DNA of 54,731 bases, taken from an uncultured Mycobacteriaceae bacterium. Lineage in GTDB: Bacteria; Actinomycetota; Actinomycetes; Mycobacteriales; Mycobacteriaceae. The stretch covers positions 1 to 54,731 of the forward strand of contig CADEGF010000036.1 of the NCBI GenBank assembly GCA_902826815.1, in the 5' to 3' direction. The notes beneath the pieces were generated by a model. It was given only the letters and a program-made list of their open reading frames with translations. It did no database searches and was not told where the DNA came from. Below, one piece after another: positions 1 through 54,731 of the stretch. The translations under genes were made by a program, and so were the position numbers. Position 1 is the first letter of the stretch; each line of letters begins with the position of its first letter.

Positions 1-1
1 T

Positions 2-487
2 CCTGAACAGGACAAACACATCCATTCCGAGCTCCAACCTTCGATAACGCCCGGGACCGGGAAGTCCCACACCCTGATCGGGCTGGGGATCGCTGCCATC
101 CACGCCGGGCACAAGGTCCGCTACTTCACCGCCGCCGACCTCGTCGAAACGCTCTACCGCGGCCTGGCCGACAACACCGTCGGCAAGATCATCGAATCCC
201 TACTGCGGGTCGACCTGATCATTCTCGACGAACTGGGCTTCGCCCCACTCGACGACACCGGAACACAACTGCTCTTCCGGTTGGTCTCCGGCGCCTACGA
301 ACGCCGATCCCTGGCCATCGGATCACACTGGCCCTTCCAAGAGTGGGGCCGATTCCTGCCCGAGCAGACCACCGCGGTCAGCATCCTCGACCGGCTCCTG
401 CACCACGCGACCGTCGTCATCACCGACGGCCAGTCCTACCGCATGAAGGACGCCCAACACCGAAAGGAGCACCCCCAACCAACCTAA
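2..487 (+). CDS. istB: IstB-like transposition helper ATPase, 5'-truncated
   Basis: AAA+ ATPase that assists the IstA transposase in target selection. The frame is open from base 2 to the stop at 485-487 (161 codons visible). It shows a Walker A core PGTGKSH, a Walker B LIILDELGF, the following APLDDTG and a C-terminal SILDRLLHHATVVITDGQSYR, all in IstB order. Full IstB proteins are about 250 residues, so the N-terminal DNA-binding part is missing. The residues just before PGTGKSH (SELQPSIT) do not look like the hydrophobic strand and GP normally found there, so this copy may be rearranged at about base 45 and not merely cut by the window edge. Confidence 0.8.
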   Translation, partial: PEQDKHIHSELQPSITPGTGKSHTLIGLGIAAIHAGHKVRYFTAADLVETLYRGLADNTVGKIIESLLRVDLIILDELGFAPLDDTGTQLLFRLVSGAYERRSLAIGSHWPFQEWGRFLPEQTTAVSILDRLLHHATVVITDGQSYRMKDAQHRKEHPQPT

Positions 488-504
488 GAATCACCGCGCG
501 GGGT

Positions 505-546
505 GGGTACTTTCATCTGGCCACCAGCGGGTACTTCTAGTTGGCC
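505..546 (+). repeat. Two IS21 terminal direct repeats
   Basis: Two imperfect 18-base units, 505-522 and 529-546, each starting GGGTACTT and ending TGGCC, are spaced 24 bases start to start inside the end of the element. IS21 relatives carry such multiple terminal repeats as transposase binding sites. Confidence 0.7.
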
Positions 547-713
547 ATTGACAACACCATCGGGTAGTGGGCCTCGCATGCGGCGTCCTGGCACGCCCAG
601 ATCGTGAGCGGTTCGACCCCGCCTCGCCAGAAATCTATTGAAACCTCGACCTCGTCGGCCAGCCCGCCGCAGAGCGGGCAGCCAGATGAGGAACCGTTGA
701 CCGAATGCAGCAC
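537..713 (-). pseudogene. Small Cys-rich (zinc-ribbon-like) protein truncated by the IS element
   Basis: A 58-codon frame starting at GTG 713, with a GGGGAGG ribosome site five bases upstream. The product has CPLCGG near residue 12 and CQDAAC near residue 41, a CxxC / CxxxxC pair that suggests a metal ribbon, around IDFWRGGVEPLTIWACQD. The last four residues (SMAN) and the stop codon come from the IS21 terminus, so the native C-terminus is lost. I do not recognise a named family. It may still be made as a shortened protein. A longer GTG start at 770 is possible but lacks a ribosome site. Confidence 0.5.
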
Positions 714-847
714 CGCGCCCTCCCCAGGTAAGCGAGAAGCCGTACGACGACAACCGGGTCGGCCCCTCACTAGGCGAGTTTGCCCCCGCCTGCGGTGCGG
801 CTAACCGAATCCGACCGAGATGTCAGACTTTCGTCGCTATTGAGACC

Positions 848-1504
848 TCAGCACGCTCCGGGGAAGTTCAGGTCGAAGGGATCAGGGATACAGGGTTTAT
901 TTTCGTCCGCCGGTGGCGCCGCGGCCTCCTCAGGCGGAGGAGCCTGCGCCTCAGTCGGCGCCGTGCCTGCGGGCGCCGGCTGCTCGGCTGCGACCGGCTC
1001 GGGTGCCGGAGCGGGTGCGGGTGCCGGCGCAGGTATTGGTCGGTCCTCAACCGGCGCACCGGGAATACACACAAGCTGGGTGGGCGAATCCCAAGCCTGC
1101 ATGTCGTGATTCTCGTACGTGAAGTTACCTGCGGGCCTGTTGTCGGGTGGTTGGACGGCACCGCTGAGAAGCAACGGTGGGTACTTGGATCCCCTGGTCA
1201 CGGTCAGATTGATCCAGTTGCCGCCCTTGTCGATGGTTCCGCTGACTCGGCCCTTCAGGCTGGTGCCGTTTTGGTAGAAGGTCTCCGCAGGAGCATCTAC
1301 CGTGATGCCGCGAGGGGCACTGAACTTCGTTTCGGCGTCCGTCTCTGGGTAATGAATGATCACTTCCCCGCCGCCGAACTGGTACCCCGCTGCTTCCCTG
1401 AAGCAGTCTGGCCCGGCTTGAGCAGGCGCGGGGGTGATCAGGAGGCCGGTCGTGAACGCGGCCGCCACTGCGACGCACGCTTTTTTGCCATACGAAGTAG
1501 ACAT
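848..1504 (-). CDS. Secreted protein with a Pro/Ala-rich C-terminal half
   Basis: A 218-residue protein with a Sec-type signal peptide: a KK charge pair, the core ACVAVAAAFTTGLLI and a probable Ala-x-Ala cleavage near PAPAQA (residue 30). The mature N-terminal half (to about 145) is a compact domain with paired cysteines (DCFREAAG early, LVCIPG late). The second half has an (AP) repeat run and ends with cysteines in NKPCIPDP and FPGAC. Such Pro/Ala-rich envelope proteins are common in mycobacteria and this one has no named domain I recognise. It lies head to tail with another secreted protein gene upstream (1553-2188); the two sequences are not obviously related. Function unknown. Confidence 0.75.
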   Translation of the reverse strand: MSTSYGKKACVAVAAAFTTGLLITPAPAQAGPDCFREAAGYQFGGGEVIIHYPETDAETKFSAPRGITVDAPAETFYQNGTSLKGRVSGTIDKGGNWINLTVTRGSKYPPLLLSGAVQPPDNRPAGNFTYENHDMQAWDSPTQLVCIPGAPVEDRPIPAPAPAPAPAPEPVAAEQPAPAGTAPTEAQAPPPEEAAAPPADENKPCIPDPFDLNFPGAC

Positions 1505-1552
1505 ACGCGGGACGTTAACAACAAATGAGCAGCCAAGATATCGGGTGATTCC

Positions 1553-2188
1553 CTAACTTTGGCCGGTACTGGCGTGCGGGTCTACCACTGTGAACGTGAC
1601 GCGCTTGACCACCGTCTCGCCCTGGGGCAGGCAGCTCGCGCCTTGATCGGCGGTGAACCCGTCGCAATGCGGAGCGGACAGATTCCACGAGACGTCGACG
1701 GTGTGGGTGCCGATCGGTAGCGGATCGATCGAGCCAAGGCCGACCGTGTTGATCGCCTGCTGACCCGGCGCCGACGGCAGCTGACCCGTCCAGATCTCGT
1801 TGTCGCCGGGGTACGACCGGTTGGCCTGATGCGCCGTTCCCGGGTCGACGGTGTATTCGATGCTCTTGAGCTTCTTTCGGAAATCGTCCACCGGGGTTGC
1901 GTAGTCGGTCGTGAAGCCGGGCGGCTTCTGTTCGAAACTCGACGCGACGATCCACGGGATCGAAACCGCCCAGTTGTCGCCGAACGGGATATGGGTGCAG
2001 TCGGAGGTGACGACCGACGCGGAGTAGCCGTACTGCTGATTCAACGTCTGACCGCTCGGCGCGACGCACGGCTCGGGAGCTGCCCATTTGGCGGCGGCGG
2101 GCGGGCTCATGACGACGGCCGCCGTCGAAAGGCCGACTGCTGAGATCAGCGCCGTCAAGGCAGCGCGACTACCGGCACGAAGGAACAC
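1553..2188 (-). CDS. Secreted protein of unknown function
   Basis: A 211-residue exported protein. The GTG start at 2188 is preferred over the upstream ATG at 2251 because GGGGGAGGA lies four bases before it and because the protein then begins directly with a signal peptide (FLRAGSRAALTALISAVGLSTAAVV, cleavage near PPAAA). The mature part holds four cysteines (EPCVAPS, SDCTHI, PHCDGF, ASCLPQ), likely two disulphides in the oxidising cell envelope, and no catalytic motif I can name. It is rich in beta-type segments such as HTVDVSWNL and KRVTFTVVD. Function unknown. Confidence 0.75.
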   Translation of the reverse strand: MFLRAGSRAALTALISAVGLSTAAVVMSPPAAAKWAAPEPCVAPSGQTLNQQYGYSASVVTSDCTHIPFGDNWAVSIPWIVASSFEQKPPGFTTDYATPVDDFRKKLKSIEYTVDPGTAHQANRSYPGDNEIWTGQLPSAPGQQAINTVGLGSIDPLPIGTHTVDVSWNLSAPHCDGFTADQGASCLPQGETVVKRVTFTVVDPHASTGQS

Positions 2189-2260
2189 TTCGTCCTCCCC
2201 CAAAAACCCCGACCCATATCCCGATGACTGGTGCAAGCAAACTATTGGCAAACTTCCAAG

Positions 2261-2855
2261 TCAACAACCGACCGCGTAATTGATTGCGTTTGCAAGCTCC
2301 TGAGGCTTGGTCACCATGACGATGTGCCCCGCGGACAGCGAGCGGTGGTCGACCTCGCTTCCGACGTTGGCGATCATCTGCTCGGCGAGCTCGGGCGGCG
2401 CTCCGACGTCGTCGGTCATGCTGACATACGTCGCCTGCGTGCCATCGGGATGACCGCTCAGCCGCGCATTCCACAACAGCGGCGACTCGGGCACGAACTG
2501 GCGCCACGTGTCTGTCCACTGCGCATCGGCCATGTCGTTGGCGAAGAACAGCGTTGCGCGCTCCTCGGTGGCCATCTGGGGCTGCGTGGTCGGCAGCTCT
2601 CGGCCGAAGATCACCTCCGCGGCACCTTGACCCGCCGCAGGAATCAGTGCTCCGACGTAGACCAGCCCGACAATCCGGTCGGGATACCGTGCCGCCGCTT
2701 CGCTGATCACGACCCCACCGAGCGAATGCCCGACGAGGACCACGCGGTCGAAGGTCCACAGCCGCCGCGGGGGCAGTCAGGTGGGCGAGCACCGGATTCC
2801 AGCACACCGCTGATAGATTCGAGCCGTGAACCAGCAGGACGCCGTCGACGGTCAC
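2261..2855 (-). pseudogene. Alpha/beta hydrolase, broken by deletion plus frameshift
   Basis: Two fragments in different frames make one hydrolase. The N-terminal part from GTG 2855 reads VDGVLLVHGSNLSAVCWNPV..TAPAAAVDL, the first strands and oxyanion loop (HGS). At about 2748 the frame changes and the rest reads FDRVVLVGHSLGGVVISEAAARYPDRIVGLVYVGA and runs to the stop at 2261, including the nucleophile elbow GHSLGG and a late catalytic-type His (SAGHIVM). Related esterases have about 30 more residues between AVDL and the GHSLGG strand; these are absent, so a deletion as well as a frame change occurred. A 160-residue ORF from ATG 2743 could start just before the nucleophile but would lack the first strands of the fold. 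Confidence 0.75.
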
Positions 2856-2874
2856 ACCGCCGACCTGTCCACTC

Positions 2875-3651
2875 TTACCGCTTCACGCGGACTTTGTATG
2901 TCGCAGGCCATGATTCGCGGGTCTCGTCGCCCGACAGCGGGATCCCCTTGCTCCCGATCCGGATGTCGTAGGCCTCCTTGGTCTTTCCGACCTCACGGTT
3001 AACGGCTTCGGTGGCGGCGTAGATCAACTGGTCGATCTCCGCTTCGGCGAACGTGACGAACGACGTCTTGCGTTCCTCATCGTCGCTGGGGCCCATCTTC
3101 TCGGGCAGCACCCGCGAGGCCAGCACGGCCAGACCGAGCAGTGCGAACGGGATGACCCAGTAGCAGACGAACGACAGCGGCGTCTTGGTGTCAAGGATCG
3201 TGGCGTCTCCGTAGACGATCGGCGGGATCGCCGATGACACCGTCATACCGGCGAACGCCCCGATCCAGATCCAGGTGAGCAGCTTGGTGATCCGGTCGAA
3301 CGTCTCGCTTTCGATCACTTCTTCGGGCTGATCGACTTCGGCGAACTCGCGCACGAACGGCCGGCCGATCAGCATCCCGCTCAGCGCGACCAGGAAGATG
3401 CCCGCATTGCTCAGCGGTTGCATCCACCGCTCCATGAACGACTGGCTCAGCGTGAACGTCAGGATCGCCAGCACGACAAAGGTTCCGATAGCACCGATTT
3501 CGAGCGAGCGACCCGGCGTCCGCTTGACGCGTCCGATCACGAACGACGCCACGGCCACCGCGAGGGCCACCAACACCGCGGCCTCGAAGGGAACGTTGCC
3601 GACGAGTACCCAATAGACGATCCACGGCGCGAAGCCCACCAGAATGCTCAC
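2875..3651 (-). CDS. Multi-pass membrane protein of unknown function
   Basis: A 258-residue protein starting at ATG 3651. Hydrophobic stretches suggest six or seven helices: ILVGFAPWIVYWVLVG, AAVLVALAVAVASFVIG, IGAIGTFVVLAILTFTL, AGIFLVALSGMLIG, LLTWIWIGAFAGMTVSSAI and FVCYWVIPFALLGLAVLA. A soluble tail of about 75 charged residues follows (EKMGPSDDEERK to the end) and is probably cytoplasmic. The first helices resemble the small inner-membrane proteins often annotated as intracellular septation-like or DUF3159-type, but I cannot assign a family. It lies 19 bases from the hydrolase pseudogene on the same strand. Confidence 0.75.
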   Translation of the reverse strand: MSILVGFAPWIVYWVLVGNVPFEAAVLVALAVAVASFVIGRVKRTPGRSLEIGAIGTFVVLAILTFTLSQSFMERWMQPLSNAGIFLVALSGMLIGRPFVREFAEVDQPEEVIESETFDRITKLLTWIWIGAFAGMTVSSAIPPIVYGDATILDTKTPLSFVCYWVIPFALLGLAVLASRVLPEKMGPSDDEERKTSFVTFAEAEIDQLIYAATEAVNREVGKTKEAYDIRIGSKGIPLSGDETRESWPATYKVRVKR

Positions 3652-3710
3652 GATGGGTCAGTCTATGTAGTCGCTCCCGCGAACACGACAGCCCGCACTA
3701 AATTTGTAAC

Positions 3711-4103
3711 GTGACCGATCGCCGCAATGTGTCGTCCGGGTCGGAGTTCGAAGCCGCGGTCGGCTACTCGCGCGCGGTACGCATCGGACCGCACGTCGTC
3801 GTCTCCGGCACCACCGCCCAAGGCGACACCATCACCGAACAGGCACGCGGGGCGTTACGTCGGATAGAGACCGCGCTCACCGCAGCAGGCGCCTCGTTGG
3901 CCGACGTGGTGCGAACCCGGATGTTCGTCACCGACATCTCGCGCTGGCGCGAACTGGGGGCGGTGCACGCCGAGGTGTTCGGCGAGATCCGTCCGGTGAC
4001 GACGATGGTCGAGGTCTCCGCGCTGATCTCCCAAGATCTGATGGTGGAGATCGAGGTCGACGCCTACGTCAGCGGTGAGAACGAGCCATCCGGTTCCGGC
4101 TGA
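3711..4103 (+). CDS. RidA/YjgF/UK114-family protein
   Basis: A 130-residue member of the RidA family, small trimeric proteins that hydrolyse reactive enamines/imines or act in aromatic breakdown. It begins at GTG 3711. Family features are GYSRAVRIGPHVVVSGTTA near residues 18-36, the Arg of VRTRMFVTDISRW that contacts the substrate carboxylate in active members, and RPVTTMVEVSALISQDLMVEIEVDA at the end. The length matches the family. The 3' end overlaps the convergent DUF952 gene by 40 bases. The true substrate cannot be read from the sequence. Confidence 0.9.
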   Translation: MTDRRNVSSGSEFEAAVGYSRAVRIGPHVVVSGTTAQGDTITEQARGALRRIETALTAAGASLADVVRTRMFVTDISRWRELGAVHAEVFGEIRPVTTMVEVSALISQDLMVEIEVDAYVSGENEPSGSG

Positions 4104-4402
4104 TACGGCGTGACGCTCGTCACAGCCGCCACTGGCAGCGGACCGTAGAGGTGCGGGAAGAGCATCGACTCCGGATCGGACGGAACCCCGGGCTCCCAGC
4201 GGACGGGTGCCGTCAGCCGGTCAGGGTCGACATGGAGCAGGAGTAGATCCTTCCGGCCGGCATAGAGCCGGTTGGCGGGCAGATGTACCTGCTCAGGCGC
4301 AGAAAGATGGACGAATCCGACGGCTTCGAGCGAGCCGGGGCGGTGCTCGCCGAGACCCTCGGCGACCCGCCACTCGTCGGCGGCACAGATGTGCGTGAGC
4401 AT
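4064..4402 (-). CDS. DUF952 family protein
   Basis: A 112-residue protein starting MLTHICAADEWRVAEG at ATG 4402, with the DUF952 pattern: HIC..DEW at the start, FVHLSAPEQVHLPANRLY in the middle and LHVDPDRL..VRWEPG followed by FPHLYGPLPVAAV. DUF952 proteins are uncharacterised small intracellular proteins. A much longer frame extends upstream to 5107 but crosses the DUF7455 and YihY-type genes and shows no homology, so the short start is used even though its GGGGAG sits unusually close to the ATG. It converges with ridA with overlapping 3' ends. Confidence 0.8.
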   Translation of the reverse strand: MLTHICAADEWRVAEGLGEHRPGSLEAVGFVHLSAPEQVHLPANRLYAGRKDLLLLHVDPDRLTAPVRWEPGVPSDPESMLFPHLYGPLPVAAVTSVTPYQPEPDGSFSPLT

Positions 4403-4558
4403 CTCCCCACGATGCCCTGCCCGCAACTTCGCTGAGCGTGAAAAACGACACACCCGCATACGGCCGGGGAACAACGCCGAAAGCTCAAGCGTCTGAGAGA
4501 GTGGACTTGCGTAAAACCGGGTATGAACCGGTCGCATACGAGCAGAGACGGAGGAGCC

Positions 4559-4759
4559 ATGAACGCAACTCTGACCAGCCCCGAAATGACCCGGGCTGAT
4601 CGCTGCGACCGCTGCGGCGCCGCTGCTCGCGTACGGGCAAAGCTGCCGTCGGGCGCCGAGCTGTTGTTCTGCCAGCACCACGCCAACGAGCACGAGGCCA
4701 AGCTGATCGAGCTGGCCGCGGTGATCGAGGCCAACCCGGCTGACCCCGTCGACGCCTGA
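4559..4759 (+). CDS. DUF7455-type small zinc-ribbon protein
   Basis: A 66-residue protein starting MNATLTSPEMTRADRCDRCG at ATG 4559, with GACGGAGGAG as a strong ribosome site. CDRCG (residues 17-20) and a later FCQHHANEHE supply Cys/His metal ligands, so it is probably a single zinc ribbon. The family is widespread in actinobacteria beside sigma factor genes and has no known function. An ATG 36 bases upstream is in frame but lacks a ribosome site. Confidence 0.8.
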   Translation: MNATLTSPEMTRADRCDRCGAAARVRAKLPSGAELLFCQHHANEHEAKLIELAAVIEANPADPVDA

Positions 4760-4816
4760 CTCGTCGGCCGTCCCGGTTGGGCAGGCCAGTACTCCGTCAG
4801 GAATGCTGGCTAGGTC

Positions 4817-5818
4817 ATGACTGACCAGCTCCCCCTGAGGCCGTCCAAGCATCACATTTGGCACATCACCAAACGGACGCTGTCGAAGAGCTGGGACGAC
4901 TCGATCTTCGCGGAATCCGCGCAGGCCGCCTTCTGGTGCGCATTGTCGTTGCCACCGTTGCTTCTTGGCATGCTCGGCAGCCTCGCTTACATTGCGCCGC
5001 TGTTCGGCCCCGAGACACTTCCGGTGATCGAGGAACAGTTGATCAACACGGCCAGCCACTTCTTCTCTCAGAACGTGGTGACCGAGATCATCGAGCCGAC
5101 CGTCCACGACATCGTCAGGGGCGCTCGCGGCGAAGTGGTGTCGATCGGGTTCGTCATCTCACTGTGGGCGGGTTCGTCAGCAGTCTCGGCGTTCGTCGAC
5201 TCCATCACCGAGGCACACGACCAGACCCCGCTGAGACATCCTGTGCGACAGCGCTTCTTCGCGCTCGGCCTGTACGTCGTGATGCTGGTGATGGCGATCG
5301 CGACCGCACCGCTCGTCGCGCTCGGCCCGCTGAAGATCGGTGAGCACATCCCCGAAAGCTGGGACAACGTTCTGCGCTACGGCTATTACCCGGCGCTCAT
5401 TCTCGCCCTGGTGGTGTCGGTGACCTTCCTCTATCGGGTGTCCCTGCCCAAACCACTGCCGTCGCATCGGCTGGTTCTCGGTGCGGTGCTGGCCACCGCC
5501 GTCTTCCTGATCACCACGGTCGGGCTGCGGATCTACCTGACCTACATCACCAGTACGGGGTACACGTACGGCGCGCTGGCCACGCCGATCGCCTTCCTGC
5601 TTTTCGCCTTCTTCCTTGGCTTCGCGATCATGATCGGGGCCGAACTGAATGCGGCCATCCAGGAGGAGTGGCCCGCGGGCGCCACCCACGCCAAGCGGTT
5701 CAGGTGGTGGCTCGAGGAGAAGGCAGCCGAGTCGATCGAGTCGTTGAACGGCAATTCGGGGCCGGAGGCACAACCCTCCACGGCCACGGCGCCGAAGGGT
5801 GACGCCGCTACTTCTTGA
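4817..5818 (+). CDS. YihY/BrkB-family membrane protein
   Basis: A 333-residue inner-membrane protein of the YihY/virulence factor BrkB family. Hydrophobic segments include FWCALSLPPLLLGMLGSLAYIAPLF, VSIGFVISLWAGSSAVSAFVDSITEAHD (family signature region), FALGLYVVMLVMAIATAPLVALGP, YYPALILALVVSVTFLYRV, LVLGAVLATAVFLITTVGLRIYLTYI and ATPIAFLLFAFFLGFAIMIGAELNA. The last one, with GAELNAA, is characteristic. The tail is charged and Ala/Pro-rich. The transported substrate, if any, is not known. Its stop overlaps the 3' end of the convergent DUF3039 gene by 11 bases. Confidence 0.88.
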   Translation: MTDQLPLRPSKHHIWHITKRTLSKSWDDSIFAESAQAAFWCALSLPPLLLGMLGSLAYIAPLFGPETLPVIEEQLINTASHFFSQNVVTEIIEPTVHDIVRGARGEVVSIGFVISLWAGSSAVSAFVDSITEAHDQTPLRHPVRQRFFALGLYVVMLVMAIATAPLVALGPLKIGEHIPESWDNVLRYGYYPALILALVVSVTFLYRVSLPKPLPSHRLVLGAVLATAVFLITTVGLRIYLTYITSTGYTYGALATPIAFLLFAFFLGFAIMIGAELNAAIQEEWPAGATHAKRFRWWLEEKAAESIESLNGNSGPEAQPSTATAPKGDAATS

Positions 5819-6044
5819 GCTGCTTGTAGATCCGCTTGCAGTCCGGGCACACCGGCGAGCCGGGCTTGGCTGCCTTGGTCACCGGAAACACCTCGCCGCA
5901 CAACGCGACCACGTGCGTACCCATGACGGCGCTCTCGGCGATCTTGTCCTTCTTGACGTAATGGAAGAACTTCGGCCTGTCGCTGTCAGTCCCGTCGTCG
6001 ACCTGTTCGTCGGTGTCGGTGCGCTCGATGGTCTGGGTTTCCAT
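5808..6044 (-). CDS. DUF3039 family protein
   Basis: A 78-residue protein, start ATG 6044 (METQTIERTDTDEQVDD), reading KFFHYVKKDKIAESAVMGTHVVALCGEVFPV..KPGSPVCPDCKRIYKQL. The conserved Cys of ALCGE with CPDC forms a likely metal site, typical of DUF3039. Function unknown; the family is conserved in actinobacteria. The longer start at 6095 adds residues unlike the family and is not preferred. The ribosome site is weak. Confidence 0.8.
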   Translation of the reverse strand: METQTIERTDTDEQVDDGTDSDRPKFFHYVKKDKIAESAVMGTHVVALCGEVFPVTKAAKPGSPVCPDCKRIYKQLKK

Positions 6045-6120
6045 GGACCCATTGTGCCTGGCAACACATCGGTAAGAAACCGATCGGTTCGTCATGGCTC
6101 AGGTGTGAAACAGTGGAGAT

Positions 6121-6519
6121 ATGAAACACGGCCCAGAGCTGGGTTTCGACGACGACGGACGTCCCGTCCTCATCACCGCCGCCGCACCCGCATACGAGCA
6201 GCAGCACCGCGAACGGGTACGCAAGTACCTGACGATCATGTCGTTCCGCATCCCGGCGCTGATCCTTGCCGCGGTCGCCTACGGCATATGGGAGAACGGC
6301 CTGGTTTCGCTGGCGATCATCGTCGCGTCGATTCCGCTGCCGTGGATCGCGGTGCTGATCGCCAACGACCGACCGCCCCGGCGTGCAGAGGAACCCCGGC
6401 GGTACGCGGCGCGCCGCATCCCGCTCTTTCCGACCGCCGCCCGGCCCGCGCTGGAGCAGCGACCGCCGCAGGCACCGCAATCCGACGGTGGCGATCGGAC
6501 GGACGACGCTCCTTCCTGA
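6121..6519 (+). CDS. DUF3099 family membrane protein
   Basis: A 132-residue protein of the DUF3099 family. Residues 1-35 are soluble (GFDDDGRPVLITAAAPAYEQQHRERVRKYL), followed by two helices, IMSFRIPALILAAVAYGIW and GLVSLAIIVASIPLPWIAVLIAN. The Pro/Arg-rich tail after NDRPPRR is probably cytoplasmic. The family sits beside sigB in mycobacteria; function is unknown. Here it lies 147 bases upstream of sigB on the same strand and the ECF-type promoter falls between them. Confidence 0.8.
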   Translation: MKHGPELGFDDDGRPVLITAAAPAYEQQHRERVRKYLTIMSFRIPALILAAVAYGIWENGLVSLAIIVASIPLPWIAVLIANDRPPRRAEEPRRYAARRIPLFPTAARPALEQRPPQAPQSDGGDRTDDAPS

Positions 6520-6603
6520 GCGGCTTCTAGCCGTATTCTCAGACGATTCTCAGTCCATCGGGGCAAAAGCGCAGATCAACACGTGTGAAGCGGGCGGTTC
6601 GTG

Positions 6604-6629
6604 GGAACTCTTCGTAGCAATAAGACGTT
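6604..6629 (+). promoter_or_regulatory. ECF-sigma (SigE/SigH-type) promoter of sigB
   Basis: GGAAC at 6604-6608 and CGTT at 6626-6629, separated by 17 bases, match the stress-sigma consensus GGAAC-N16/17-CGTT. The position, about 40 bases before the sigB start, matches the known mycobacterial arrangement in which SigE and SigH drive sigB. Confidence 0.75.
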
Positions 6630-6666
6630 GTAGTTGTTGACAGTTCGAGCCGAGCAGGAGGCCCCG

Positions 6667-7626
6667 ATGGCAAATGCCACATTAAGCCGCATTGACCACG
6701 ATCTGGATGCCCAAAGTCCAGCCGCTGATCTGGTGCGCGTGTACCTGAACGGCATCGGCAAGACCGCTTTGCTGAACGCCGCCGATGAGGTCGAGTTGGC
6801 GAAGCGCATCGAGGCGGGTCTTTACGCGCAGCATCTGCTGGCGACCCGTAAACGCCTCGGCGAGAACCGCAAACGTGATCTCGCCGTCATCGTGCGCGAC
6901 GGCCAGGCGGCCCGCAGTCACCTGCTGGAGGCCAACCTGCGCCTCGTCGTCTCGCTGGCGAAGCGCTACACCGGCCGCGGCATGCCGTTGCTCGACCTGA
7001 TCCAGGAAGGCAACCTCGGCCTGATCCGCGCGATGGAGAAGTTCGACTACGCCAAGGGTTTCAAGTTCTCCACCTACGCCACGTGGTGGATCCGTCAGGC
7101 GATCACCCGCGGCATGGCCGACCAGAGCCGCACCATCCGACTGCCCGTGCACCTCGTCGAGCAGGTCAACAAGCTGGCCCGGATCAAGCGCGAGATGCAC
7201 CAGAACCTGGGCCGCGACGCCACCGACGAGGAATTGGCCGAGGAGTCGGGCATCCCCGCCGAGAAGATCGCTGACCTGCTCTCGCACAGCCGCGACCCGG
7301 TGAGCCTGGACATGCCGGTCGGTAGCGACGAGGAAGCCCCGCTCGGCGACTTCATCGAGGACGCCGAGGCGATGTCGGCCGAGAATGCCGTGATCTCCGA
7401 GCTGCTTCATACCGACATCCGCCACGTGCTTGCCACGCTCGACGAGCGGGAGCAGCAGGTGATCCGGCTGCGGTTCGGCCTCGACGACGGCCAGCCCCGC
7501 ACGCTCGACCAGATCGGCAAGCTCTTCGGATTGTCCCGGGAGCGTGTCCGCCAGATCGAGCGCGAGGTGATGGCGAAACTGCGTAACGGCGAACGCGCCG
7601 ACCGCTTGCGCTCCTACGCGAGCTAG
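6667..7626 (+). CDS. sigB: Primary-like sigma factor SigB
   Basis: Non-essential group 2 sigma factor that directs RNA polymerase in stationary phase and stress. The start ATG 6667 follows AGCAGGAGG; the product is 319 residues. Region 1.2 reads [20 protein letters not shown], region 2 [49 protein letters not shown] then [14 protein letters not shown], and region 4 ends with [27 protein letters not shown]. It is nearly colinear with M. tuberculosis SigB. It is preceded by a stress-sigma promoter and followed by a strong terminator, so it forms its own unit. Confidence 0.97.
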
Positions 7627-7639
7627 CGACCCCTCCAAG

Positions 7640-7671
7640 AAGGCCCGCCGGTGAAAGCCGGCGGGCCTTTT
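7640..7671 (+). terminator. Rho-independent terminator of sigB
   Basis: A perfect 12-base-pair stem (7640-7651 with 7658-7669, AAGGCCCGCCGG and its complement) with a six-base loop, ending in TTTT. It lies 14 bases after the sigB stop. Confidence 0.85.
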
Positions 7672-7717
7672 GCCACACGCGCACGACGGAGAACACCTAT
7701 TCGCGCAGCTAGGCCGG

Positions 7718-7723
7718 TAGACT
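7718..7723 (+). promoter_or_regulatory. Possible -10 element of ideR
   Basis: TAGACT, matching the SigA-type TANNNT hexamer, lies 23 bases before the ideR start. No clear -35 element is seen, which is usual for mycobacterial housekeeping promoters. Confidence 0.4.
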
Positions 7724-7745
7724 CTGGGGCGACGAAGGGTTGCCC

Positions 7746-8438
7746 ATGAACGATCTGGTCGATACCACCGAGATGTACCTGCGCACCATCTACGACCTCG
7801 AAGAAGAGGGCGTAGTGCCGCTGCGTGCGCGCATCGCCGAGCGTCTTGAGCAGAGCGGGCCCACCGTGAGCCAGACCGTCTCCCGGATGGAGCGAGATGG
7901 ACTGCTGCACGTCGCGGGAGACCGGCACCTGGAACTGACCGACAAGGGCCGCGGGCTGGCGATCGCCGTGATGCGCAAGCACCGGCTGGCGGAGCGGCTG
8001 CTGGTCGACGTGATCGGGCTGCCGTGGGAGGAAGTGCACGCAGAGGCCTGCCGCTGGGAGCACGTGATGAGCGAGGACGTCGAGCGGCGCCTGGTCCAGG
8101 TGCTCGACAACCCGACCGTGTCACCGTTCGGAAACCCCATCCCCGGCCTGTCCGAGCTCGGGGTCGGCGATTCGGTCGGCGCCGAGGACCGCAACCTGGT
8201 GCGGCTGACCGAGCTCCCCGCCGGCTTCCCGGTTGCTGTGGTGGTGCGTCAGCTGACCGAGCACGTGCAGGGTGACGTCAACCTCATCGCCCGGCTGAAA
8301 GAGGCCGGCGTGGTTCCCAACGCGCGCGTGACGGTGGAGACGGGCCCCAACGGTGGCGTCATGATCGTGATTCCCGGCCATGAACAGGTCGAGCTGCCCC
8401 ACGAGATGGCCCACGCCGTGAAGGTCGAAAAGGTCTAA
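7746..8438 (+). CDS. ideR: Iron-dependent regulator IdeR
   Basis: DtxR-family repressor that binds Fe(II) and shuts off siderophore and iron-uptake genes while activating iron storage. The product is 230 residues from ATG 7746 (GAAGGG ribosome site). The N-terminal winged helix holds RIAERLEQSGPTVSQTVSRMERDGLL. Metal ligands are all present: Met10, Cys102, Glu105 and His106 for the primary site and His79, Glu83 and His98 for the ancillary site. The C-terminal SH3-like domain runs from about residue 150. The gene follows the sigB terminator, so it has its own promoter. The length equals that of M. tuberculosis IdeR. Confidence 0.97.
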   Translation: MNDLVDTTEMYLRTIYDLEEEGVVPLRARIAERLEQSGPTVSQTVSRMERDGLLHVAGDRHLELTDKGRGLAIAVMRKHRLAERLLVDVIGLPWEEVHAEACRWEHVMSEDVERRLVQVLDNPTVSPFGNPIPGLSELGVGDSVGAEDRNLVRLTELPAGFPVAVVVRQLTEHVQGDVNLIARLKEAGVVPNARVTVETGPNGGVMIVIPGHEQVELPHEMAHAVKVEKV

Positions 8439-8468
8439 AGGGCTCAAAAGGCCTAGGCGGCAACGTAA

Positions 8469-9494
8469 CTAGCCGGCCCGTCGGCCGAAGTCCCGCCGTT
8501 CCGGCAGCTCCACACCGAGTCGGGCCGCGAGCCGGTATCCCGTCGCGGCGAGTTCGCGGATCTGTTCGGGCCGCATGCCCGATTGCAGCGCGGTGTCCAG
8601 CATGCCAGCCATCCGGTGCGCGCCGTTGCAACGCAGTGCCGCCTCCAGCGACACCCCTGCAAGCGGCCCGTCGCCGCGCGCGTAGGCGGAGAATGCCAAC
8701 AGCACCAAAGCCTCGACCCGCCACGGCGCGGGAAGCGTCCTGGCCAGCACCGCCCACAGCGCCTCCGCGTTGGCAGCTTCGTCGCCGACCGCAAGCGCGT
8801 AGAAGACGTCACGGATCTGTGGATCGGTCATGGCACGCGCCAGCCTGACCGTCGTGGCATCCGACAACTTCTCGCCCGCCGAGGCCCGCGCCGCGGCTGC
8901 CATGGCTTCGGTGATCTCGCGAACCGCGTCGGTCTCGGCGTCTTTCTGATCGCCGAGCATGCCCGCCAACTCCTCACTCGTGGCGGCATCGGTGATCTCG
9001 ATGACCTGCTGCAACTCTTCGCGGCGCGCGTAGAGTCGCCGACCGTCGAGGACCGCTGCCATCGCCAGCGGCGACGACGACGGATCATCGACCGTGCCCC
9101 AACGGCCGTCCGGGCAATGCCACCGCCCGCGCGGGCCGACCGTGTCGACGACGTGGAAGTCGATCAGCGCGATCCCATACCCGGCCAGAGACTCGGACAG
9201 CGCACCGCGCAGTGCCTGGTATTCGTCGTTGCACAACCGGCAGCCTGCACCCTCGTCGTCGACGACGACCGCGATCACCGCATCAGGCCCGGCTGCCGCG
9301 GCGACCTCGGCGACGTGGCCGACGCTGTCGGACAGCTCGGGCGAAAGATCGACGCGCATAACGCATCCCAACTCGCCGCGATCGAGGGTGACCAGGACGA
9401 GCGATTTCACGGGCACGAAGCCCAGTACTGCGGGTAGCGCCGCGATCAGCGCGCCCGGCCGGTTGAGTTGGAAGTCGAATTGCGATGTCGTCAT
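8469..9494 (-). CDS. DUF4192 family protein
   Basis: A 341-residue cytoplasmic protein; ATG 9494 gives MTTSQFDFQLNRPGALIAALPAVLGFVPVKSLVLVTL, the typical DUF4192 N-terminus. Other family stretches are RLCNDEYQALRGALSESLAGYGIALIDFHVV, GRWHCPDGRWGTVDDPSSSPLAMAAVLDGRRLYARREEL and a helical C-terminal half (LARTLPAPWRVEALVLLAFSAYARGDGPLAGVSLEAAL). The family is found in most actinobacteria and has no established role. It converges on ideR with 30 bases between the stops; this matches the gene after ideR in M. tuberculosis. The upstream in-frame extension to 9692 shows no homology and is left out. Confidence 0.85.
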   Translation of the reverse strand: MTTSQFDFQLNRPGALIAALPAVLGFVPVKSLVLVTLDRGELGCVMRVDLSPELSDSVGHVAEVAAAAGPDAVIAVVVDDEGAGCRLCNDEYQALRGALSESLAGYGIALIDFHVVDTVGPRGRWHCPDGRWGTVDDPSSSPLAMAAVLDGRRLYARREELQQVIEITDAATSEELAGMLGDQKDAETDAVREITEAMAAAARASAGEKLSDATTVRLARAMTDPQIRDVFYALAVGDEAANAEALWAVLARTLPAPWRVEALVLLAFSAYARGDGPLAGVSLEAALRCNGAHRMAGMLDTALQSGMRPEQIRELAATGYRLAARLGVELPERRDFGRRAG

Positions 9495-9589
9495 GCCATG
9501 AGCGTCGACTGCCCTGCCGACCGAAAGCCCACGAACCAGGGCTGCCGCCGTGGGACTGTGGATGAAGGCGCGACTGGGTATGACGCGCG

Positions 9590-10336
9590 CTAGCGCGGGA
9601 CCTGTTTGCGCACCTTGAGCACGGCGTCGGCGAACAACGTGTCCAGCGCCTGGGTGTCTTCTGAATCGTCCGAGGACCCGTGCCGTTCCCACGATGCGGT
9701 CACCTGCACATCGTCGATCAGCGCGACCAGCGTCAGTGTCCTGGTCGCCGGCTCGTCATCGGACTCCGGTGTGACGGTCTGATCGACGGCGTAACTGTCA
9801 TCGGCGTCCACCGGCGGTGCAGGTGGCAGCTCGACGGTCACCTCCGACACAACGCCTACATCCCCGCCCGCCGCACTGGTGAACGACGAACACTCCGCCA
9901 GTTGCGTGACCCTGGCACGAACCGATGGCACCGGCCGGATGACCGTGACCGTCAGCCGTGCACCGCTATCTTCGTCGGTTCCCTGCACGGCGGCCTGCTG
10001 GTCGGTCAGCACGGGCAACGGCGCACACTCGGGCGGTGTCACCTCGGATCCGGCGGCGACACCGTCGATTTCGCCCATCACCCGGTCGACATCCTTCGAC
10101 GGCAGTACTGCCGCCGGATATCGTTCGGGAAACCGGGTCGGCTCGATCAGCAAGTCGGCGACCGGGATCGGCCTGCTCGGACGGACCTGCGGGTCCCCGG
10201 CGTGCGCGGAGCCGCCGACCACACGTGCACAGCCACCGACAACTGCCGCCGCCGTCAGCGTGACGCAGCAGACCATGACGCAGCAGACGACGGGCAGCCG
10301 CCACCCGCGCAGAACCGTGCCCACCATTGCCGACAT
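9590..10336 (-). CDS. Lipoprotein of unknown function
   Basis: A 248-residue envelope lipoprotein. The signal segment [20 protein letters not shown] leads to the lipobox VVGGC, so Cys36 would carry the lipid anchor. The mature domain has [36 protein letters not shown] and [10 protein letters not shown], with one Cys pair, and beta-rich stretches ([32 protein letters not shown]) like the extracellular ligand-binding or sensor domains found in many mycobacterial lipoproteins. I cannot name the family with certainty. It is divergent from sthA with 132 bases between the starts. Confidence 0.75.
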
Positions 10337-10468
10337 CGTCTCATCGGCGCCTCCCAGCCGCTTTCAGGCGCGCGGAGGACGCTTGGGCGGCCGATCTGCA
10401 GGCGTTGTTCACCCGCTATTGCCCCCGTCGGCATGCGAGATCGCCGCAATCGGCGTACACCTTCACAT

Positions 10469-11884
10469 ATGGCTTCGGTGCTGGAGTACGACCTCGTCGT
10501 CATCGGTTCAGGTCCCGGCGGGCAGAAGGCCGCGATCGCAGCGGCGAAGCTCGGCAAATCGGTCGCCGTCATCGAGCGCGGAAGAATGCTCGGCGGCGTC
10601 TGCGTGAACACCGGGACCATCCCGTCCAAGACGCTGCGCGAAGCGGTGGTCTACCTGACGGGCATGAGCCAGCGCGAACTCTACGGGGCCAGCTACCGGG
10701 TCAAGGAGAAGATCACACCCGCGGATCTGCTGGCCCGCACCACCCACGTCATCACCAAGGAGCAGGACGTGGTGCGCAGTCAGCTGCTGCGCAATCGGGT
10801 CGACCTGATCACCGGGCACGGCCGGTTCCTTGACGAGCACACCCTCTGCGTCGACGACCAGACGCGCGGCGAAAAGACCACCGTCCGAGGCGAATTCATC
10901 GTCATCGCCACCGGCACAAAGCCGGCCCGCCCAGCGGGTGTGGAGTTCGACGAGGACCGGGTGCTCGACTCCGACGGCATCCTGGATCTCAAGACGCTGC
11001 CTGCGTCGATGGTGGTGGTCGGGGCGGGCGTCATCGGCATCGAATACGCATCGATGTTCGCCGCGCTCGGCACGAAGGTCACCGTCGTCGAAAAGCGCGA
11101 CAGCATGCTGGACTTCTGTGACCCCGAAGTGGTCGAGGCGCTGAAGTTCCACCTGCGCGACCTGGCCGTGACGTTTCGTTTCGGCGAGGAGGTGACCGCC
11201 GTCGACGTCGGCGCCGCGGGCACGGTGACGACGCTGGCCAGCGGGAAGCAGATCCCCGCCGAGACGGTGATGTACTCGGCGGGCAGGCAGGGCCAGACCG
11301 AGCACCTCGACGCGACCAACGCCGGGCTGGAGATCGACAGCCGCGGCCGCATCTTCGTCGACGACCAGTTCCAGACCAAGGTTGACCACATCTACGCCGT
11401 CGGCGACGTGATCGGCTTCCCCGCACTGGCCGCCACATCGATGGACCAGGGCAGGCTGGCTGCCTACCACGCATTCGGTGAGCCGGCGAAGGGCATGACC
11501 GAGCTGCAGCCGATCGGCATCTACTCGATTCCCGAGGTGTCCTACGTCGGCGCGACCGAGGTGGACCTGACCCGCGACTCGATCCCCTACGAGGTCGGGG
11601 TGTCCCGCTACCGCGAGCTGGCCCGCGGCCAGATTGCCGGCGACTCGTACGGCATGCTCAAACTCCTCGTCTCGACCGAAGACCTGAAGCTGCTCGGCGT
11701 CCACATCTTCGGCACGAGCGCCACCGAACTGGTCCATATCGGACAGGCCGTGATGGGCTGCGGAGGCACCGTCGAATACCTGGTGGACGCGGTGTTCAAC
11801 TACCCGACGTTCTCGGAGGCCTACAAGGTGGCCGCGCTGGACGTGATGAACAAGCTTCGCGCGCTCAGTCAGTTCCGCACGTAA
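10469..11884 (+). CDS. sthA: Soluble pyridine nucleotide transhydrogenase
   Basis: A flavoprotein that exchanges hydride between NADPH and NAD+. The start ATG 10469 gives 471 residues. It has the FAD site [26 protein letters not shown], the NAD(P) site [27 protein letters not shown] and the second FAD motif [12 protein letters not shown], followed by the dimerisation domain with SIPEVSYVG. The redox motif of the parent family (CxxxxC) is reduced to [15 protein letters not shown], with Thr in place of the second Cys, as in SthA and unlike lipoamide dehydrogenase or glutathione reductase. There is no Shine-Dalgarno sequence before the ATG, so the mRNA may be leaderless. The open frame upstream to 9680 is a shadow of the lipoprotein gene. 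Confidence 0.93.
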
Positions 11885-11912
11885 ACCGATCTGCTCCTCA
11901 CGTGCGCGGTGC

Positions 11913-12704
11913 TCAGCAGTCGTCGTCGAACACCGCAGGCGCCGCATCCGCGGGCCCACCGGCCTCCGCGCGTGCCAACAGCGCGACGACGCCGTCGTCG
12001 AATGGCGGTGAATACGAGATGTTTTCGTCGCATCCGCCGCCGTCGAGTCCGCCGATCAGACCAGACACGATCGAACCGGCGGGCTCCGTTGTCCATGGCG
12101 CACCGCTGGTGCCGTCGACCAGGCCGCCGCACGGCAACGACGGGAATCCACCCGGCGCCAACTCCGTAGCGGTCTTGCAGCCGATCGGTCCGCCCCCGAC
12201 GCCAAGCCCGTATCCGGTGACGGTGACCTCGGTACCCGGCCTCGGCGTGGTGCCGATCGTCAGGCCGCCACCCGCCGCGGCCTCGACGGTGCCCCCGCCG
12301 TCGCGCGCCACTCGCAGAATTGCGAAGTCCGCCAACGGATCCTGGTTCTGCACCCATCGAGGATCGAGATAGACCGCGTCGACCCGCCACATGTCTGCCG
12401 GGTCTGCGCTGTCGTTGAACCCTGCGACGAACGTGGTGTCGATATCCTCGGCGACGCAGTGCGCCGCGGTCAGAATGAGATCGCCGCCCTTGGAGTCGAG
12501 CACGCCCGCGGTGCAGGTATGCAGATCACCCCCGCCGAGGAATAGCGCGCCGACCCTTGCGTCCGGCGGCACGGGCGCGGCCGACATCTTCGTCGCTGTC
12601 GGCGGCTGGCTCGTCTCGTGCGGCTCCGGCGGCGGGGCGGTTCCCCCGCCGCATCCGGCGGTCAGCATCAGCAGCCCGACCACCAGCACCGCCGACACCC
12701 GCAT
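11913..12704 (-). CDS. Trypsin-like serine protease lipoprotein
   Basis: A 263-residue exported serine protease. The N-terminus MRVSAVLVVGLLMLTAGCGGG ends in the lipobox LTAGC, so it is probably lipid-anchored, followed by a Pro/Thr linker. The catalytic triad can be read: His in LTAAHCVAE (about residue 82), Asp in LADFAILRVA and Ser in DGTSGAPW. The cysteine pair HTCTAG/AAHC fits the usual disulphide next to the catalytic His, and GCKTATE/LPCGG and GGCDEN provide others. Substrate unknown. It converges with sthA (28 bases between the stops). Confidence 0.87.
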   Translation of the reverse strand: MRVSAVLVVGLLMLTAGCGGGTAPPPEPHETSQPPTATKMSAAPVPPDARVGALFLGGGDLHTCTAGVLDSKGGDLILTAAHCVAEDIDTTFVAGFNDSADPADMWRVDAVYLDPRWVQNQDPLADFAILRVARDGGGTVEAAAGGGLTIGTTPRPGTEVTVTGYGLGVGGGPIGCKTATELAPGGFPSLPCGGLVDGTSGAPWTTEPAGSIVSGLIGGLDGGGCDENISYSPPFDDGVVALLARAEAGGPADAAPAVFDDDC

Positions 12705-12808
12705 GGACTGATCTTGCCCGATTACGGGGCTGTGGGGCCGGTACAGGTGGACTTCGACAGCGCCCGCTCAGGCAAATGAGACACTGGAAGTCGCGGTGTT
12801 ACCAGGAG

Positions 12809-13807
12809 GTGAGCCCGATCAGCGAAGAGCCCGACAAGCAGGACCAGCACTACCAACCCGACCAGAGCGGGATGTATGAGCTGGAGTTCCCCGCACCCCA
12901 GCTGTCGTCGACGGACGGGCGCGGTCCTGTGCTGGTCCACGCCCTCGAGGGGTTTTCGGACGCCGGGCACGCCATCCGGCTGTCCGCCGAGCACCTGAAG
13001 AACTCGCTCGACACCGAACTGGTCGCGTCGTTCGCCATCGACGAACTGCTGGACTACCGGTCGCGGCGGCCGCTGATGACCTTCAAGACCGACCATTTCA
13101 CCCACTACGAGGAACCCGAGCTGAGCCTCTACGCGCTGCACGACAGCGTCGGCACCCCGTTTCTCCTGCTCGCGGGGATGGAACCCGACCTTCGCTGGGA
13201 GCGCTTCATCACGGCCGTGCGGCTGCTGGCCGAGCGGCTTGGCGTCCGGCAGACCATCGGGCTCGGCACCATTCCGATGGCGGTGCCACACACCCGCCCG
13301 ATCACGCTGACCGCGCACGCCAACAACAAGGAGCTGATCGCCGGTCACACCCCGTGGGTCGGCGAGGTGCAGGTCCCCGGCAGCGTCTCCAACCTGCTGG
13401 AATACCGGATGGCACAGCACGGACACGCTGCGGTCGGCTTCACCGTCCATGTACCGCACTACCTCGCCCAGACCGACTACCCGGCAGCCGCCGAGGCACT
13501 GCTCGTCCAGGTGGCCAAGTCCGGCTCACTGCAGCTGCCGCTGGCCGCACTGGCCGAGGCCGCCGCGGAGGTGGCCGCCAAAGTCGAGGAGCAGGTGGGC
13601 GGAAGCAGCGAGGTCGCCCAAGTGGTGGAGGCCCTTGAGCGCCAGTACGATGCCTTCATCGAGGCCCAGGAGAACAAATCACTGCTGGCCCGCGACGAGG
13701 ATCTGCCCAGCGGTGACGAACTCGGAGCCGAGTTCGAACGCTTTCTCGCGGAGCAGGGCCGGGACAAGAAAAGAGAAGGCTTCCAAGACGGGGACGACGG
13801 CCATTAG
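12809..13807 (+). CDS. PAC2-family protein (proteasome-assembly-chaperone-like)
   Basis: A 332-residue protein of the actinobacterial PAC2 family (Rv2714-like). The core is PVLVHALEGFSDAGHAIRLSAEHL, FAIDELLDYRSRRPLMTF and HDSVGTPFLLLAGMEPDLRWERFITAV..TIGLGTIPMAVPHTRP, followed by a helical Glu/Arg-rich tail. The family resembles archaeal and eukaryotic proteasome assembly chaperones, but its role in actinobacteria is unproven. GTG 12809 is chosen to include the charged N-terminal segment; AGGAG abuts it, so ATG 12872 (MYELEFPAPQ, 311 residues) is a real alternative. It starts a same-strand run with the hydrolase and PhzF genes. Confidence 0.85.
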   Translation: MSPISEEPDKQDQHYQPDQSGMYELEFPAPQLSSTDGRGPVLVHALEGFSDAGHAIRLSAEHLKNSLDTELVASFAIDELLDYRSRRPLMTFKTDHFTHYEEPELSLYALHDSVGTPFLLLAGMEPDLRWERFITAVRLLAERLGVRQTIGLGTIPMAVPHTRPITLTAHANNKELIAGHTPWVGEVQVPGSVSNLLEYRMAQHGHAAVGFTVHVPHYLAQTDYPAAAEALLVQVAKSGSLQLPLAALAEAAAEVAAKVEEQVGGSSEVAQVVEALERQYDAFIEAQENKSLLARDEDLPSGDELGAEFERFLAEQGRDKKREGFQDGDDGH

Positions 13808-13840
13808 ACCGCCACCCGGTCCGACGACGAGGTTGGCGAG

Positions 13841-14872
13841 ATGACAGCTCGAAAGTCCCGAAAACCCAATCTCCGGCCCGTGCGTGAGCTGACGCCCACC
13901 CTGCAGTTCCGCACCATCCACGGCTATCGGCGCGCGTACCGGATCGCCGGATCGGGTCCGGCGATCCTGCTGATCCACGGCATCGGCGACAACTCCACGA
14001 CGTGGAGCAGCGTGCAATCGACGCTCGCACAACGGTTCACGGTCATCGCACCCGACCTGCTCGGCCACGGGAAGTCGGACAAGCCGCGCGCCGACTACTC
14101 CGTCGCGGCGTACGCGAACGGGATGCGGGATCTGCTCAGCGTCCTCGACGTCGAGCGCGTCACGGTGGTCGGGCATTCGCTCGGTGGCGGCGTGGCGATG
14201 CAGTTCGCCTACCAATTCCCGCAGTTGGTGGACCGGCTGATTCTGGTCGGCGCGGGCGGTGTGACCAAGGACGTCAACTTCGCGCTGCGGATCGCCTCCC
14301 TGCCAATGGGCACCGAAGCCCTTGCGGTACTGCGCCTTCCGATGGTCTTGCCTGCCGTGCAGGCGGCGGGAAGGGTGGCGGGTCTGGCAATCGGCAGGAC
14401 CGGGGTTGGCCGCGATCTGCCCGAGATGCTGCGCATCCTCAAGGACCTGCCCGAGCCGACCGCATCGTCGGCGTTCGCACGCACACTGCGCGCGGTCGTC
14501 GACTGGCGCGGCCAGGTGGTCACCATGCTGGACCGATGTTATTTGACCGAATCGGTACCGGTGCAATTGATCTGGGGCTCGCGCGATTCGGTGATTCCGG
14601 TCAGCCACGCACAGCTCGCCCACGCCGCGATGCCAGGGTCACAGCTGGAGATCTTCGAGGGCTCCGGGCACTTCCCTTTCCACGACGATCCCGATCGCTT
14701 CGTCGAGATCGTCGAGCGGTTCATCGACTCGACCGAGCCGGCCACTCACGACCAGGAGATGCTGCGCGGCCTGCTTCGCAACGGTGTCGGCGACAGCACG
14801 ATCTCGGGCCCGATCGACACCCGTGTCGCCGTGCTCGATGCGATGGGCACCGACGAGCGAAGCGCCACCTGA
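13841..14872 (+). CDS. Alpha/beta hydrolase (Rv2715-like)
   Basis: A 343-residue alpha/beta-fold hydrolase. It shows the oxyanion-loop strand [14 protein letters not shown], the following [15 protein letters not shown], the nucleophile elbow [17 protein letters not shown] (Ser in GHSLGG), the acid in [12 protein letters not shown] and the catalytic His in [14 protein letters not shown]. The substrate is unknown; cousins hydrolyse esters or open aromatic ring products. The C-terminal 50 residues after the fold are extra and polar. The start is 33 bases after the PAC2 gene, so the two are probably cotranscribed, as in other mycobacteria. Confidence 0.9.
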
Positions 14873-14907
14873 GCTGCGATCTTCCGTCACGTCGTAGCAT
14901 CGGGCTC

Positions 14908-15594
14908 ATGACCATCGACGTGACCGTGCTGCGGGTTTTCACCGATCCGGACGGGAAGTTCGGCAACCCGCTCGGCGTCATCGACGCGAGCGCGGTGGAC
15001 CCCGCCGATCGGCAGCGGATCGCCACCCAATTGGGTTATAGCGAAACAATATTCATCGATGTGCCGGAGCCTGGTGAAAACACGGCGCACGCAAGGATCT
15101 TCACCCCGGCGGTCGAACTCCCCTTCGCGGGCCATCCCACCGTCGGTGCGTCGTGGTGGCTGCGCGATATCGGCCGCCCCGTGCACACCCTGGTGGTGCC
15201 TGCCGGAGTCGTTCAGGTCACCTACGACAACGACGTGGTCTCCGTCAGGGCGCGTGCCGAGTGGGCACCGGATTTCGCGATCTATGACCTCGACTCGACC
15301 GACGAGCTCTTCGCCGCCGAACCGGACGACTACCCCGACGACGTCGAGAACTACCTGTGGACATGGACCGACCGGGACAACGGCGTGCTGCGCTCCCGGA
15401 TGTTCGCCCTCGGCCTTGGCGTACCCGAGGACGAGGCGACGGGCGCGGCGGCGGTTCGCATCACCGACTACCTCAGCCGAGACCTCACCATCGTGCAGGG
15501 AAAGGGGTCGGTCATCCAGACCCAGTGGAGTGCCGACGGTTGGGTGCAGGTCGCGGGCCGAGTGGTGAACGACGGGTCCAGACAGATCGATTGA
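14908..15594 (+). CDS. PhzF-family isomerase-like protein
   Basis: A 228-residue member of the PhzF/diaminopimelate-epimerase fold. ATG 14908 begins [25 protein letters not shown]; the catalytic Glu lies in LGYSETIFI, and the first domain ends with [24 protein letters not shown], the family signature. The second half has [12 protein letters not shown] and [21 protein letters not shown]. It is shorter than classical PhzF (about 278 residues), as in its M. tuberculosis counterpart. No phenazine genes are nearby, so phenazine synthesis is not implied. An open frame upstream to 14002 is a shadow of the hydrolase gene. Confidence 0.87.
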
Positions 15595-15604
15595 CACCCG
15601 GTCA

Positions 15605-16069
15605 TCAACCGGATGTGGGGACCTCGCGGTGGGCGCGCAATGCCTCGATCTCGCGTTCGAAATCGTCTGCCGATGAGAACGACCGGTATACCGACGCGAA
15701 TCGTAGGTAGGCGACCTCGTCGAGATCGCGGAGCGGGCCGAGGATCGCCAGCCCCACCTCATGGCTCGGCACTTCCGGCGACCCCGTGGCGCGCACTGCG
15801 TCCTCCACCTGCTGCGCCAGCACCTTCAGGGCATCGTCGTCGACCTGCCGCCCCTGGCAGGCCCGCCGCACCCCCTTGATGACCTTCTCGCGGCTGAACG
15901 GCTCGGTGACACCGCTGCGCTTGACGACCGCGAGCACGGCGGTCTCCACCGTGGTGAATCGTCGCCCGCACTCCGGACACGACCTCCGGCGCCTGATGGC
16001 CTGACCCTCGTCGGCTTCTCGGGAGTCGACGACCCGGGAATCGGGGTGACGGCAGAACGGACAGTGCAT
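15605..16069 (-). CDS. nrdR: Transcriptional repressor NrdR
   Basis: ATP/dATP-sensing repressor of ribonucleotide reductase genes. It is 154 residues from ATG 16069, with AAGGAGCAG as ribosome site. The zinc ribbon uses Cys3, Cys6, Cys31 and Cys34 ([15 protein letters not shown]); the ATP-cone follows, with [27 protein letters not shown] and [14 protein letters not shown]. The length matches NrdR proteins. It lies downstream of the SOS-controlled LysM gene on the same strand (159 bases apart), so it may also be read from that promoter, linking nucleotide supply to DNA damage. The frame upstream of 16069 is non-homologous. Confidence 0.96.
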
Positions 16070-16228
16070 GACTGCTCCTTCGCCGCGCCGACAGACAACC
16101 GCTTCGATCGCTTCCGAGCCTACCTTTGCAGCCCGCCCGGAATGGGATGTCCGCGTGATTGGGATCTGTCGGTGCCGTACCGGCACCATGGCCGTTGTGC
16201 GGCAGCGAGATTCACCGCGCACGAGAAG

Positions 16229-16708
16229 TCAGCCGACCGGTGCGATGAGAGTCTGCCCGGCGTCGAGCGACGCGGACTCGAGTTGGTTGAGTTCGCGGAT
16301 ACGGTCGACCACGTGGGCGACGGGTGCATCGGGTGCGACCCGGTGGGCCACATGGGCAAGCGTCTCCCCCGCCTGCACCTGGACCACCGAAAGGGTGTCG
16401 GGCACCGGGGCCGACGAACCGGTGGTACCCACGACCCCGCCGAACTGCGCCACAATGCCGAGCCACGCGGTGATCAGCGCGGCGAGCACGGCCAGCCCGA
16501 CAGTGGTGGCGGGGGTGATCGGGCGGCTGCGGTGCGAGGCGCGGGACATCACCACGCCGGGGCCGCCGTAGCGCATCGGCGCCCCGCCCGGCCGCCGCCG
16601 GCTGTGCGCTGCGGGATGCGGCCGTCGCGCCGCAGACGGGCGGTGAGGCCGGTGAGACCCCCGCACGACGGGTCCTGCCAGGACTTCCCTGGTGTCCAGA
16701 ATTGTCAT
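16229..16708 (-). CDS. chiZ: LysM-domain membrane protein, SOS-linked cell-wall/division protein (ChiZ-like)
   Basis: A 159-residue protein equivalent in position and layout to Rv2719c (ChiZ), a DNA-damage-induced cell-wall hydrolase that blocks division in mycobacteria. The Arg/Pro-rich cytoplasmic N-terminus (HRPHRPSAARRPHPAAHSRR) is followed by one membrane helix (PATTVGLAVLAALITAWLGIVAQF) and an extracytoplasmic LysM domain (VQVQAGETLAHVAHRVAPDA..ELNQLESASLDAGQTLIAPV). ATG 16708 has a GCGAGG ribosome site. Two LexA boxes lie 49-84 bases upstream of the start. It is divergent from lexA. The symbol is by synteny and layout only. Confidence 0.85.
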   Translation of the reverse strand: MTILDTREVLAGPVVRGSHRPHRPSAARRPHPAAHSRRRPGGAPMRYGGPGVVMSRASHRSRPITPATTVGLAVLAALITAWLGIVAQFGGVVGTTGSSAPVPDTLSVVQVQAGETLAHVAHRVAPDAPVAHVVDRIRELNQLESASLDAGQTLIAPVG

Positions 16709-16756
16709 CTGCCTCGCCTTTCGCTCCGCCGGTTCGCTCTTATGTTCGAACCCTAC

Positions 16757-16772
16757 TCGATCAGGTGTTCGA
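16757..16772 (-). promoter_or_regulatory. LexA (SOS) box 1 of the chiZ-like gene
   Basis: TCGATCAGGTGTTCGA differs from the mycobacterial SOS consensus TCGAAC-N4-GTTCGA at one position. It is 49 bases upstream of the LysM gene start. Confidence 0.8.
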
Positions 16773-16776
16773 TTAA

Positions 16777-16792
16777 TAGAACATGTGATCGA
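16777..16792 (-). promoter_or_regulatory. LexA (SOS) box 2, weaker
   Basis: TAGAACATGTGATCGA has two mismatches to the SOS consensus, one in each half. Its start is exactly 20 bases (about two helical turns) from box 1, so two LexA dimers could bind on one face of the DNA. Confidence 0.55.
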
Positions 16793-16882
16793 ACTGTTGC
16801 AGAACGATAGAGCAGGGCACCGACATTTCCCGGCGACCGCCGTACGGACCGCCGTGCGGACGCGGTCAGATCGCGACACACC

Positions 16883-16898
16883 TCGAACACATGTTTGA
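16883..16898 (+). promoter_or_regulatory. LexA box of lexA
   Basis: TCGAACACATGTTTGA matches the SOS consensus TCGAAC-N4-GTTCGA except for one base. It overlaps the proposed lexA -35 element, so LexA binding would block polymerase and give autoregulation. Confidence 0.85.
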
Positions 16899-16923
16899 TT
16901 ATCGAACCGCAGGCGACTACATT
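16895..16923 (+). promoter_or_regulatory. lexA promoter, predicted leaderless
   Basis: TTGATT (16895-16900), a 17-base spacer and TACATT (16918-16923) form a SigA-type promoter. Transcription would be expected to start at 16930 or 16931, at the lexA ATG, and no Shine-Dalgarno sequence precedes that ATG. This suggests a leaderless mRNA. Confidence 0.65.
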
Positions 16924-16930
16924 CGGCGCC

Positions 16931-17647
16931 ATGGGCGAGGACCGCACGGACACTCAGAACAGCTCAACAGGCGCGGGCAACACCGAGGAGCGGCGCGTAC
17001 CCGACGGCGTCCTGACCGAACGTCAGCGCACGATCCTGCAGGTCATCCGCGCCTCGGTGACCAGCCGGGGCTATCCCCCGAGCATCAGGGAGATCGGCGA
17101 CGCGGTTGGCCTGACGTCCACGTCGTCGGTCGCACATCAGCTACGGACGCTGGAGAAGAAGGGCTACCTGCGCCGCGATCCGAACCGGCCGCGCGCGGTC
17201 GACGTCCGCGGTTCCGACGAGATGGTGACGCCGATCGTGAACACGGATGTGGCGGGCTCCGACGCGCTGCCAGAGCCGACGTTCGTGCCGGTGCTCGGCC
17301 GCATCGCGGCAGGCGGCCCGATCTTGGCCGAAGAGGCCGTCGAGGACGTGTTCCCGCTACCCCGCGAACTGGTCGGCGAAGGGTCGCTGTTCCTACTGAA
17401 AGTGGTCGGTGACTCGATGGTCGATGCGGCGATCTGCGACGGCGACTGGGTCGTGATCCGTCAGCAGAACGTCGCCGACAACGGCGATATCGTCGCGGCG
17501 ATGATCGACGGTGAGGCCACGGTCAAGACCTTCAAGCGCACCCGCGGCCAGGTGTGGCTGATGCCGCACAACCCGGCCTTCGATCCGATTCCCGGCAATG
17601 ACGCCGCGGTTCTCGGCAAGGTCGTCACCGTGATCCGGAAGATCTGA
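16931..17647 (+). CDS. lexA: SOS repressor LexA
   Basis: Self-cleaving repressor of the SOS regulon. From ATG 16931 the protein has 238 residues. The winged helix contains [43 protein letters not shown]; the cleavage site is Ala127-Gly128 in LGRIAAGGP; the catalytic dyad is Ser162 (GDSMVDAA) and Lys199 (EATVKTF). RecA filaments, supplied by recA in this window, trigger the cleavage. A LexA box overlaps the promoter. The in-frame ATG at 16895 lies inside the operator and is not used. Confidence 0.97.
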
Positions 17648-17652
17648 GCCGA

Positions 17653-19605
17653 TCAGTCGGCTTTGACGAACCCGTTGGCGCGGGCGAATTCTTCGTTGAC
17701 GAAGTACACGTCGGCCGGAATGTGGTCGTAGAGGTCGCTTTCCGTCCCCCAGTACAACCCCGACTTGGTGTCCGCCTTGATCGGGTAGCCGCCGGGGGCG
17801 GTGTACGGATCGTCGAGCGGTAGGCGAAACGCGGTCTGCGCGGCGGGCGCGGCGGTGGTGTCCGGCTCGGGCGGCGGAGGCGGCGCGACGGGTTCGTCGT
17901 CGTAGTCCTCAGGCTCGTCGTCGACCTCAATCGAGGAGTGGCGGCCCGTGTCAGGCTCAGATGCGATAGGCGTCGGGGCGGTGTCGGAGTCGTCTGGCTC
18001 TGGTTCGAGGTCGGAGAACTCGTCGCCGTCGTCCCCCGACTCGTCGACGTCTGACTCCTCGAACGGATCTCGGCCACCGCCACCCAACCCATACAGCGGC
18101 GAACTCGAAGGGCGACCGTAACTCTCGGCGAGTCGCGCTCTTCCGTAGTCTTCGGAGCCAGCCAGCCCCACCGCTTCGGCCTCTGCGGCGGTGTCGCGGT
18201 TCAGGTCATCGTCGAACTCGGAGTCCAGCGGGTCGCCGAGGTCGTCCAAGTCGTCGTCACCGCCCCGGTTACGCAGCGTCGCAACGAGAATCAGGCCGAT
18301 CAGAACCAGCAGCGGGATGCCGGCGAGCAGCCACCACCACGAGGGGGTGAACCAGTTGCGCTCCTTTGAGTTCGGCGCGGCGGAGTTCGTCGCCTCCGAA
18401 GGTTCGTAGCCCGGCACCGTCAAGCCGGCCAGGCCGGAAGCCAGGTTGGCTGGCTCGGTGCTGAACTTGTTGGACCCCTTGTCCCAGGAGATCTCGCCGC
18501 CGGTGAAACGCTGCGAGATGACGTTCCCATCCTCGGTCTGGTCACCGACCGGAGGCCCGAGCGAACCGACCGCACCGCCCAGTTTGTCCCACGCCGCGTT
18601 CATCGCGCCGCGCACGATGAACGCCCCGTAGTCGGGCGTCCAGAAGATCAGCGGCTTGTCCTCAGCGGAGAAGGTGCTGACCCGACTGCCCGTCTTGAGC
18701 CCGCCGTCGGCCTCGTTGCTCGTCGGCAGGCCCAGATCGCTCTGCGGCCCGCCGACCGACTCGTACTTTTTCAGCACCTGGCCACTGACCACATTCGCAC
18801 CGGTAGCCGGGCTGTAGAAGATCTTGCCGCCGGTGAAGTCCTGCCCCGCGCCGTCCTGCCCTATCGCGTACTGCGGCCCCTGTTTGGCGCCCAGCGGCCC
18901 GAGCGGCCCGCCAGCGGCCCGTCTCGCGGCATTGATCGCCGAGGCGGGGTCCTCCGGCACGGTCAGCCCGGCCAGCTGCCCCGCGAGTTCCGGCGGCACG
19001 GTGGTGAACTCCTTGCTCGACCGGTTCCAGGTGACTTCGCCGCCGGTGAATTTCTGCGAGACGAGATCGCCCTTGAACACCTCGTCCTCGGTCGGTACAC
19101 CCAGTACCTCCGCCGAGCCGCCGAGCTTGTCCCACGCGGCGTTGATCGCACCCCGCACGACGTGCGCGCCGGTGTCAGGCGTCCAGAAGATGACGGGCTT
19201 GTCGGCCGCGCTGAAGATGGTGTTTCGACTGCCGGGAGCCTTGCCCGCGGTCTCGTCGGTCGTCGGGAACCCCAGGTCACCGTCCGCGGCGCCGCCTAGC
19301 GAGTCGTACTTCTGCAGGATCGCCCCGGCCATGGGGTGGGCGCCGGTGTCCGGGGTGAAGAGGATCTTGCCGCCTGCATAGTTCTGGCCGAAGCCCCCGC
19401 CGACCGGATAGACGCCGCCGTCGCTTGGGCCCATCGGGCCCGTTGCGCCGCCGCTGGCATCGTAGGCACGGCTGATCGCGTCCGCGGCATCGGATTCCGG
19501 GGTCGCCGCTGCGATGGGCGACAGGACAAGGGCCACAGCCGCCGCCAGCACAGCAGCCGCTGTGCGGCCGAAAACGGAGTTCAGCAGGGCACGCTCCCCA
19601 CTCAT
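17653..19605 (-). CDS. LGFP-repeat cell-envelope membrane protein
   Basis: A 650-residue exported protein (like Rv2721c). A signal peptide (TAAAVLAAAVALVLSPIAAA) leads to two similar halves, each with LGFP-type repeats: GDLGFPTTDE, VLGVPTEDE, then DLGLPTSNE and SLGPPVGDQ, with the recurring blocks TPDTGAH..RGAINAAWDKLGG and QRFTGGE..W. LGFP repeats in corynebacteria and mycobacteria are linked to binding the mycolate-arabinogalactan wall. A helix (WWWLLAGIPLLVLIGLILVATL) separates this ectodomain from a long acidic cytoplasmic segment with Asp/Glu runs and a Pro stretch. The last 60 residues (FRLPLDDPYTAPGGYPIK..LYWGTESDLYDHIPADVYFVNEEFARANGFVKAD) look like a separate small folded domain. It converges on lexA. 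Confidence 0.87.
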   Translation of the reverse strand: MSGERALLNSVFGRTAAAVLAAAVALVLSPIAAATPESDAADAISRAYDASGGATGPMGPSDGGVYPVGGGFGQNYAGGKILFTPDTGAHPMAGAILQKYDSLGGAADGDLGFPTTDETAGKAPGSRNTIFSAADKPVIFWTPDTGAHVVRGAINAAWDKLGGSAEVLGVPTEDEVFKGDLVSQKFTGGEVTWNRSSKEFTTVPPELAGQLAGLTVPEDPASAINAARRAAGGPLGPLGAKQGPQYAIGQDGAGQDFTGGKIFYSPATGANVVSGQVLKKYESVGGPQSDLGLPTSNEADGGLKTGSRVSTFSAEDKPLIFWTPDYGAFIVRGAMNAAWDKLGGAVGSLGPPVGDQTEDGNVISQRFTGGEISWDKGSNKFSTEPANLASGLAGLTVPGYEPSEATNSAAPNSKERNWFTPSWWWLLAGIPLLVLIGLILVATLRNRGGDDDLDDLGDPLDSEFDDDLNRDTAAEAEAVGLAGSEDYGRARLAESYGRPSSSPLYGLGGGGRDPFEESDVDESGDDGDEFSDLEPEPDDSDTAPTPIASEPDTGRHSSIEVDDEPEDYDDEPVAPPPPPEPDTTAAPAAQTAFRLPLDDPYTAPGGYPIKADTKSGLYWGTESDLYDHIPADVYFVNEEFARANGFVKAD

Positions 19606-19727
19606 CCACCCTCCCCGTGTTACGGCAAAGTCCCCCTGAAACTAGCGCGTTCGTCTGCCGTACGTCCGCTAGACACGATAACGGTGTGATTCCAGCGGTT
19701 CTCACCGAACCCCGATCGCGGGCGAAG

Positions 19728-20888
19728 CTACACGCCCAGCGAGCGCCCGATGATCTCCTTCATGATCTCGGTCGTACCGCCGTAGATGGTCTGCACGCGA
19801 GCGTCCAGATATGCCCGCGCCACGGTGTACTCCCTCATGTACCCGTAGCCGCCGTGCAGCTGAAGGCAGCGGTCGATGAGGTGCACCTGCTTCTCGGTGG
19901 AGTACCACTTCGCCATCGATGCCTGCTCCGCCGACAGCTTCCCGTCGAGGTGCAGCCGGATGAACTCGTCAACCATGATGCGCACGACGGTCGCCTCGGT
20001 CGACAGCTCGGCCAACAGGAAGCGACTGTTCTGCTGACTGCCGATCGGCTTGCCGAAAGCCTTGCGCTCCTTGGTGTATTGCAGCGTCTCGGTCAACACG
20101 GCTTCCATGGCCGCGGCGGCCATCACCGCGATGTTGAGCCGTTCCTGCGGCAGGTTCTGCATCAGGTAGATGAAGCCCATGCCCTCCTCGCCGAGCAGGT
20201 TTTCGGCGGGCACCTTGACGTCGGTGAACGACAGCTCGGCGGTGTCCTGTCCATCGAGGCCGATCTTGTCCAGCTTCCGTCCGCGCTCGAAGCCCTCCAT
20301 ATCGCGCTCGACGACCAGCAGGGAAAAGCCCTGCGCGCCCTTGTCGGGGTCGGTTTGGGCCACCACGATCACCAGGTCGGCGTTGATGCCGTTGGTGATG
20401 AAGGTCTTGGCCCCGTTGAGCACGTAGTGGTCGCCCTCTTTGACTGCCCTGGTCTTGATGCCCTGCAGGTCGCTGCCGGTGCCGGGCTCGGTCATGGCGA
20501 TCGCGGTGATGATCTCGCCCGAGCAGAACTTCGGCAGCCAGCGCTGCTTCTGCTCGTCGGTAGCCAGTTTGAGCAGGTAGGGCGCGATGATGTCGTTGTG
20601 CAGGCCCCAGCCGAGGCCGCTGTAGCGGCCCGCGGTGGTCTCCTCGGTGATGATGCAGTTGTAGCGGAAATCGGGGTTGCCGCCACCGCCGTACTCCTCT
20701 GGCACATCCATCCCGAGGAAGCCCTGCTTGCCGGCCTCCAGCCACACACCGCGGTCGACGATCTTGTCCTTCTCCCACTGCTCGTGGAACGGCGCGACGT
20801 GCCGGTCGAGGAACGCCCGGTACGACTCGCGGAACAGGTCGTGCTCGGGCTCGAAGAGTGTGCGTTCGAATTTGACGACGTTGCCCAT
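19728..20888 (-). CDS. fadE20: Acyl-CoA dehydrogenase (FadE20-like)
   Basis: Flavin enzyme for the first step of acyl-CoA beta-oxidation, 386 residues. ATG 20888 follows CTGGAGG. Acyl-CoA dehydrogenase blocks are AIAMTEPGTGSDLQGIKTRA, the mid beta domain, the helix with KPIGSQQNSRFLLAE, and LQLHGGYGYMREYTVARAYLDARVQTIYGGTTEIMKEIIGRSLG, which holds the Glu in the usual catalytic place. Substrate chain length cannot be told. It lies downstream of a divergent hypothetical gene; a position near lexA and hflX matches fadE20 of M. tuberculosis. Confidence 0.88.
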   Translation of the reverse strand: MGNVVKFERTLFEPEHDLFRESYRAFLDRHVAPFHEQWEKDKIVDRGVWLEAGKQGFLGMDVPEEYGGGGNPDFRYNCIITEETTAGRYSGLGWGLHNDIIAPYLLKLATDEQKQRWLPKFCSGEIITAIAMTEPGTGSDLQGIKTRAVKEGDHYVLNGAKTFITNGINADLVIVVAQTDPDKGAQGFSLLVVERDMEGFERGRKLDKIGLDGQDTAELSFTDVKVPAENLLGEEGMGFIYLMQNLPQERLNIAVMAAAAMEAVLTETLQYTKERKAFGKPIGSQQNSRFLLAELSTEATVVRIMVDEFIRLHLDGKLSAEQASMAKWYSTEKQVHLIDRCLQLHGGYGYMREYTVARAYLDARVQTIYGGTTEIMKEIIGRSLGV

Positions 20889-20974
20889 GGCGAACCTCCA
20901 GGAGTGAGCGGGGGCTTTGGCCACGACCATATACCACCCAACCGGATGGTTGGCTGTCCGGGTGCAGCCGATGC

Positions 20975-21502
20975 GTGAATAGACTTCCCGGCGTGGATGT
21001 GGCGGAGTCACTGCAGGTCGAGGATGGCGGGACGACCATCACCTTCACCATCGACGACCTGATGCGCTACCACGGACCGCACTCTCCCGCCGGGGTGGCG
21101 GTGGCCTTCAAGGTCATGCAGCGCGCGTTCGATGAGCTGTCCGCCGGCGCGACGCCACCGCGCCGGTCTGTGGCGGTTCGAACCGCGTTTCGCGGTCCCG
21201 GCGCGCGCGACGGGTTCGAAGCGGTCACTCGGGGCGTGAGTGAGGGCCGGTACGTCGTCGATCGGTCGCTACTGCGCGCCGACCGCGGCCGGTTGACCGA
21301 GGACTTCGTCTTCGAGGTCACCCTGGGCGACCGGTCGGCAACGCTGCTGCTGCGCGACGGGTTCGTCACCGACGAGTTCATCGACCTGGCCCGCACCGAC
21401 AACAGGAACGCCGCCCAGGAGCACCGCCTCGACCGGCTGAAAGCCGAACTGGCACAACAGGTGATGGCTACCCGCGCGGCCGACTTGTTCGATATCGCGT
21501 GA
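20975..21502 (+). CDS. Hypothetical protein with an HGPHSPAGVAVAFK motif
   Basis: A protein of up to 175 residues without a recognised family. The start is uncertain: GTG 20975, GTG 20993 and GTG 20999 are all in frame and none has a clear ribosome site. The N-terminal third reads ITFTIDDLMRYHGPHSPAGVAVAFKVMQRAFDEL. This loosely resembles the Cys/His-containing AFHGH.CPG segment of FmdE-like proteins but has Ser in place of Cys, so no metal site is implied. The middle is beta-rich (RYVVDRSLLRAD, EDFVFEVTLGDRSATLLLRDGFVTDEF) and the C-terminus is helical. It is divergent from fadE20 (87 bases) and converges on the alarmone synthetase-like gene (10 bases). Confidence 0.65.
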   Translation: MNRLPGVDVAESLQVEDGGTTITFTIDDLMRYHGPHSPAGVAVAFKVMQRAFDELSAGATPPRRSVAVRTAFRGPGARDGFEAVTRGVSEGRYVVDRSLLRADRGRLTEDFVFEVTLGDRSATLLLRDGFVTDEFIDLARTDNRNAAQEHRLDRLKAELAQQVMATRAADLFDIA

Positions 21503-21512
21503 ATATCGCAGA

Positions 21513-22193
21513 TCAGGCCGTCTGCGATCCCGCCGCGTTGTGAAGGCGTTCGATCGCCATATCGAGCCGGTGCGCGGCGTCGGCGGCCTCGGTCAACTCA
21601 TCCACCACCCGAGTCGATACGAGCCGATGGTCCCGATATCTGAATCTGTGCTCGAAACTGGCCCAGATGTCCATCGCCCGCGTCCTGATCTGCAGCTCGA
21701 CCGGGACCGGTTCGACTCGATCGGGCAACAGCACCGGGATCTCGATTGTCATATGTAAGCTCTTGTAGCCGTTGAGCTTTGGCTTGGCAATGTAATCCTC
21801 GACGATCAGCACCCTGACGTCGGGCTGTGCGCCGATCATGCTCGCGACGCGGTAGGTATCCGAGATGACGCCACAGACCACACGGACCCCGGCGATGTCC
21901 AGAATCATGCGCCGCATCCACTCCGGCGTCAGCGGGCAGCCCACCGTTCGGGCCTTGGCCACGATGCGGTCGAAGGTCTTGACCCGTGACGAGACCTGCT
22001 CAATCGGACACCCGCGTTCGGGGTGGGTCAGCTCATCCCTGAGAATGCCGAATCTCGCGCTCAGCCCCGAAATTGCCAGCTGATAGGGCGATACGAACCT
22101 CACTACCTCGGAGGTCGAACCCATACTCGTTGTCATACTCGTTGTCTCGCTTGGCAATTCAGAGGTCTGATGGCAGGCATCGTCGATTGCCAT
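21513..22193 (-). CDS. RelA/SpoT synthetase-domain protein (small alarmone synthetase-like)
   Basis: A 226-residue stand-alone RelA/SpoT nucleotidyltransferase domain, likely to make (p)ppGpp or a related alarmone from ATP and GDP/GTP. ATG 22193 has an AGAGGTG ribosome site. Family motifs: SRVKTFDRIVAKARTVGCPLT, DIAGVRVVCGVISDTYRVASMI, VEDYIAKPKLNGYKSLHMTIEIPV and PVELQIRTRAMDIWASFEHRFRYR, the last with the Glu of the active site. There is no HD hydrolase or TGS/ACT domain, unlike the long Rel enzyme. A 12-base tandem duplication (22122-22145) gives a repeated TTSM near the N-terminus, so an internal start is possible. Its partner hydrolase is not in the window. Confidence 0.85.
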   Translation of the reverse strand: MAIDDACHQTSELPSETTSMTTSMGSTSEVVRFVSPYQLAISGLSARFGILRDELTHPERGCPIEQVSSRVKTFDRIVAKARTVGCPLTPEWMRRMILDIAGVRVVCGVISDTYRVASMIGAQPDVRVLIVEDYIAKPKLNGYKSLHMTIEIPVLLPDRVEPVPVELQIRTRAMDIWASFEHRFRYRDHRLVSTRVVDELTEAADAAHRLDMAIERLHNAAGSQTA

Positions 22194-22343
22194 AGTCACC
22201 TCTTCGTGCGTGTTCTGACCAGTATGTGTGGAGCAACAGCCGCGCACCATCGGGTCTGACCCCCATTCTTCTGCGGGAACATCTCCTACGAGCTGGCAAT
22301 ACAGCACCAATGCGTGAGCTGCGCCACCCTGAGGTATGTGCGC

Positions 22344-22369
22344 GTTTAGCGAACCGGCCCATCGGGAAT
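22344..22369 (+). promoter_or_regulatory. SigF-like promoter of the csbD gene
   Basis: GTTT at 22344-22347 and GGGAAT at 22364-22369 with a 16-base spacer approximate the mycobacterial SigF consensus GTTT-N15/17-GGGTA (one mismatch). Its distance of 41 bases from the CsbD start and the known stress role of that family support it. Confidence 0.5.
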
Positions 22370-22409
22370 GAGAGAGCTAACCAACCGACTCGCAAGGAGG
22401 AATTGCGCA

Positions 22410-22655
22410 ATGGGTGACAGCAACAACAGCGGTCCCGAGGAAGCCATCAAGGGCGTCGTCGAGGGCGCGAAGGGCAAGGCCAAGGAAGTCGCGGGTGCGG
22501 TGACCGGGCGCGACGACCTCTACAACGAGGGCAAGGCCCAGCAGGACAAGGCCGATGCGCAGCGCAACGCCGCCAAGAAGGAAGCCGAAGCCGAAAGCGC
22601 CCGCGCGGCCGCCAAGGTCGCCGAGGAGCGCCAGAAGACCGAACAACAGGGCTAG
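22410..22655 (+). CDS. CsbD-family stress protein
   Basis: An 81-residue, highly charged protein of the CsbD family, induced by stress through alternative sigma factors in many bacteria. It starts at ATG 22410 after a strong CAAGGAGG. The CsbD core is EEAIKGVVEGAKGKAKEVAGAVTGRDDLYNEGKAQQDKADAQRNAAKKEAEAESARAAAKVAEERQK: helical, Ala/Lys/Glu-rich, with no Cys. Its role is probably in membrane or protein protection, but the mechanism is not known. A terminator follows and a SigF-like promoter precedes, so it is a single-gene unit. Confidence 0.85.
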   Translation: MGDSNNSGPEEAIKGVVEGAKGKAKEVAGAVTGRDDLYNEGKAQQDKADAQRNAAKKEAEAESARAAAKVAEERQKTEQQG

Positions 22656-22670
22656 CACACAGCACAACGG

Positions 22671-22698
22671 AAATGGGGCGCCGAGGGGTGCCCCATTT
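22671..22698 (+). terminator. Terminator after csbD
   Basis: A nine-base-pair stem AAATGGGGC / GCCCCATTT (22671-22679 with 22690-22698) with a ten-base loop, followed by T. It ends the csbD unit before the next gene. Confidence 0.75.
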
Positions 22699-22750
22699 TC
22701 GTGCGCAAGGGCTGCGCGTCCACCGGCTACGGGTCGTATCCGCCGTAAAT

Positions 22751-22763
22751 GGGTGTCACACCC
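22751..22763. promoter_or_regulatory. 13-base palindrome GGGTGTCACACCC
   Basis: A perfect inverted repeat (GGGTGT-C-ACACCC) 62 bases upstream of the Rv1733c-family gene, in its promoter region. It could be an operator, but no regulator can be named from it. It is not a DosR box. Confidence 0.35.
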
Positions 22764-22825
22764 GATAGGCAACGCCGCCCGCTCCGTCGACACTGGTCAT
22801 CACCACTCTTCAGCAGGGGGTCGGG

Positions 22826-23419
22826 ATGACGACATCACGGCGACAGCCAGAAATGGACACCTACACGCTGCGCCTGCCGCGGTGGACCCGCCCGCCCGGC
22901 GACCGAAACCCGCTGCAACCCGCGGGCGACCGCATCGACCGGATCGTCGTGGTGCTCGCCATCGTCGTGACACTGCTCGCGGCACCGGTTGCCGCCGGTG
23001 TCGGCACCGCGGTTTACGACGCCAACCGCGAGCTCTATGCCCAGCAGGCCATCACCCGCCAGAACATCACCGCGACGGTCATCGACGGCTCGATCGCACC
23101 GGATCTGCGCAGAAACTCCGTCCGGGTAGCCGTCGAATGGAGCTGGGCCGCAACCCAACACACCGGCACGGTCAGGGTGTCACCGACGGTGAAGGCAGGC
23201 GACACCGTCGAGATCTGGGTCGACGAGAACGGGTCCATGGTCGGCCCACCGAAGCCGGCGACAACGGCCATCCTGGATGCGGCGGTTGTCGCTGCGGTCA
23301 CCTGGCTCACCGTGGCGGCCATGGCAGCCTTCGTCGTCGCAGGCGTTCGCGCACTTCACATGAAGATGCGCGACGAAGCCTGGCAGCGCGATATCGACCG
23401 GCTGTTTGACCGCGATTAG
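22826..23419 (+). CDS. Rv1733c-family membrane protein
   Basis: A 197-residue protein with two membrane helices, RIVVVLAIVVTLLAAPVAAGVGTAVY (residues 38-64) and ILDAAVVAAVTWLTVAAMAAFVVAGVRAL (about 148-178), joined by an outside domain of about 85 residues (HTGTVRVSPTVKAGDTVEIWVDENG). This topology and the DAN.ELY..QA segment match Rv1733c-type proteins, a dormancy-associated mycobacterial family whose role is unknown. Its last four bases overlap the end of hflX on the other strand. A possible operator palindrome lies upstream. Confidence 0.8.
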   Translation: MTTSRRQPEMDTYTLRLPRWTRPPGDRNPLQPAGDRIDRIVVVLAIVVTLLAAPVAAGVGTAVYDANRELYAQQAITRQNITATVIDGSIAPDLRRNSVRVAVEWSWAATQHTGTVRVSPTVKAGDTVEIWVDENGSMVGPPKPATTAILDAAVVAAVTWLTVAAMAAFVVAGVRALHMKMRDEAWQRDIDRLFDRD

Positions 23420-24828
23420 AACGTCGCGAACTCACTCAGGCTTGCCGCCAACGGGATCGGCACCCGCGCCTTGATCCGCGTGCCTTCTGGGTTGTGCTCG
23501 GTGGCGTCCACCCGACCGTCGGCGTGCACCCGTGCGACAAGGTCGCCGCGGTCATACGGGATCGTCACGTCGACCGCGGTATCGGTCGGCGTCACCAGCT
23601 GCGCCATTCGCTGCTGTAGTTGATCGAGACCGTCGCCGGTGTGCGCTGAGACGAAGACGGCGCCGGGTAGCGCGCGCCTCAACTTCGCAAGCGTGAGACC
23701 TTCGGCGGCGTCGATCTTGTTGACCACCACAAGTTCTGGCGCCGGTTGGCCACCGCCCTCGGCGATGACGTCATTGATCACTTGGCGGACGGCGTCGATC
23801 TGCGCAAGCGGGTTGACGTCCGAACCATCCACCACGTGTACCAGCAGGTCGGCGTTGACCACTTCTTCCAGCGTGGACCTGAATGCCTCCACCAGTTGGG
23901 TGGGCAGGTGACGGACGAACCCGACGGTGTCGGTCAACACGAACGGTCTTCCGTCGCCGAATTCACCTCGGCGAGTTGTGGGTTCAAGAGTGGCGAACAA
24001 TGCGTTCTCGACCAGCACGCCTGCGCCGGTAAGCGCGTTGAGCAGGCTGGACTTTCCCGCATTCGTGTAGCCAACGATCGCGACGGAAGCCACATCGCTG
24101 GCCAGCCTGCGGCTGCGCTGTGTGTCGCGGACCTTCTTCATCGCCTTGATATCGCGGCGTAGTTTTGCCATCCGCTCGCGGATGCGGCGCCGGTCGGTCT
24201 CGATCTTGGTCTCGCCTGGACCACGCGTCCCGACCCCGCCGCCGCTGCCCCCTGCGCCGCCGCCTTGGCGCGACATCGACTCGCCCCAACCGCGCAGCCG
24301 CGGCAGCATGTACTCCATCTGGGCGTAAGCCACCTGCGCCTTGCCCTCCCGGCTGGTGGCGTGCTGGGCGAAGATGTCCAGGATGAGCGCGGTGCGGTCG
24401 ATGACCTTCACCTTGACTGCCTTCTCCAGGGCATTCAGTTGCGCGGGACTGAGCTCGCCGTCGCAGATGACGGTGTCGGCTCCGGTTGCGAGAACCACCT
24501 CACGCAGCTCCTGCGCCTTACCCGACCCGATGTAGGTCGATGCGTCCGGCTTGTCTCGGCGCTGGATCAAGCCTTCGAGCACTTCGGATCCTGCGGTCTC
24601 GGCGAGGGCGGCGAGCTCGGCGAGGCTGGCGTCGGCCTTGGCGGCGCTGCCCTCGGTCCAGACGCCGACGAGGACGACACGCTCCAGGCGAAGCTGGCGG
24701 TACTCGACCTCGGAGATGTCGGTGAGCTCGGTCGACAGACCGGCCACGCGGCGCAGTGCCGTGCGGTCTTCGAGGGCCAGCTCACCCGTGCTCGGGATAT
24801 CGCCGATGGGATAGTCGTGAGAAGTCAT
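23416..24828 (-). CDS. hflX: GTPase HflX
   Basis: Ribosome-associated GTPase that splits stalled or heat-damaged ribosomes; in mycobacteria it is linked to macrolide tolerance and hypoxia. It has 470 residues. The N-terminal HflX domain includes LIQRRDKPDASTYIGSGKAQEL and ICDGELSPAQLNALEKAVKVKVIDRTALILDIFAQHA; a Gly-rich linker with GTRGPGETKIETDRRRI follows. The GTPase domain has P-loop GYTNAGKSSLLNALTGA, G3 DTVGFVRHLP and G4 NKID. It starts at ATG 24828, 46 bases after dapF on the same strand, so it probably belongs to the dapF-miaA transcript. Confidence 0.96.
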   Translation of the reverse strand: MTSHDYPIGDIPSTGELALEDRTALRRVAGLSTELTDISEVEYRQLRLERVVLVGVWTEGSAAKADASLAELAALAETAGSEVLEGLIQRRDKPDASTYIGSGKAQELREVVLATGADTVICDGELSPAQLNALEKAVKVKVIDRTALILDIFAQHATSREGKAQVAYAQMEYMLPRLRGWGESMSRQGGGAGGSGGGVGTRGPGETKIETDRRRIRERMAKLRRDIKAMKKVRDTQRSRRLASDVASVAIVGYTNAGKSSLLNALTGAGVLVENALFATLEPTTRRGEFGDGRPFVLTDTVGFVRHLPTQLVEAFRSTLEEVVNADLLVHVVDGSDVNPLAQIDAVRQVINDVIAEGGGQPAPELVVVNKIDAAEGLTLAKLRRALPGAVFVSAHTGDGLDQLQQRMAQLVTPTDTAVDVTIPYDRGDLVARVHADGRVDATEHNPEGTRIKARVPIPLAASLSEFATF

Positions 24829-24874
24829 GAGTTACCAGAGATGGTGCACGCTGCCGAGATTTCGCGCATCCCAT

Positions 24875-25744
24875 TTACCGCTGCTGCGCACGCCACCATT
24901 CCTCGGAGATCTCGCCGCCTGCCACAAGGACCGACGGCCCCCGCAGGTAACTGGTGGCGTCGGTGACGGTGACGGCGACCTCGCCGCCGGGGATGCGTAC
25001 CGCAAGCGTTCCGGTGGTCGCGCCCTGGCACGCCAACGCGGCGACCGCGGCGGCGACGGTTCCCGTTCCGCACGAACGGGTCTCGCCGACACCCCGCTCG
25101 TGTACCCGCATCGACACCGATCCATTCGACGGAGCGGTGAGTACTTCGACATTGACGCCTTCTGGGAACTGCTGCGTGTCGAACCGTACCGGCGCGGCCA
25201 CATCGAGTGCGGCCAGCCCGGCTGCGGTCAGTTCGACGTCCACGCACGCCAGATGCGGGTTGCCGACATCGACAGCCAGCCCGGCGAAGGGGCGGCCGCC
25301 GACGATCGCCTCGCCTGTGCCGAGTTGGTTGGTCTTGCCCATCTCGACGGTGACGTCGGCGTTGGTGGCGTCCCATGCGTGCAACACCACCGGCCTCGGG
25401 CCCGCCAACGAACCGACGGTGAACTCGTCGCGGCTCTCCAGGCCGCTGGCCCTCAGATAGTGGGCGAACACCCGGACGCCGTTGCCGCACATCTGCGCGA
25501 TCGAGCCGTCGGCGTTGCGGTAGTCCATGTACCAGTCATCGGCCGCCACACCTTCGGGAAGCCGGTCGAACACGCCCGCGCTCCCTGCGGCACCCGCGGT
25601 GGTGACCCGCAGCACGCCGTCGGCCCCGATCCCCCGCCTGCGGTCACAGAGCGCGGCGACCACGGCAGGTTCGAGCGGGAGCCTGCCTTCCAGGTCGGGC
25701 AGCAGCACGAAATCGTTCTGCGTGCCGTGGCCCTTCGCGAACAT
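24875..25744 (-). CDS. dapF: Diaminopimelate epimerase
   Basis: Converts LL- to meso-diaminopimelate for lysine and peptidoglycan. It is 289 residues from ATG 25744 ([15 protein letters not shown]). Both active-site cysteines are present: MCGNGVRVF (first half) and [14 protein letters not shown] (second half), the base/acid pair of this cofactor-free enzyme. FNPDG-equivalent contact residues lie in VDVGNPHLA. It follows miaA by seven bases on the same strand. Length and order match M. tuberculosis dapF. GTG 25747 is an alternative start. Confidence 0.96.
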
Positions 25745-25751
25745 CACCTGA

Positions 25752-26657
25752 TCAGGATACGTGCCGCCACGCGCGAAGGGTTTTTTCGACGTTGTCTGTG
25801 CCCGCCCCGTCGAGCCAGGTGATCCGGTGGTCACGGCGGAACCATGACCGCTGCCGTCGCACGTAGCGCCGGGTTCCGATGAATGTCGGCTCCCGCGCGG
25901 CCGATCCGTCGCCGCCGCTGTCGAGGTCGTCGATCACCTGCGCGTAGCCGAGCGCGCGGGATGCGGTCATACCGTCGCGCAGACCCCAGTCCAGCAGAGC
26001 GCGCACCTCGTCGACGAGGCCGTCGCCGAACATGGTGTCGGTGCGCAGCGCCAGACGATCGTCGAGAACGGCGGTATCCCAGTCCAATCCGACGATCGCA
26101 GTGTCCCAACGTGGCGGGCCGATCGTCGGCGCCGACGCGGCGAACGGCTCACCGGTCAGCTCGACCACCTCGAGCGCCCGCACGATGCGGCGGCCGTCGG
26201 TGGCCAAAATCGAGGCGGCGGCTTCGGAGTCGACGGCGGCAAGCTCCCGGTGCAGCGCCGCGGCACCGATCTCGGCCAGCCGCTGCTCCCACCTCGCCCG
26301 GACGGCCGGGTCGGTGGTGGGGAACGCCCATTCGTCGAGAAGAGACTGGATGTACATCATCGATCCGCCGACGATGACGGGCACCGCTCCGGCGGCGGCG
26401 ATGCCCTCGACGTCGGCGGCCGCGTCCCGCTGATAGCGGGCGACTGTCGCCGTCTCGGTGACCTCGAGCACGTCGAGTTGGTGGTGCGGGATTCCGGCGC
26501 GGTCGGCGGCGGGCAGCTTCGCGGTCCCGATGTCCATCCCGCGGTAGAGCTGCATGGCGTCGGCGTTCACGATTTCTCCGCCGATCCTCTCGGCGACCGC
26601 GAGCGCGAGCGCCGACTTGCCCGTGCCGGTCGGTCCGACGATCGCGAGCGGCCTCAC
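25752..26657 (-). CDS. miaA: tRNA dimethylallyltransferase
   Basis: Adds the isopentenyl group to A37 of tRNAs that read codons starting with U; MiaB then methylthiolates it, and miaB is also in the window. It is 301 residues. The P-loop is [18 protein letters not shown], followed by [21 protein letters not shown] and PHHQLDV, and later [15 protein letters not shown]. The GTG start at 26657 overlaps the stop of the preceding LigB-like gene by four bases (GTGA), which suggests coupled translation. Confidence 0.95.
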
Positions 26658-27355
26658 GGGTGCCAGACGCCGACGAAATATCCGACGCCGTAGGGCGCCC
26701 CGCGGTAGAGCTCCTCGGCAGATCTGGGCGCTCCGAGGCCGGCGAGCACCTGGTAGGCGACGCGGCCGACGACGACGGCCGACGTGTGTCCGAGAGCCGA
26801 GGTGTCGCCTGCCGCCAACGCGTCGTCGAGCGCGGCCTGCACCGGTATCGAATCGGGGTCGTAGCCACCGGGTGCGGGCGGTGTGAGGGTGTGCACCCCA
26901 TCGGCGACGACGAGCACGCCGACGGCTTCGTCTGCCTCGTCGAGCTCGGTGCGCAGCCGCCTGCCGCGGTCCAGCGCCGCATCGGCGCCAAGGCCGTCGG
27001 CGCACACCCTGACCTCGGCGCTCGCCTGCGGGTTGGCCAGGCCGCGCAGCCAGCCCGTGACCAACGCGCACAGCGGCAGTTCGCTCGCGTCGTCCCCTGG
27101 CCTCCGGCCGTGGGCCCACGCGGCGGGCGACAGCGCCACCCTCATGTCAACCCCGTAGCCCGCGAACGTGCCCGCCCGCTCAGGTCCGATGACGGCGTCG
27201 GCGGATCCGGCGCCGACGGCGATCCATCGCGCAGGCAGCGACGCCGCGGCAGCGAATACGGCCTCGCGGAGGTCGGCCAACTCGGCGGCGGCCGACGACG
27301 CGAGCTCGGGAACGATGACCGGAGCCGACGGCACGATCGCGATGGCGCTCAGCAC
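26654..27355 (-). CDS. Class III extradiol dioxygenase-like (LigB-fold) protein
   Basis: A 233-residue protein, GTG start at 27355, equivalent in place to Rv2728c. The start ([18 protein letters not shown]) and later [23 protein letters not shown] are like LigB-fold dioxygenases and memo-type proteins, but the usual iron-binding His/His/Glu set is not obvious, so the activity is uncertain. The region [12 protein letters not shown] is encoded by a 29-base repeat also found in the DUF349 gene. It is coupled to miaA by a four-base overlap, so a role near tRNA modification or simply shared expression is possible. Confidence 0.7.
27090..27118 (-). repeat. 29-base repeat, copy 1 (in the LigB-like gene)
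   Basis: The minus strand here matches 28434-28462 at 28 of 29 positions. It contains the small hairpin GGCC-TCC-GGCC and encodes WAHGRRPGD in frame. Confidence 0.8.
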
Positions 27356-27378
27356 GCAACCAAACTAACGGGCCGACG

Positions 27379-28251
27379 TCACGCGGGCAGTTTCGCCGAC
27401 GCCGCCGCGGCCTCACCACGCGCGAGCGCGGCCGTCGCGACCACCATCGCGGTCACCGCGACGATGAGGATGAACCAGCCCGAGTCCCCCGGCCGCAGCG
27501 CTTCGCCGAGCACCATGACACCGAGCACCGACCCCACCACCGGCTCGGCGACCGTCATGGTCGGCAGGGATGCGGTCAACGAACCGGCCCGGAAGGACGA
27601 CTGCTGGAAGGCCGTGCCTGCGATGGCGACCATCGCCCATGCGTACAGCTCGGGTGTGCGCACCACGGCCAACAACCCGTCGTCGACATGGTCCACCACA
27701 CCCTTCGTCAGCACCGCGAAAACGCCCCACAGCGCGCCGGACACGAAGCCGAGCAGCACCGCGCTCGCGGGGCCCTTCACGATGCCTGCGCCAAGCACGC
27801 ACAGCACGAGGGCGGAGCCAAGGACGAAGACCACGGCCGTCCAGGTCTTCCAGGAGGCGTGCGAATGGCCCTCGGTCGGGTTGCCGACCGTCACGATCAC
27901 CACCACCGAGGCCGCGAGAAGCACCGCCCACAGCCACTCCCACCGAGTCACCCGGCGGCGGCTGATCCGCGCGTTGATGGGCAGCGCGAACAACAGGGAT
28001 GTCACCAGCAGGGCCTGCACGAGCAGCACGGAGCCGAAGCCGAGCGCCGCCGCCTGCAGCGCGAAACCGACCGCGGCAACCAGGCTGCCCAGCCACCATT
28101 GCCCGTCCCGCAGCAGCCGCAGGAACAGCTCGAAATGGCTGACCGGCTCGTCGGTGACGTCATGCGCGGTGCGCTGATGCATGACGTCGCCGATCGCAAT
28201 GAAGAAAGCGGCGCCGATGGCGAAAATGGCGGCGATATCCGCCTTGTCCAT
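27379..28251 (-). CDS. DMT-superfamily membrane transporter
   Basis: A 290-residue protein with nine or ten hydrophobic helices in the drug/metabolite transporter pattern: IAAIFAIGAAFFIAIGDVMH, WWLGSLVAAVGFALQAAALGFG, LLVQALLVTSLLFALPINARI, EWLWAVLLAASVVVIVTVG, VVFVLGSALVLCVLGAGIVKG, AVLLGFVSGALWGVFAVLTKG, AWAMVAIAGTAFQQSSFRAG and the late AEPVVGSVLGVMVLGEALRPG, the EamA-like signature. The substrate is unknown. ATG 28251 follows AGGAGG by seven bases. Rv2729c is the likely counterpart. It probably begins the minus-strand unit that runs to hflX. Confidence 0.85.
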   Translation of the reverse strand: MDKADIAAIFAIGAAFFIAIGDVMHQRTAHDVTDEPVSHFELFLRLLRDGQWWLGSLVAAVGFALQAAALGFGSVLLVQALLVTSLLFALPINARISRRRVTRWEWLWAVLLAASVVVIVTVGNPTEGHSHASWKTWTAVVFVLGSALVLCVLGAGIVKGPASAVLLGFVSGALWGVFAVLTKGVVDHVDDGLLAVVRTPELYAWAMVAIAGTAFQQSSFRAGSLTASLPTMTVAEPVVGSVLGVMVLGEALRPGDSGWFILIVAVTAMVVATAALARGEAAAASAKLPA

Positions 28252-28409
28252 CTCCCCACCTCCTATCCGCGTCGTGATGAGCGTAGGCAAATGGCGGCAT
28301 CGGCGTACGGACGCCGGTCGACCTGTTTGAATAGCGGACGAAGTAAAGGCGCCGCGTCGCGCGGCAGGTGCGCGGAGAAGCCCGCGCGGAGGGCACGAAG
28401 GAACCGAAG

Positions 28410-29819
28410 ATGACGACAAGCGAACCCGGTGCATGGGCCCACGGCCGGAGGTCAGGGGACGATGTGGGCACCGCCCCGCCGGAAGTTGGCGGGGCGACCT
28501 CGGAATCGACGACGACCACCCCAAGACCCGTTCCCCGTCCCGGACCGCCGCGCCCTGGTCCGCGCCCGGGCCCGACGCAGGCCGCCGTCCACGCCGCGCA
28601 TGCCGCCCCGGCCAGCGATCCGCACCAGTTCGGCCGCGTCGACCCCGACGGCACCGTGTGGCTGATCAGCAGCGCAGGCGAACGGAACATCGGGTCCTGG
28701 CAGGCGGGTGACACAGAGGCCGCCTTCGCTCACTTCGGGCGACGTTTCGACGACCTCGACACCGAGGTCACGCTGATGGAGAGCCGGCTGACGTCGGGCA
28801 CGGGTGACGCCCGCAAGATCAAGGCGGCCGCCGCGACGCTCGCCGAAAGCCTGCCAACCGCATCGGTACTCGGCGACGTCGACGCTCTTGCCGCGCGGCT
28901 AACGACGATCGTCGAGCATGCGGACACCGCCGCCGCCGCCGATAAGGCCAAGCGCGAGGAACACCGCGCCGCCCAGACCACCCGCAAGGAGACGCTGGCG
29001 GCCGAGGCCGAGGAGCTCGCCAACACCGCCACCCAGTGGAAGGCCGCAGGCGACAGGCTGCGTGAAATCCTCGAGGAGTGGCGCACGATCAGCGGCCTGG
29101 ACCGCAAGACCGACGATGCGCTGTGGAAGCGCTACTCCGCGGCGCGCGAGGCGTTCAACCGTCGCCGCGGATCGCATTTCGCCGACCTCGACCGCGAGAG
29201 GGCTGGTGCGCGCCAGAACAAAGAGACCCTCTGCGAACGGGCCGAGGCACTGGCCGACTCCACCGACTGGGGTCCCACTGCAGGGGCTTTCCGCGACCTG
29301 CTGGCGGAGTGGAAGGCGGCCGGACGCGCAAGCAAGGACGTCGATGACGCGCTGTGGGCGCGGTTCAAGGCTGCCCAGGACACCTTCTTCAGCGCGCGCA
29401 ATGCGGTGTCCGCCGAGCGCGACGCCGAGTTCAAGTCGAACGCGGAGGCGAAGGAGGCGCTGCTCAAGGAGGCCGAAAGGGTCGACACCTCCGATCTGGA
29501 CGCTGCCCGCGCCGCCCTTCGCACCATCGGTGACAAGTGGGACAAGATCGGCAAGGTGCCGCGCGAGCGCAGCGCCGACCTGGAACGGCGGCTGCGAGCG
29601 ATCGAGAAGAAGGTACGTGACGCGCCGAGCCACGGCGTCGATCCCGAGGCCCAGGCGCGTGCCGACCAATTCCGGGAGCGCGCAGAGCAATACGAGCGAC
29701 AAGAGGAGAAGGCAGCCGCGGCGGGACGCACCAAGGATGCCGAGCAGGCACGAGCCAGCGCCGAGCAGTGGCGCCAGTGGGCCGAGGCCGCTGCCGAGGC
29801 GCTCGGCAAGAAGGGTTAG
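28410..29819 (+). CDS. DUF349-domain coiled-coil protein
   Basis: A 469-residue, mostly helical protein. After a Pro/Arg-rich N-terminal 70 residues ([20 protein letters not shown]) comes a small beta part ([25 protein letters not shown]) and several DUF349 repeats, each with a W in a pattern like [36 protein letters not shown]. It ends in a Glu/Ala coiled coil. DUF349 proteins may bind RNA or ribosomes, but this is not proven. ATG 28410 has AAGGAA nearby. The N-terminal segment carries the second copy of the 29-base repeat. Its stop abuts that of the next, convergent gene. Confidence 0.85.
28434..28462 (+). repeat. 29-base repeat, copy 2 (in the DUF349 gene)
   Basis: Differs from the copy at 27090-27118 (other strand) by one base and is read in the same codon frame, giving WAHGRRSGD inside residues 8-20 of the DUF349 protein. 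Confidence 0.8.
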
Positions 29820-30437
29820 CTAGGTCTTCTCGGGACCGTCGCTGTCGTCATCGCGGTCGTCGTCCATGCTCTCCAACAGACCCTTGGTCTGACGCTTGGC
29901 GACGGCCCGGCGACGCTCCTCCTCTGCGGCGAGTTGCAGGGCGGTACGCGCCCACACCGCCCGCGCCCAGTTGTAGGTCAGCACGATCACCGTGAGCCAC
30001 GCGATGATCAGCCCGATGCCGGGGCCGGGATGCGGTGCGGGGGCGGTCTGGCGTGACCACACCGCGAGCAGTCCCGAGAGCGATGCCACGGTGGATCCGG
30101 CCAGCGCGATCCATGCCAGCGCCCATCGCCTGGTCAGCAGGGCCAGCATCGAGAAGCCGACGCTGAACACCAGCGTCAGCCAGATGAACACCCGCGACGG
30201 CAGCGAGATCCCCGCGGAGATCGCGGCGTCGTTGCCAGCCAGCACATCCCAGCCCCTTGCACCGCCGGTGTGCGGAAGAATGAAGGTCAGCAGCAGAACG
30301 AAGACCGCCGTGGCGATGGCCAATGCCCTTGGGCCGGGATCGATTTCCCTGGCGACGCGGCGTTCGGCCGCTTCGATCTCGCCCTTGAACTCTGCGAAGT
30401 CGCCGTTCTTGGGGTCGCCCGCGCTCACCGCGTACAT
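29820..30437 (-). CDS. Four-helix membrane protein (Rv2732c-like)
   Basis: A 205-residue protein, ATG 30437. A soluble N-terminus ([25 protein letters not shown]) is followed by four helices: [63 protein letters not shown] and [23 protein letters not shown] charged tail follows ([31 protein letters not shown]). Function unknown; it is conserved next to miaB in mycobacteria. Its start overlaps the end of miaB by 13 bases, so translation is probably coupled. Confidence 0.8.
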
Positions 30438-32014
30438 CCAGCTGCCGCGGGCTGGTTCGCGGGTGTGCCGATGCCCGGCATGCCCAGACCCACGCCGTTG
30501 GGCCGCCGACCTGCCTGGTGCGCGTCCCCCGCACGGGTGCGCCGATGCGACAGCAGTGCGCCGTCGGCGATCAGGTGGTGCGGCGCAGCGTCCGTGACGA
30601 CGGTGGTGACGACGTCGCCGGGCCGGATGTCGGCGCCCGTCGGGGTGAAGTGCACCAGCCTGCCGTCGCGTGCACGCCCGGACATCCGGGCGGTGCGGCT
30701 GTCCTTGCGGCCCTCGCCGAGGGCTACCAGCAGCTCGACGTCGCGGCCGATCGCGACGATGTTCTCCTCGAGTGAGATTCGCTCCTGAAGGTCGATGAGG
30801 CGTTGATAGCGCTCCTGGACAACCGCTTTCGGCAACTGGCCGGCAAGCTCAGCCGCCGGCGTGCCGGGTCGTTTCGAGTACTGGAACGTGAACGCCGCGC
30901 TGAAGCGAGCGGCTGCCACCACATCGAGGGTGTCCTGAAAATCCTCTTCCGTCTCACCGGGGAAGCCCACGATCAGGTCGGTGGTGATGGCCGCGTGCGG
31001 GATGGCCGTGCGCACTTTCGCGAGGATGGACAGGAATCGGTCGGAGCGGTACGAGCGGCGCATGGCTCGCAGCACCCGGTCCGAACCTGACTGCATCGGC
31101 ATGTGAAGCGCCGGGCAGACATTCGGCGTCTCAGCCATGGCTTCGATGACGTCGTCGGTGAATTCTGCCGGGTGAGGTGAGGTGAACCGCACCCGCTCCA
31201 GCCCGTCGATCCGCCCGCATGCGCGCAACAGTTGCGCGAACGCCCCGCGGTCTCGTGGCTGTTCCGGGTCTGCGAACGAGACGCCGTAGGCGTTGACGTT
31301 CTGCCCGAGCAGTGTCACCTCGAGCACGCCCTGGTCCACCAGCGCCTGGACTTCGGCGAGCACCTCGGCCGGCCTGCGGTCGACCTCTTTGCCGCGCAAT
31401 GCGGGCACAATGCAGAACGTGCAGGTGTTGTTGCACCCCACCGAAATGGAAACCCAACCGGCGTAAGCGGATTCCCGCGAAACAGGCAGGTTGGACGGGA
31501 ATTCCTGCAGGGCCTCGACGATTTCGACCTGGGCGGCCTTGTTGTGCCTTGCCCGGTCCAGAAGTGTCGGCAACGACCCGATGTTGTGCGTGCCGAAGAC
31601 GACGTCCACCCACGGCGCTTGGCGCAGCACCGCGTCGCGGTCCTTCTGAGCCAGGCAGCCGCCGACGGCGATCTGCATATCGGGGTCGGCCTGTTTGCGC
31701 GGGACCAGGTGGCTGAGGTTGCCGTACAGCTTGTTGTCGGCGTTCTCGCGCACCGCACAGGTGTTGAACACCACCACGTCGGCGTCGGCGCCGTCGGCCG
31801 CACGCCGGTACCCCGCCGCCTCAAGCAAGCCTGCCAGCCGCTCGGAATCGTGCACGTTCATCTGGCAGCCATAAGTACGCACCTGGTAGGTGCGCACTGC
31901 CGACGAGCGCTCGCGCGTGGGGGCACTCCCCTCCCAAGCTGGGGGCCCACCCGCCCGAAGGGCAGGGGGAGAGCCGAGCCTTTCGTCGGGAGCCATCGAA
32001 GTCACCAGACCCAT
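30425..32014 (-). CDS. miaB: tRNA-2-methylthio-N6-dimethylallyladenosine synthase MiaB
   Basis: Radical-SAM methylthiotransferase that completes ms2i6A37 in tRNA. The 529 residues hold the N-terminal cluster cysteines ([26 protein letters not shown]), the SAM cluster CNNTCTFC, the radical-SAM core ([38 protein letters not shown]) and a C-terminal TRAM domain. The start is uncertain: ATG 32014 gives an N-terminal segment (about residues 11-36) encoded by a G/C-rich repeat, while a downstream GTG near the [11 protein letters not shown] motif would give a normal-size protein. The C-terminal tail after the TRAM domain ([13 protein letters not shown]..) is also unusual. Confidence 0.94.
31909..31980. 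repeat. G/C-rich repeat-like segment at the 5' end of miaB
   Basis: A 72-base tract of alternating G and C blocks with several short inverted repeats (for example GCCC-GAA-GGGC). In the miaB frame it encodes [20 protein letters not shown], unlike any MiaB segment. It looks like an inserted mycobacterial repeat of the intergenic-hairpin kind. Confidence 0.5.
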
Positions 32015-32097
32015 GTTACGGACGGCACAGGCGCGTTAATTGGGCGGATTCACGAGTTGGAGACAAGCTGCGCATTACCTGGGTAAGGTCAGCACCC

Positions 32098-32838
32098 ATG
32101 GGTACGCCGATGGTCTCCATCAAGGCCGTCAACAAGCACTTCGGCGATCTCCACGTTCTCAAGGACATCAACCTCGACGTCGACCGCGGAGAGGTCATCG
32201 TCGTGCTGGGGCCGTCCGGTTCGGGCAAATCGACGTTGTGCCGCACCATCAATCGACTCGAGACCATCGAATCAGGCACGATCGAGATCGACGGGGAGAT
32301 ATTGCCCGACGAGGGACGCAAGCTGGCACAGCTGCGATCCGATGTCGGTATGGTGTTCCAGTCGTTCAATCTGTTCGCGCACAAGACAATTCTGCAAAAC
32401 GTCACGCTCGCTCCGATGAAGGTCCGGAAGGCGTCGAAGGACGAGGCCCGCAAGAAGGCGATGGAGCTGCTGGAACGCGTTGGGATCGCCAACCAGGCGG
32501 ACAAGTACCCCGCACAGCTATCCGGCGGCCAGCAACAGCGGGTGGCCATCGCGCGGTCGCTCGCGATGAACCCGAAGGTGATGCTGTTCGACGAGCCGAC
32601 CAGCGCGCTGGATCCGGAGATGATCAGCGAGGTGCTGGCGGTGATGACCTCGCTGGCCAAGGACGGCATGACGATGATCGTGGTGACCCACGAGATGGGC
32701 TTCGCCCGCGGCGCCGCCAACAGGGTGGTGTTCATGGCTGACGGCGCGATCGTCGAGGCAGCCGAGCCCAAGGAGTTCTTCGGCAACCCCAAGTCCGACC
32801 GCGCAAAAGATTTCCTCGGAAAGATCCTCAAGCACTAA
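32098..32838 (+). CDS. gluA: Glutamate ABC transporter ATP-binding protein
   Basis: ATPase of a polar amino-acid ABC importer, 246 residues. Walker A is [14 protein letters not shown], the Q-loop [17 protein letters not shown], the signature [16 protein letters not shown], Walker [15 protein letters not shown] and the H-loop VTHEMGFA. It is nearly typical of GluA/GlnQ. It is first in a four-gene operon ending at 35291 and lies 29 bases before gluB. In mycobacteria such a cluster takes up glutamate or aspartate. ATG 32098 is used; ATG 32110 ([12 protein letters not shown]) is equally possible. Confidence 0.93.
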
Positions 32839-32867
32839 GAGCACGCCCCCGGCGAAAGGAATCGAAT

Positions 32868-33689
32868 ATGCCGTCCTTCCCATTGCGCGTCGCAGGCGCC
32901 GTCGCACTGGCCATCGCACTGCCGTTCGCGGTATCGGCCTGCGGCGGTGGCGGTGGCGGTGGCGACGAGAACTCCATCGTGATCGGCACCAAGTTCGACC
33001 AGCCCGGCCTCGGCCTGAAGAACCCCGACGGCACGATGAGCGGGTTCGACGTCGACGTCGCCACCTTTGTGGCCAAGGAACTCGGATTCACCCCCGAGCA
33101 GATCGAGTGGAAGGAATCGCCCTCGGGCCAGCGCGAGACGCTGATCCAGAACGACCAGGTCAAGTTCATCGTCGCCACCTACTCGATCACCGATTCCCGC
33201 AAGGAGAAGGTCAGCTTCGCCGGGCCGTACCTGATCACCGGCCAGAGCCTGCTGGTGAAGGCCGACAACACCGACATCACCGGTGCGGAGTCGCTGCAGA
33301 ACAACAAGAAGCTGTGCTCGGTGTCGGGCTCGACGCCGGCCCAGCGGATCAAGGACAAGTATCCGGGTGTGCAGCTGCAGCAGTACGACACCTATTCGGC
33401 GTGCGTCGAGGCGCTGAAGAACGGCGCCGTCGACGCGGTGACCACCGACGAGGTCATCCTCGCCGGTTATGCCGCCCAAAGCCCTGGCGTCTTCAAGATC
33501 GTCGGCAAGCCGTTCTCGGAGGAGAACTACGGGGTCGGTCTGAAGAAGGACGACACCGAGCTGTGCACCAAGGTCACCGACGCACTCAAGAAGATGGAGT
33601 CGGACGGCGCATGGAAGGAAGCGTGGGACAAGAACCTGGGCCCCGCGGGTCTGGCCGCACCGACGCCACCGACGCCCGCCGCTTGCTGA
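32868..33689 (+). CDS. gluB: Glutamate-binding lipoprotein
   Basis: A 273-residue periplasmic-type solute-binding lipoprotein (family 3). The signal FPLRVAGAVALAIALPFAVSAC ends in lipobox VSAC, followed by a run of seven Gly. The binding fold shows VIGTKFDQPGLGLKNPDGTMSGFDVDVATFVAKELGF, the ligand-gripping SGQRETLIQNDQVKFIVATYSIT and VSFAGPYLITGQSLLV, with LCSVSGSTPAQRI and DAVTTDEVILAGYAAQ in the second lobe. Specificity for Glu is by operon homology. A GCGAAAGGAA ribosome site lies before ATG 32868. Confidence 0.92.
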   Translation: MPSFPLRVAGAVALAIALPFAVSACGGGGGGGDENSIVIGTKFDQPGLGLKNPDGTMSGFDVDVATFVAKELGFTPEQIEWKESPSGQRETLIQNDQVKFIVATYSITDSRKEKVSFAGPYLITGQSLLVKADNTDITGAESLQNNKKLCSVSGSTPAQRIKDKYPGVQLQQYDTYSACVEALKNGAVDAVTTDEVILAGYAAQSPGVFKIVGKPFSEENYGVGLKKDDTELCTKVTDALKKMESDGAWKEAWDKNLGPAGLAAPTPPTPAAC

Positions 33690-33714
33690 CGCCGACACAG
33701 CTGACAAGTCGCCC

Positions 33715-34404
33715 GTGAACTCCGAGGTACTACCCGGCTTCACCGTCGGCCAGATCCTCGAGGCGTTCTGGACGACGATCCAGCTGACGGTGTACTCGGC
33801 GATCGGTGCGCTGATCCTCGGCACGGTGCTGGCCGCCATGCGGCTGGCACCGGTGCCGATGCTCAACTGGATCGGCACGACCTACGTCAACGTCGTGCGC
33901 AACACCCCGCTCACGCTGATCATCCTGTTCTGCTCATTTGGACTCTCGCAGACGCTGGGCATCACCCTGGTCGACTCTCAGTCGGCGACGTCGATCGAGG
34001 ACAGCAACTTCCGGCTCGCGGTGCTCGGATTCACTGTGTACACCGCGGCATTCGTATGCGAAACGGTGCGTTCCGGCGTGAACACGATTCCGCTCGGCCA
34101 GGCCGAAGCGGCTCGCTCGCTTGGTCTGACATTCGGCCAGAACCTGCGAATGGTCATGCTGCCGCAGGCTTTTCGCGCGGTCGTCGCTCCCCTTGGCTCG
34201 GTGTTGATCGCACTGACCAAGAACACCACGATCGCGTCGGCCATCGGCGTGGCGGAGGCCGCGCTGCTGATGAAGGAGATGATCGAGAACACCGCGGCAC
34301 TGATCACCGTCGGCTCAATCTTCGCGGGCGGGTTCATCCTCCTGACGCTGCCGACGGGCCTGTTCTTCAGTTGGCTGGGTAAACGGCTGGCGGTGGCAAG
34401 GTGA
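33715..34404 (+). CDS. gluC: Glutamate ABC transporter permease 1
   Basis: A 229-residue inner-membrane permease with five helices (FWTTIQLTVYSAIGALILGTVLAAMRL, NTPLTLIILFCSFGLSQTLG, FRLAVLGFTVYTAAFVCETVRSG, PLGSVLIALTKNTTIASAIGVAEAALL, ALITVGSIFAGGFILLTLPTGLFF). The EAA loop, AEAARSLGLTFGQNLRMVMLPQAFR, contacts the ATPase. The GTG start at 33715 has no strong ribosome site. Its stop overlaps the start of gluD by four bases (GTGA). Confidence 0.92.
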   Translation: MNSEVLPGFTVGQILEAFWTTIQLTVYSAIGALILGTVLAAMRLAPVPMLNWIGTTYVNVVRNTPLTLIILFCSFGLSQTLGITLVDSQSATSIEDSNFRLAVLGFTVYTAAFVCETVRSGVNTIPLGQAEAARSLGLTFGQNLRMVMLPQAFRAVVAPLGSVLIALTKNTTIASAIGVAEAALLMKEMIENTAALITVGSIFAGGFILLTLPTGLFFSWLGKRLAVAR

Positions 34405-35291
34405 CCGGGTCGTCGGTCCTCTTCGACGCGCCCGGTCCGAGAGGGCGTCTGCGGAATCATCTGATCTCGGCGGTCACCATCGTCGTCACGCTCCTGGTGA
34501 TCTGGGTGGTCTACGCCAAGCTGAACGCGAAGGGGCAGCTGACCGCAGCGAAGTGGGAGCCCTTCGTAAGCGCGAACCTGTGGAAGACCTACATCCTGCC
34601 CGGTGTGCAGGGCACACTCACCGCCGCCGCGGTGTCCATCGTGCTCGCGCTGCTGCTCGGATTCCTCCTCGGCGTCGGCCGGATGTCGGCCCACAACGCG
34701 ATCCGCTGGACGTCGTCGGTGATCGTGGAGTTCTTCCGCGCAGTACCGGTGTTGATCATGATGATCTTCGCGTACTTCCTGTACGCGTCCTATGACGTGT
34801 TCCCGTCGAAGCATCTCGCGCTGGCCGGTGTCATCACGGGCCTGACCCTCTACAACGGCGCCGTCATCGCCGAGATCGTGCGCGCAGGTGTCAACGCGCT
34901 TCCCAAAGGCCAGGCGGAGGCGGCGTCCTCGTTGGGGCTCGGGTGGGGTCAGACCATGCGGTCGATCCTGTTGCCGCAGGCGATCACGTCGATGCTGCCC
35001 GTGTTGATCTCGCAGCTGGTGGTGGTGTTGAAGGACACCGCGATCGGCTACCAGATCACCTTCCTGGAGATGGTGCGTCAGGGCACGCAGGTCGGTTCTG
35101 CCTATGGCAACTACATTCCCGCGCTCATCGTCATTGCGGTCTTGATGATCACCGTCAACTTCGCGCTGTCGCAGTTCGCCGTGTGGCTGGAGGGCCGGAT
35201 GCGGCGATCCCGTCGCACCCCGGAGCCCATACACGTCGACCAGCCTGTCACGCAGGGCACGTTCGCCGCGGGCGGCGGCGGCACGATCTAG
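34401..35291 (+). CDS. gluD: Glutamate ABC transporter permease 2
   Basis: The partner permease, 296 residues, GTG 34401 overlapping gluC by four bases. Helices include HLISAVTIVVTLLVIWVVYAKL, GVQGTLTAAAVSIVLALLLGFLLGV, VIVEFFRAVPVLIMMIFAYFLY and SYGNYIPALIVIAVLMITVNFALSQF-like segments near the end. The EAA motif is QAEAASSLGLGWGQTMRSILLPQAITS. It is longer than gluC through an N-terminal helix and a polar tail. It ends the gluABCD operon and its stop overlaps the end of the convergent oxidoreductase gene. Confidence 0.92.
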   Translation: MTGSSVLFDAPGPRGRLRNHLISAVTIVVTLLVIWVVYAKLNAKGQLTAAKWEPFVSANLWKTYILPGVQGTLTAAAVSIVLALLLGFLLGVGRMSAHNAIRWTSSVIVEFFRAVPVLIMMIFAYFLYASYDVFPSKHLALAGVITGLTLYNGAVIAEIVRAGVNALPKGQAEAASSLGLGWGQTMRSILLPQAITSMLPVLISQLVVVLKDTAIGYQITFLEMVRQGTQVGSAYGNYIPALIVIAVLMITVNFALSQFAVWLEGRMRRSRRTPEPIHVDQPVTQGTFAAGGGGTI

Positions 35292-36118
35292 CGCGGGATG
35301 CGCTCGGCGCAGTCCGTCAACTGTTGGATCGTCGGGGGCTGATAGAAGGACAGCACCGCATGCTGACAGCCTGCGGCTTCCAACTCGGGCAGCGTGGCCA
35401 GCTGCTCGTCGAGATGCCCCGCGTTGGCGGGCTGGACGAACAGCTGGACCGCCCTCTTGATGTCGGCGGGATTCCTGCCGATCTCGGCGCACGCCTCGTC
35501 GAGTTTTGCGCTGGTCCTCGCCCACTCGGCGACATCACCATGGCTGGGTACATTCCACTCGTCGGCGTGGCGCGCGATGACTCGCAGCATCTTCGGCTTC
35601 TCTCCCCCGACGACGATCGGCGGGTGCGGGCGCTGTAGCGGCTTGGGTTCGGACAGCGCGTCGCGCAGGGTGTAGTAGCGGCCTTCGAACGTGACCGAAT
35701 CCTCCGTCCACAATCTCTTTATCAGCGTCAGCGCCTCGTCCAGCATCGTCACTCGTGTTCCAGCGCCGGGAAACTCGAGGCCGTAGCCGTGATGTTCGGC
35801 TTCATGCCAGCCGGCCCCCAGCCCGAAGTCGAGGCGTCCGCCGCTGATGTGGTCGACCGTGACCGCCATCTTCGCCAGCACCGCCGGATTACGGTAGGTG
35901 ACCCCGGCGACCATGCAGCTCACCCGAGCGCGCCGCACCACCACTGCCATGGCGGCCAGTGACGTCCAGCCCTCAAGCGTCGGGTCGGCGTTGTCGAGCA
36001 AGCCGTAGAAGTGGTCGTAGTTGGCGACCGAGTGAAAGCCGAGTTCGTCTGCGGTGCGCCAGAACTGCTCCATCACCGGATAGTCGAATGTGGGAGCGAG
36101 TTTGGCTGACAGCAGCAT
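35288..36118 (-). CDS. LLM-class (luciferase-like) F420-dependent oxidoreductase
   Basis: A 276-residue bacterial-luciferase-like protein, a family that in mycobacteria normally uses the deazaflavin F420. Family motifs: LGFHSVANYDHFYG, RRARVSCMVAGVTYRNPAVLAKMAVTVDHISGGRLDFGLGAGWHEAEHHGYGLEFP, LWTEDSVTFEGRYYTLRDA and RPHPPIVVGGEKPKMLRVIARHADEWNV, the last two around the cofactor phosphate. The substrate is not known. ATG 36118 is used; a TTG at 36127 is an in-frame alternative with a better-placed GACGG. It ends against gluD with overlapping stop codons. Confidence 0.85.
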   Translation of the reverse strand: MLLSAKLAPTFDYPVMEQFWRTADELGFHSVANYDHFYGLLDNADPTLEGWTSLAAMAVVVRRARVSCMVAGVTYRNPAVLAKMAVTVDHISGGRLDFGLGAGWHEAEHHGYGLEFPGAGTRVTMLDEALTLIKRLWTEDSVTFEGRYYTLRDALSEPKPLQRPHPPIVVGGEKPKMLRVIARHADEWNVPSHGDVAEWARTSAKLDEACAEIGRNPADIKRAVQLFVQPANAGHLDEQLATLPELEAAGCQHAVLSFYQPPTIQQLTDCAERIPR

Positions 36119-36143
36119 GTCGGCCAACTTACCGTCTTGCGAA

Positions 36144-36674
36144 CTAGACCTTTCGGCGCTCGTGCTCGTTGGCGAGCGCCACCTTGACCACGTCGAAGGC
36201 CATCGACTGGCTGTAGCCGCGCCTGGCGAGCATCCCCACCAGCCGGCGAGTCAGCTTGGCGTCGTCGTCAGTGCTGCGTTCGCGGCGCAGTCTGTCGCTG
36301 ACCAGTTGCTCGGCGCGCTCGCGCTCTGCCCCTGCGTCGATATCGGCAAGCGCTGCGGTGATCACCTCGTTGTCGACGCCCTTGGTGCGAAGCTCGGCTG
36401 CCAACGCGCGCTTGCCTTTTCCGGCGTTGATCCGACGCGAGCGCACCCACTGCTCGGCGAAGTCGGTGTCGTCGATCAGTCCGACGTCGGTCAAGCGGTC
36501 GAGCACCCGGGTGCTGACATCGTCGGGATAGCCGCGCTTGGCCAGCTGGCCTTCCAGTTCGGCGCGGGTGCGTGCCCTCGCGGTGAGCAGGCGCAGGCAG
36601 AGCGCCCGCGCCTGCTCCTCGCGAGAAGGCTCAGCCGACTCAGAAGTCGACGGGGGCGGGCAGGACTTCGTCAT
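36144..36674 (-). CDS. recX: Regulatory protein RecX
   Basis: A RecA-binding regulator that blocks filament growth and curbs recombination. It has 176 residues and three helical repeats: [50 protein letters not shown] and [43 protein letters not shown]. The ATG at 36674 lies inside the recA coding end, so the two genes overlap by 35 bases, the same arrangement known in M. tuberculosis and M. smegmatis. Coupled expression would tie RecX to RecA amounts. Confidence 0.94.
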
Positions 36675-38787
36675 CAGCGGTCACCACGGCTCCGATGCCC
36701 ATCTTTTCCTTGATCTTCTTCTCGATCTCGGCGGCCACATCGGGGTTCTCGAGCAGGAAGTTACGGGCGTTCTCCTTGCCCTGGCCCAGCTGCTCACCCT
36801 CATAGGTGAACCACGAGCCGGACTTGCGGACGAAGCCCTGCTCGACACCCAGGTCGATGAGCGAGCCCTCCTTGGAAATGCCCTTTCCATACAGGATGTC
36901 AAACTCGGCCTGTTTGAAGGGGGGCGAAACTTTGTTCTTCACGACCTTGACGCGGGTACGGTTGCCGACCGCGTCAGTGCCGTCCTTCAGCGTCTCAATT
37001 CGCCTGACGTCCAAGCGGACCGAGGCATAGAACTTCAAAGCCTTTCCGCCCGTTGTCGTTTCGGGTGAGTTGTGCACCATGACCCCGTCGGCGAAGTAGT
37101 TGTGTGAGCCTTCCACCTCGATGTCATAGCGACTCATAATCTGATAGTCCGTCTTCGATTCGATGTCAAGGACGCGTGCTGGCATCAGCTGCATCGTCGG
37201 CTTAACAACCTGCTGCTCCACTGCGAACTGATCGCGGAAACGCGGTAACAATTTATAAGCCATAGAAGGATGGACATACGGCGCGACGAGTTCCTGGAAC
37301 TTTGCGGTGGCTTTAGTGGAGAACACCAGATTCACATTCCCCGCTCGACCTGCTCGACGAAGACGGACATCAAAGCCGTAAGCATCGCATAGATAGTCGC
37401 GTAGGCGTTCCTGTGATCCCTCACTCAGGGCTTCCAAGCAGATCTCGATGCGCCCGCTTCCGCCTTGTGTGCGCTGCTGAAGTCCCTTGGACCGCAGCGT
37501 GAAGCCACCGTCGTCCATATACCAGATGGCAAGTGCCAATGGGGTTAGGGCCTTTAGGTACTCGTCGGACAAAAACTTCTTGCCATCCCCCAGATAGACC
37601 GCACTTCGCAGCTCATGGAGTTCAGCCAATGGAGTGAAGTCAGCGAAAACGGCACCCTTACTATTGGTAGTGCGGCAATGAGGGATGTTCTCCATTAAGG
37701 AGAGCTTCCAATCCAAGTACTCAACTTGCTTTACTCCATGCCCCATCCGAAGTCGGGCGCTTTCGGCATCCTGTCGGACAGGTGGCGAGAGGCAACCATC
37801 GCCCATCAACGAGCCCAATACGACCTCCCACTGCTGATCGCTTAGGAGACTGGGCTGTGCCAACATCACGCGGTCACCAACTTGGATATCTTCGGCCTCG
37901 CGCCACCCCCCGGGGGTTCGGATCAAATGATTGCGAGTCATCGCCAGGCTGGCGTGGCCACGTCCGGTTCCGCCTCCAGCCCTATCTACCTTGAAATGTA
38001 GAAATTCCTCAGTTCTGCCGTTGTTGAACCAGTTTGTCACTTTGCGGGGGACGATTTGACCCGACTCGAAGTCGTAAGAGAGGACTTCGACGTCCATCTT
38101 CTGGTTGACGATCTTGCCGAGCTTTTCAGTGCTGCCGTCCGCAAGAGTTACGTTGGTGTACCAGGATCCACACCCGAACATGACCCCGATTTTTTCCCGC
38201 AACTGGTTGATGAAGATCGCGGTGGTACCCGAATTGCTCAGTGCGCCAGTGATCTTGCGCAGTGCCTGGCTCATCAATCGAGCTTGCAGGCCGACGTGAC
38301 TGTCGCCCATCTCACCCTCGATCTCCGCCCTCGGCACCAGCGCGGCTACCGAGTCGATGACCAGAATGTCCAGCGCGCCGGACCTGATCAGCATGTCAGC
38401 GATCTCCAGCGCCTGTTCACCCGTGTCGGGCTGAGAGACCAGCAGCGAGTCGGTATCCACGCCCAGCTTCTTGGCGTACTCCGGATCCAGCGCGTGCTCG
38501 GCATCGATGAACGCCGCGATGCCGCCCGCCGCCTGGGCGTTGGCCACCGCATGCAGCGCGACGGTGGTCTTACCCGAGGACTCCGGGCCGTAGATCTCGA
38601 CGACCCGGCCCCTTGGCAGTCCGCCGATACCGAGCGCCACGTCAAGCGCGATCGAACCGGTGGGGATGACGGAGATCGGCTGACGCACCTCGTCCCCGAG
38701 CCGCATCACCGACCCTTTGCCATGGTTCTTCTCGATCTGCGCGAGCGCCAACTCGAGGGCTTTTTCGCGATCAGGGGCCTGTGACAT
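36640..38787 (-). CDS. recA: Recombinase RecA, interrupted by an intein
   Basis: DNA-strand-exchange ATPase and SOS co-protease. The gene encodes a 715-residue precursor: N-extein 1-205, intein 206-573 and C-extein 574-715, giving a 347-residue spliced RecA. Walker A is GPESSGKTT (67-75), Walker [16 protein letters not shown], and the L2 DNA-binding loop [20 protein letters not shown] is interrupted right after Gly205. The tail is acidic. The start is ATG 38787 ([25 protein letters not shown]); in-frame codons upstream to 38892 are not used. A PafBC-type promoter and a LexA box lie upstream, so expression responds to DNA damage through two routes. Overlaps recX. Confidence 0.97.
37069..38172 (-). 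other. RecA intein with LAGLIDADG homing endonuclease (368 residues)
   Basis: Self-splicing protein insertion at the RecA-b site (after Gly205), the one used in M. leprae, not the site of the M. tuberculosis intein. The first residue is Cys ([17 protein letters not shown]); block B has TRNH; blocks F/G read [21 protein letters not shown] with the penultimate His and final Asn; the +1 extein residue is Ser. All residues needed for splicing are therefore present. The central part has two dodecapeptide-type motifs, [10 protein letters not shown] and [10 protein letters not shown], both with the acidic residue, so the endonuclease may be active. Base composition is visibly less G/C-rich than the exteins, with A/T runs such as that near 37250. 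Confidence 0.95.
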
Positions 38788-38845
38788 GGGATGGTCTCCG
38801 TCTCTCTCGGTGCTTCCGTGATCGTTTTCGATCGGGTTGGCCGTG

Positions 38846-38868
38846 ACGTTAGAGGTAGGTGCCGACAA
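38846..38868 (-). promoter_or_regulatory. PafBC-dependent (RecA-NDp) promoter of recA
   Basis: On the minus strand TTGTCGGCA, eight bases, then TAACGT. This fits the LexA-independent DNA-damage promoter motif of mycobacteria, TTGTCRGTG-N8-TANNNT. Transcription would start about 50 bases before the recA ATG. Confidence 0.75.
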
Positions 38869-38897
38869 GTCGTTGTTTCCGCTGTCGCCCACAGTAG

Positions 38898-38913
38898 ACG
38901 AACACCTGTTCGA
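38898..38913 (-). promoter_or_regulatory. LexA (SOS) box of recA
   Basis: On the minus strand TCGAACAGGTGTTCGT, one base off the mycobacterial consensus. It is 111 bases upstream of the recA start and 30 bases upstream of the PafBC-type promoter. It also lies 85 bases from the divergent hypA start. Confidence 0.8.
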
Positions 38914-38997
38914 TTCAAGCTGACACGCCGATCGGCGGCGAGTCGACGGAGAATCGGCCTATCGTGGGGTCACCGGCTCGGCAAAGAGCGGACTGAC

Positions 38998-39327
38998 ATG
39001 CACGAAATGGCGATCACGCAGAGTGTTGTCGACGCGGTATGTGAACATGCCGCGGGTCGTCGCGTGCACAGCGTCAAGGTCGAGGTCGGCGAGCTGTGCG
39101 CCTTGGTCCCCAACTCCATGCAGTTCTGCTTCGAACTGGCCACCCAGGGCACGGTCGCCGACGGGGCCCTCCTCGATCTCGATGTCAGGCCGGGCGCAGC
39201 GCGCTGCCGCGGCTGTCAACAGGAGTTCGAATTGCACGACCTGATCCTGTTGTGTCCGTGCGGAAGTGCCGATATCGACGTGCTGGCGGGCCGCGACCTG
39301 CGAATCCTCTCGATGGAAGTGAGCTGA
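38998..39327 (+). CDS. hypA: Hydrogenase nickel metallochaperone HypA
   Basis: Brings Ni(II) to the hydrogenase large subunit with HypB. It has 109 residues; ATG 38998 gives the Ni-binding N-terminus MHEMAITQSVVDAV. The zinc site is CRGC and, later, a CPC-type motif (LLCPCGSADID) in which the second pair is closer than the usual CxxC; this form is also seen in related actinobacterial HypA as far as I recall. It is the first gene of the hydrogenase cluster, divergent from recA, and lies three bases before hypB. Confidence 0.93.
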   Translation: MHEMAITQSVVDAVCEHAAGRRVHSVKVEVGELCALVPNSMQFCFELATQGTVADGALLDLDVRPGAARCRGCQQEFELHDLILLCPCGSADIDVLAGRDLRILSMEVS

Positions 39328-39329
39328 CC

Positions 39330-40142
39330 ATGTGCGCGACATGCGGATGCGGCGACGACGGCGCCGTCATCACCGTTGCAGGCGACCACCAGCACGAACA
39401 CGAACATCAAAACCACCACCACGACGGCCACACCCACACCGAGACCGTCTCGCTGGAGCAGAAGGTTCTGCAGAAGAACGATCTACTCGCCGAGCAGAAC
39501 CGGCAGTGGCTCGCCGAGCGTGACGTCCTCGCACTCAACGTCACCAGCTCACCGGGGGCGGGCAAGACGACCCTTCTAGAGCGCACCATCCGCGAGTTGA
39601 CGGCCGACCGGCCGGTCGCCGTCATCGAAGGCGATCAGGAGACCTTGCTCGACGCCGAACGAATCCGCGCCGCGGGCGCGCGGGCGGTCCAGATCAACAC
39701 CGGCGCCGGCTGCCACCTCGACGCTGACATGATTCACCGAGCCCTTCACGCGCTCGAACCGGAATCGGGGTCACTGCTGTTCATCGAGAACGTCGGCAAT
39801 CTGGTCTGCCCGGCGCTATTCGATCTCGGCGAGCACAGCAAAGTGGTGGTGATCTCGGTGACCGAGGGCGCGGACAAGCCGCTCAAGTACCCGCATATGT
39901 TTGCCGCAGCCGGGCTCGTCATCATCAACAAGATCGATCTGCTGCCGTACGTCGACTTCGATCTTGAAAAGTGCGCCGGCTACGCCCGCTCGGTTAACCC
40001 AGGCGTCAGCATCTTGCCGTTGTCCGCCACCACGGGTGAGGGTGTTCCCCAATGGTACGAATGGGTCGCTTCGCAGGCAGACGCAACGGCAAACATATGC
40101 ATGTCGTTAGATTCCGTTGACAAGACATACGGGCCGGAGTAA
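39330..40142 (+). CDS. hypB: Hydrogenase nickel-insertion GTPase HypB
   Basis: GTPase that drives nickel insertion, 270 residues from ATG 39330. The N-terminus has the high-affinity Ni motif MCATCGCG, then a His-rich stretch (HQHEHEHQNHHHDGHTH) that may store Ni. The G domain has P-loop SSPGAGKTTLLERTI, EGDQETLLDAERI, the metal-site GAGCHLDADMI, IENVGNLVCPALFDLGE and G4 NKIDLLPYV. It is between hypA and the hydrogenase subunit genes. The 87 bases downstream of its stop hold a G/C palindrome (40205-40217) before hhyS. Confidence 0.95.
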   Translation: MCATCGCGDDGAVITVAGDHQHEHEHQNHHHDGHTHTETVSLEQKVLQKNDLLAEQNRQWLAERDVLALNVTSSPGAGKTTLLERTIRELTADRPVAVIEGDQETLLDAERIRAAGARAVQINTGAGCHLDADMIHRALHALEPESGSLLFIENVGNLVCPALFDLGEHSKVVVISVTEGADKPLKYPHMFAAAGLVIINKIDLLPYVDFDLEKCAGYARSVNPGVSILPLSATTGEGVPQWYEWVASQADATANICMSLDSVDKTYGPE

Positions 40143-40229
40143 ACCGAGAATCAGCGCTCCGACATGTGGGTGCAAACGTCCGGTGTGACGATGGGGGCTC
40201 CCAGCCCGGGTCCCGGGAAGCTGTGACAT

Positions 40230-41285
40230 ATGCCAACTGAGGCAGCAGTCAAAGCGGAAGAAGCATTGATCCATGTGCTGTGGATCAATGCGGGGTTGAG
40301 TTGTGACGGTGATTCCGTGGCGCTGACTGCCGCCACACAACCCAGTGTCGAAGAGATCGCCCTTGGCGCGCTCCCCGGCCTGCCGAAAGTCGCCGTGCAC
40401 TGGCCCCTGATCGATTTCGAGTGCGGACCAAACGGGGGGGCCGACGACTTCCTCGAATGGTTCTTCAAGGGCGAGCGGGGAGAGTTGGACCCGTTCGTGC
40501 TGGTCGTCGAGGGTTCCATCCCGAACGAACAGCTGCACGACGAAGGCTACTGGTGCGGGTTCGGAAATGATCCTGCGACCGGACAGCCGATGACGACGAG
40601 CGAATGGGTGGACCGGCTCGCGCCTAAGGCCACCGCGATCGTAGCGGTCGGAACCTGCGCGACCTACGGCGGAATCCACGCGATGGCGGGCAACCCGACC
40701 GGAGCCATGGGTGTGCCCGATTATCTGGGATGGGACTGGAAGAGCAAGGCGGGCATACCGATAGTCTGCGTGCCCGGCTGCCCGATCCAACCGGACAATC
40801 TGGCCGAGACGCTCACCTATCTGCTCTACATGGCCACCGACCAGGCGCCGATGATCCCGCTCGACGATGCCCTGCGGCCCAAGTGGCTGTTCGGCGCGAC
40901 CGTGCACGAGGGCTGCGACCGGGCCGGGTATTACGAGCAAGGCGATTTCGCGACCGAGTACGGATCGCCGAAATGCATTGTCAAGCTCGGCTGTTGGGGA
41001 CCCGTCGTGAAGTGCAATGTGCCCAAGCGCGGATGGATCAACGGCGTCGGTGGGTGCCCGAACGTCGGCGGAATCTGCATCGGCTGCACGATGCCCGGCT
41101 TCCCGGACAAGTTCATGCCGTTCATGGACGAGCCGCCGGGCGGGACGCTTTCGTCGACAGCGTCGGGACTCTACGGGTCGTTGATCCGTCCCCTGCGTGC
41201 GATCACCGGGCGCACTCTCGACAAAGAACCGAAGTGGCGGCACCCCGGTAAGAAACTCACCACCGGAGCGACTCGCACCTGGTAA
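40230..41285 (+). CDS. hhyS: Group 1h [NiFe]-hydrogenase small subunit
   Basis: Electron-transfer subunit with three iron-sulfur clusters, 351 residues, ATG 40230 with GGGAAG upstream. The proximal site has GLSCDGDS (Cys25, then Asp28 in place of the usual Cys), GTCATYGG (Cys143) and CVPGCPIQPDN (Cys184). This three-Cys/one-Asp set is characteristic of the actinobacterial group 1h (formerly group 5) enzymes and is linked to oxygen insensitivity. The medial and distal sites use HEGCDRAGYY, KLGCWGPVVKCN and GGCPNVGGICIGCTMPGFPD. No Tat signal precedes the protein, unlike other group 1 hydrogenases, which fits a cytoplasmic-side enzyme. The gene name follows M. smegmatis Hhy. Confidence 0.93.
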   Translation: MPTEAAVKAEEALIHVLWINAGLSCDGDSVALTAATQPSVEEIALGALPGLPKVAVHWPLIDFECGPNGGADDFLEWFFKGERGELDPFVLVVEGSIPNEQLHDEGYWCGFGNDPATGQPMTTSEWVDRLAPKATAIVAVGTCATYGGIHAMAGNPTGAMGVPDYLGWDWKSKAGIPIVCVPGCPIQPDNLAETLTYLLYMATDQAPMIPLDDALRPKWLFGATVHEGCDRAGYYEQGDFATEYGSPKCIVKLGCWGPVVKCNVPKRGWINGVGGCPNVGGICIGCTMPGFPDKFMPFMDEPPGGTLSSTASGLYGSLIRPLRAITGRTLDKEPKWRHPGKKLTTGATRTW

Positions 41286-41379
41286 GTGCGGGTCCCCCGG
41301 CGCGCACGGCGGGCGATTGCCCGGTTTCGGCGAAATGCCCTGTGGCGCAGTGGACCACACATATGAAAGAGACATTCCG

Positions 41380-43176
41380 ATGACAACGACCATCCCCGAC
41401 CCGTCACACGTCAAGCGCGAGCCCGGCCAGCTTGTCGAGATGGCGTGGGACCCGATCACGCGAATTGTCGGCAGCCTGGGCATCTACACCAAGATCGACT
41501 TCGAGAACAGAGAAGTGGTCGAATGCCACAGCACGTCGTCGATCTTCCGCGGCTACTCGATCTTCATGAAGGGCAAAGATCCTCGCGACGCGCACTTCAT
41601 CACCAGCCGCATCTGCGGAATCTGCGGCGACAACCACGCCACCTGCTCCTGCTACTGCCAGAACATGGCATACGGTGTGCGGCCGCCGCACCTCGGCGAG
41701 TGGATCGTCAATCTCGGCGAGGCCGCGGAATACATGTTTGACCACAACATCTTTCAGGAGAACCTGGTCGGCGTGGACTACTGCGAGAAGATGGTTTCGG
41801 AGACCAACCCCAGTGTGCTCGCCAAGGCGGAAAACACGCAGGCACCCAACGCCGAGGCACACGGGTACCGCACCATCGCCGACATCATGCGGGCGCTCAA
41901 TCCTTTCACAGGTGAGTTCTATCGGGAGGCGCTCCAGGTCAGCCGGTGGACGCGGGAGATGTTCTGCCTCATGGAAGGTCGGCACGTGCACCCCTCCACG
42001 CTGTACCCCGGCGGCGTCGGCACCACGGCCACCATCCAGTTGATGACGGACTACATCACCCGGCTGATGCGCTACGTCGAGTTCATGAAAGCGGTCGTGC
42101 CGATGCACGACGATCTGTTCGACTTCTTCTACGAAGCGCTACCCGGCTACGAGGAGGTCGGCTTACGCCGCACCCTGCTCGGCTGCTGGGGCTCCTTCCA
42201 GGACCCCGAGGTTTGCAACTTCGACTACAAGGACATGGAGGCGTGGGGCAACGCCATGTTCGTCACGCCCGGCGTGGTGATCGACGGCAAGCTGCACACC
42301 CACTCGCTGGTGGACATCAACCTCGGCATCCGGATCCTGCTCGGCCATTCGTACTACGACGACTGGTCCGACCAGGAGATGTTCGTAAAGACCGACCCGC
42401 TCGGCAACCCGGTGGACCGGCGGCACCCGTGGAACCAGCACACCAACCCGCGTCCGCAGAAGCGGGACTTCGATTCCAACTACAGCTGGGTGATGTCTCC
42501 ACGCTGGTTCGACGGCAAGGATCACCTGGCACTCGATACCGGGGGCGGGCCCCTTGCCCGGCTGTGGTCCACGGCGCTGGCCGGCCTCGTCGACATCGGC
42601 TACGTCAAGGCCACCGGCTCCAGCGTGCAGATCAATTTGCCGAAAACCGCGCTCAAGGGCCCGGTTTCGCTGGAGTGGAAGGTGCCGCAGTACGGCAGCA
42701 ACACGATCGAGCGCAACCGCGCCCGCACGTACTTTCAGGCGTATGCGGCCGCATGCGCACTGCATTTCGCCGAGAAGGCGCTCGTCGAGATCCGCGCAGG
42801 CCGCACGAAGACGTGGGAGAAGTTCGACGTACCCAAAGAAGGCATCGGCTGCGGGTTCACCGAGGCGGTCCGCGGCGTGCTCAGCCACCATATGGTGATC
42901 CGCGACGGCAAGATCGCGAACTACCATCCGTATCCGCCGACGCCGTGGAACGCGAACCCTCGCGACAGTTACGGCACACCGGGCCCCTACGAGGATGCTG
43001 TGCAGGGGCAGCCGATCTTCGAGGAGAACGATCGGGAGCACTTCAAGGGCATCGACATCATGCGCACGGTGCGCAGTTTCGATCCGTGCCTGCCCTGCGG
43101 CGTGCACATGTACCTCGGTAAGGGGAAGACACTCGAGAGGTTGCACTCCCCGACCCAGTCCGTCACCGGGGAATGA
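41380..43176 (+). CDS. hhyL: Group 1h [NiFe]-hydrogenase large subunit
   Basis: Catalytic subunit that oxidises H2, 598 residues from ATG 41380 (GAAAGAGA upstream). The Ni-Fe ligands are the first pair in RICGICGDNH (Cys79, Cys82) and the second in DPCLPCGVH (Cys570, Cys573). After His576 there is a 22-residue tail (MYLGKGKTLERLHSPTQSV..) expected to be removed by the maturation protease encoded at 46905-47399 after Ni is inserted. The sequence around GDNHATCSC is typical of group 1h. It is the second subunit after hhyS with 94 bases between, where a weak ribosome site is the only feature I see. Likely function: scavenging of low H2 as energy source. Confidence 0.95.
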   Translation: MTTTIPDPSHVKREPGQLVEMAWDPITRIVGSLGIYTKIDFENREVVECHSTSSIFRGYSIFMKGKDPRDAHFITSRICGICGDNHATCSCYCQNMAYGVRPPHLGEWIVNLGEAAEYMFDHNIFQENLVGVDYCEKMVSETNPSVLAKAENTQAPNAEAHGYRTIADIMRALNPFTGEFYREALQVSRWTREMFCLMEGRHVHPSTLYPGGVGTTATIQLMTDYITRLMRYVEFMKAVVPMHDDLFDFFYEALPGYEEVGLRRTLLGCWGSFQDPEVCNFDYKDMEAWGNAMFVTPGVVIDGKLHTHSLVDINLGIRILLGHSYYDDWSDQEMFVKTDPLGNPVDRRHPWNQHTNPRPQKRDFDSNYSWVMSPRWFDGKDHLALDTGGGPLARLWSTALAGLVDIGYVKATGSSVQINLPKTALKGPVSLEWKVPQYGSNTIERNRARTYFQAYAAACALHFAEKALVEIRAGRTKTWEKFDVPKEGIGCGFTEAVRGVLSHHMVIRDGKIANYHPYPPTPWNANPRDSYGTPGPYEDAVQGQPIFEENDREHFKGIDIMRTVRSFDPCLPCGVHMYLGKGKTLERLHSPTQSVTGE

Positions 43177-43179
43177 CAC

Positions 43180-44109
43180 ATGCCGCATCGCCCGGACGAC
43201 CCTGATCAAGACGCACAGTTGCGCACGGCGGGCGAGCGGATACAGAACCTCCTCGACGCCAGCGCGGCAGGCGGCGCCGTCGCGCACGAGCGTGCTGAGC
43301 AGTTGGTCCGTGAAGTGGCCGATCTCTACGGCGCGGGCCTCGAACGGATGATGGCCATGGCCGTCGAGGCACAGCCCGATCTCGCGGACGGGTTCGCCGC
43401 CGACGACCTGATCGCCAGCCTGCTGCTGGTGCACGGGTTACACCCGCACGGCGTCGAGCGCCGGGTCGAGGACGCGTTGAACAGCGTGCGGCCTTACCTC
43501 GGGTCACACGGCGGCGATGTTCATCTGCTCGACGTCGACGGCGCAGTGGTTCGGCTGCAGTTCGCGGGCAGCTGCAAGAGCTGCCCGTCGTCGTCGGTCA
43601 CCCTCGAGCTGGCCGTCGAAGACGCGGTGCGCGCTGCGGCGCCCGAGATTTCGTCGATCGAGGTGGTGGCCGCCGAAGCAGACGCAAAGGCCCCGGTTAT
43701 TCCGGTGGACAGCCTGATGAACCGCGTGCGCACGCAGCCACCGGGGCACGACTGGTATCCGGTGCCCGGCGTCGCCGACCTCGCCCCGGGAGAGGTCGGC
43801 GGGTTCGTTGTCGCAGGCATGGCGGTGCTGGCGTGCCGACTCGACGACCGGTTGTTCGCGTACCGGGACCGCTGCGGCGCCTGCGGTGAGTCGCTCGCCG
43901 GTGCGGCGCTGCATCGTCGGCTCGGCTCGGCCAACGCCGTACTGCGGTGCCCGAACTGCCGTGCGCATTTCGACGTTGTGCACGCGGGCGCCTGCGTCGA
44001 CGAAAGCAGTGCGTTTCCTGGGAACGACGGAGCCCATCTCGAACCGGTACCGCTGTTGGAACGCGACGGGGTGCTGTCGATGGCGGTCGCCGAGGCGGTC
44101 GAAGCATGA
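43180..44109 (+). CDS. NifU-domain / Rieske-like fusion protein, candidate electron-transfer partner
   Basis: A 309-residue fusion, three bases after hhyL. Residues 1-90 are helical, 95-165 are a NifU C-terminal domain with SCKSCPSS (Cys132, Cys135) that can hold an iron-sulfur cluster, and 185-270 a Rieske-like fold (VAGMAVLACRLDDRLFAYRDRCGACGESL..VLRCPNCRAHFDV). The Rieske Cys-x-His pairs are here CxxC (232/235) and CxxC (257/260), so the ligand set is four Cys, as in zinc or rubredoxin sites, not a normal [2Fe-2S] Rieske. The position directly after the subunits suggests it passes electrons or helps cluster assembly (an HhyE-type role, by analogy). Its TGA stop overlaps the first copy of an ATGA junction. 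Confidence 0.82.
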   Translation: MPHRPDDPDQDAQLRTAGERIQNLLDASAAGGAVAHERAEQLVREVADLYGAGLERMMAMAVEAQPDLADGFAADDLIASLLLVHGLHPHGVERRVEDALNSVRPYLGSHGGDVHLLDVDGAVVRLQFAGSCKSCPSSSVTLELAVEDAVRAAAPEISSIEVVAAEADAKAPVIPVDSLMNRVRTQPPGHDWYPVPGVADLAPGEVGGFVVAGMAVLACRLDDRLFAYRDRCGACGESLAGAALHRRLGSANAVLRCPNCRAHFDVVHAGACVDESSAFPGNDGAHLEPVPLLERDGVLSMAVAEAVEA

Positions 44110-44191
44110 CTTCCCGAAGGCGAGCGCGAGTGAGGATCGCAGCGAGGCACGAGCGAGGACCGGAGCGAGCGGGAGCCGAGGCATGACTTCC
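44104..44191. repeat. 77-bp insertion with 11-base direct repeat
   Basis: GCATGACTTCC occurs at 44104-44114 and again at 44181-44191. Between them are 66 bases of (GAGCGA)-rich sequence. The arrangement looks like an insertion that duplicated the stop/start junction between the NifU/Rieske gene and the next gene. Deleting 77 bases restores a plain ATGA overlap. Confidence 0.75.
44106..44186 (+). CDS. Possible 26-residue minicistron made by the insertion
   Basis: ATG 44106 overlaps the NifU/Rieske stop (ATGA), and this frame ends in TGA at 44184-44186, overlapping the next ATG at 44183 in the same way. The peptide is Arg-rich (MTSRRRARVRIAARHERG..). It may do nothing but keep ribosomes passing from one gene to the next. 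Confidence 0.35.
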   Translation: MTSRRRARVRIAARHERGPERAGAEA

Positions 44192-44815
44192 GCGTACGAC
44201 GTTCTGGCGCGCATCCGCGCCGCACCGACGTCGCCGCAGCCCGTAGGCGAACGCTGCGAAATGTGTTCGGAGGCGATCGCCGACGAGCACCAGCACGTGG
44301 TGAACGTCGAAGGCAGGCAGTTGATGTGTGTCTGCCGAGGGTGCTATCTGCTGTTCACCGACAACCAGGCCAAGCTGCGCTACCGCGCCGTCCCGGACCG
44401 CTATCTGGCTTTCCCGGACTTCGCCCTGGACCGGCGGCACTGGGAGGTCCTGCAGATACCCGTTGGGCTCGCGTTCTTCTTCAGGAACTCGGCGCTGGAC
44501 CGGACAGTGGCGTTCTACCCCGGGCCGGCAGGCGCGACGGAATCCGAGCTCGACCTCGAAGCCTGGAACGACATTCGCGAAGCCGACCCGAGGGTCGACC
44601 TGCTTGCCGACGACACGGAGGCGCTGATCGTGCGGGTGCCCGAGGACGACCAGCAACCACCCGAATGCCACCTGGTACCGATCGACGCCTGCTATGAGCT
44701 TGTCGGGCGACTTCGAATGCTGTGGCGCGGGTTCGACGGCGGCCAGCATGTGCGCCAGTTCGTCGACGAATTCTTCGAAAACGTTGCGGCCCGCGGCAAG
44801 GCGGTGCTGCCGTGA
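44183..44815 (+). CDS. DUF5947 family protein, hydrogenase-associated
   Basis: A 210-residue soluble protein of the DUF5947 family, which is found next to actinobacterial hydrogenases. Cysteines in GERCEMCSEAIADEHQHVVNVEGRQLMCVCRGCYLLF (residues 22-60) make a likely metal or cluster site with CxxC, CxC and CxxC spacing. Later segments are RYLAFPDFALDRRHWEVLQIPVGLAFFF and DACYELVGRLRMLWRGFDGG. The role is unknown; a chaperone or iron-sulfur handling function for the hydrogenase is an inference. ATG 44183. Stop overlaps the next gene by four bases. Confidence 0.75.
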   Translation: MTSAYDVLARIRAAPTSPQPVGERCEMCSEAIADEHQHVVNVEGRQLMCVCRGCYLLFTDNQAKLRYRAVPDRYLAFPDFALDRRHWEVLQIPVGLAFFFRNSALDRTVAFYPGPAGATESELDLEAWNDIREADPRVDLLADDTEALIVRVPEDDQQPPECHLVPIDACYELVGRLRMLWRGFDGGQHVRQFVDEFFENVAARGKAVLP

Positions 44816-45456
44816 GCGAGGTGACGTTCGCCGTGCTCGAAGTGGCGCCGGAACGATATGCGGTGACACCGGTGCTGACCGCCCGGGTCGGGATCGCGGC
44901 GGACGGCGACGAACCGGTGCATGCCATCGCGCTGCGGTGCCAGGTCCGTATCGAACCCCTGCGACGCGGTTACAGCGACGACGAAGCCGCGGGACTCCTC
45001 GATCTGTTCGGACCTCGCGAACGCTGGGGCCGGACCCAACACAATTTCCTTTGGCTGCACACCACCGCGATGGTGCAGGGGTTCACCGGCACGACCCAGG
45101 TGGAACTGCCGCTGGAGTGCACGTACGACTTCGAGGTGACAGCGTCCAAGTATTTCCACGCACTTCGGGTTGGAAATATTCCGTTGCAATTCCTCTTCAG
45201 TGGAACAGTTTTCGCCAAAGGCGAGCGAAACTTCTCGGTGCAGCAAGTGCCGTGGGACCGCGAAGACCACTACGACCTACCGGTGTCGACGTGGCGTGAT
45301 CTCATGCAGCTGCACTACCCGAATACCGGTTGGCTGCGCCTCAACCGCGACACTCTCGAGGCGCTGTCGGCGTTCAAATCGGCACGTGGCCTACTCGGAT
45401 ATGACGACGCCATCACCTCGCTGGTGGCTGAGCACACGGCGCAGGAAATCCGATGA
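44812..45456 (+). CDS. DUF6084 family protein, hydrogenase-associated
   Basis: A 214-residue protein, GTG 44812 overlapping the previous stop (GTGA). It is beta-rich at first (VTFAVLEVAPERYAVTPVLTARVGIA, ALRCQVRIEPLRRGY), then has conserved aromatic segments ERWGRTQHNFLWLHTTAMVQGF, YDFEVTASKYFHALRVGNIPLQFLFSGTVF and VPWDREDHYDLPVSTWRDLMQLHYPNTGWLRL. There are few Cys, so metal binding is unlikely. The family name is given from memory of actinobacterial hydrogenase clusters. Function unknown. Overlaps the next gene by four bases (ATGA). Confidence 0.72.
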   Translation: MSEVTFAVLEVAPERYAVTPVLTARVGIAADGDEPVHAIALRCQVRIEPLRRGYSDDEAAGLLDLFGPRERWGRTQHNFLWLHTTAMVQGFTGTTQVELPLECTYDFEVTASKYFHALRVGNIPLQFLFSGTVFAKGERNFSVQQVPWDREDHYDLPVSTWRDLMQLHYPNTGWLRLNRDTLEALSAFKSARGLLGYDDAITSLVAEHTAQEIR

Positions 45457-46793
45457 GCGGCTGGGACCGGGCCCGCACCATCGCCGACGCGGTGCTCTAC
45501 GAGGGCTACCTGCTGTACCCGTACCGCGCCAACTCCAGTAAGAACCAGACGCGCTGGCAGTTCGGTGTGCTCGGCCCCGCGGGCGCCGCCGACGCCGGGA
45601 TCGGCGAGGACGACTCGCTGTCGGTGCAGGTCATCATCGCGCCGAGGGATCAGCCAAGAGTGTCTGTGGTGGTGCGCTTCCTGCAGTTGCAGCACCGGGG
45701 CGTCGAGAAGGAATGCGGTGACGGCCGATTCGAACCGGTCGACGAACTGGTATCGGGCACACAAGCGTGGCTGCGCTGGGACGAGGCCGTCGAACGCGAG
45801 ATCTCGTTCGGGCCATTCGACACCGAATCGGGTATGGCGCAGACACTTCCGATCGAGGTGGGCGCAGGCACCGACGTCGAAACGGTCGAGGGCGGCAGGC
45901 TGGTCCGCACCCGCCGCGCATTGCACGCACAGTTGGTGATCACCGCGGACCGCGACGATGAATTCGTCCGCCTGACGATGGTGGTCCGCAACACGGCGGC
46001 GCCCGTCGACAACAAGGACGACGCCATCGCCGTTTCGCTGATCGGCACCCACCTCGTCGCCGAGGTCGTCGACGGCGACTTCGTGTCGCTTCTCGAACCA
46101 CCGGCATCGGCCGACAGCGCCGTCGCCCGATGCCGGCACCACCGCTGCTTCCCCGTGCTGGCCGGACCGGCAGGCGATCACGCTCTGATGCTGGTGTCGC
46201 CGATCATCCTGTACGACCACCCGGAGATCGCCGAGCAGAGCGAGGGTGCGCTGTACGACTCGACGGAGATCGATGAGATCCTCACGCTGCGCGTCATGAC
46301 GATGACCGACGAGGAGAAGGCGGCGGCCAGGGCCACCGACCCACTCGCCGCGCGGATCATCGACCGCTGCGACTCGATGTCCCCCGAGGCGATGCTCAAC
46401 CTGCACGGCGTGCTGCGTAATCCGCACGCCGCCGACGACCCTGCAGGCCTGATCCCGGAGATACCTGAGGGTGTCGACTGGTGGGATCCGGTGGCCGACA
46501 ACGCCGTGGCTCCCGGTATTGACGCCGTCCTGGTGAACGGTGTGCGGGTGAACCGCGGCAGTCGGGTGCGCTTGCACCCGTCACGACGAGCCGACGCCCA
46601 GGACCTGTTCTTCGCCGACAGGATCGCAAAGGTCACCTCGGTGCACGAGACAGTCGACGGAGACCAGCACGTCGGCGTCGTCCTCGAGGACGACCCGGCC
46701 GCCGACCTGCACGAGTGGTATGGCCGCTACCTGTACTTCGCGCCCGATGAGGTCGAACCGTTGAGTGAAAGGAATCCGACATGCAAGCAGTAG
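45453..46793 (+). CDS. Hydrogenase-cluster protein of unknown function (446 residues)
   Basis: ATG 45453 lies in an ATGA overlap with the previous stop. The 446-residue protein has no family I can name. It starts ARTIADAVLYEGYLLYPYRANSSKNQTRWQFGVLGP and continues with a beta-rich middle (VSVVVRFLQLQHRGVEKEC, HAQLVITADRDDEFVRLTMVVRNTA, IAVSLIGTHLVAEVVDGDFVSLLEPP), then RHHRCFPVLAGPAGDHALMLVSPIILYDHPEIAEQS, and ends with HPSRRADAQDLFFADRIAKVTSVHETVDGDQHVGVVLEDD. The YEGYLLYPYR..N..RW phrase is a distinctive, probably conserved N-terminal mark. It is in the middle of the accessory block, so it is probably needed for the hydrogenase or its complex. Its end overlaps the small peptide gene by 13 bases. 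Confidence 0.8.
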   Translation: MSGWDRARTIADAVLYEGYLLYPYRANSSKNQTRWQFGVLGPAGAADAGIGEDDSLSVQVIIAPRDQPRVSVVVRFLQLQHRGVEKECGDGRFEPVDELVSGTQAWLRWDEAVEREISFGPFDTESGMAQTLPIEVGAGTDVETVEGGRLVRTRRALHAQLVITADRDDEFVRLTMVVRNTAAPVDNKDDAIAVSLIGTHLVAEVVDGDFVSLLEPPASADSAVARCRHHRCFPVLAGPAGDHALMLVSPIILYDHPEIAEQSEGALYDSTEIDEILTLRVMTMTDEEKAAARATDPLAARIIDRCDSMSPEAMLNLHGVLRNPHAADDPAGLIPEIPEGVDWWDPVADNAVAPGIDAVLVNGVRVNRGSRVRLHPSRRADAQDLFFADRIAKVTSVHETVDGDQHVGVVLEDDPAADLHEWYGRYLYFAPDEVEPLSERNPTCKQ

Positions 46794-46900
46794 GTGTCAC
46801 CGCCACCGTGATAGCCGGAGTAGTTGTGCTCGGCGCGGTCGTGGTGGGCGTCCGCTCACTTCCAGACATACAGCGGTATCTGAAGATGCGGCGCATGTAG
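46781..46900 (+). CDS. 39-residue membrane peptide (DUF6893-like), hydrogenase-associated
   Basis: A small gene starting at ATG 46781 with GTGAAAGGAA seven bases upstream, encoding 39 residues. A single helix (VGVTATVIAGVVVLGAVVVGV, residues 4-24) is followed by a cytoplasmic tail RSLPDIQRYLKMRRM. The SLPDI..YL.MRRM tail matches the small DUF6893 peptides as I remember them. It lies between the 446-residue gene and the protease gene, overlapping the former by 13 bases. A membrane anchor for the hydrogenase is an attractive but untested role. Confidence 0.75.
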   Translation: MQAVGVTATVIAGVVVLGAVVVGVRSLPDIQRYLKMRRM

Positions 46901-46904
46901 GCGA

Positions 46905-47399
46905 ATGCGGGGTGCGATCACGTCCCAGATTCTGGTAGCCGGTATCGGCAACATCTTCCTCGGCGACGACGGCTTCGGCCCCGAGGTGATGCGCCATGCG
47001 CCCGAACACATCGCTGATCCGCACGTCCGGATCGTGGACTACGGAATCCGGGGTATGCACCTCGCATACGACCTGCTCGACGGCTGCGATGCGCTGGTGC
47101 TCGTGGACGCGCTACCCGACCGCGGCACTCCCGGGGCCCTGCACGTCTTCGAGGCCGACCACGAAACGCTCTCAGCGGGAGTCGGACTCGACGCGCACGC
47201 GATGGATCCCGCTGCCGTGTTCGCCAGCCTCGCCGCCCTTGGCGGAACCCCGCCGTACACCGTGGTGATCGGTTGCGAGATCGACGACGTCGACGAACGG
47301 ATGGGGCTCTCCCCCGTCGTCTCCGCCGCCGTTCCCGAGGCCGTGAAGGCGATCGAAGATGTCGTCACGAGACTGCTCGACGATGCGAAGGTCGGCTGA
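46905..47399 (+). CDS. Hydrogenase maturation protease (HyaD/HupD-type)
   Basis: Endopeptidase that cuts the C-terminal tail from the large subunit, 164 residues, ATG 46905. It shows the family start ILVAGIGNIFLGDDGFGPEVM with the metal-site Glu (PEVM), then IVDYGIRGMHLAYDLLDGCDALVLVDALP with the Asp of VDAL, and GLDAHAMDP with the His. Its expected target is the 22-residue tail of HhyL in this cluster. It lies four bases after the small peptide gene and three before hypC. Confidence 0.9.
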   Translation: MRGAITSQILVAGIGNIFLGDDGFGPEVMRHAPEHIADPHVRIVDYGIRGMHLAYDLLDGCDALVLVDALPDRGTPGALHVFEADHETLSAGVGLDAHAMDPAAVFASLAALGGTPPYTVVIGCEIDDVDERMGLSPVVSAAVPEAVKAIEDVVTRLLDDAKVG

Positions 47400-47402
47400 C
47401 TG

Positions 47403-47657
47403 ATGTGTCTCGGAATCCCCGGCCAGGTAGTGCAGATGCTGGAAGGCTACGGCGGTCAGCTCGCGCTGGTCGACGTCGCAGGCGAGAGTCGCAAGGTCAA
47501 CATCGGCATGCTGCCCGATGAGACCTTCGCACCGGGTGACTGGGTGATCATCCACATGGGTTTCGTCGTCGAGAAGACCGACGAGGCGGGCGCCGACGCC
47601 GCGATGGCCGGACTCAAGCTGATGGGCAGCGGCGAGGATCTGGAGCCGTCACCATGA
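47403..47657 (+). CDS. hypC: Hydrogenase maturation chaperone HypC (copy 1)
   Basis: An 84-residue HypC that carries the Fe(CN)2CO unit with HypD to the large subunit. The family start MCLGIPGQVV exposes Cys2 after Met removal, the ligand for iron; LALVDVAGESRKVNIGML and FAPGDWVIIHMGFVVEKTDEA follow. It overlaps hypF by four bases (ATGA). A second hypC occurs at 53258, so the two may serve different partners. Confidence 0.94.
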   Translation: MCLGIPGQVVQMLEGYGGQLALVDVAGESRKVNIGMLPDETFAPGDWVIIHMGFVVEKTDEAGADAAMAGLKLMGSGEDLEPSP

Positions 47658-49942
47658 ACGGGCGGCGCCGGTTGCGAGTTCGCGTGCGCGGAGTCGTGCA
47701 GGGCGTCGGCTTCCGGCCGTTCGTCTACACGCGCGCGGCCTCATCCGCCCTGTCCGGTTCCGTGCGCAACGACAGCACCGGCGCGGTCCTCGAGATCGAG
47801 GGTGATGCAACGGCTCTCGACGACTTTCTGGCGGGCCTCGTGCATAACGCCCCACCACTGGCCCAAATCGAATCCGTGGAAACAAAGGAGATCCCCACCG
47901 TCGGCGGAACCGGCTTCGCGATCGCCGACACGTCGCGAGCCGGCGGTGGCCGAACGCTCGTCTCCGCCGACGTCGCCATGTGCGCCGAATGCGCGGCCGA
48001 ACAACGCGACCCCGCCAATCGTCGCTACCGGCACGCGTTCGTCAACTGCACCAACTGCGGACCGCGCTTCACGATCATCGCGTCGCTGCCCTATGACCGC
48101 GCGAACACCACGATGGCTCCGTTCCCGATGTGCGCGGACTGCACGCGCGAATACCACGATCCGAGCGACCGGCGGTTCCACGCCCAGCCGGTCTGCTGCC
48201 CGAACTGCGGACCGACACTGAACTACCGAGCAACCGACGGTACAGCCACCCACGGCGAATCAGCGCTGCGGCAGGCCCGACGGCTGCTGCGTGACGGCGG
48301 TGTGCTCGCGGTCAAAGGCATCGGTGGATACCACCTGGCCTGCGATGCCGACAACGAGCGCGCGGTCGCCGAATTGCGCACCCGGAAACGCCGCGGCGAC
48401 AAGCCGTTCGCGGTGATGGTGGCCGACCTGACCACCGCGCACCGCATCGCAAACATCGATGCGGCGTCGTCGCAAGTGCTCACCGGCCCGCAGCGGCCAA
48501 TCGTGCTGATGCCCCGGCGGGCGAATGCCCCCGTCGCCGAATCGGTCGCACCGCACAATCCGGATCTCGGTGTGATGCTCGCCTACACCCCCCTGCATGC
48601 CCTCCTGCTGGGACTGTCCACCGAAGAGGCGGGGCCGTCCGTGCTGGTGATGACATCGGGGAACCTCGGTGGCGAACCGATCTGCTTCACCGATGACGAT
48701 GCGCTGGAGCGGCTTTCGCACCTCGCCGACGGCTGGCTGATGCACGACCGGGCGATCCTGGTGCCGTGCGACGACTCGGTGGTGCGAATTGTCGACGATG
48801 TCGACCTGCCCATCCGGCGCTCCCGCGGCTATGCGCCGCTACCGGTGGCGCTTCCCGTGCCCGTTCCGCCGACACTGGCCGTCGGGGGTGATCTGAAGAA
48901 CACGCTGGCGCTCGCAGAACACAGATACGCATGGCTGAGCCAGCACATCGGCGACATGGACGACCTTGCCACGTTGGTCGCGTTCGAATCTGCCGAACAG
49001 CACCTCGAGGCATTGTCCGGCGTCTGCCCGGAAATCGTTGTCGTGGACTCACATCCGGGATACCGGTCCACCGCGTGGGCGGAACGCAATGCCGACGCGC
49101 GGCCGGTTCGAACAGTACAGCACCATCACGCCCACGTCGCCGCGGTGATGGCCGAGAACGGGTTGGATGGGTCGCAGCGCGTCCTCGGCTTCGCGTTCGA
49201 CGGAACTGGTTACGGCGCCGACGGTGCGATCTGGGGCGGCGAGGCCTTGCTCGCCGACTACAAGGGCTATCAGCGGATCGCGTCGCTGAAGTATGTTCCG
49301 GTGGCCGGCGGTGACATCAGCGTGCTGCGGCCCTACCGGATGGCACTGTCGCATCTGTGGGCGGCCGGCCTCGAGTGGGACGAAGACCTCCCGCCGGTGC
49401 GGGCCTGCCCGCCCGACGAGCGACGCGCGCTGCGACACCAGCTCGACACGGGGCTTGGATGCGTCCCCACGTCGAGCATGGGCCGATTGTTCGACGCCGT
49501 CTCTTCGCTGGCAGGCGTCCGTCAGGTGGTGGCATACGAAGCGCAGGCGGCGATCGAGCTGGAGGGCTTGTCGCGCAACGCCGATCACTATGGACCGCGC
49601 TACGCGTTCGGCATCGATGCCAGCAGGCTTCCGATGACGATCGACCCGGGGCCCGTGCTTGCCGCGATCGTCAACGACCAGCGCTGCGCTACCCCGGCGG
49701 GGGTGATCGGCCTGAAATTTCACTGCGCCGTCGCCGATTTGGTCGTAGATCTCGCAGGGATGGAGGGCACCGGCGGCCAGCCGGTCGCATTGTCCGGCGG
49801 GGTGTTCCAGAACGCGTCGCTGCTGCGCCTGGTGCGCAGCGGTCTGAGGGCCAAGGGTTTGCAAGTGATCACCCACCGCCACGTGCCGCCTAACGACGGT
49901 GGCATCGCGCTCGGTCAGCTCATGGTCGGAACGGCGGGCTAA
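47654..49942 (+). CDS. hypF: Carbamoyltransferase HypF
   Basis: Makes the cyanide ligand precursor from carbamoyl phosphate with HypE. It is 762 residues, the normal length. The acylphosphatase domain (VRVRGVVQGVGFRPFVYTRA, with the Arg and Asn of RNDSTG) is first, then two zinc fingers (MCAECAAE..NCTNCGPRF, MCADCTREY..VCCPNCG), the YrdC domain (LRDGGVLAVKGIGGYHLACDADNERAV..RKRRGDKPFAVMV) and the Kae1-like domain with VQHHHAHVAAVMAENGL and LSGGVFQN. Overlaps hypC by four bases and is followed three bases later by a DUF6390 gene. Confidence 0.96.
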   Translation: MNGRRRLRVRVRGVVQGVGFRPFVYTRAASSALSGSVRNDSTGAVLEIEGDATALDDFLAGLVHNAPPLAQIESVETKEIPTVGGTGFAIADTSRAGGGRTLVSADVAMCAECAAEQRDPANRRYRHAFVNCTNCGPRFTIIASLPYDRANTTMAPFPMCADCTREYHDPSDRRFHAQPVCCPNCGPTLNYRATDGTATHGESALRQARRLLRDGGVLAVKGIGGYHLACDADNERAVAELRTRKRRGDKPFAVMVADLTTAHRIANIDAASSQVLTGPQRPIVLMPRRANAPVAESVAPHNPDLGVMLAYTPLHALLLGLSTEEAGPSVLVMTSGNLGGEPICFTDDDALERLSHLADGWLMHDRAILVPCDDSVVRIVDDVDLPIRRSRGYAPLPVALPVPVPPTLAVGGDLKNTLALAEHRYAWLSQHIGDMDDLATLVAFESAEQHLEALSGVCPEIVVVDSHPGYRSTAWAERNADARPVRTVQHHHAHVAAVMAENGLDGSQRVLGFAFDGTGYGADGAIWGGEALLADYKGYQRIASLKYVPVAGGDISVLRPYRMALSHLWAAGLEWDEDLPPVRACPPDERRALRHQLDTGLGCVPTSSMGRLFDAVSSLAGVRQVVAYEAQAAIELEGLSRNADHYGPRYAFGIDASRLPMTIDPGPVLAAIVNDQRCATPAGVIGLKFHCAVADLVVDLAGMEGTGGQPVALSGGVFQNASLLRLVRSGLRAKGLQVITHRHVPPNDGGIALGQLMVGTAG

Positions 49943-49945
49943 ACG

Positions 49946-50698
49946 ATGACCGCACTGTACGAGCAGAAGCTTCCTGCCGGACACGCATTGTTCGCGCGCT
50001 ATGCATTCCCGCCCAACGAGCTGGGCTACTGCGGTCCCGCCGACGCCGACGTGCTGCTGCGTGGCGACAACCCGGCCGAAGTGGCCGCCCACGCCGAGGA
50101 GTTCGACGGGACGTGGCCGTATCTGCGGGCTATCGCCGATGCAACAGGCACGCCGGATGCGTTGGACGCCAGCGTCGTGCGCAGCTACTGGGTCGGCGGA
50201 CCCGACCTGGATCGGGTCGATCCCGTCGCCCTGCTGCAGCGGCTGCGTCGCGCATTCAAGGGGCAGGCGACGGGCCTGCTCGACGACCTCGGCATGCCGC
50301 ACGGCGTTCTGGCCCATCACAGCTTCCATGTTTTCGTGGTGTACCCATGGGTGCGGTTCCTCGACCGTGAGGCGGCGACCGCACTGAAGGTGTTGCAGGA
50401 CTGTCGGATCCGCTGGGGAAGGGTGGAGTCCATCGAAGGTGAGCATGCGGTGATCACGACGCCACCGCTGACATTCGTCGACAATACGCTGGCGCTCGGC
50501 GAGCCGAGGGCCGAGCGCGTCCGGTGGAGCAAGGCCGGGGTCGCCCTGTTCGTGCCGCCGACGCCCGGCGACGTGGTCTCGGCGCATTGGGACTGGGCCT
50601 GCGGCGTTCTTACCGACACCGAGTGCGCGGCGCTCGGCGACGCGACGCGAACCTCCCTCGATCTCGTGAACGCCGCCCGCAACGAGGAGCGAAACTGA
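49946..50698 (+). CDS. DUF6390 family protein, hydrogenase-associated
   Basis: A 250-residue soluble protein beginning KLPAGHALFARYAFPPNELGYCGPADADVLL, with later AYLRAIADATGTPDALDASVVRSYWVGGPDL-like and DDLGMPHGVLAHHSFHVFVVYPWVRFLDREAATALKVLQDCRIRWGRVESI segments. The phrase GYCGP and the HH/H cluster around HHSFH are the most conserved-looking. I recall the name DUF6390 from hydrogenase clusters; no function is known. It ends TGATG, overlapping the next start by one base. Confidence 0.72.
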   Translation: MTALYEQKLPAGHALFARYAFPPNELGYCGPADADVLLRGDNPAEVAAHAEEFDGTWPYLRAIADATGTPDALDASVVRSYWVGGPDLDRVDPVALLQRLRRAFKGQATGLLDDLGMPHGVLAHHSFHVFVVYPWVRFLDREAATALKVLQDCRIRWGRVESIEGEHAVITTPPLTFVDNTLALGEPRAERVRWSKAGVALFVPPTPGDVVSAHWDWACGVLTDTECAALGDATRTSLDLVNAARNEERN

Positions 50699-51447
50699 TG
50701 GCATTCACCACCGAACCGGCCGGGGTTTTCGTCGACACCAATCTGTCCGCGGATTTGGCTGCCGCAGCCCTGGATATGGCCCGGAAATTTCACGATGGCG
50801 CCACGTTATGGGTGATATCACCTCAATGGGAACCGCACGCTCATCACGTCGCGGTCGAGTTCGTGCATCCGGTGATCATGGGTAAACGGGCGCTGCCCTC
50901 GGTGGCGCTTGTCGACCCAGACCCGGTTGCGCAGGCCCGCGTCGCCACCCAGCCCGGCGACCTGCTGGTTGCGGTGGCGTCGGCGGACGAGCCCTCCGTG
51001 GTCGAGGCGATGCGCCGGGCGCCTGCGTGGGGGACGCTGACCCTATGGATCGGCTCCGGGCCGCGCCCGCAGGCCGGGGCCGCGAACCACATCCTGTGGG
51101 TGGACAGCGATGACCCGATGGTGCCTGCCACCGGACGTTTCGTCCTGCTCTATCACCTGCTGTGGGAACTCACCCATGTCTGCTTCGAACACCCCGGCCT
51201 GCTTACGCCCGCCGCAGAAGAATGCACTGATGAGGTCTGCGTGACGTGCAGTGACGAGGGGCGGCTTGCCGAGGTGATCCTCGAGCCCGCAGATCCGCAT
51301 GCACAGGCCCTGGTTCGCACCGCTATGGGTGAGGAATGGGTGGACGTGACTGTGCTTGGCGACGTTGCGCCGAACGATCTGGTGCTGGTGCATGCGGGAA
51401 CGGCGATCGCGCACCTCGACAACGGCGTCGAGGGGGTGAACCGATGA
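50698..51447 (+). CDS. HupF/HypC-domain protein with SIS-like N-terminal half
   Basis: A 249-residue protein, ATG 50698. Residues 1-165 (VFVDTNLSADLAAAALDMARKFHDGATLWVIS.., DLLVAVASADEPSVVEAMRRAPAWGTLTLWIGSG) are like a sugar-isomerase (SIS) fold without the phosphosugar loop. Residues 175-245 (TDEVCVTCSDEGRLAEVILEPADPHAQALVRTAMGEEWVDVTVLGDVAPNDLVLVHAGTAIAHLD) are a degenerate HypC-type OB domain: it has an internal CVTC, not the free N-terminal Cys. It overlaps the GmhA-like gene by four bases. It may be a scaffold or regulator in cyanide/CO ligand delivery; this is inference. Confidence 0.75.
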   Translation: MAFTTEPAGVFVDTNLSADLAAAALDMARKFHDGATLWVISPQWEPHAHHVAVEFVHPVIMGKRALPSVALVDPDPVAQARVATQPGDLLVAVASADEPSVVEAMRRAPAWGTLTLWIGSGPRPQAGAANHILWVDSDDPMVPATGRFVLLYHLLWELTHVCFEHPGLLTPAAEECTDEVCVTCSDEGRLAEVILEPADPHAQALVRTAMGEEWVDVTVLGDVAPNDLVLVHAGTAIAHLDNGVEGVNR

Positions 51448-52133
51448 CGACGCAGGGTAGTGGAAATACCGAGAGCACGGGCTTTCTGTATCCGTTCATC
51501 GAGTCGGAGGAAACCGATGCGGGCAGCCTGCTCGACGACCTGTCCGCCTCAGCACGGGGTAAGGCCGCCGAAAGCGCCCGCTTGCAACGGGAGTCGCTGG
51601 ACGAGTACCGACCAATGCTTAGCGCCGCTGGAATCGAGATGGCCGACAGGTTCCTTCGCGGCGGCCGCCTCTACACACTGGGAAACGGCGGGAGTTCCAC
51701 CGACGCGGCGACGCTGGCCTCGTTGTTCAGTCGCCCCGCGCAAGGGCGCGCCGTGGCGGCGTGGTCCCTGGCCGCGGACGAGGCGGTGGTGACCGCGCTC
51801 GGGAACGACGTCGGCTTCGAGCTCATTTTCAAACGTCAGATCATCGCCCACGCGCGCGAGCGCGACGTCGCCATCGCCCTGTCGACCTCGGGCAACTCTG
51901 AGGACCTGATGTCGGCCATCACCGAGGCGAAGCATCGCGGGTTGCTGACGATCGGGTTCTCCGGTCACGACGGCGGTCGCATGGCGGTGGCCGAGGATCT
52001 CGATCACTGCTTCACGGTGCACAGCCAAAGCATTCACCGCATCCAGGAGAGCCACGCCATGCTCGGCTTCCGGCTCTGGTCGGTAGCGCAGGAACACATG
52101 TCCCGTCCCCGTAATGGAGCGCACACGTCATGA
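51444..52133 (+). CDS. SIS-domain protein (GmhA-like), hydrogenase-associated
   Basis: A 229-residue protein of the phosphoheptose-isomerase (GmhA) class. It has the phosphosugar-binding loop RLYTLGNGGSSTDAATLASLFSRPAQGRAVAAWSLAADEAVVTALGNDVGFELIFKRQI and ALSTSGNSEDLMSAITEAKHRGLLTIGFSG, then RIQESHAMLGFRLW, with the His of the catalytic region. No heptose pathway is present here, so its role in a hydrogenase operon is unclear. It overlaps hypE by four bases. It is also more than a stray gene: the preceding gene seems to be a divergent relative of the same fold. Confidence 0.82.
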   Translation: MTTQGSGNTESTGFLYPFIESEETDAGSLLDDLSASARGKAAESARLQRESLDEYRPMLSAAGIEMADRFLRGGRLYTLGNGGSSTDAATLASLFSRPAQGRAVAAWSLAADEAVVTALGNDVGFELIFKRQIIAHARERDVAIALSTSGNSEDLMSAITEAKHRGLLTIGFSGHDGGRMAVAEDLDHCFTVHSQSIHRIQESHAMLGFRLWSVAQEHMSRPRNGAHTS

Positions 52134-53230
52134 GCACAACCGAGGCAATGACCACCGCCCAACGCGAAGACCGCGTGTTGGAACGGATCGACAAGTTCCG
52201 GCAACGGCGCCCGCGACTTCTCGACGACGTCGTCACGCTCGCGCACGGGGCGGGCGGGAAGTCGTCGGCTGCCCTCGTCGACGCCGTCTTCCTCGACGCC
52301 TTCCGCAATGACGAACTCGAACAGCTCGGTGACGCCGCCGGGCTGCGCACCCCCTCCGGGGACCGGCTCGCGTTCTCCACCGACTCATTTGTCGTTGCGC
52401 CACGGCGGTTTCCGGGCGGTTCGATCGGTCATGTCGCGGTCCACGGGACGATCAACGACCTTGCCGTCTCCGGCGCCCGGCCGCAATGGTTGTCGGCCGC
52501 CTTCGTGATCGAGGAGGGATTCTCGATCACCGAGCTGCGCGAGATCGTCGCCGACATGAGCGAGGCCGCCGCCAAGGCCGGCGTGCAGATCGTCACCGGC
52601 GACACCAAGGTCGTCGGAAAGGGCGCTGCCGACGGTCTGTACATCTCGACCGCCGGCGTCGGCGTGATTCCCAAGGACAGGCGATTGTCGCGGGATCTCG
52701 TGCAGCCCGGCGACAAGGTGCTGTTGTCCGGCACGATCGGCGAACACGGGATGGCGGTGATGCTGGCACGCGGCGACTTGGCAATCGACGCCGAAATCGC
52801 CTCCGACACCGCGCCGGTCCACGAACTGGTTGAGCTGCTGTTGGAGGCTGCGCCATCGACACGGTGGATGCGCGATGCCACGCGCGGCGGTGTCGGAACG
52901 GTGTGCAACGAGCTCGTCAAGGACTCGCCATTCGCACTGGTCCTCGACGAGCAGAGGCTACCGGTGGAGCCGCAGGTGCTCGGCGCGTGCGACATGCTGG
53001 GCATCGACCCGTTGTACGTCGCCAACGAGGGCAAGTTCGTTGCGGTGGTCGCGGCCGAGGAGGCCGACGCCGCCGTCGCCGCAATGCAGACGCACCCCCA
53101 GGGTGCCCGGGCAACGATCGTCGGCGAGGTCATCCCCGAACCGAATGGCATTGTCGCGCTGAGAACTTCGTTCGGAGGCAGCCGAATCGTCGACATGCTC
53201 GTCGGCGACCCACTGCCAAGAATCTGCTGA
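52130..53230 (+). CDS. hypE: Hydrogenase maturation protein HypE
   Basis: ATP-dependent dehydratase that turns HypF's thiocarboxamide into the cyanide ligand. 366 residues; ends PLPRIC with the C-terminal Cys that receives the carbamoyl group. Motifs are VTLAHGAGGKSS, FSTDSFVVAPRRFPGGSIGHVAVHGTINDLAVSGARPQWLSAAFVIEEGF and IVTGDTKVVGKGAADGLYISTAGVG. An extra N-terminal part of about 30 residues precedes VTLAHG. ATG 52130 overlaps the GmhA-like gene (ATGA). Confidence 0.95.
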   Translation: MSTTEAMTTAQREDRVLERIDKFRQRRPRLLDDVVTLAHGAGGKSSAALVDAVFLDAFRNDELEQLGDAAGLRTPSGDRLAFSTDSFVVAPRRFPGGSIGHVAVHGTINDLAVSGARPQWLSAAFVIEEGFSITELREIVADMSEAAAKAGVQIVTGDTKVVGKGAADGLYISTAGVGVIPKDRRLSRDLVQPGDKVLLSGTIGEHGMAVMLARGDLAIDAEIASDTAPVHELVELLLEAAPSTRWMRDATRGGVGTVCNELVKDSPFALVLDEQRLPVEPQVLGACDMLGIDPLYVANEGKFVAVVAAEEADAAVAAMQTHPQGARATIVGEVIPEPNGIVALRTSFGGSRIVDMLVGDPLPRIC

Positions 53231-53257
53231 TGGAGCTATGAGAGAGGAGTTTTGACG

Positions 53258-53530
53258 ATGTGTCTGGGAATCCCCGGTCAGGTGGTCGACATCGTCGACG
53301 CCGAACAGTCACTGGCCAAGGTCGATGTCAACGGCGTCCGCCGAAACATCAGTGTGCGCCTGCTCGCCGACGACAACCTGCAGGTCGGTGACTGGGTGTT
53401 GGTGCACGTCGGGTTCGCGATGGCCAAGATCGACGAACACGAGGCGAAACTGACACTGGATCAAGTGCAGAAAATGGGCGCCGACTACGTCAATGAGATC
53501 CAAGCATTCAACTCGTCCGAAATCGCTTGA
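53258..53530 (+). CDS. hypC: Hydrogenase maturation chaperone HypC (copy 2)
   Basis: A second HypC, 90 residues, with MCLGIPGQVVDIVDAEQSLAKVDVNGVRRNISVRLL and LQVGDWVLVHVGFAMAKIDEHEAKLTL. ATG 53258 follows GAGAGGAG; the frame allows a TTG six bases earlier, but Cys2 is needed, so the ATG is used. It is only about half identical to the first HypC in the cluster by eye. It lies next to hypD, its usual partner. Confidence 0.93.
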   Translation: MCLGIPGQVVDIVDAEQSLAKVDVNGVRRNISVRLLADDNLQVGDWVLVHVGFAMAKIDEHEAKLTLDQVQKMGADYVNEIQAFNSSEIA

Positions 53531-53540
53531 GAGGCTTGAC

Positions 53541-54668
53541 ATGAAATTCGTCGACGAATTCCGGGACCCAGCGGCTGCCCGCGCCCTTGTCAGATCGATC
53601 ACCGAGCTCGCGACGGGTGACGAGTTCAAGTTCATGGAGGTGTGCGGAGGTCACACCCATACCATCTACCGGCACGGAATCGAGCATCTGTTGCCGGAGA
53701 CGGTCGAGTTGGTGCACGGACCGGGTTGTCCGGTGTGCGTGATCCCGATGGGGCGGGTGGACGACGCGATGTGGCTGGCCGAACAGCCCAACATCATCTT
53801 CACCACATTCGGCGACATGATGCGGGTGCCCGGCTCACGGGGCAACCTCATCGAGGCCAAGGCGCGGGGCGCGGACGTGCGCTTCGTCTACTCGCCTCTG
53901 GACGCGCTCAAGGTGGCCATCGACAACCCCGACAAACACATCGTCTTCTTCGCCGTGGGTTTCGAAACGACCGCGCCGTCCACCGCGGTGACGCTGGTCC
54001 GTGCCCGCGCACTCGGCGTGCGCAACTTCAGCATTTTCTGCAATCACGTCACGATCGTTCCGCCGATCAAGGCGATCCTCGAATCACCGGATCTGCGGCT
54101 TTCGGGTTTCCTCGGCCCCGGTCATGTGTCGACCGTGGTCGGCTTGCGACCATACCGTTTCGTGCCCGAGGTGTACGGAAAGCCAATGGTGGTAGCGGGA
54201 TTCGAGCCGCTCGACATCCTCGCGTCGGTGCACATGTTGTTGGCGCAGATCAGGCAGGGACGCTGCGAAGTCGAGAACCAGTACACCCGCGTTGTGCGCG
54301 CGGAGGGCAACACCCAGGCGCTGAAGCTGATGTCCGAGACATTCGAGTTGCGGCCCCATTTCGAGTGGCGCGGCCTGGGTTTCATCTCGCAGAGCGCGTT
54401 GAAGATCCACCGCGACTACAGCGAGTTCGATGCGGAGCTGAGGTTCGACATGCCCGGCGTGCGGGTCGCCGACCCCAAGGCATGTCAGTGCGGAGAAGTC
54501 TTGAAAGGCGTCATCAAGCCGTGGGAGTGCAAGGTTTTCGGCACGGCGTGCACCCCGGAGACACCGATCGGCACCTGCATGGTGTCCCCCGAGGGCGCCT
54601 GCGCCGCCTACTACAACTTCGGCAGGCTTCACCGGGAGACGGCGCAGCTGCTCGGTCAGCGGGGATAG
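53541..54668 (+). CDS. hypD: Hydrogenase maturation protein HypD
   Basis: Scaffold on which the Fe(CN)2CO cofactor is built with HypC and HypE. 375 residues, ATG 53541 (GAGAGG upstream). It has the family motifs MEVCGGHTHTIYRHGIEHLLP, VHGPGCPVCVIPMGRVD (cluster/iron Cys), AVGFETTAPSTAV and, near the end, the cysteine-rich CQCGEVLKGVIKPWECKVFGTACTPETPIGTCMVSPEGACAAYY that binds the [4Fe-4S] cluster. It is the last gene seen; 63 bases follow without a gene. Confidence 0.96.
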   Translation: MKFVDEFRDPAAARALVRSITELATGDEFKFMEVCGGHTHTIYRHGIEHLLPETVELVHGPGCPVCVIPMGRVDDAMWLAEQPNIIFTTFGDMMRVPGSRGNLIEAKARGADVRFVYSPLDALKVAIDNPDKHIVFFAVGFETTAPSTAVTLVRARALGVRNFSIFCNHVTIVPPIKAILESPDLRLSGFLGPGHVSTVVGLRPYRFVPEVYGKPMVVAGFEPLDILASVHMLLAQIRQGRCEVENQYTRVVRAEGNTQALKLMSETFELRPHFEWRGLGFISQSALKIHRDYSEFDAELRFDMPGVRVADPKACQCGEVLKGVIKPWECKVFGTACTPETPIGTCMVSPEGACAAYYNFGRLHRETAQLLGQRG

Positions 54669-54731
54669 GCCGTTTCGCACGCCCGATCGAGGGTAATCCA
54701 CGTCACAGCCGCCGCGGGCGTGTGCGGCGAT

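Follow-up and report, generated by a model that had tools for sequence, protein, structure and literature searches.

Accessory genes of a group 1h [NiFe]-hydrogenase operon from an uncultured Mycobacteriaceae bacterium: a hydrogenase-bound cassette and a split SIS pair linked to the hyp genes

Positions 38998–54668 of the window (the whole stretch of 54,731 nucleotides that was analysed) form a single operon in a Mycobacterium, with 18 genes for a group 1h [NiFe]-hydrogenase (Hhy), all on the plus strand. The accessory genes fall into three groups: a cassette (HhyE, DUF5947, DUF6084, a 446-residue protein and DUF6893), a pair of SIS-domain genes belonging to the hyp module, and the gene for DUF6390. 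Our overall interpretation, which we regard as reasonably probable, is that of a complete group 1h operon with two separable accessory units (the cassette and the split SIS in the hyp module) and DUF6390 as a passenger. A preliminary description of this DNA had already named the genes, and all of them were confirmed on the plus strand; it announced seven accessory genes, although its listing holds eight.

The operon is of a known kind. It opens with hypA, encoding the nickel metallochaperone (38998..39327; PF01155, 103.3 bits), and hypB (39330..40142), which was recognized by tblastn to hypB of the C. necator and Methylocystis plasmids. The small subunit gene hhyS (40230..41285) is 92% identical to the gene on an M. 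intracellulare plasmid and 70% to that of C. necator, and hhyL (41380..43176) shares 71–90% identity with 1h genes on plasmids. HhyL carries both group 1h motifs, L1 (TSRICGICGDNH, residue 75) and L2 (SFDPCLPCGVH, residue 566), as given in an excerpt of PMC5364354, and by these motifs the large subunit is that of a group 1h [NiFe]-hydrogenase. Behind the cassette follow the maturation protease (46905..47399; TIGR00072, 119.4 bits), a first hypC (47403..47657), a member of the 1h core that was found in each of 73 Mycobacteriales loci, and hypF (47654..49942; 46% identity to hypF of C. necator). The earlier statement that start and stop codons mostly overlap is slightly too strong: 7 of the 17 junctions overlap and 12 either overlap or are at most 4 nt apart, the remaining five gaps being 10, 27, 73, 87 and 94 nt. 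The 1h core was found in all 73 Mycobacteriales loci that extend 5.2 kb past hhyL (80 were fetched and 7 left out as too short), and DUF6893 in 72 of them, using HMMs built from the same loci that they scored; with the core in 73 of 73 loci, the association of these genes is more than chance. No Rfam family reached its gathering score in the window. The same genome contains a second Hhy operon. On the M. intracellulare plasmid a nuo operon lies behind Hhy, whereas none was seen at the second Hhy operon of the genome or in the 80 Mycobacteriales loci.

Directly behind hhyL lies hhyE (43180..44109), which was previously annotated as a NifU/Rieske fusion. The NifU part stands (PF01106, 75.5 bits), but the Rieske part does not: CxxC motifs are present at residues 132, 232 and 257, and the C-terminal domain, with two of them (Cys232, Cys257), lacks the CxH motif and thus the Rieske ligand set, PF00355 scoring 20.9 against a cut-off of 20.3. 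HhyE proteins with like domain features have been described and are needed for H2 uptake (PMC6883350). DUF5947 (44183..44815; PF19372, 251.6 bits) has seven Cys/His residues, C25, C28, H36, H38, C49, C51 and C54, that are invariant among 23 aligned sequences. Judging by gene order, its homologues probably include MSMEG_2717/PHG067, proposed as electron acceptor in the discussion of PMC6883350, and the hypothetical proteins of the structural operon have been named hhaABC in Thermomicrobium (PMC6776052). DUF5947 was also considered as a counterpart of two proteins of group 1d hydrogenases, the rubredoxin HoxR and the HybE chaperone HoxT; this idea was rejected, as hhalign showed no relation (0.6% with HoxR and 0.1% with HoxT of C. 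necator). DUF6084 (44812..45456; PF19562, 317 bits) is predicted from its model (pLDDT 87) and Foldseek to be an Ig/E-set-like beta-sandwich with C-terminal helices. P446, a protein of 446 residues (45453..46793; model pLDDT 75), is predicted to combine a beta-rich N-terminal part with a C-terminal domain that Foldseek matches to PetP and nitrile-hydratase-beta suggest to be SH3-like. Comparisons of DUF6084 with HoxQ and of P446 with HoxV were both negative. P446 matched no Pfam family above cut-off and no NCBIfam family at E 0.01. When the PDB sequences were searched by profile, none of DUF5947, DUF6084 and P446 obtained a match better than E 0.2. The models of P446 and DUF6084 had no convincing Foldseek match (TM-score by query at most about 0.35); the top match of P446, DrmA, with an E of 1e-6 and an rmsd of 18 at a TM-score by query of 0.26, is a weak lead only. 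DUF6893 (46781..46900; PF21833, 61 bits) is a 39-residue peptide with one hydrophobic span (about residues 6–24).

The distribution of the cassette, like that of DUF6390, was determined in part with HMMs built from our own locus set. The 198 genomes of the phylum that were compared include 24 with a group 1h enzyme; 22 of these 24 encode P446, 22 encode DUF5947 and 21 encode DUF6084, related genomes not being independent and some being incomplete MAGs. Outside the 1h genomes each of the three had a single match, all in one genome (G189), whose contig (L183) ends directly after DUF5947, and none was found in the 6 genomes having only the 39–44% identical sister enzyme. P446 occurs in exactly 12 of 72,556 plasmids, namely those with a HhyL of at least 71% identity (E 1e-5); DUF6084 occurs in 10 of these 12, and neither matched any other plasmid at E 1e-5. 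One pattern scan of viral contigs found no P446 relatives. Across phyla, DUF5947, DUF6084 and P446 accompany group 1h with hardly an exception. The accessory genes had been taken as very probably one functional system, with co-occurrence with hhyL as the suggested check, and for these three proteins the claim is right because of their near-strict tracking of the 1h hydrogenase.

HhyE and the Cys/His-rich DUF5947 would most likely carry electrons from HhyS to the menaquinone pool, and DUF6893 would help to hold the hydrogenase complex at the membrane; DUF6084 and P446, both beta-sandwich proteins, may be assembly or structural partners. It is quite conceivable, if short of probable, that the cassette proteins are instead maturation or stability factors for HhyS and HhyL and not electron carriers, with HhyE and DUF5947 delivering or protecting FeS clusters. 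The NifU domain of HhyE would fit such a role, as would DUF6084 and P446, in which no cofactor motif was seen; moreover, nitroblue tetrazolium does not compensate for the loss of HhyE, and assembly is listed among its possible roles (PMC6883350). However, in most loci compared the cassette genes lie beside the structural genes and not beside the hyp genes, and HhyL, HhyS and HhyE co-localize on native gels, as cited in PMC6883350, where interaction itself is not claimed. Counting against our main interpretation, the SolV strain of Methylacidiphilum oxidizes sub-atmospheric H2 without HhyE or the hypothetical proteins of the cassette (PMC6883350, PMC7174314).

The genes for SIS-HypC (50698..51447) and the GmhA-like protein (51444..52133) are a paralogous SIS pair that has lost GmhA-type active-site residues in a complementary fashion. 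The SIS part of what had been called a SIS/HupF fusion is indeed a SIS domain: it has no Pfam SIS match, and hhalign aligned it to the SIS protein of C. necator with a probability of 97.8%. The HypC-like tail (C181, C184) stays below the HypC/HupF cut-offs (PF01455, 25.9 against 28.5 bits; TIGR00074, 20 against 48) and matches the second hypC with 63.5% in hhalign. Members of the HypC/HupF family have a Cys directly after the N-terminal Met; the tail lacks it, and its Cys, C181, is internal, behind the SIS domain. SIS-HypC keeps H50, E54 and H153, which are invariant in 30 mycobacterial sequences. The GmhA-like partner keeps S84, S147–S152 and Q201 and has T90, L94 and F209 at the GmhA metal-ligand sites; S84, S147, S149, S152, Q201 and T90 are invariant in 31 mycobacterial sequences. 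A table of 26 SIS domains, compiled without the fragments L100, L102, L118, L131 and L135 and other mycobacterial pairs, showed the same division. All 12 N-type halves keep H, E and H, and none of them has the phosphate serines (the S55 equivalent and S6); the C-type halves keep all four serines (12/12) and the Q (11/11) and never the equivalents of H61 and E65 (0/12). One-chain double-SIS versions with the halves in the same order occur in eight loci. SIS sequence similarity is shared with GmhA (D-sedoheptulose 7-phosphate isomerase; PDB 5I01, 1tk9); the GmhA residue set that was compared is complete in the single SIS protein of C. necator, but is split here over two proteins with hyp genes as neighbours. 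The zinc of GmhA is bound by H61, E65 and H183 of one monomer and Q175 of its neighbour, according to an excerpt of PMC5387315. Since the Q is also kept in 9 of 12 N-type halves and the H180 equivalent in 9 of 11 C-type halves, the partner's Q is needed only by the mycobacterial pairs and L129; elsewhere an N-type homomer could hold the metal. The split pair was not described in any of the literature searched; a link of GmhA with HypD and HypE had been predicted in 2011 and left unexplained (PMC3231954).

Within 9.9 kb of the Mycobacteriales 1h loci, both SIS genes were present in 36 of 71 cases and neither in 35, including one locus (L082) that ends where the pair would come next; a single gene was never found. 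The pair is dispensable, 35 of the 71 loci being without a local copy. Operons of Huc and of other hydrogenases carry the pair as well; SIS adjoins hypD in all 6 plasmid regions viewed (16 records), and the pair belongs to the hyp maturation module, which continues here with hypE (52130..53230), the second hypC (53258..53530; PF01455, 92.6 bits) and hypD (53541..54668; PF01924, 517.7 bits). Both hypE and hypD are of the SIS-associated lineage. With L157 and L158 left out as long branches and six loci given their SIS label after the first tree, the division into SIS and no SIS takes one change in the HypE tree (support 99/96), against a mean of 24 after shuffling, and two in the HypD tree, against 13.8; L158, with hypC next to hypD and no SIS, lay inside the SIS clade in an earlier tree. 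An AU test rejects one strict HypD clade (p 0.015) owing to L082, whose locus stops inside hypE just before the expected position of the pair. The SIS pair tracks one HypE/HypD lineage. With cytochrome oxidase (PF00115) taken as a marker of aerobes, its relation to SIS use in 109 hypD-positive genomes was mixed, 18 of 27 SIS-positive and 24 of 82 SIS-negative genomes having it; genomes counted as positive if two SIS matches lay side by side, and G042, with one, as negative.

DUF6390 (49946..50698; PF19927, 298.5 bits) is absent from 16 of the 24 1h genomes and also adjoins other hydrogenase types, including group 3b-type genes (the labels 'Huc', '3b-type' and '1d-like' of neighbours were assigned from gene order and motifs); it is an optional hydrogenase-associated gene. 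The notion of one functional system is therefore too simple: the SIS pair goes with the hyp maturation genes and DUF6390 is optional and found beside other hydrogenases. Known operons show the same units. The Hhy operon of C. necator pHG1, whose enzyme group 1h is also known as group 5, has in common the order of small and large subunit, NifU protein (shorter, 192 residues), DUF5947, DUF6084, a protein of about 450 residues (the P446 counterpart, 476 residues) and protease; it has one undivided SIS protein, in contrast to the split pair with HypC fusion, DUF6390 and second hypC found here. The Huc (group 2a) operon on contig C54 of the same genome has the same module of hypF, SIS-HypC, SIS, hypE, hypC, hypD and DUF6390, and so does the plasmid-borne Huc of M. 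intracellulare, with an extra hypC. Unlike the Hhy operon, the Huc operons encode an NHL protein and a HucE whose ligand set is of the Rieske type, and the stretches read of them contained no DUF5947, DUF6084 or P446.

Residue complementarity, linkage to hypC, hypD and hypE and co-lineage with HypE and HypD are observed; from the sequences we infer how the two SIS proteins might pair, bind metal and dock, and at which step. Three metal ligands (H50, E54, H153) would come from SIS-HypC; the GmhA-like half would add Q201 as the fourth, along with the serines that bind phosphate. Because the Q of GmhA comes from the neighbouring subunit, a composite metal/phosphosugar site should arise only from both halves together. 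Through its HypC-like tail the pair would attach to HypD and take part in Fe(CN)2CO assembly at the step that involves HypC and HypD. SIS domains can also bind phosphosugars without catalysis, and the C-type half, which lacks the H and E ligands, matches DiaA as well. The pair might accordingly be a DiaA-like non-catalytic sensor, in which a bound sugar phosphate would adjust HypCD-dependent maturation to the carbon or energy state of the cell; we consider this rather unlikely, as three same-subunit metal ligands retained in 12 of 12 N-type halves are unexpected for a mere sensor. That the GmhA-like gene encodes an ordinary heptose isomerase, carried along in the operon, is very improbable. 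Its best PDB matches are phosphoheptose isomerases and it matches TIGR00441 of NCBIfam, but with 105 bits against an equivalog cut-off of 209.45; T90 and L94 replace the metal ligands H61 and E65, the gene never occurred without SIS-HypC in 71 loci, and it shares its lineage with HypE.

A more specific version of the catalytic reading makes the split SIS a HypX-independent ligand-supply enzyme that, docked on HypD via the HypC-like tail, would use the composite metal/phosphosugar site to convert a phosphorylated metabolite, in the presence of air, into the CO of Fe(CN)2CO or a precursor of this CO; we hold this to be improbable. HypX, the CO-forming maturase of aerobic hydrogenases, is likewise an extra gene of an aerobic hyp module, with no fold or family relation to the SIS pair seen. 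In C. necator, the gene following hypE of the MBH cluster is, by its position, presumably hypX. In favour of the CO-supply reading, HypX was not found in the source genome at E 1e-40 (7 candidates scored per genome), although it is required under oxic conditions according to PMC12134894, nor was it found within 56 kb of the SIS module in 16 plasmid records, 9 of which carry both. Among Mycobacteriales, with SIS status taken from the fetched locus only (L040 and L082 end early) and up to 27 HypX candidates scored, HypX was found in 0 of 20 genomes with the pair in the locus versus 4 of 30 without, which speaks for this reading; the other 26 of these 30 have neither, which counts against CO supply and leaves HypX unsupported as a general substitute for the pair. 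The hypD-positive genomes with a 1h or sister enzyme divide into 20 with SIS only, 3 with HypX only (one genus), 1 with both and 3 with neither, a split (p 0.025, uncorrected for kinship) that likewise counts against CO supply.

The preliminary description rightly noted that the textbook Hyp pathway has no place for the SIS, HypC-like, Cys-rich and membrane-peptide genes. Its expectation of undescribed biology is partly right: HhyE is known and required, hhaABC have been named, a DUF5947 homologue was probably the proposed electron acceptor and the GmhA-HypD-HypE link dates from 2011, and least has been written on the SIS pair. Atmospheric H2 has one of its main sinks in soil bacteria that possess high-affinity hydrogenases, group 1h among them. 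For these enzymes a list of unknown genes can now be put as claims open to test. One concerns a cassette that goes with 1h and may serve electron output or assembly; the other concerns a split SIS, linked to HypC-HypD, for which an active site is expected only in the heteromer. These claims touch on the electron hand-over by group 1h and on how the cofactor is made in air by organisms without HypX. Should the SIS pair be chemically active at HypCD, a pathway usually drawn as HypA–F plus HypX would gain a further dedicated step.

The operon at 38998..54668 lies on a complete contig, C36, from a genome of 6.87 Mb (G000) and comprises 18 genes, all on the + strand: hypA, hypB, hhyS, hhyL, hhyE, DUF5947, DUF6084, P446 (the 446-residue protein) and DUF6893, followed by the maturation protease, hypC, hypF, DUF6390, SIS-HypC, GmhA-like SIS, hypE, a second hypC and hypD. 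Genes overlap or lie ≤4 nt apart at 12 of the 17 junctions, with overlap at 7. HhyL has its closest relatives in Mycobacterium and Mycolicibacterium and contains both the L1 and the L2 motif of group 1h. A second Hhy operon of this genome (contig C48, L093:6585-15231) encodes an HhyL 92% identical to that of C36 and has its own hypA, hypB and 1h core with unit A (HhyE, DUF5947, DUF6084, P446 and DUF6893). The SIS pair, hypE, hypD and hypF were absent from the 20 kb read there, and the maturation genes of C36 or of contig C54 may be shared.

Unit A tracks the 1h enzyme. Among 198 genomes sampled evenly across the phylum, 24 encode HhyL of the 1h kind (at least 66% identity, fragments counted); P446 and DUF5947 were each found in 22 of these and DUF6084 in 21, and none of the three in the six genomes having only a sister enzyme (39–44% identical to HhyL). 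Outside the 1h set the P446/DUF5947/DUF6084 block occurs solely in G189, at the extreme end of a contig. As for the misses, the assembly of G184 is fragmented; in G042 DUF6084 runs into the contig end and DUF5947 was not found; G128 and G171 lack DUF6084 and retain P446 and DUF5947. Of 72,556 plasmid records, 12 (including C. necator and Methylocystis) encode HhyL at ≥71% identity, all other matches being below 60%; exactly these 12 encode P446, 10 of the 12 also encode DUF6084, and no other plasmid gave a match to either at E 1e-5. In Mycobacteriales, the 1h core was found in 73/73 sufficiently long loci and DUF6893 in 72/73. Some loci deviate in architecture. HhyE and DUF6084 of G042 share a single stop-free frame (L131:9133-10824), perhaps a natural fusion. 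P446 occupies two frames in L136-L138 and L184 (genomes G152, G098, G119 and G087), a body of ~330 residues and a ~100-residue piece matching the SH3-like domain, in keeping with a protein of two domains. On an M. intracellulare plasmid (L006:22913-33800) the Hhy core is directly followed by a nuo operon, from nuoA to a nuoL cut at the end of the stretch; none was seen behind the core in 80 other Mycobacteriales loci.

Hhy activity of M. smegmatis is reported to require HhyE, and the discussion of the same paper names MSMEG_2717, a homologue of PHG067, as proposed electron acceptor (PMC6883350); from gene order, MSMEG_2717 should correspond to DUF5947. Seven Cys/His residues of DUF5947 are invariant across 23 diverse sequences, which fits a metal or FeS site. 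The DUF6084 model is an Ig/E-set-like sandwich (pLDDT 87), that of P446 a beta-rich body followed at the C-terminus by an SH3-like domain (pLDDT 75), and DUF6893 has a single hydrophobic span. Unit A would combine electron output with membrane-tethered assembly; alternatively, it may act in assembly only. Unit A is not universal, since Methylacidiphilum SolV is described as oxidizing sub-atmospheric H2 without HhyE and the hypothetical proteins (PMC6883350, PMC7174314). The name hhaABC appears in PMC6776052. A literature search for DUF5947, DUF6084, DUF6390 and DUF6893 gave a sole match, on aurodox biosynthesis, and none on the split SIS pair.

DUF6390 was found in 14/198 genomes, 8 of which have 1h. 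It stands beside hydrogenase or hyp genes in 13 of the 14 places viewed out of 15 (that of G028 was left out; the exception is G140), and five places are of group 3b type by gene order and motifs. DUF6390 is a gene of hydrogenase loci, not specific to 1h.

The preliminary description had judged the operon's genes to be very probably one functional system; near-strict co-occurrence with hhyL holds for unit A, not for DUF6390 or the SIS pair (unit B). Among 71 Mycobacteriales loci reaching 9.9 kb downstream, SIS-HypC and the GmhA-like gene were both present in 36, both lacking in 35 and never found singly; the 35 include L082, a locus cut within hypE just before the place expected for the pair. 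Of the phylum sample, 28 genomes have the pair, 27 of them with hypD; it occurs in 17 of the 24 1h genomes. Hydrogenase-type SIS at ≥60% identity was found in 16 plasmid records; it directly adjoins hypD in all six regions viewed, with 1h, Huc-like (group 2a) or group 1d-like enzymes. The Huc-type loci of contig C54 in G000 and of an M. intracellulare plasmid likewise carry the SIS-HypC and SIS module, and in a Mycobacterium locus (L043:3058-7005) the Hhy genes are preceded by a second module of SIS-HypC, SIS, hypE, hypC and hypD. In a decaying 1h locus of G150 (L174:4922-14125), hhyS and P446 are remnants and hhyL, DUF5947 and DUF6084 were not found; hypA, hypB, protease, hypF, the SIS pair, hypE, one hypC and hypD are retained. 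Units A and B decay separately.

A role of the SIS pair in place of HypX, the CO-forming maturase, was also considered. HypX is described as necessary under oxic conditions (PMC12134894). It was not found in G000 at E 1e-40, and in Mycobacteriales it is present in 0/20 genomes whose locus carries the pair versus 4/30 without. A simple swap is nevertheless unsupported, because 26 of these 30 lack both, and the two coexist in G086. Of the 16 SIS plasmid records, nine carry both modules, 56–88 kb apart; in the remaining seven no HypX was detected at E 1e-60. A full-length HypX homologue (62% identity) is encoded in G050, a genome of the same family (C98:165023-166702), in which HypD was not found.

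A single change, on a branch with support 99/96, separates SIS from non-SIS loci on the HypE tree (74 rows), against a mean of 24 when shuffled. For HypD (45 rows) the tree requires two, versus 13.8 when shuffled, with truncated L082 as the exception; an AU test on this tree rejected a single strict SIS clade (p 0.015). SIS labels of six loci were revised after the first trees and before the final counts; the earlier values were 4 (shuffled 25.3) for HypE and 5 (12.3) for HypD. L157 and L158 were omitted from the final trees as long branches. In L158 hypC adjoins hypD and SIS is absent; its position inside the SIS clade of an earlier tree argues for SIS loss. At 22 HypD sites, 18 SIS-type sequences are distinguished from 24 others. 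HypD is generally considered necessary for every [NiFe]-hydrogenase. A PF01924 search detected none in five genomes of 92–100% stated completeness: G008 (L126), with 1h hydrogenase genes, and G025 (L176), G134 (L177), G157 (L178) and G177 (L179), with 3b-type genes whose Cys motifs are intact.

The SIS-HypC N-terminus had no match to the Pfam SIS family; against the single C. necator SIS protein hhalign gave 97.8%. Distant actinobacteria have a double-SIS single chain in eight loci and two genes in the same order in L129; in the sister-clade locus L149, too, a second SIS comes after a SIS-HypC fusion. In GmhA, zinc is bound by H61, E65 and H183 of one monomer together with Q175 of the adjacent one (PMC5387315). 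When 26 SIS domains were aligned and numbered by GmhA equivalents, the C. necator protein had all GmhA residues looked at and that of Methylocystis all minus one serine. The N-type halves (SIS-HypC side) have H61, E65 and H180 in 12/12 and S55 and S6 in 0/12; the C-type halves (GmhA-like side) have all four serines in 12/12, H61/E65 in 0/12, and Q172 in 11/11 with sequence at that position. In the window, SIS-HypC supplies H50, E54 and H153, the equivalents of the first three metal ligands, with T at the Q position, and the partner supplies Q201, so that either half would be incomplete alone and the pair complete. Q is kept in 9/12 N-type halves and H180 in 9/11 C-type halves, so the metal site would be independent of the partner outside mycobacteria and L129; the division of serines versus H/E is consistent throughout the aligned set.

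Titles and abstracts on SIS or phosphoheptose isomerase with hydrogenase maturation or hypD contained no split SIS pair among the matches listed. A GmhA-HypD-HypE association has been predicted, for a reason that paper calls unclear (PMC3231954), and a gene-neighbour table, by its contents that of [NiFe]-hydrogenase, includes SIS and NifU/Rieske families (PMC12727194). Unit B belongs with the hyp maturation genes and, judging by its residues, appears to be a split SIS protein, whose chains, SIS-HypC and the GmhA-like protein, we infer to pair.
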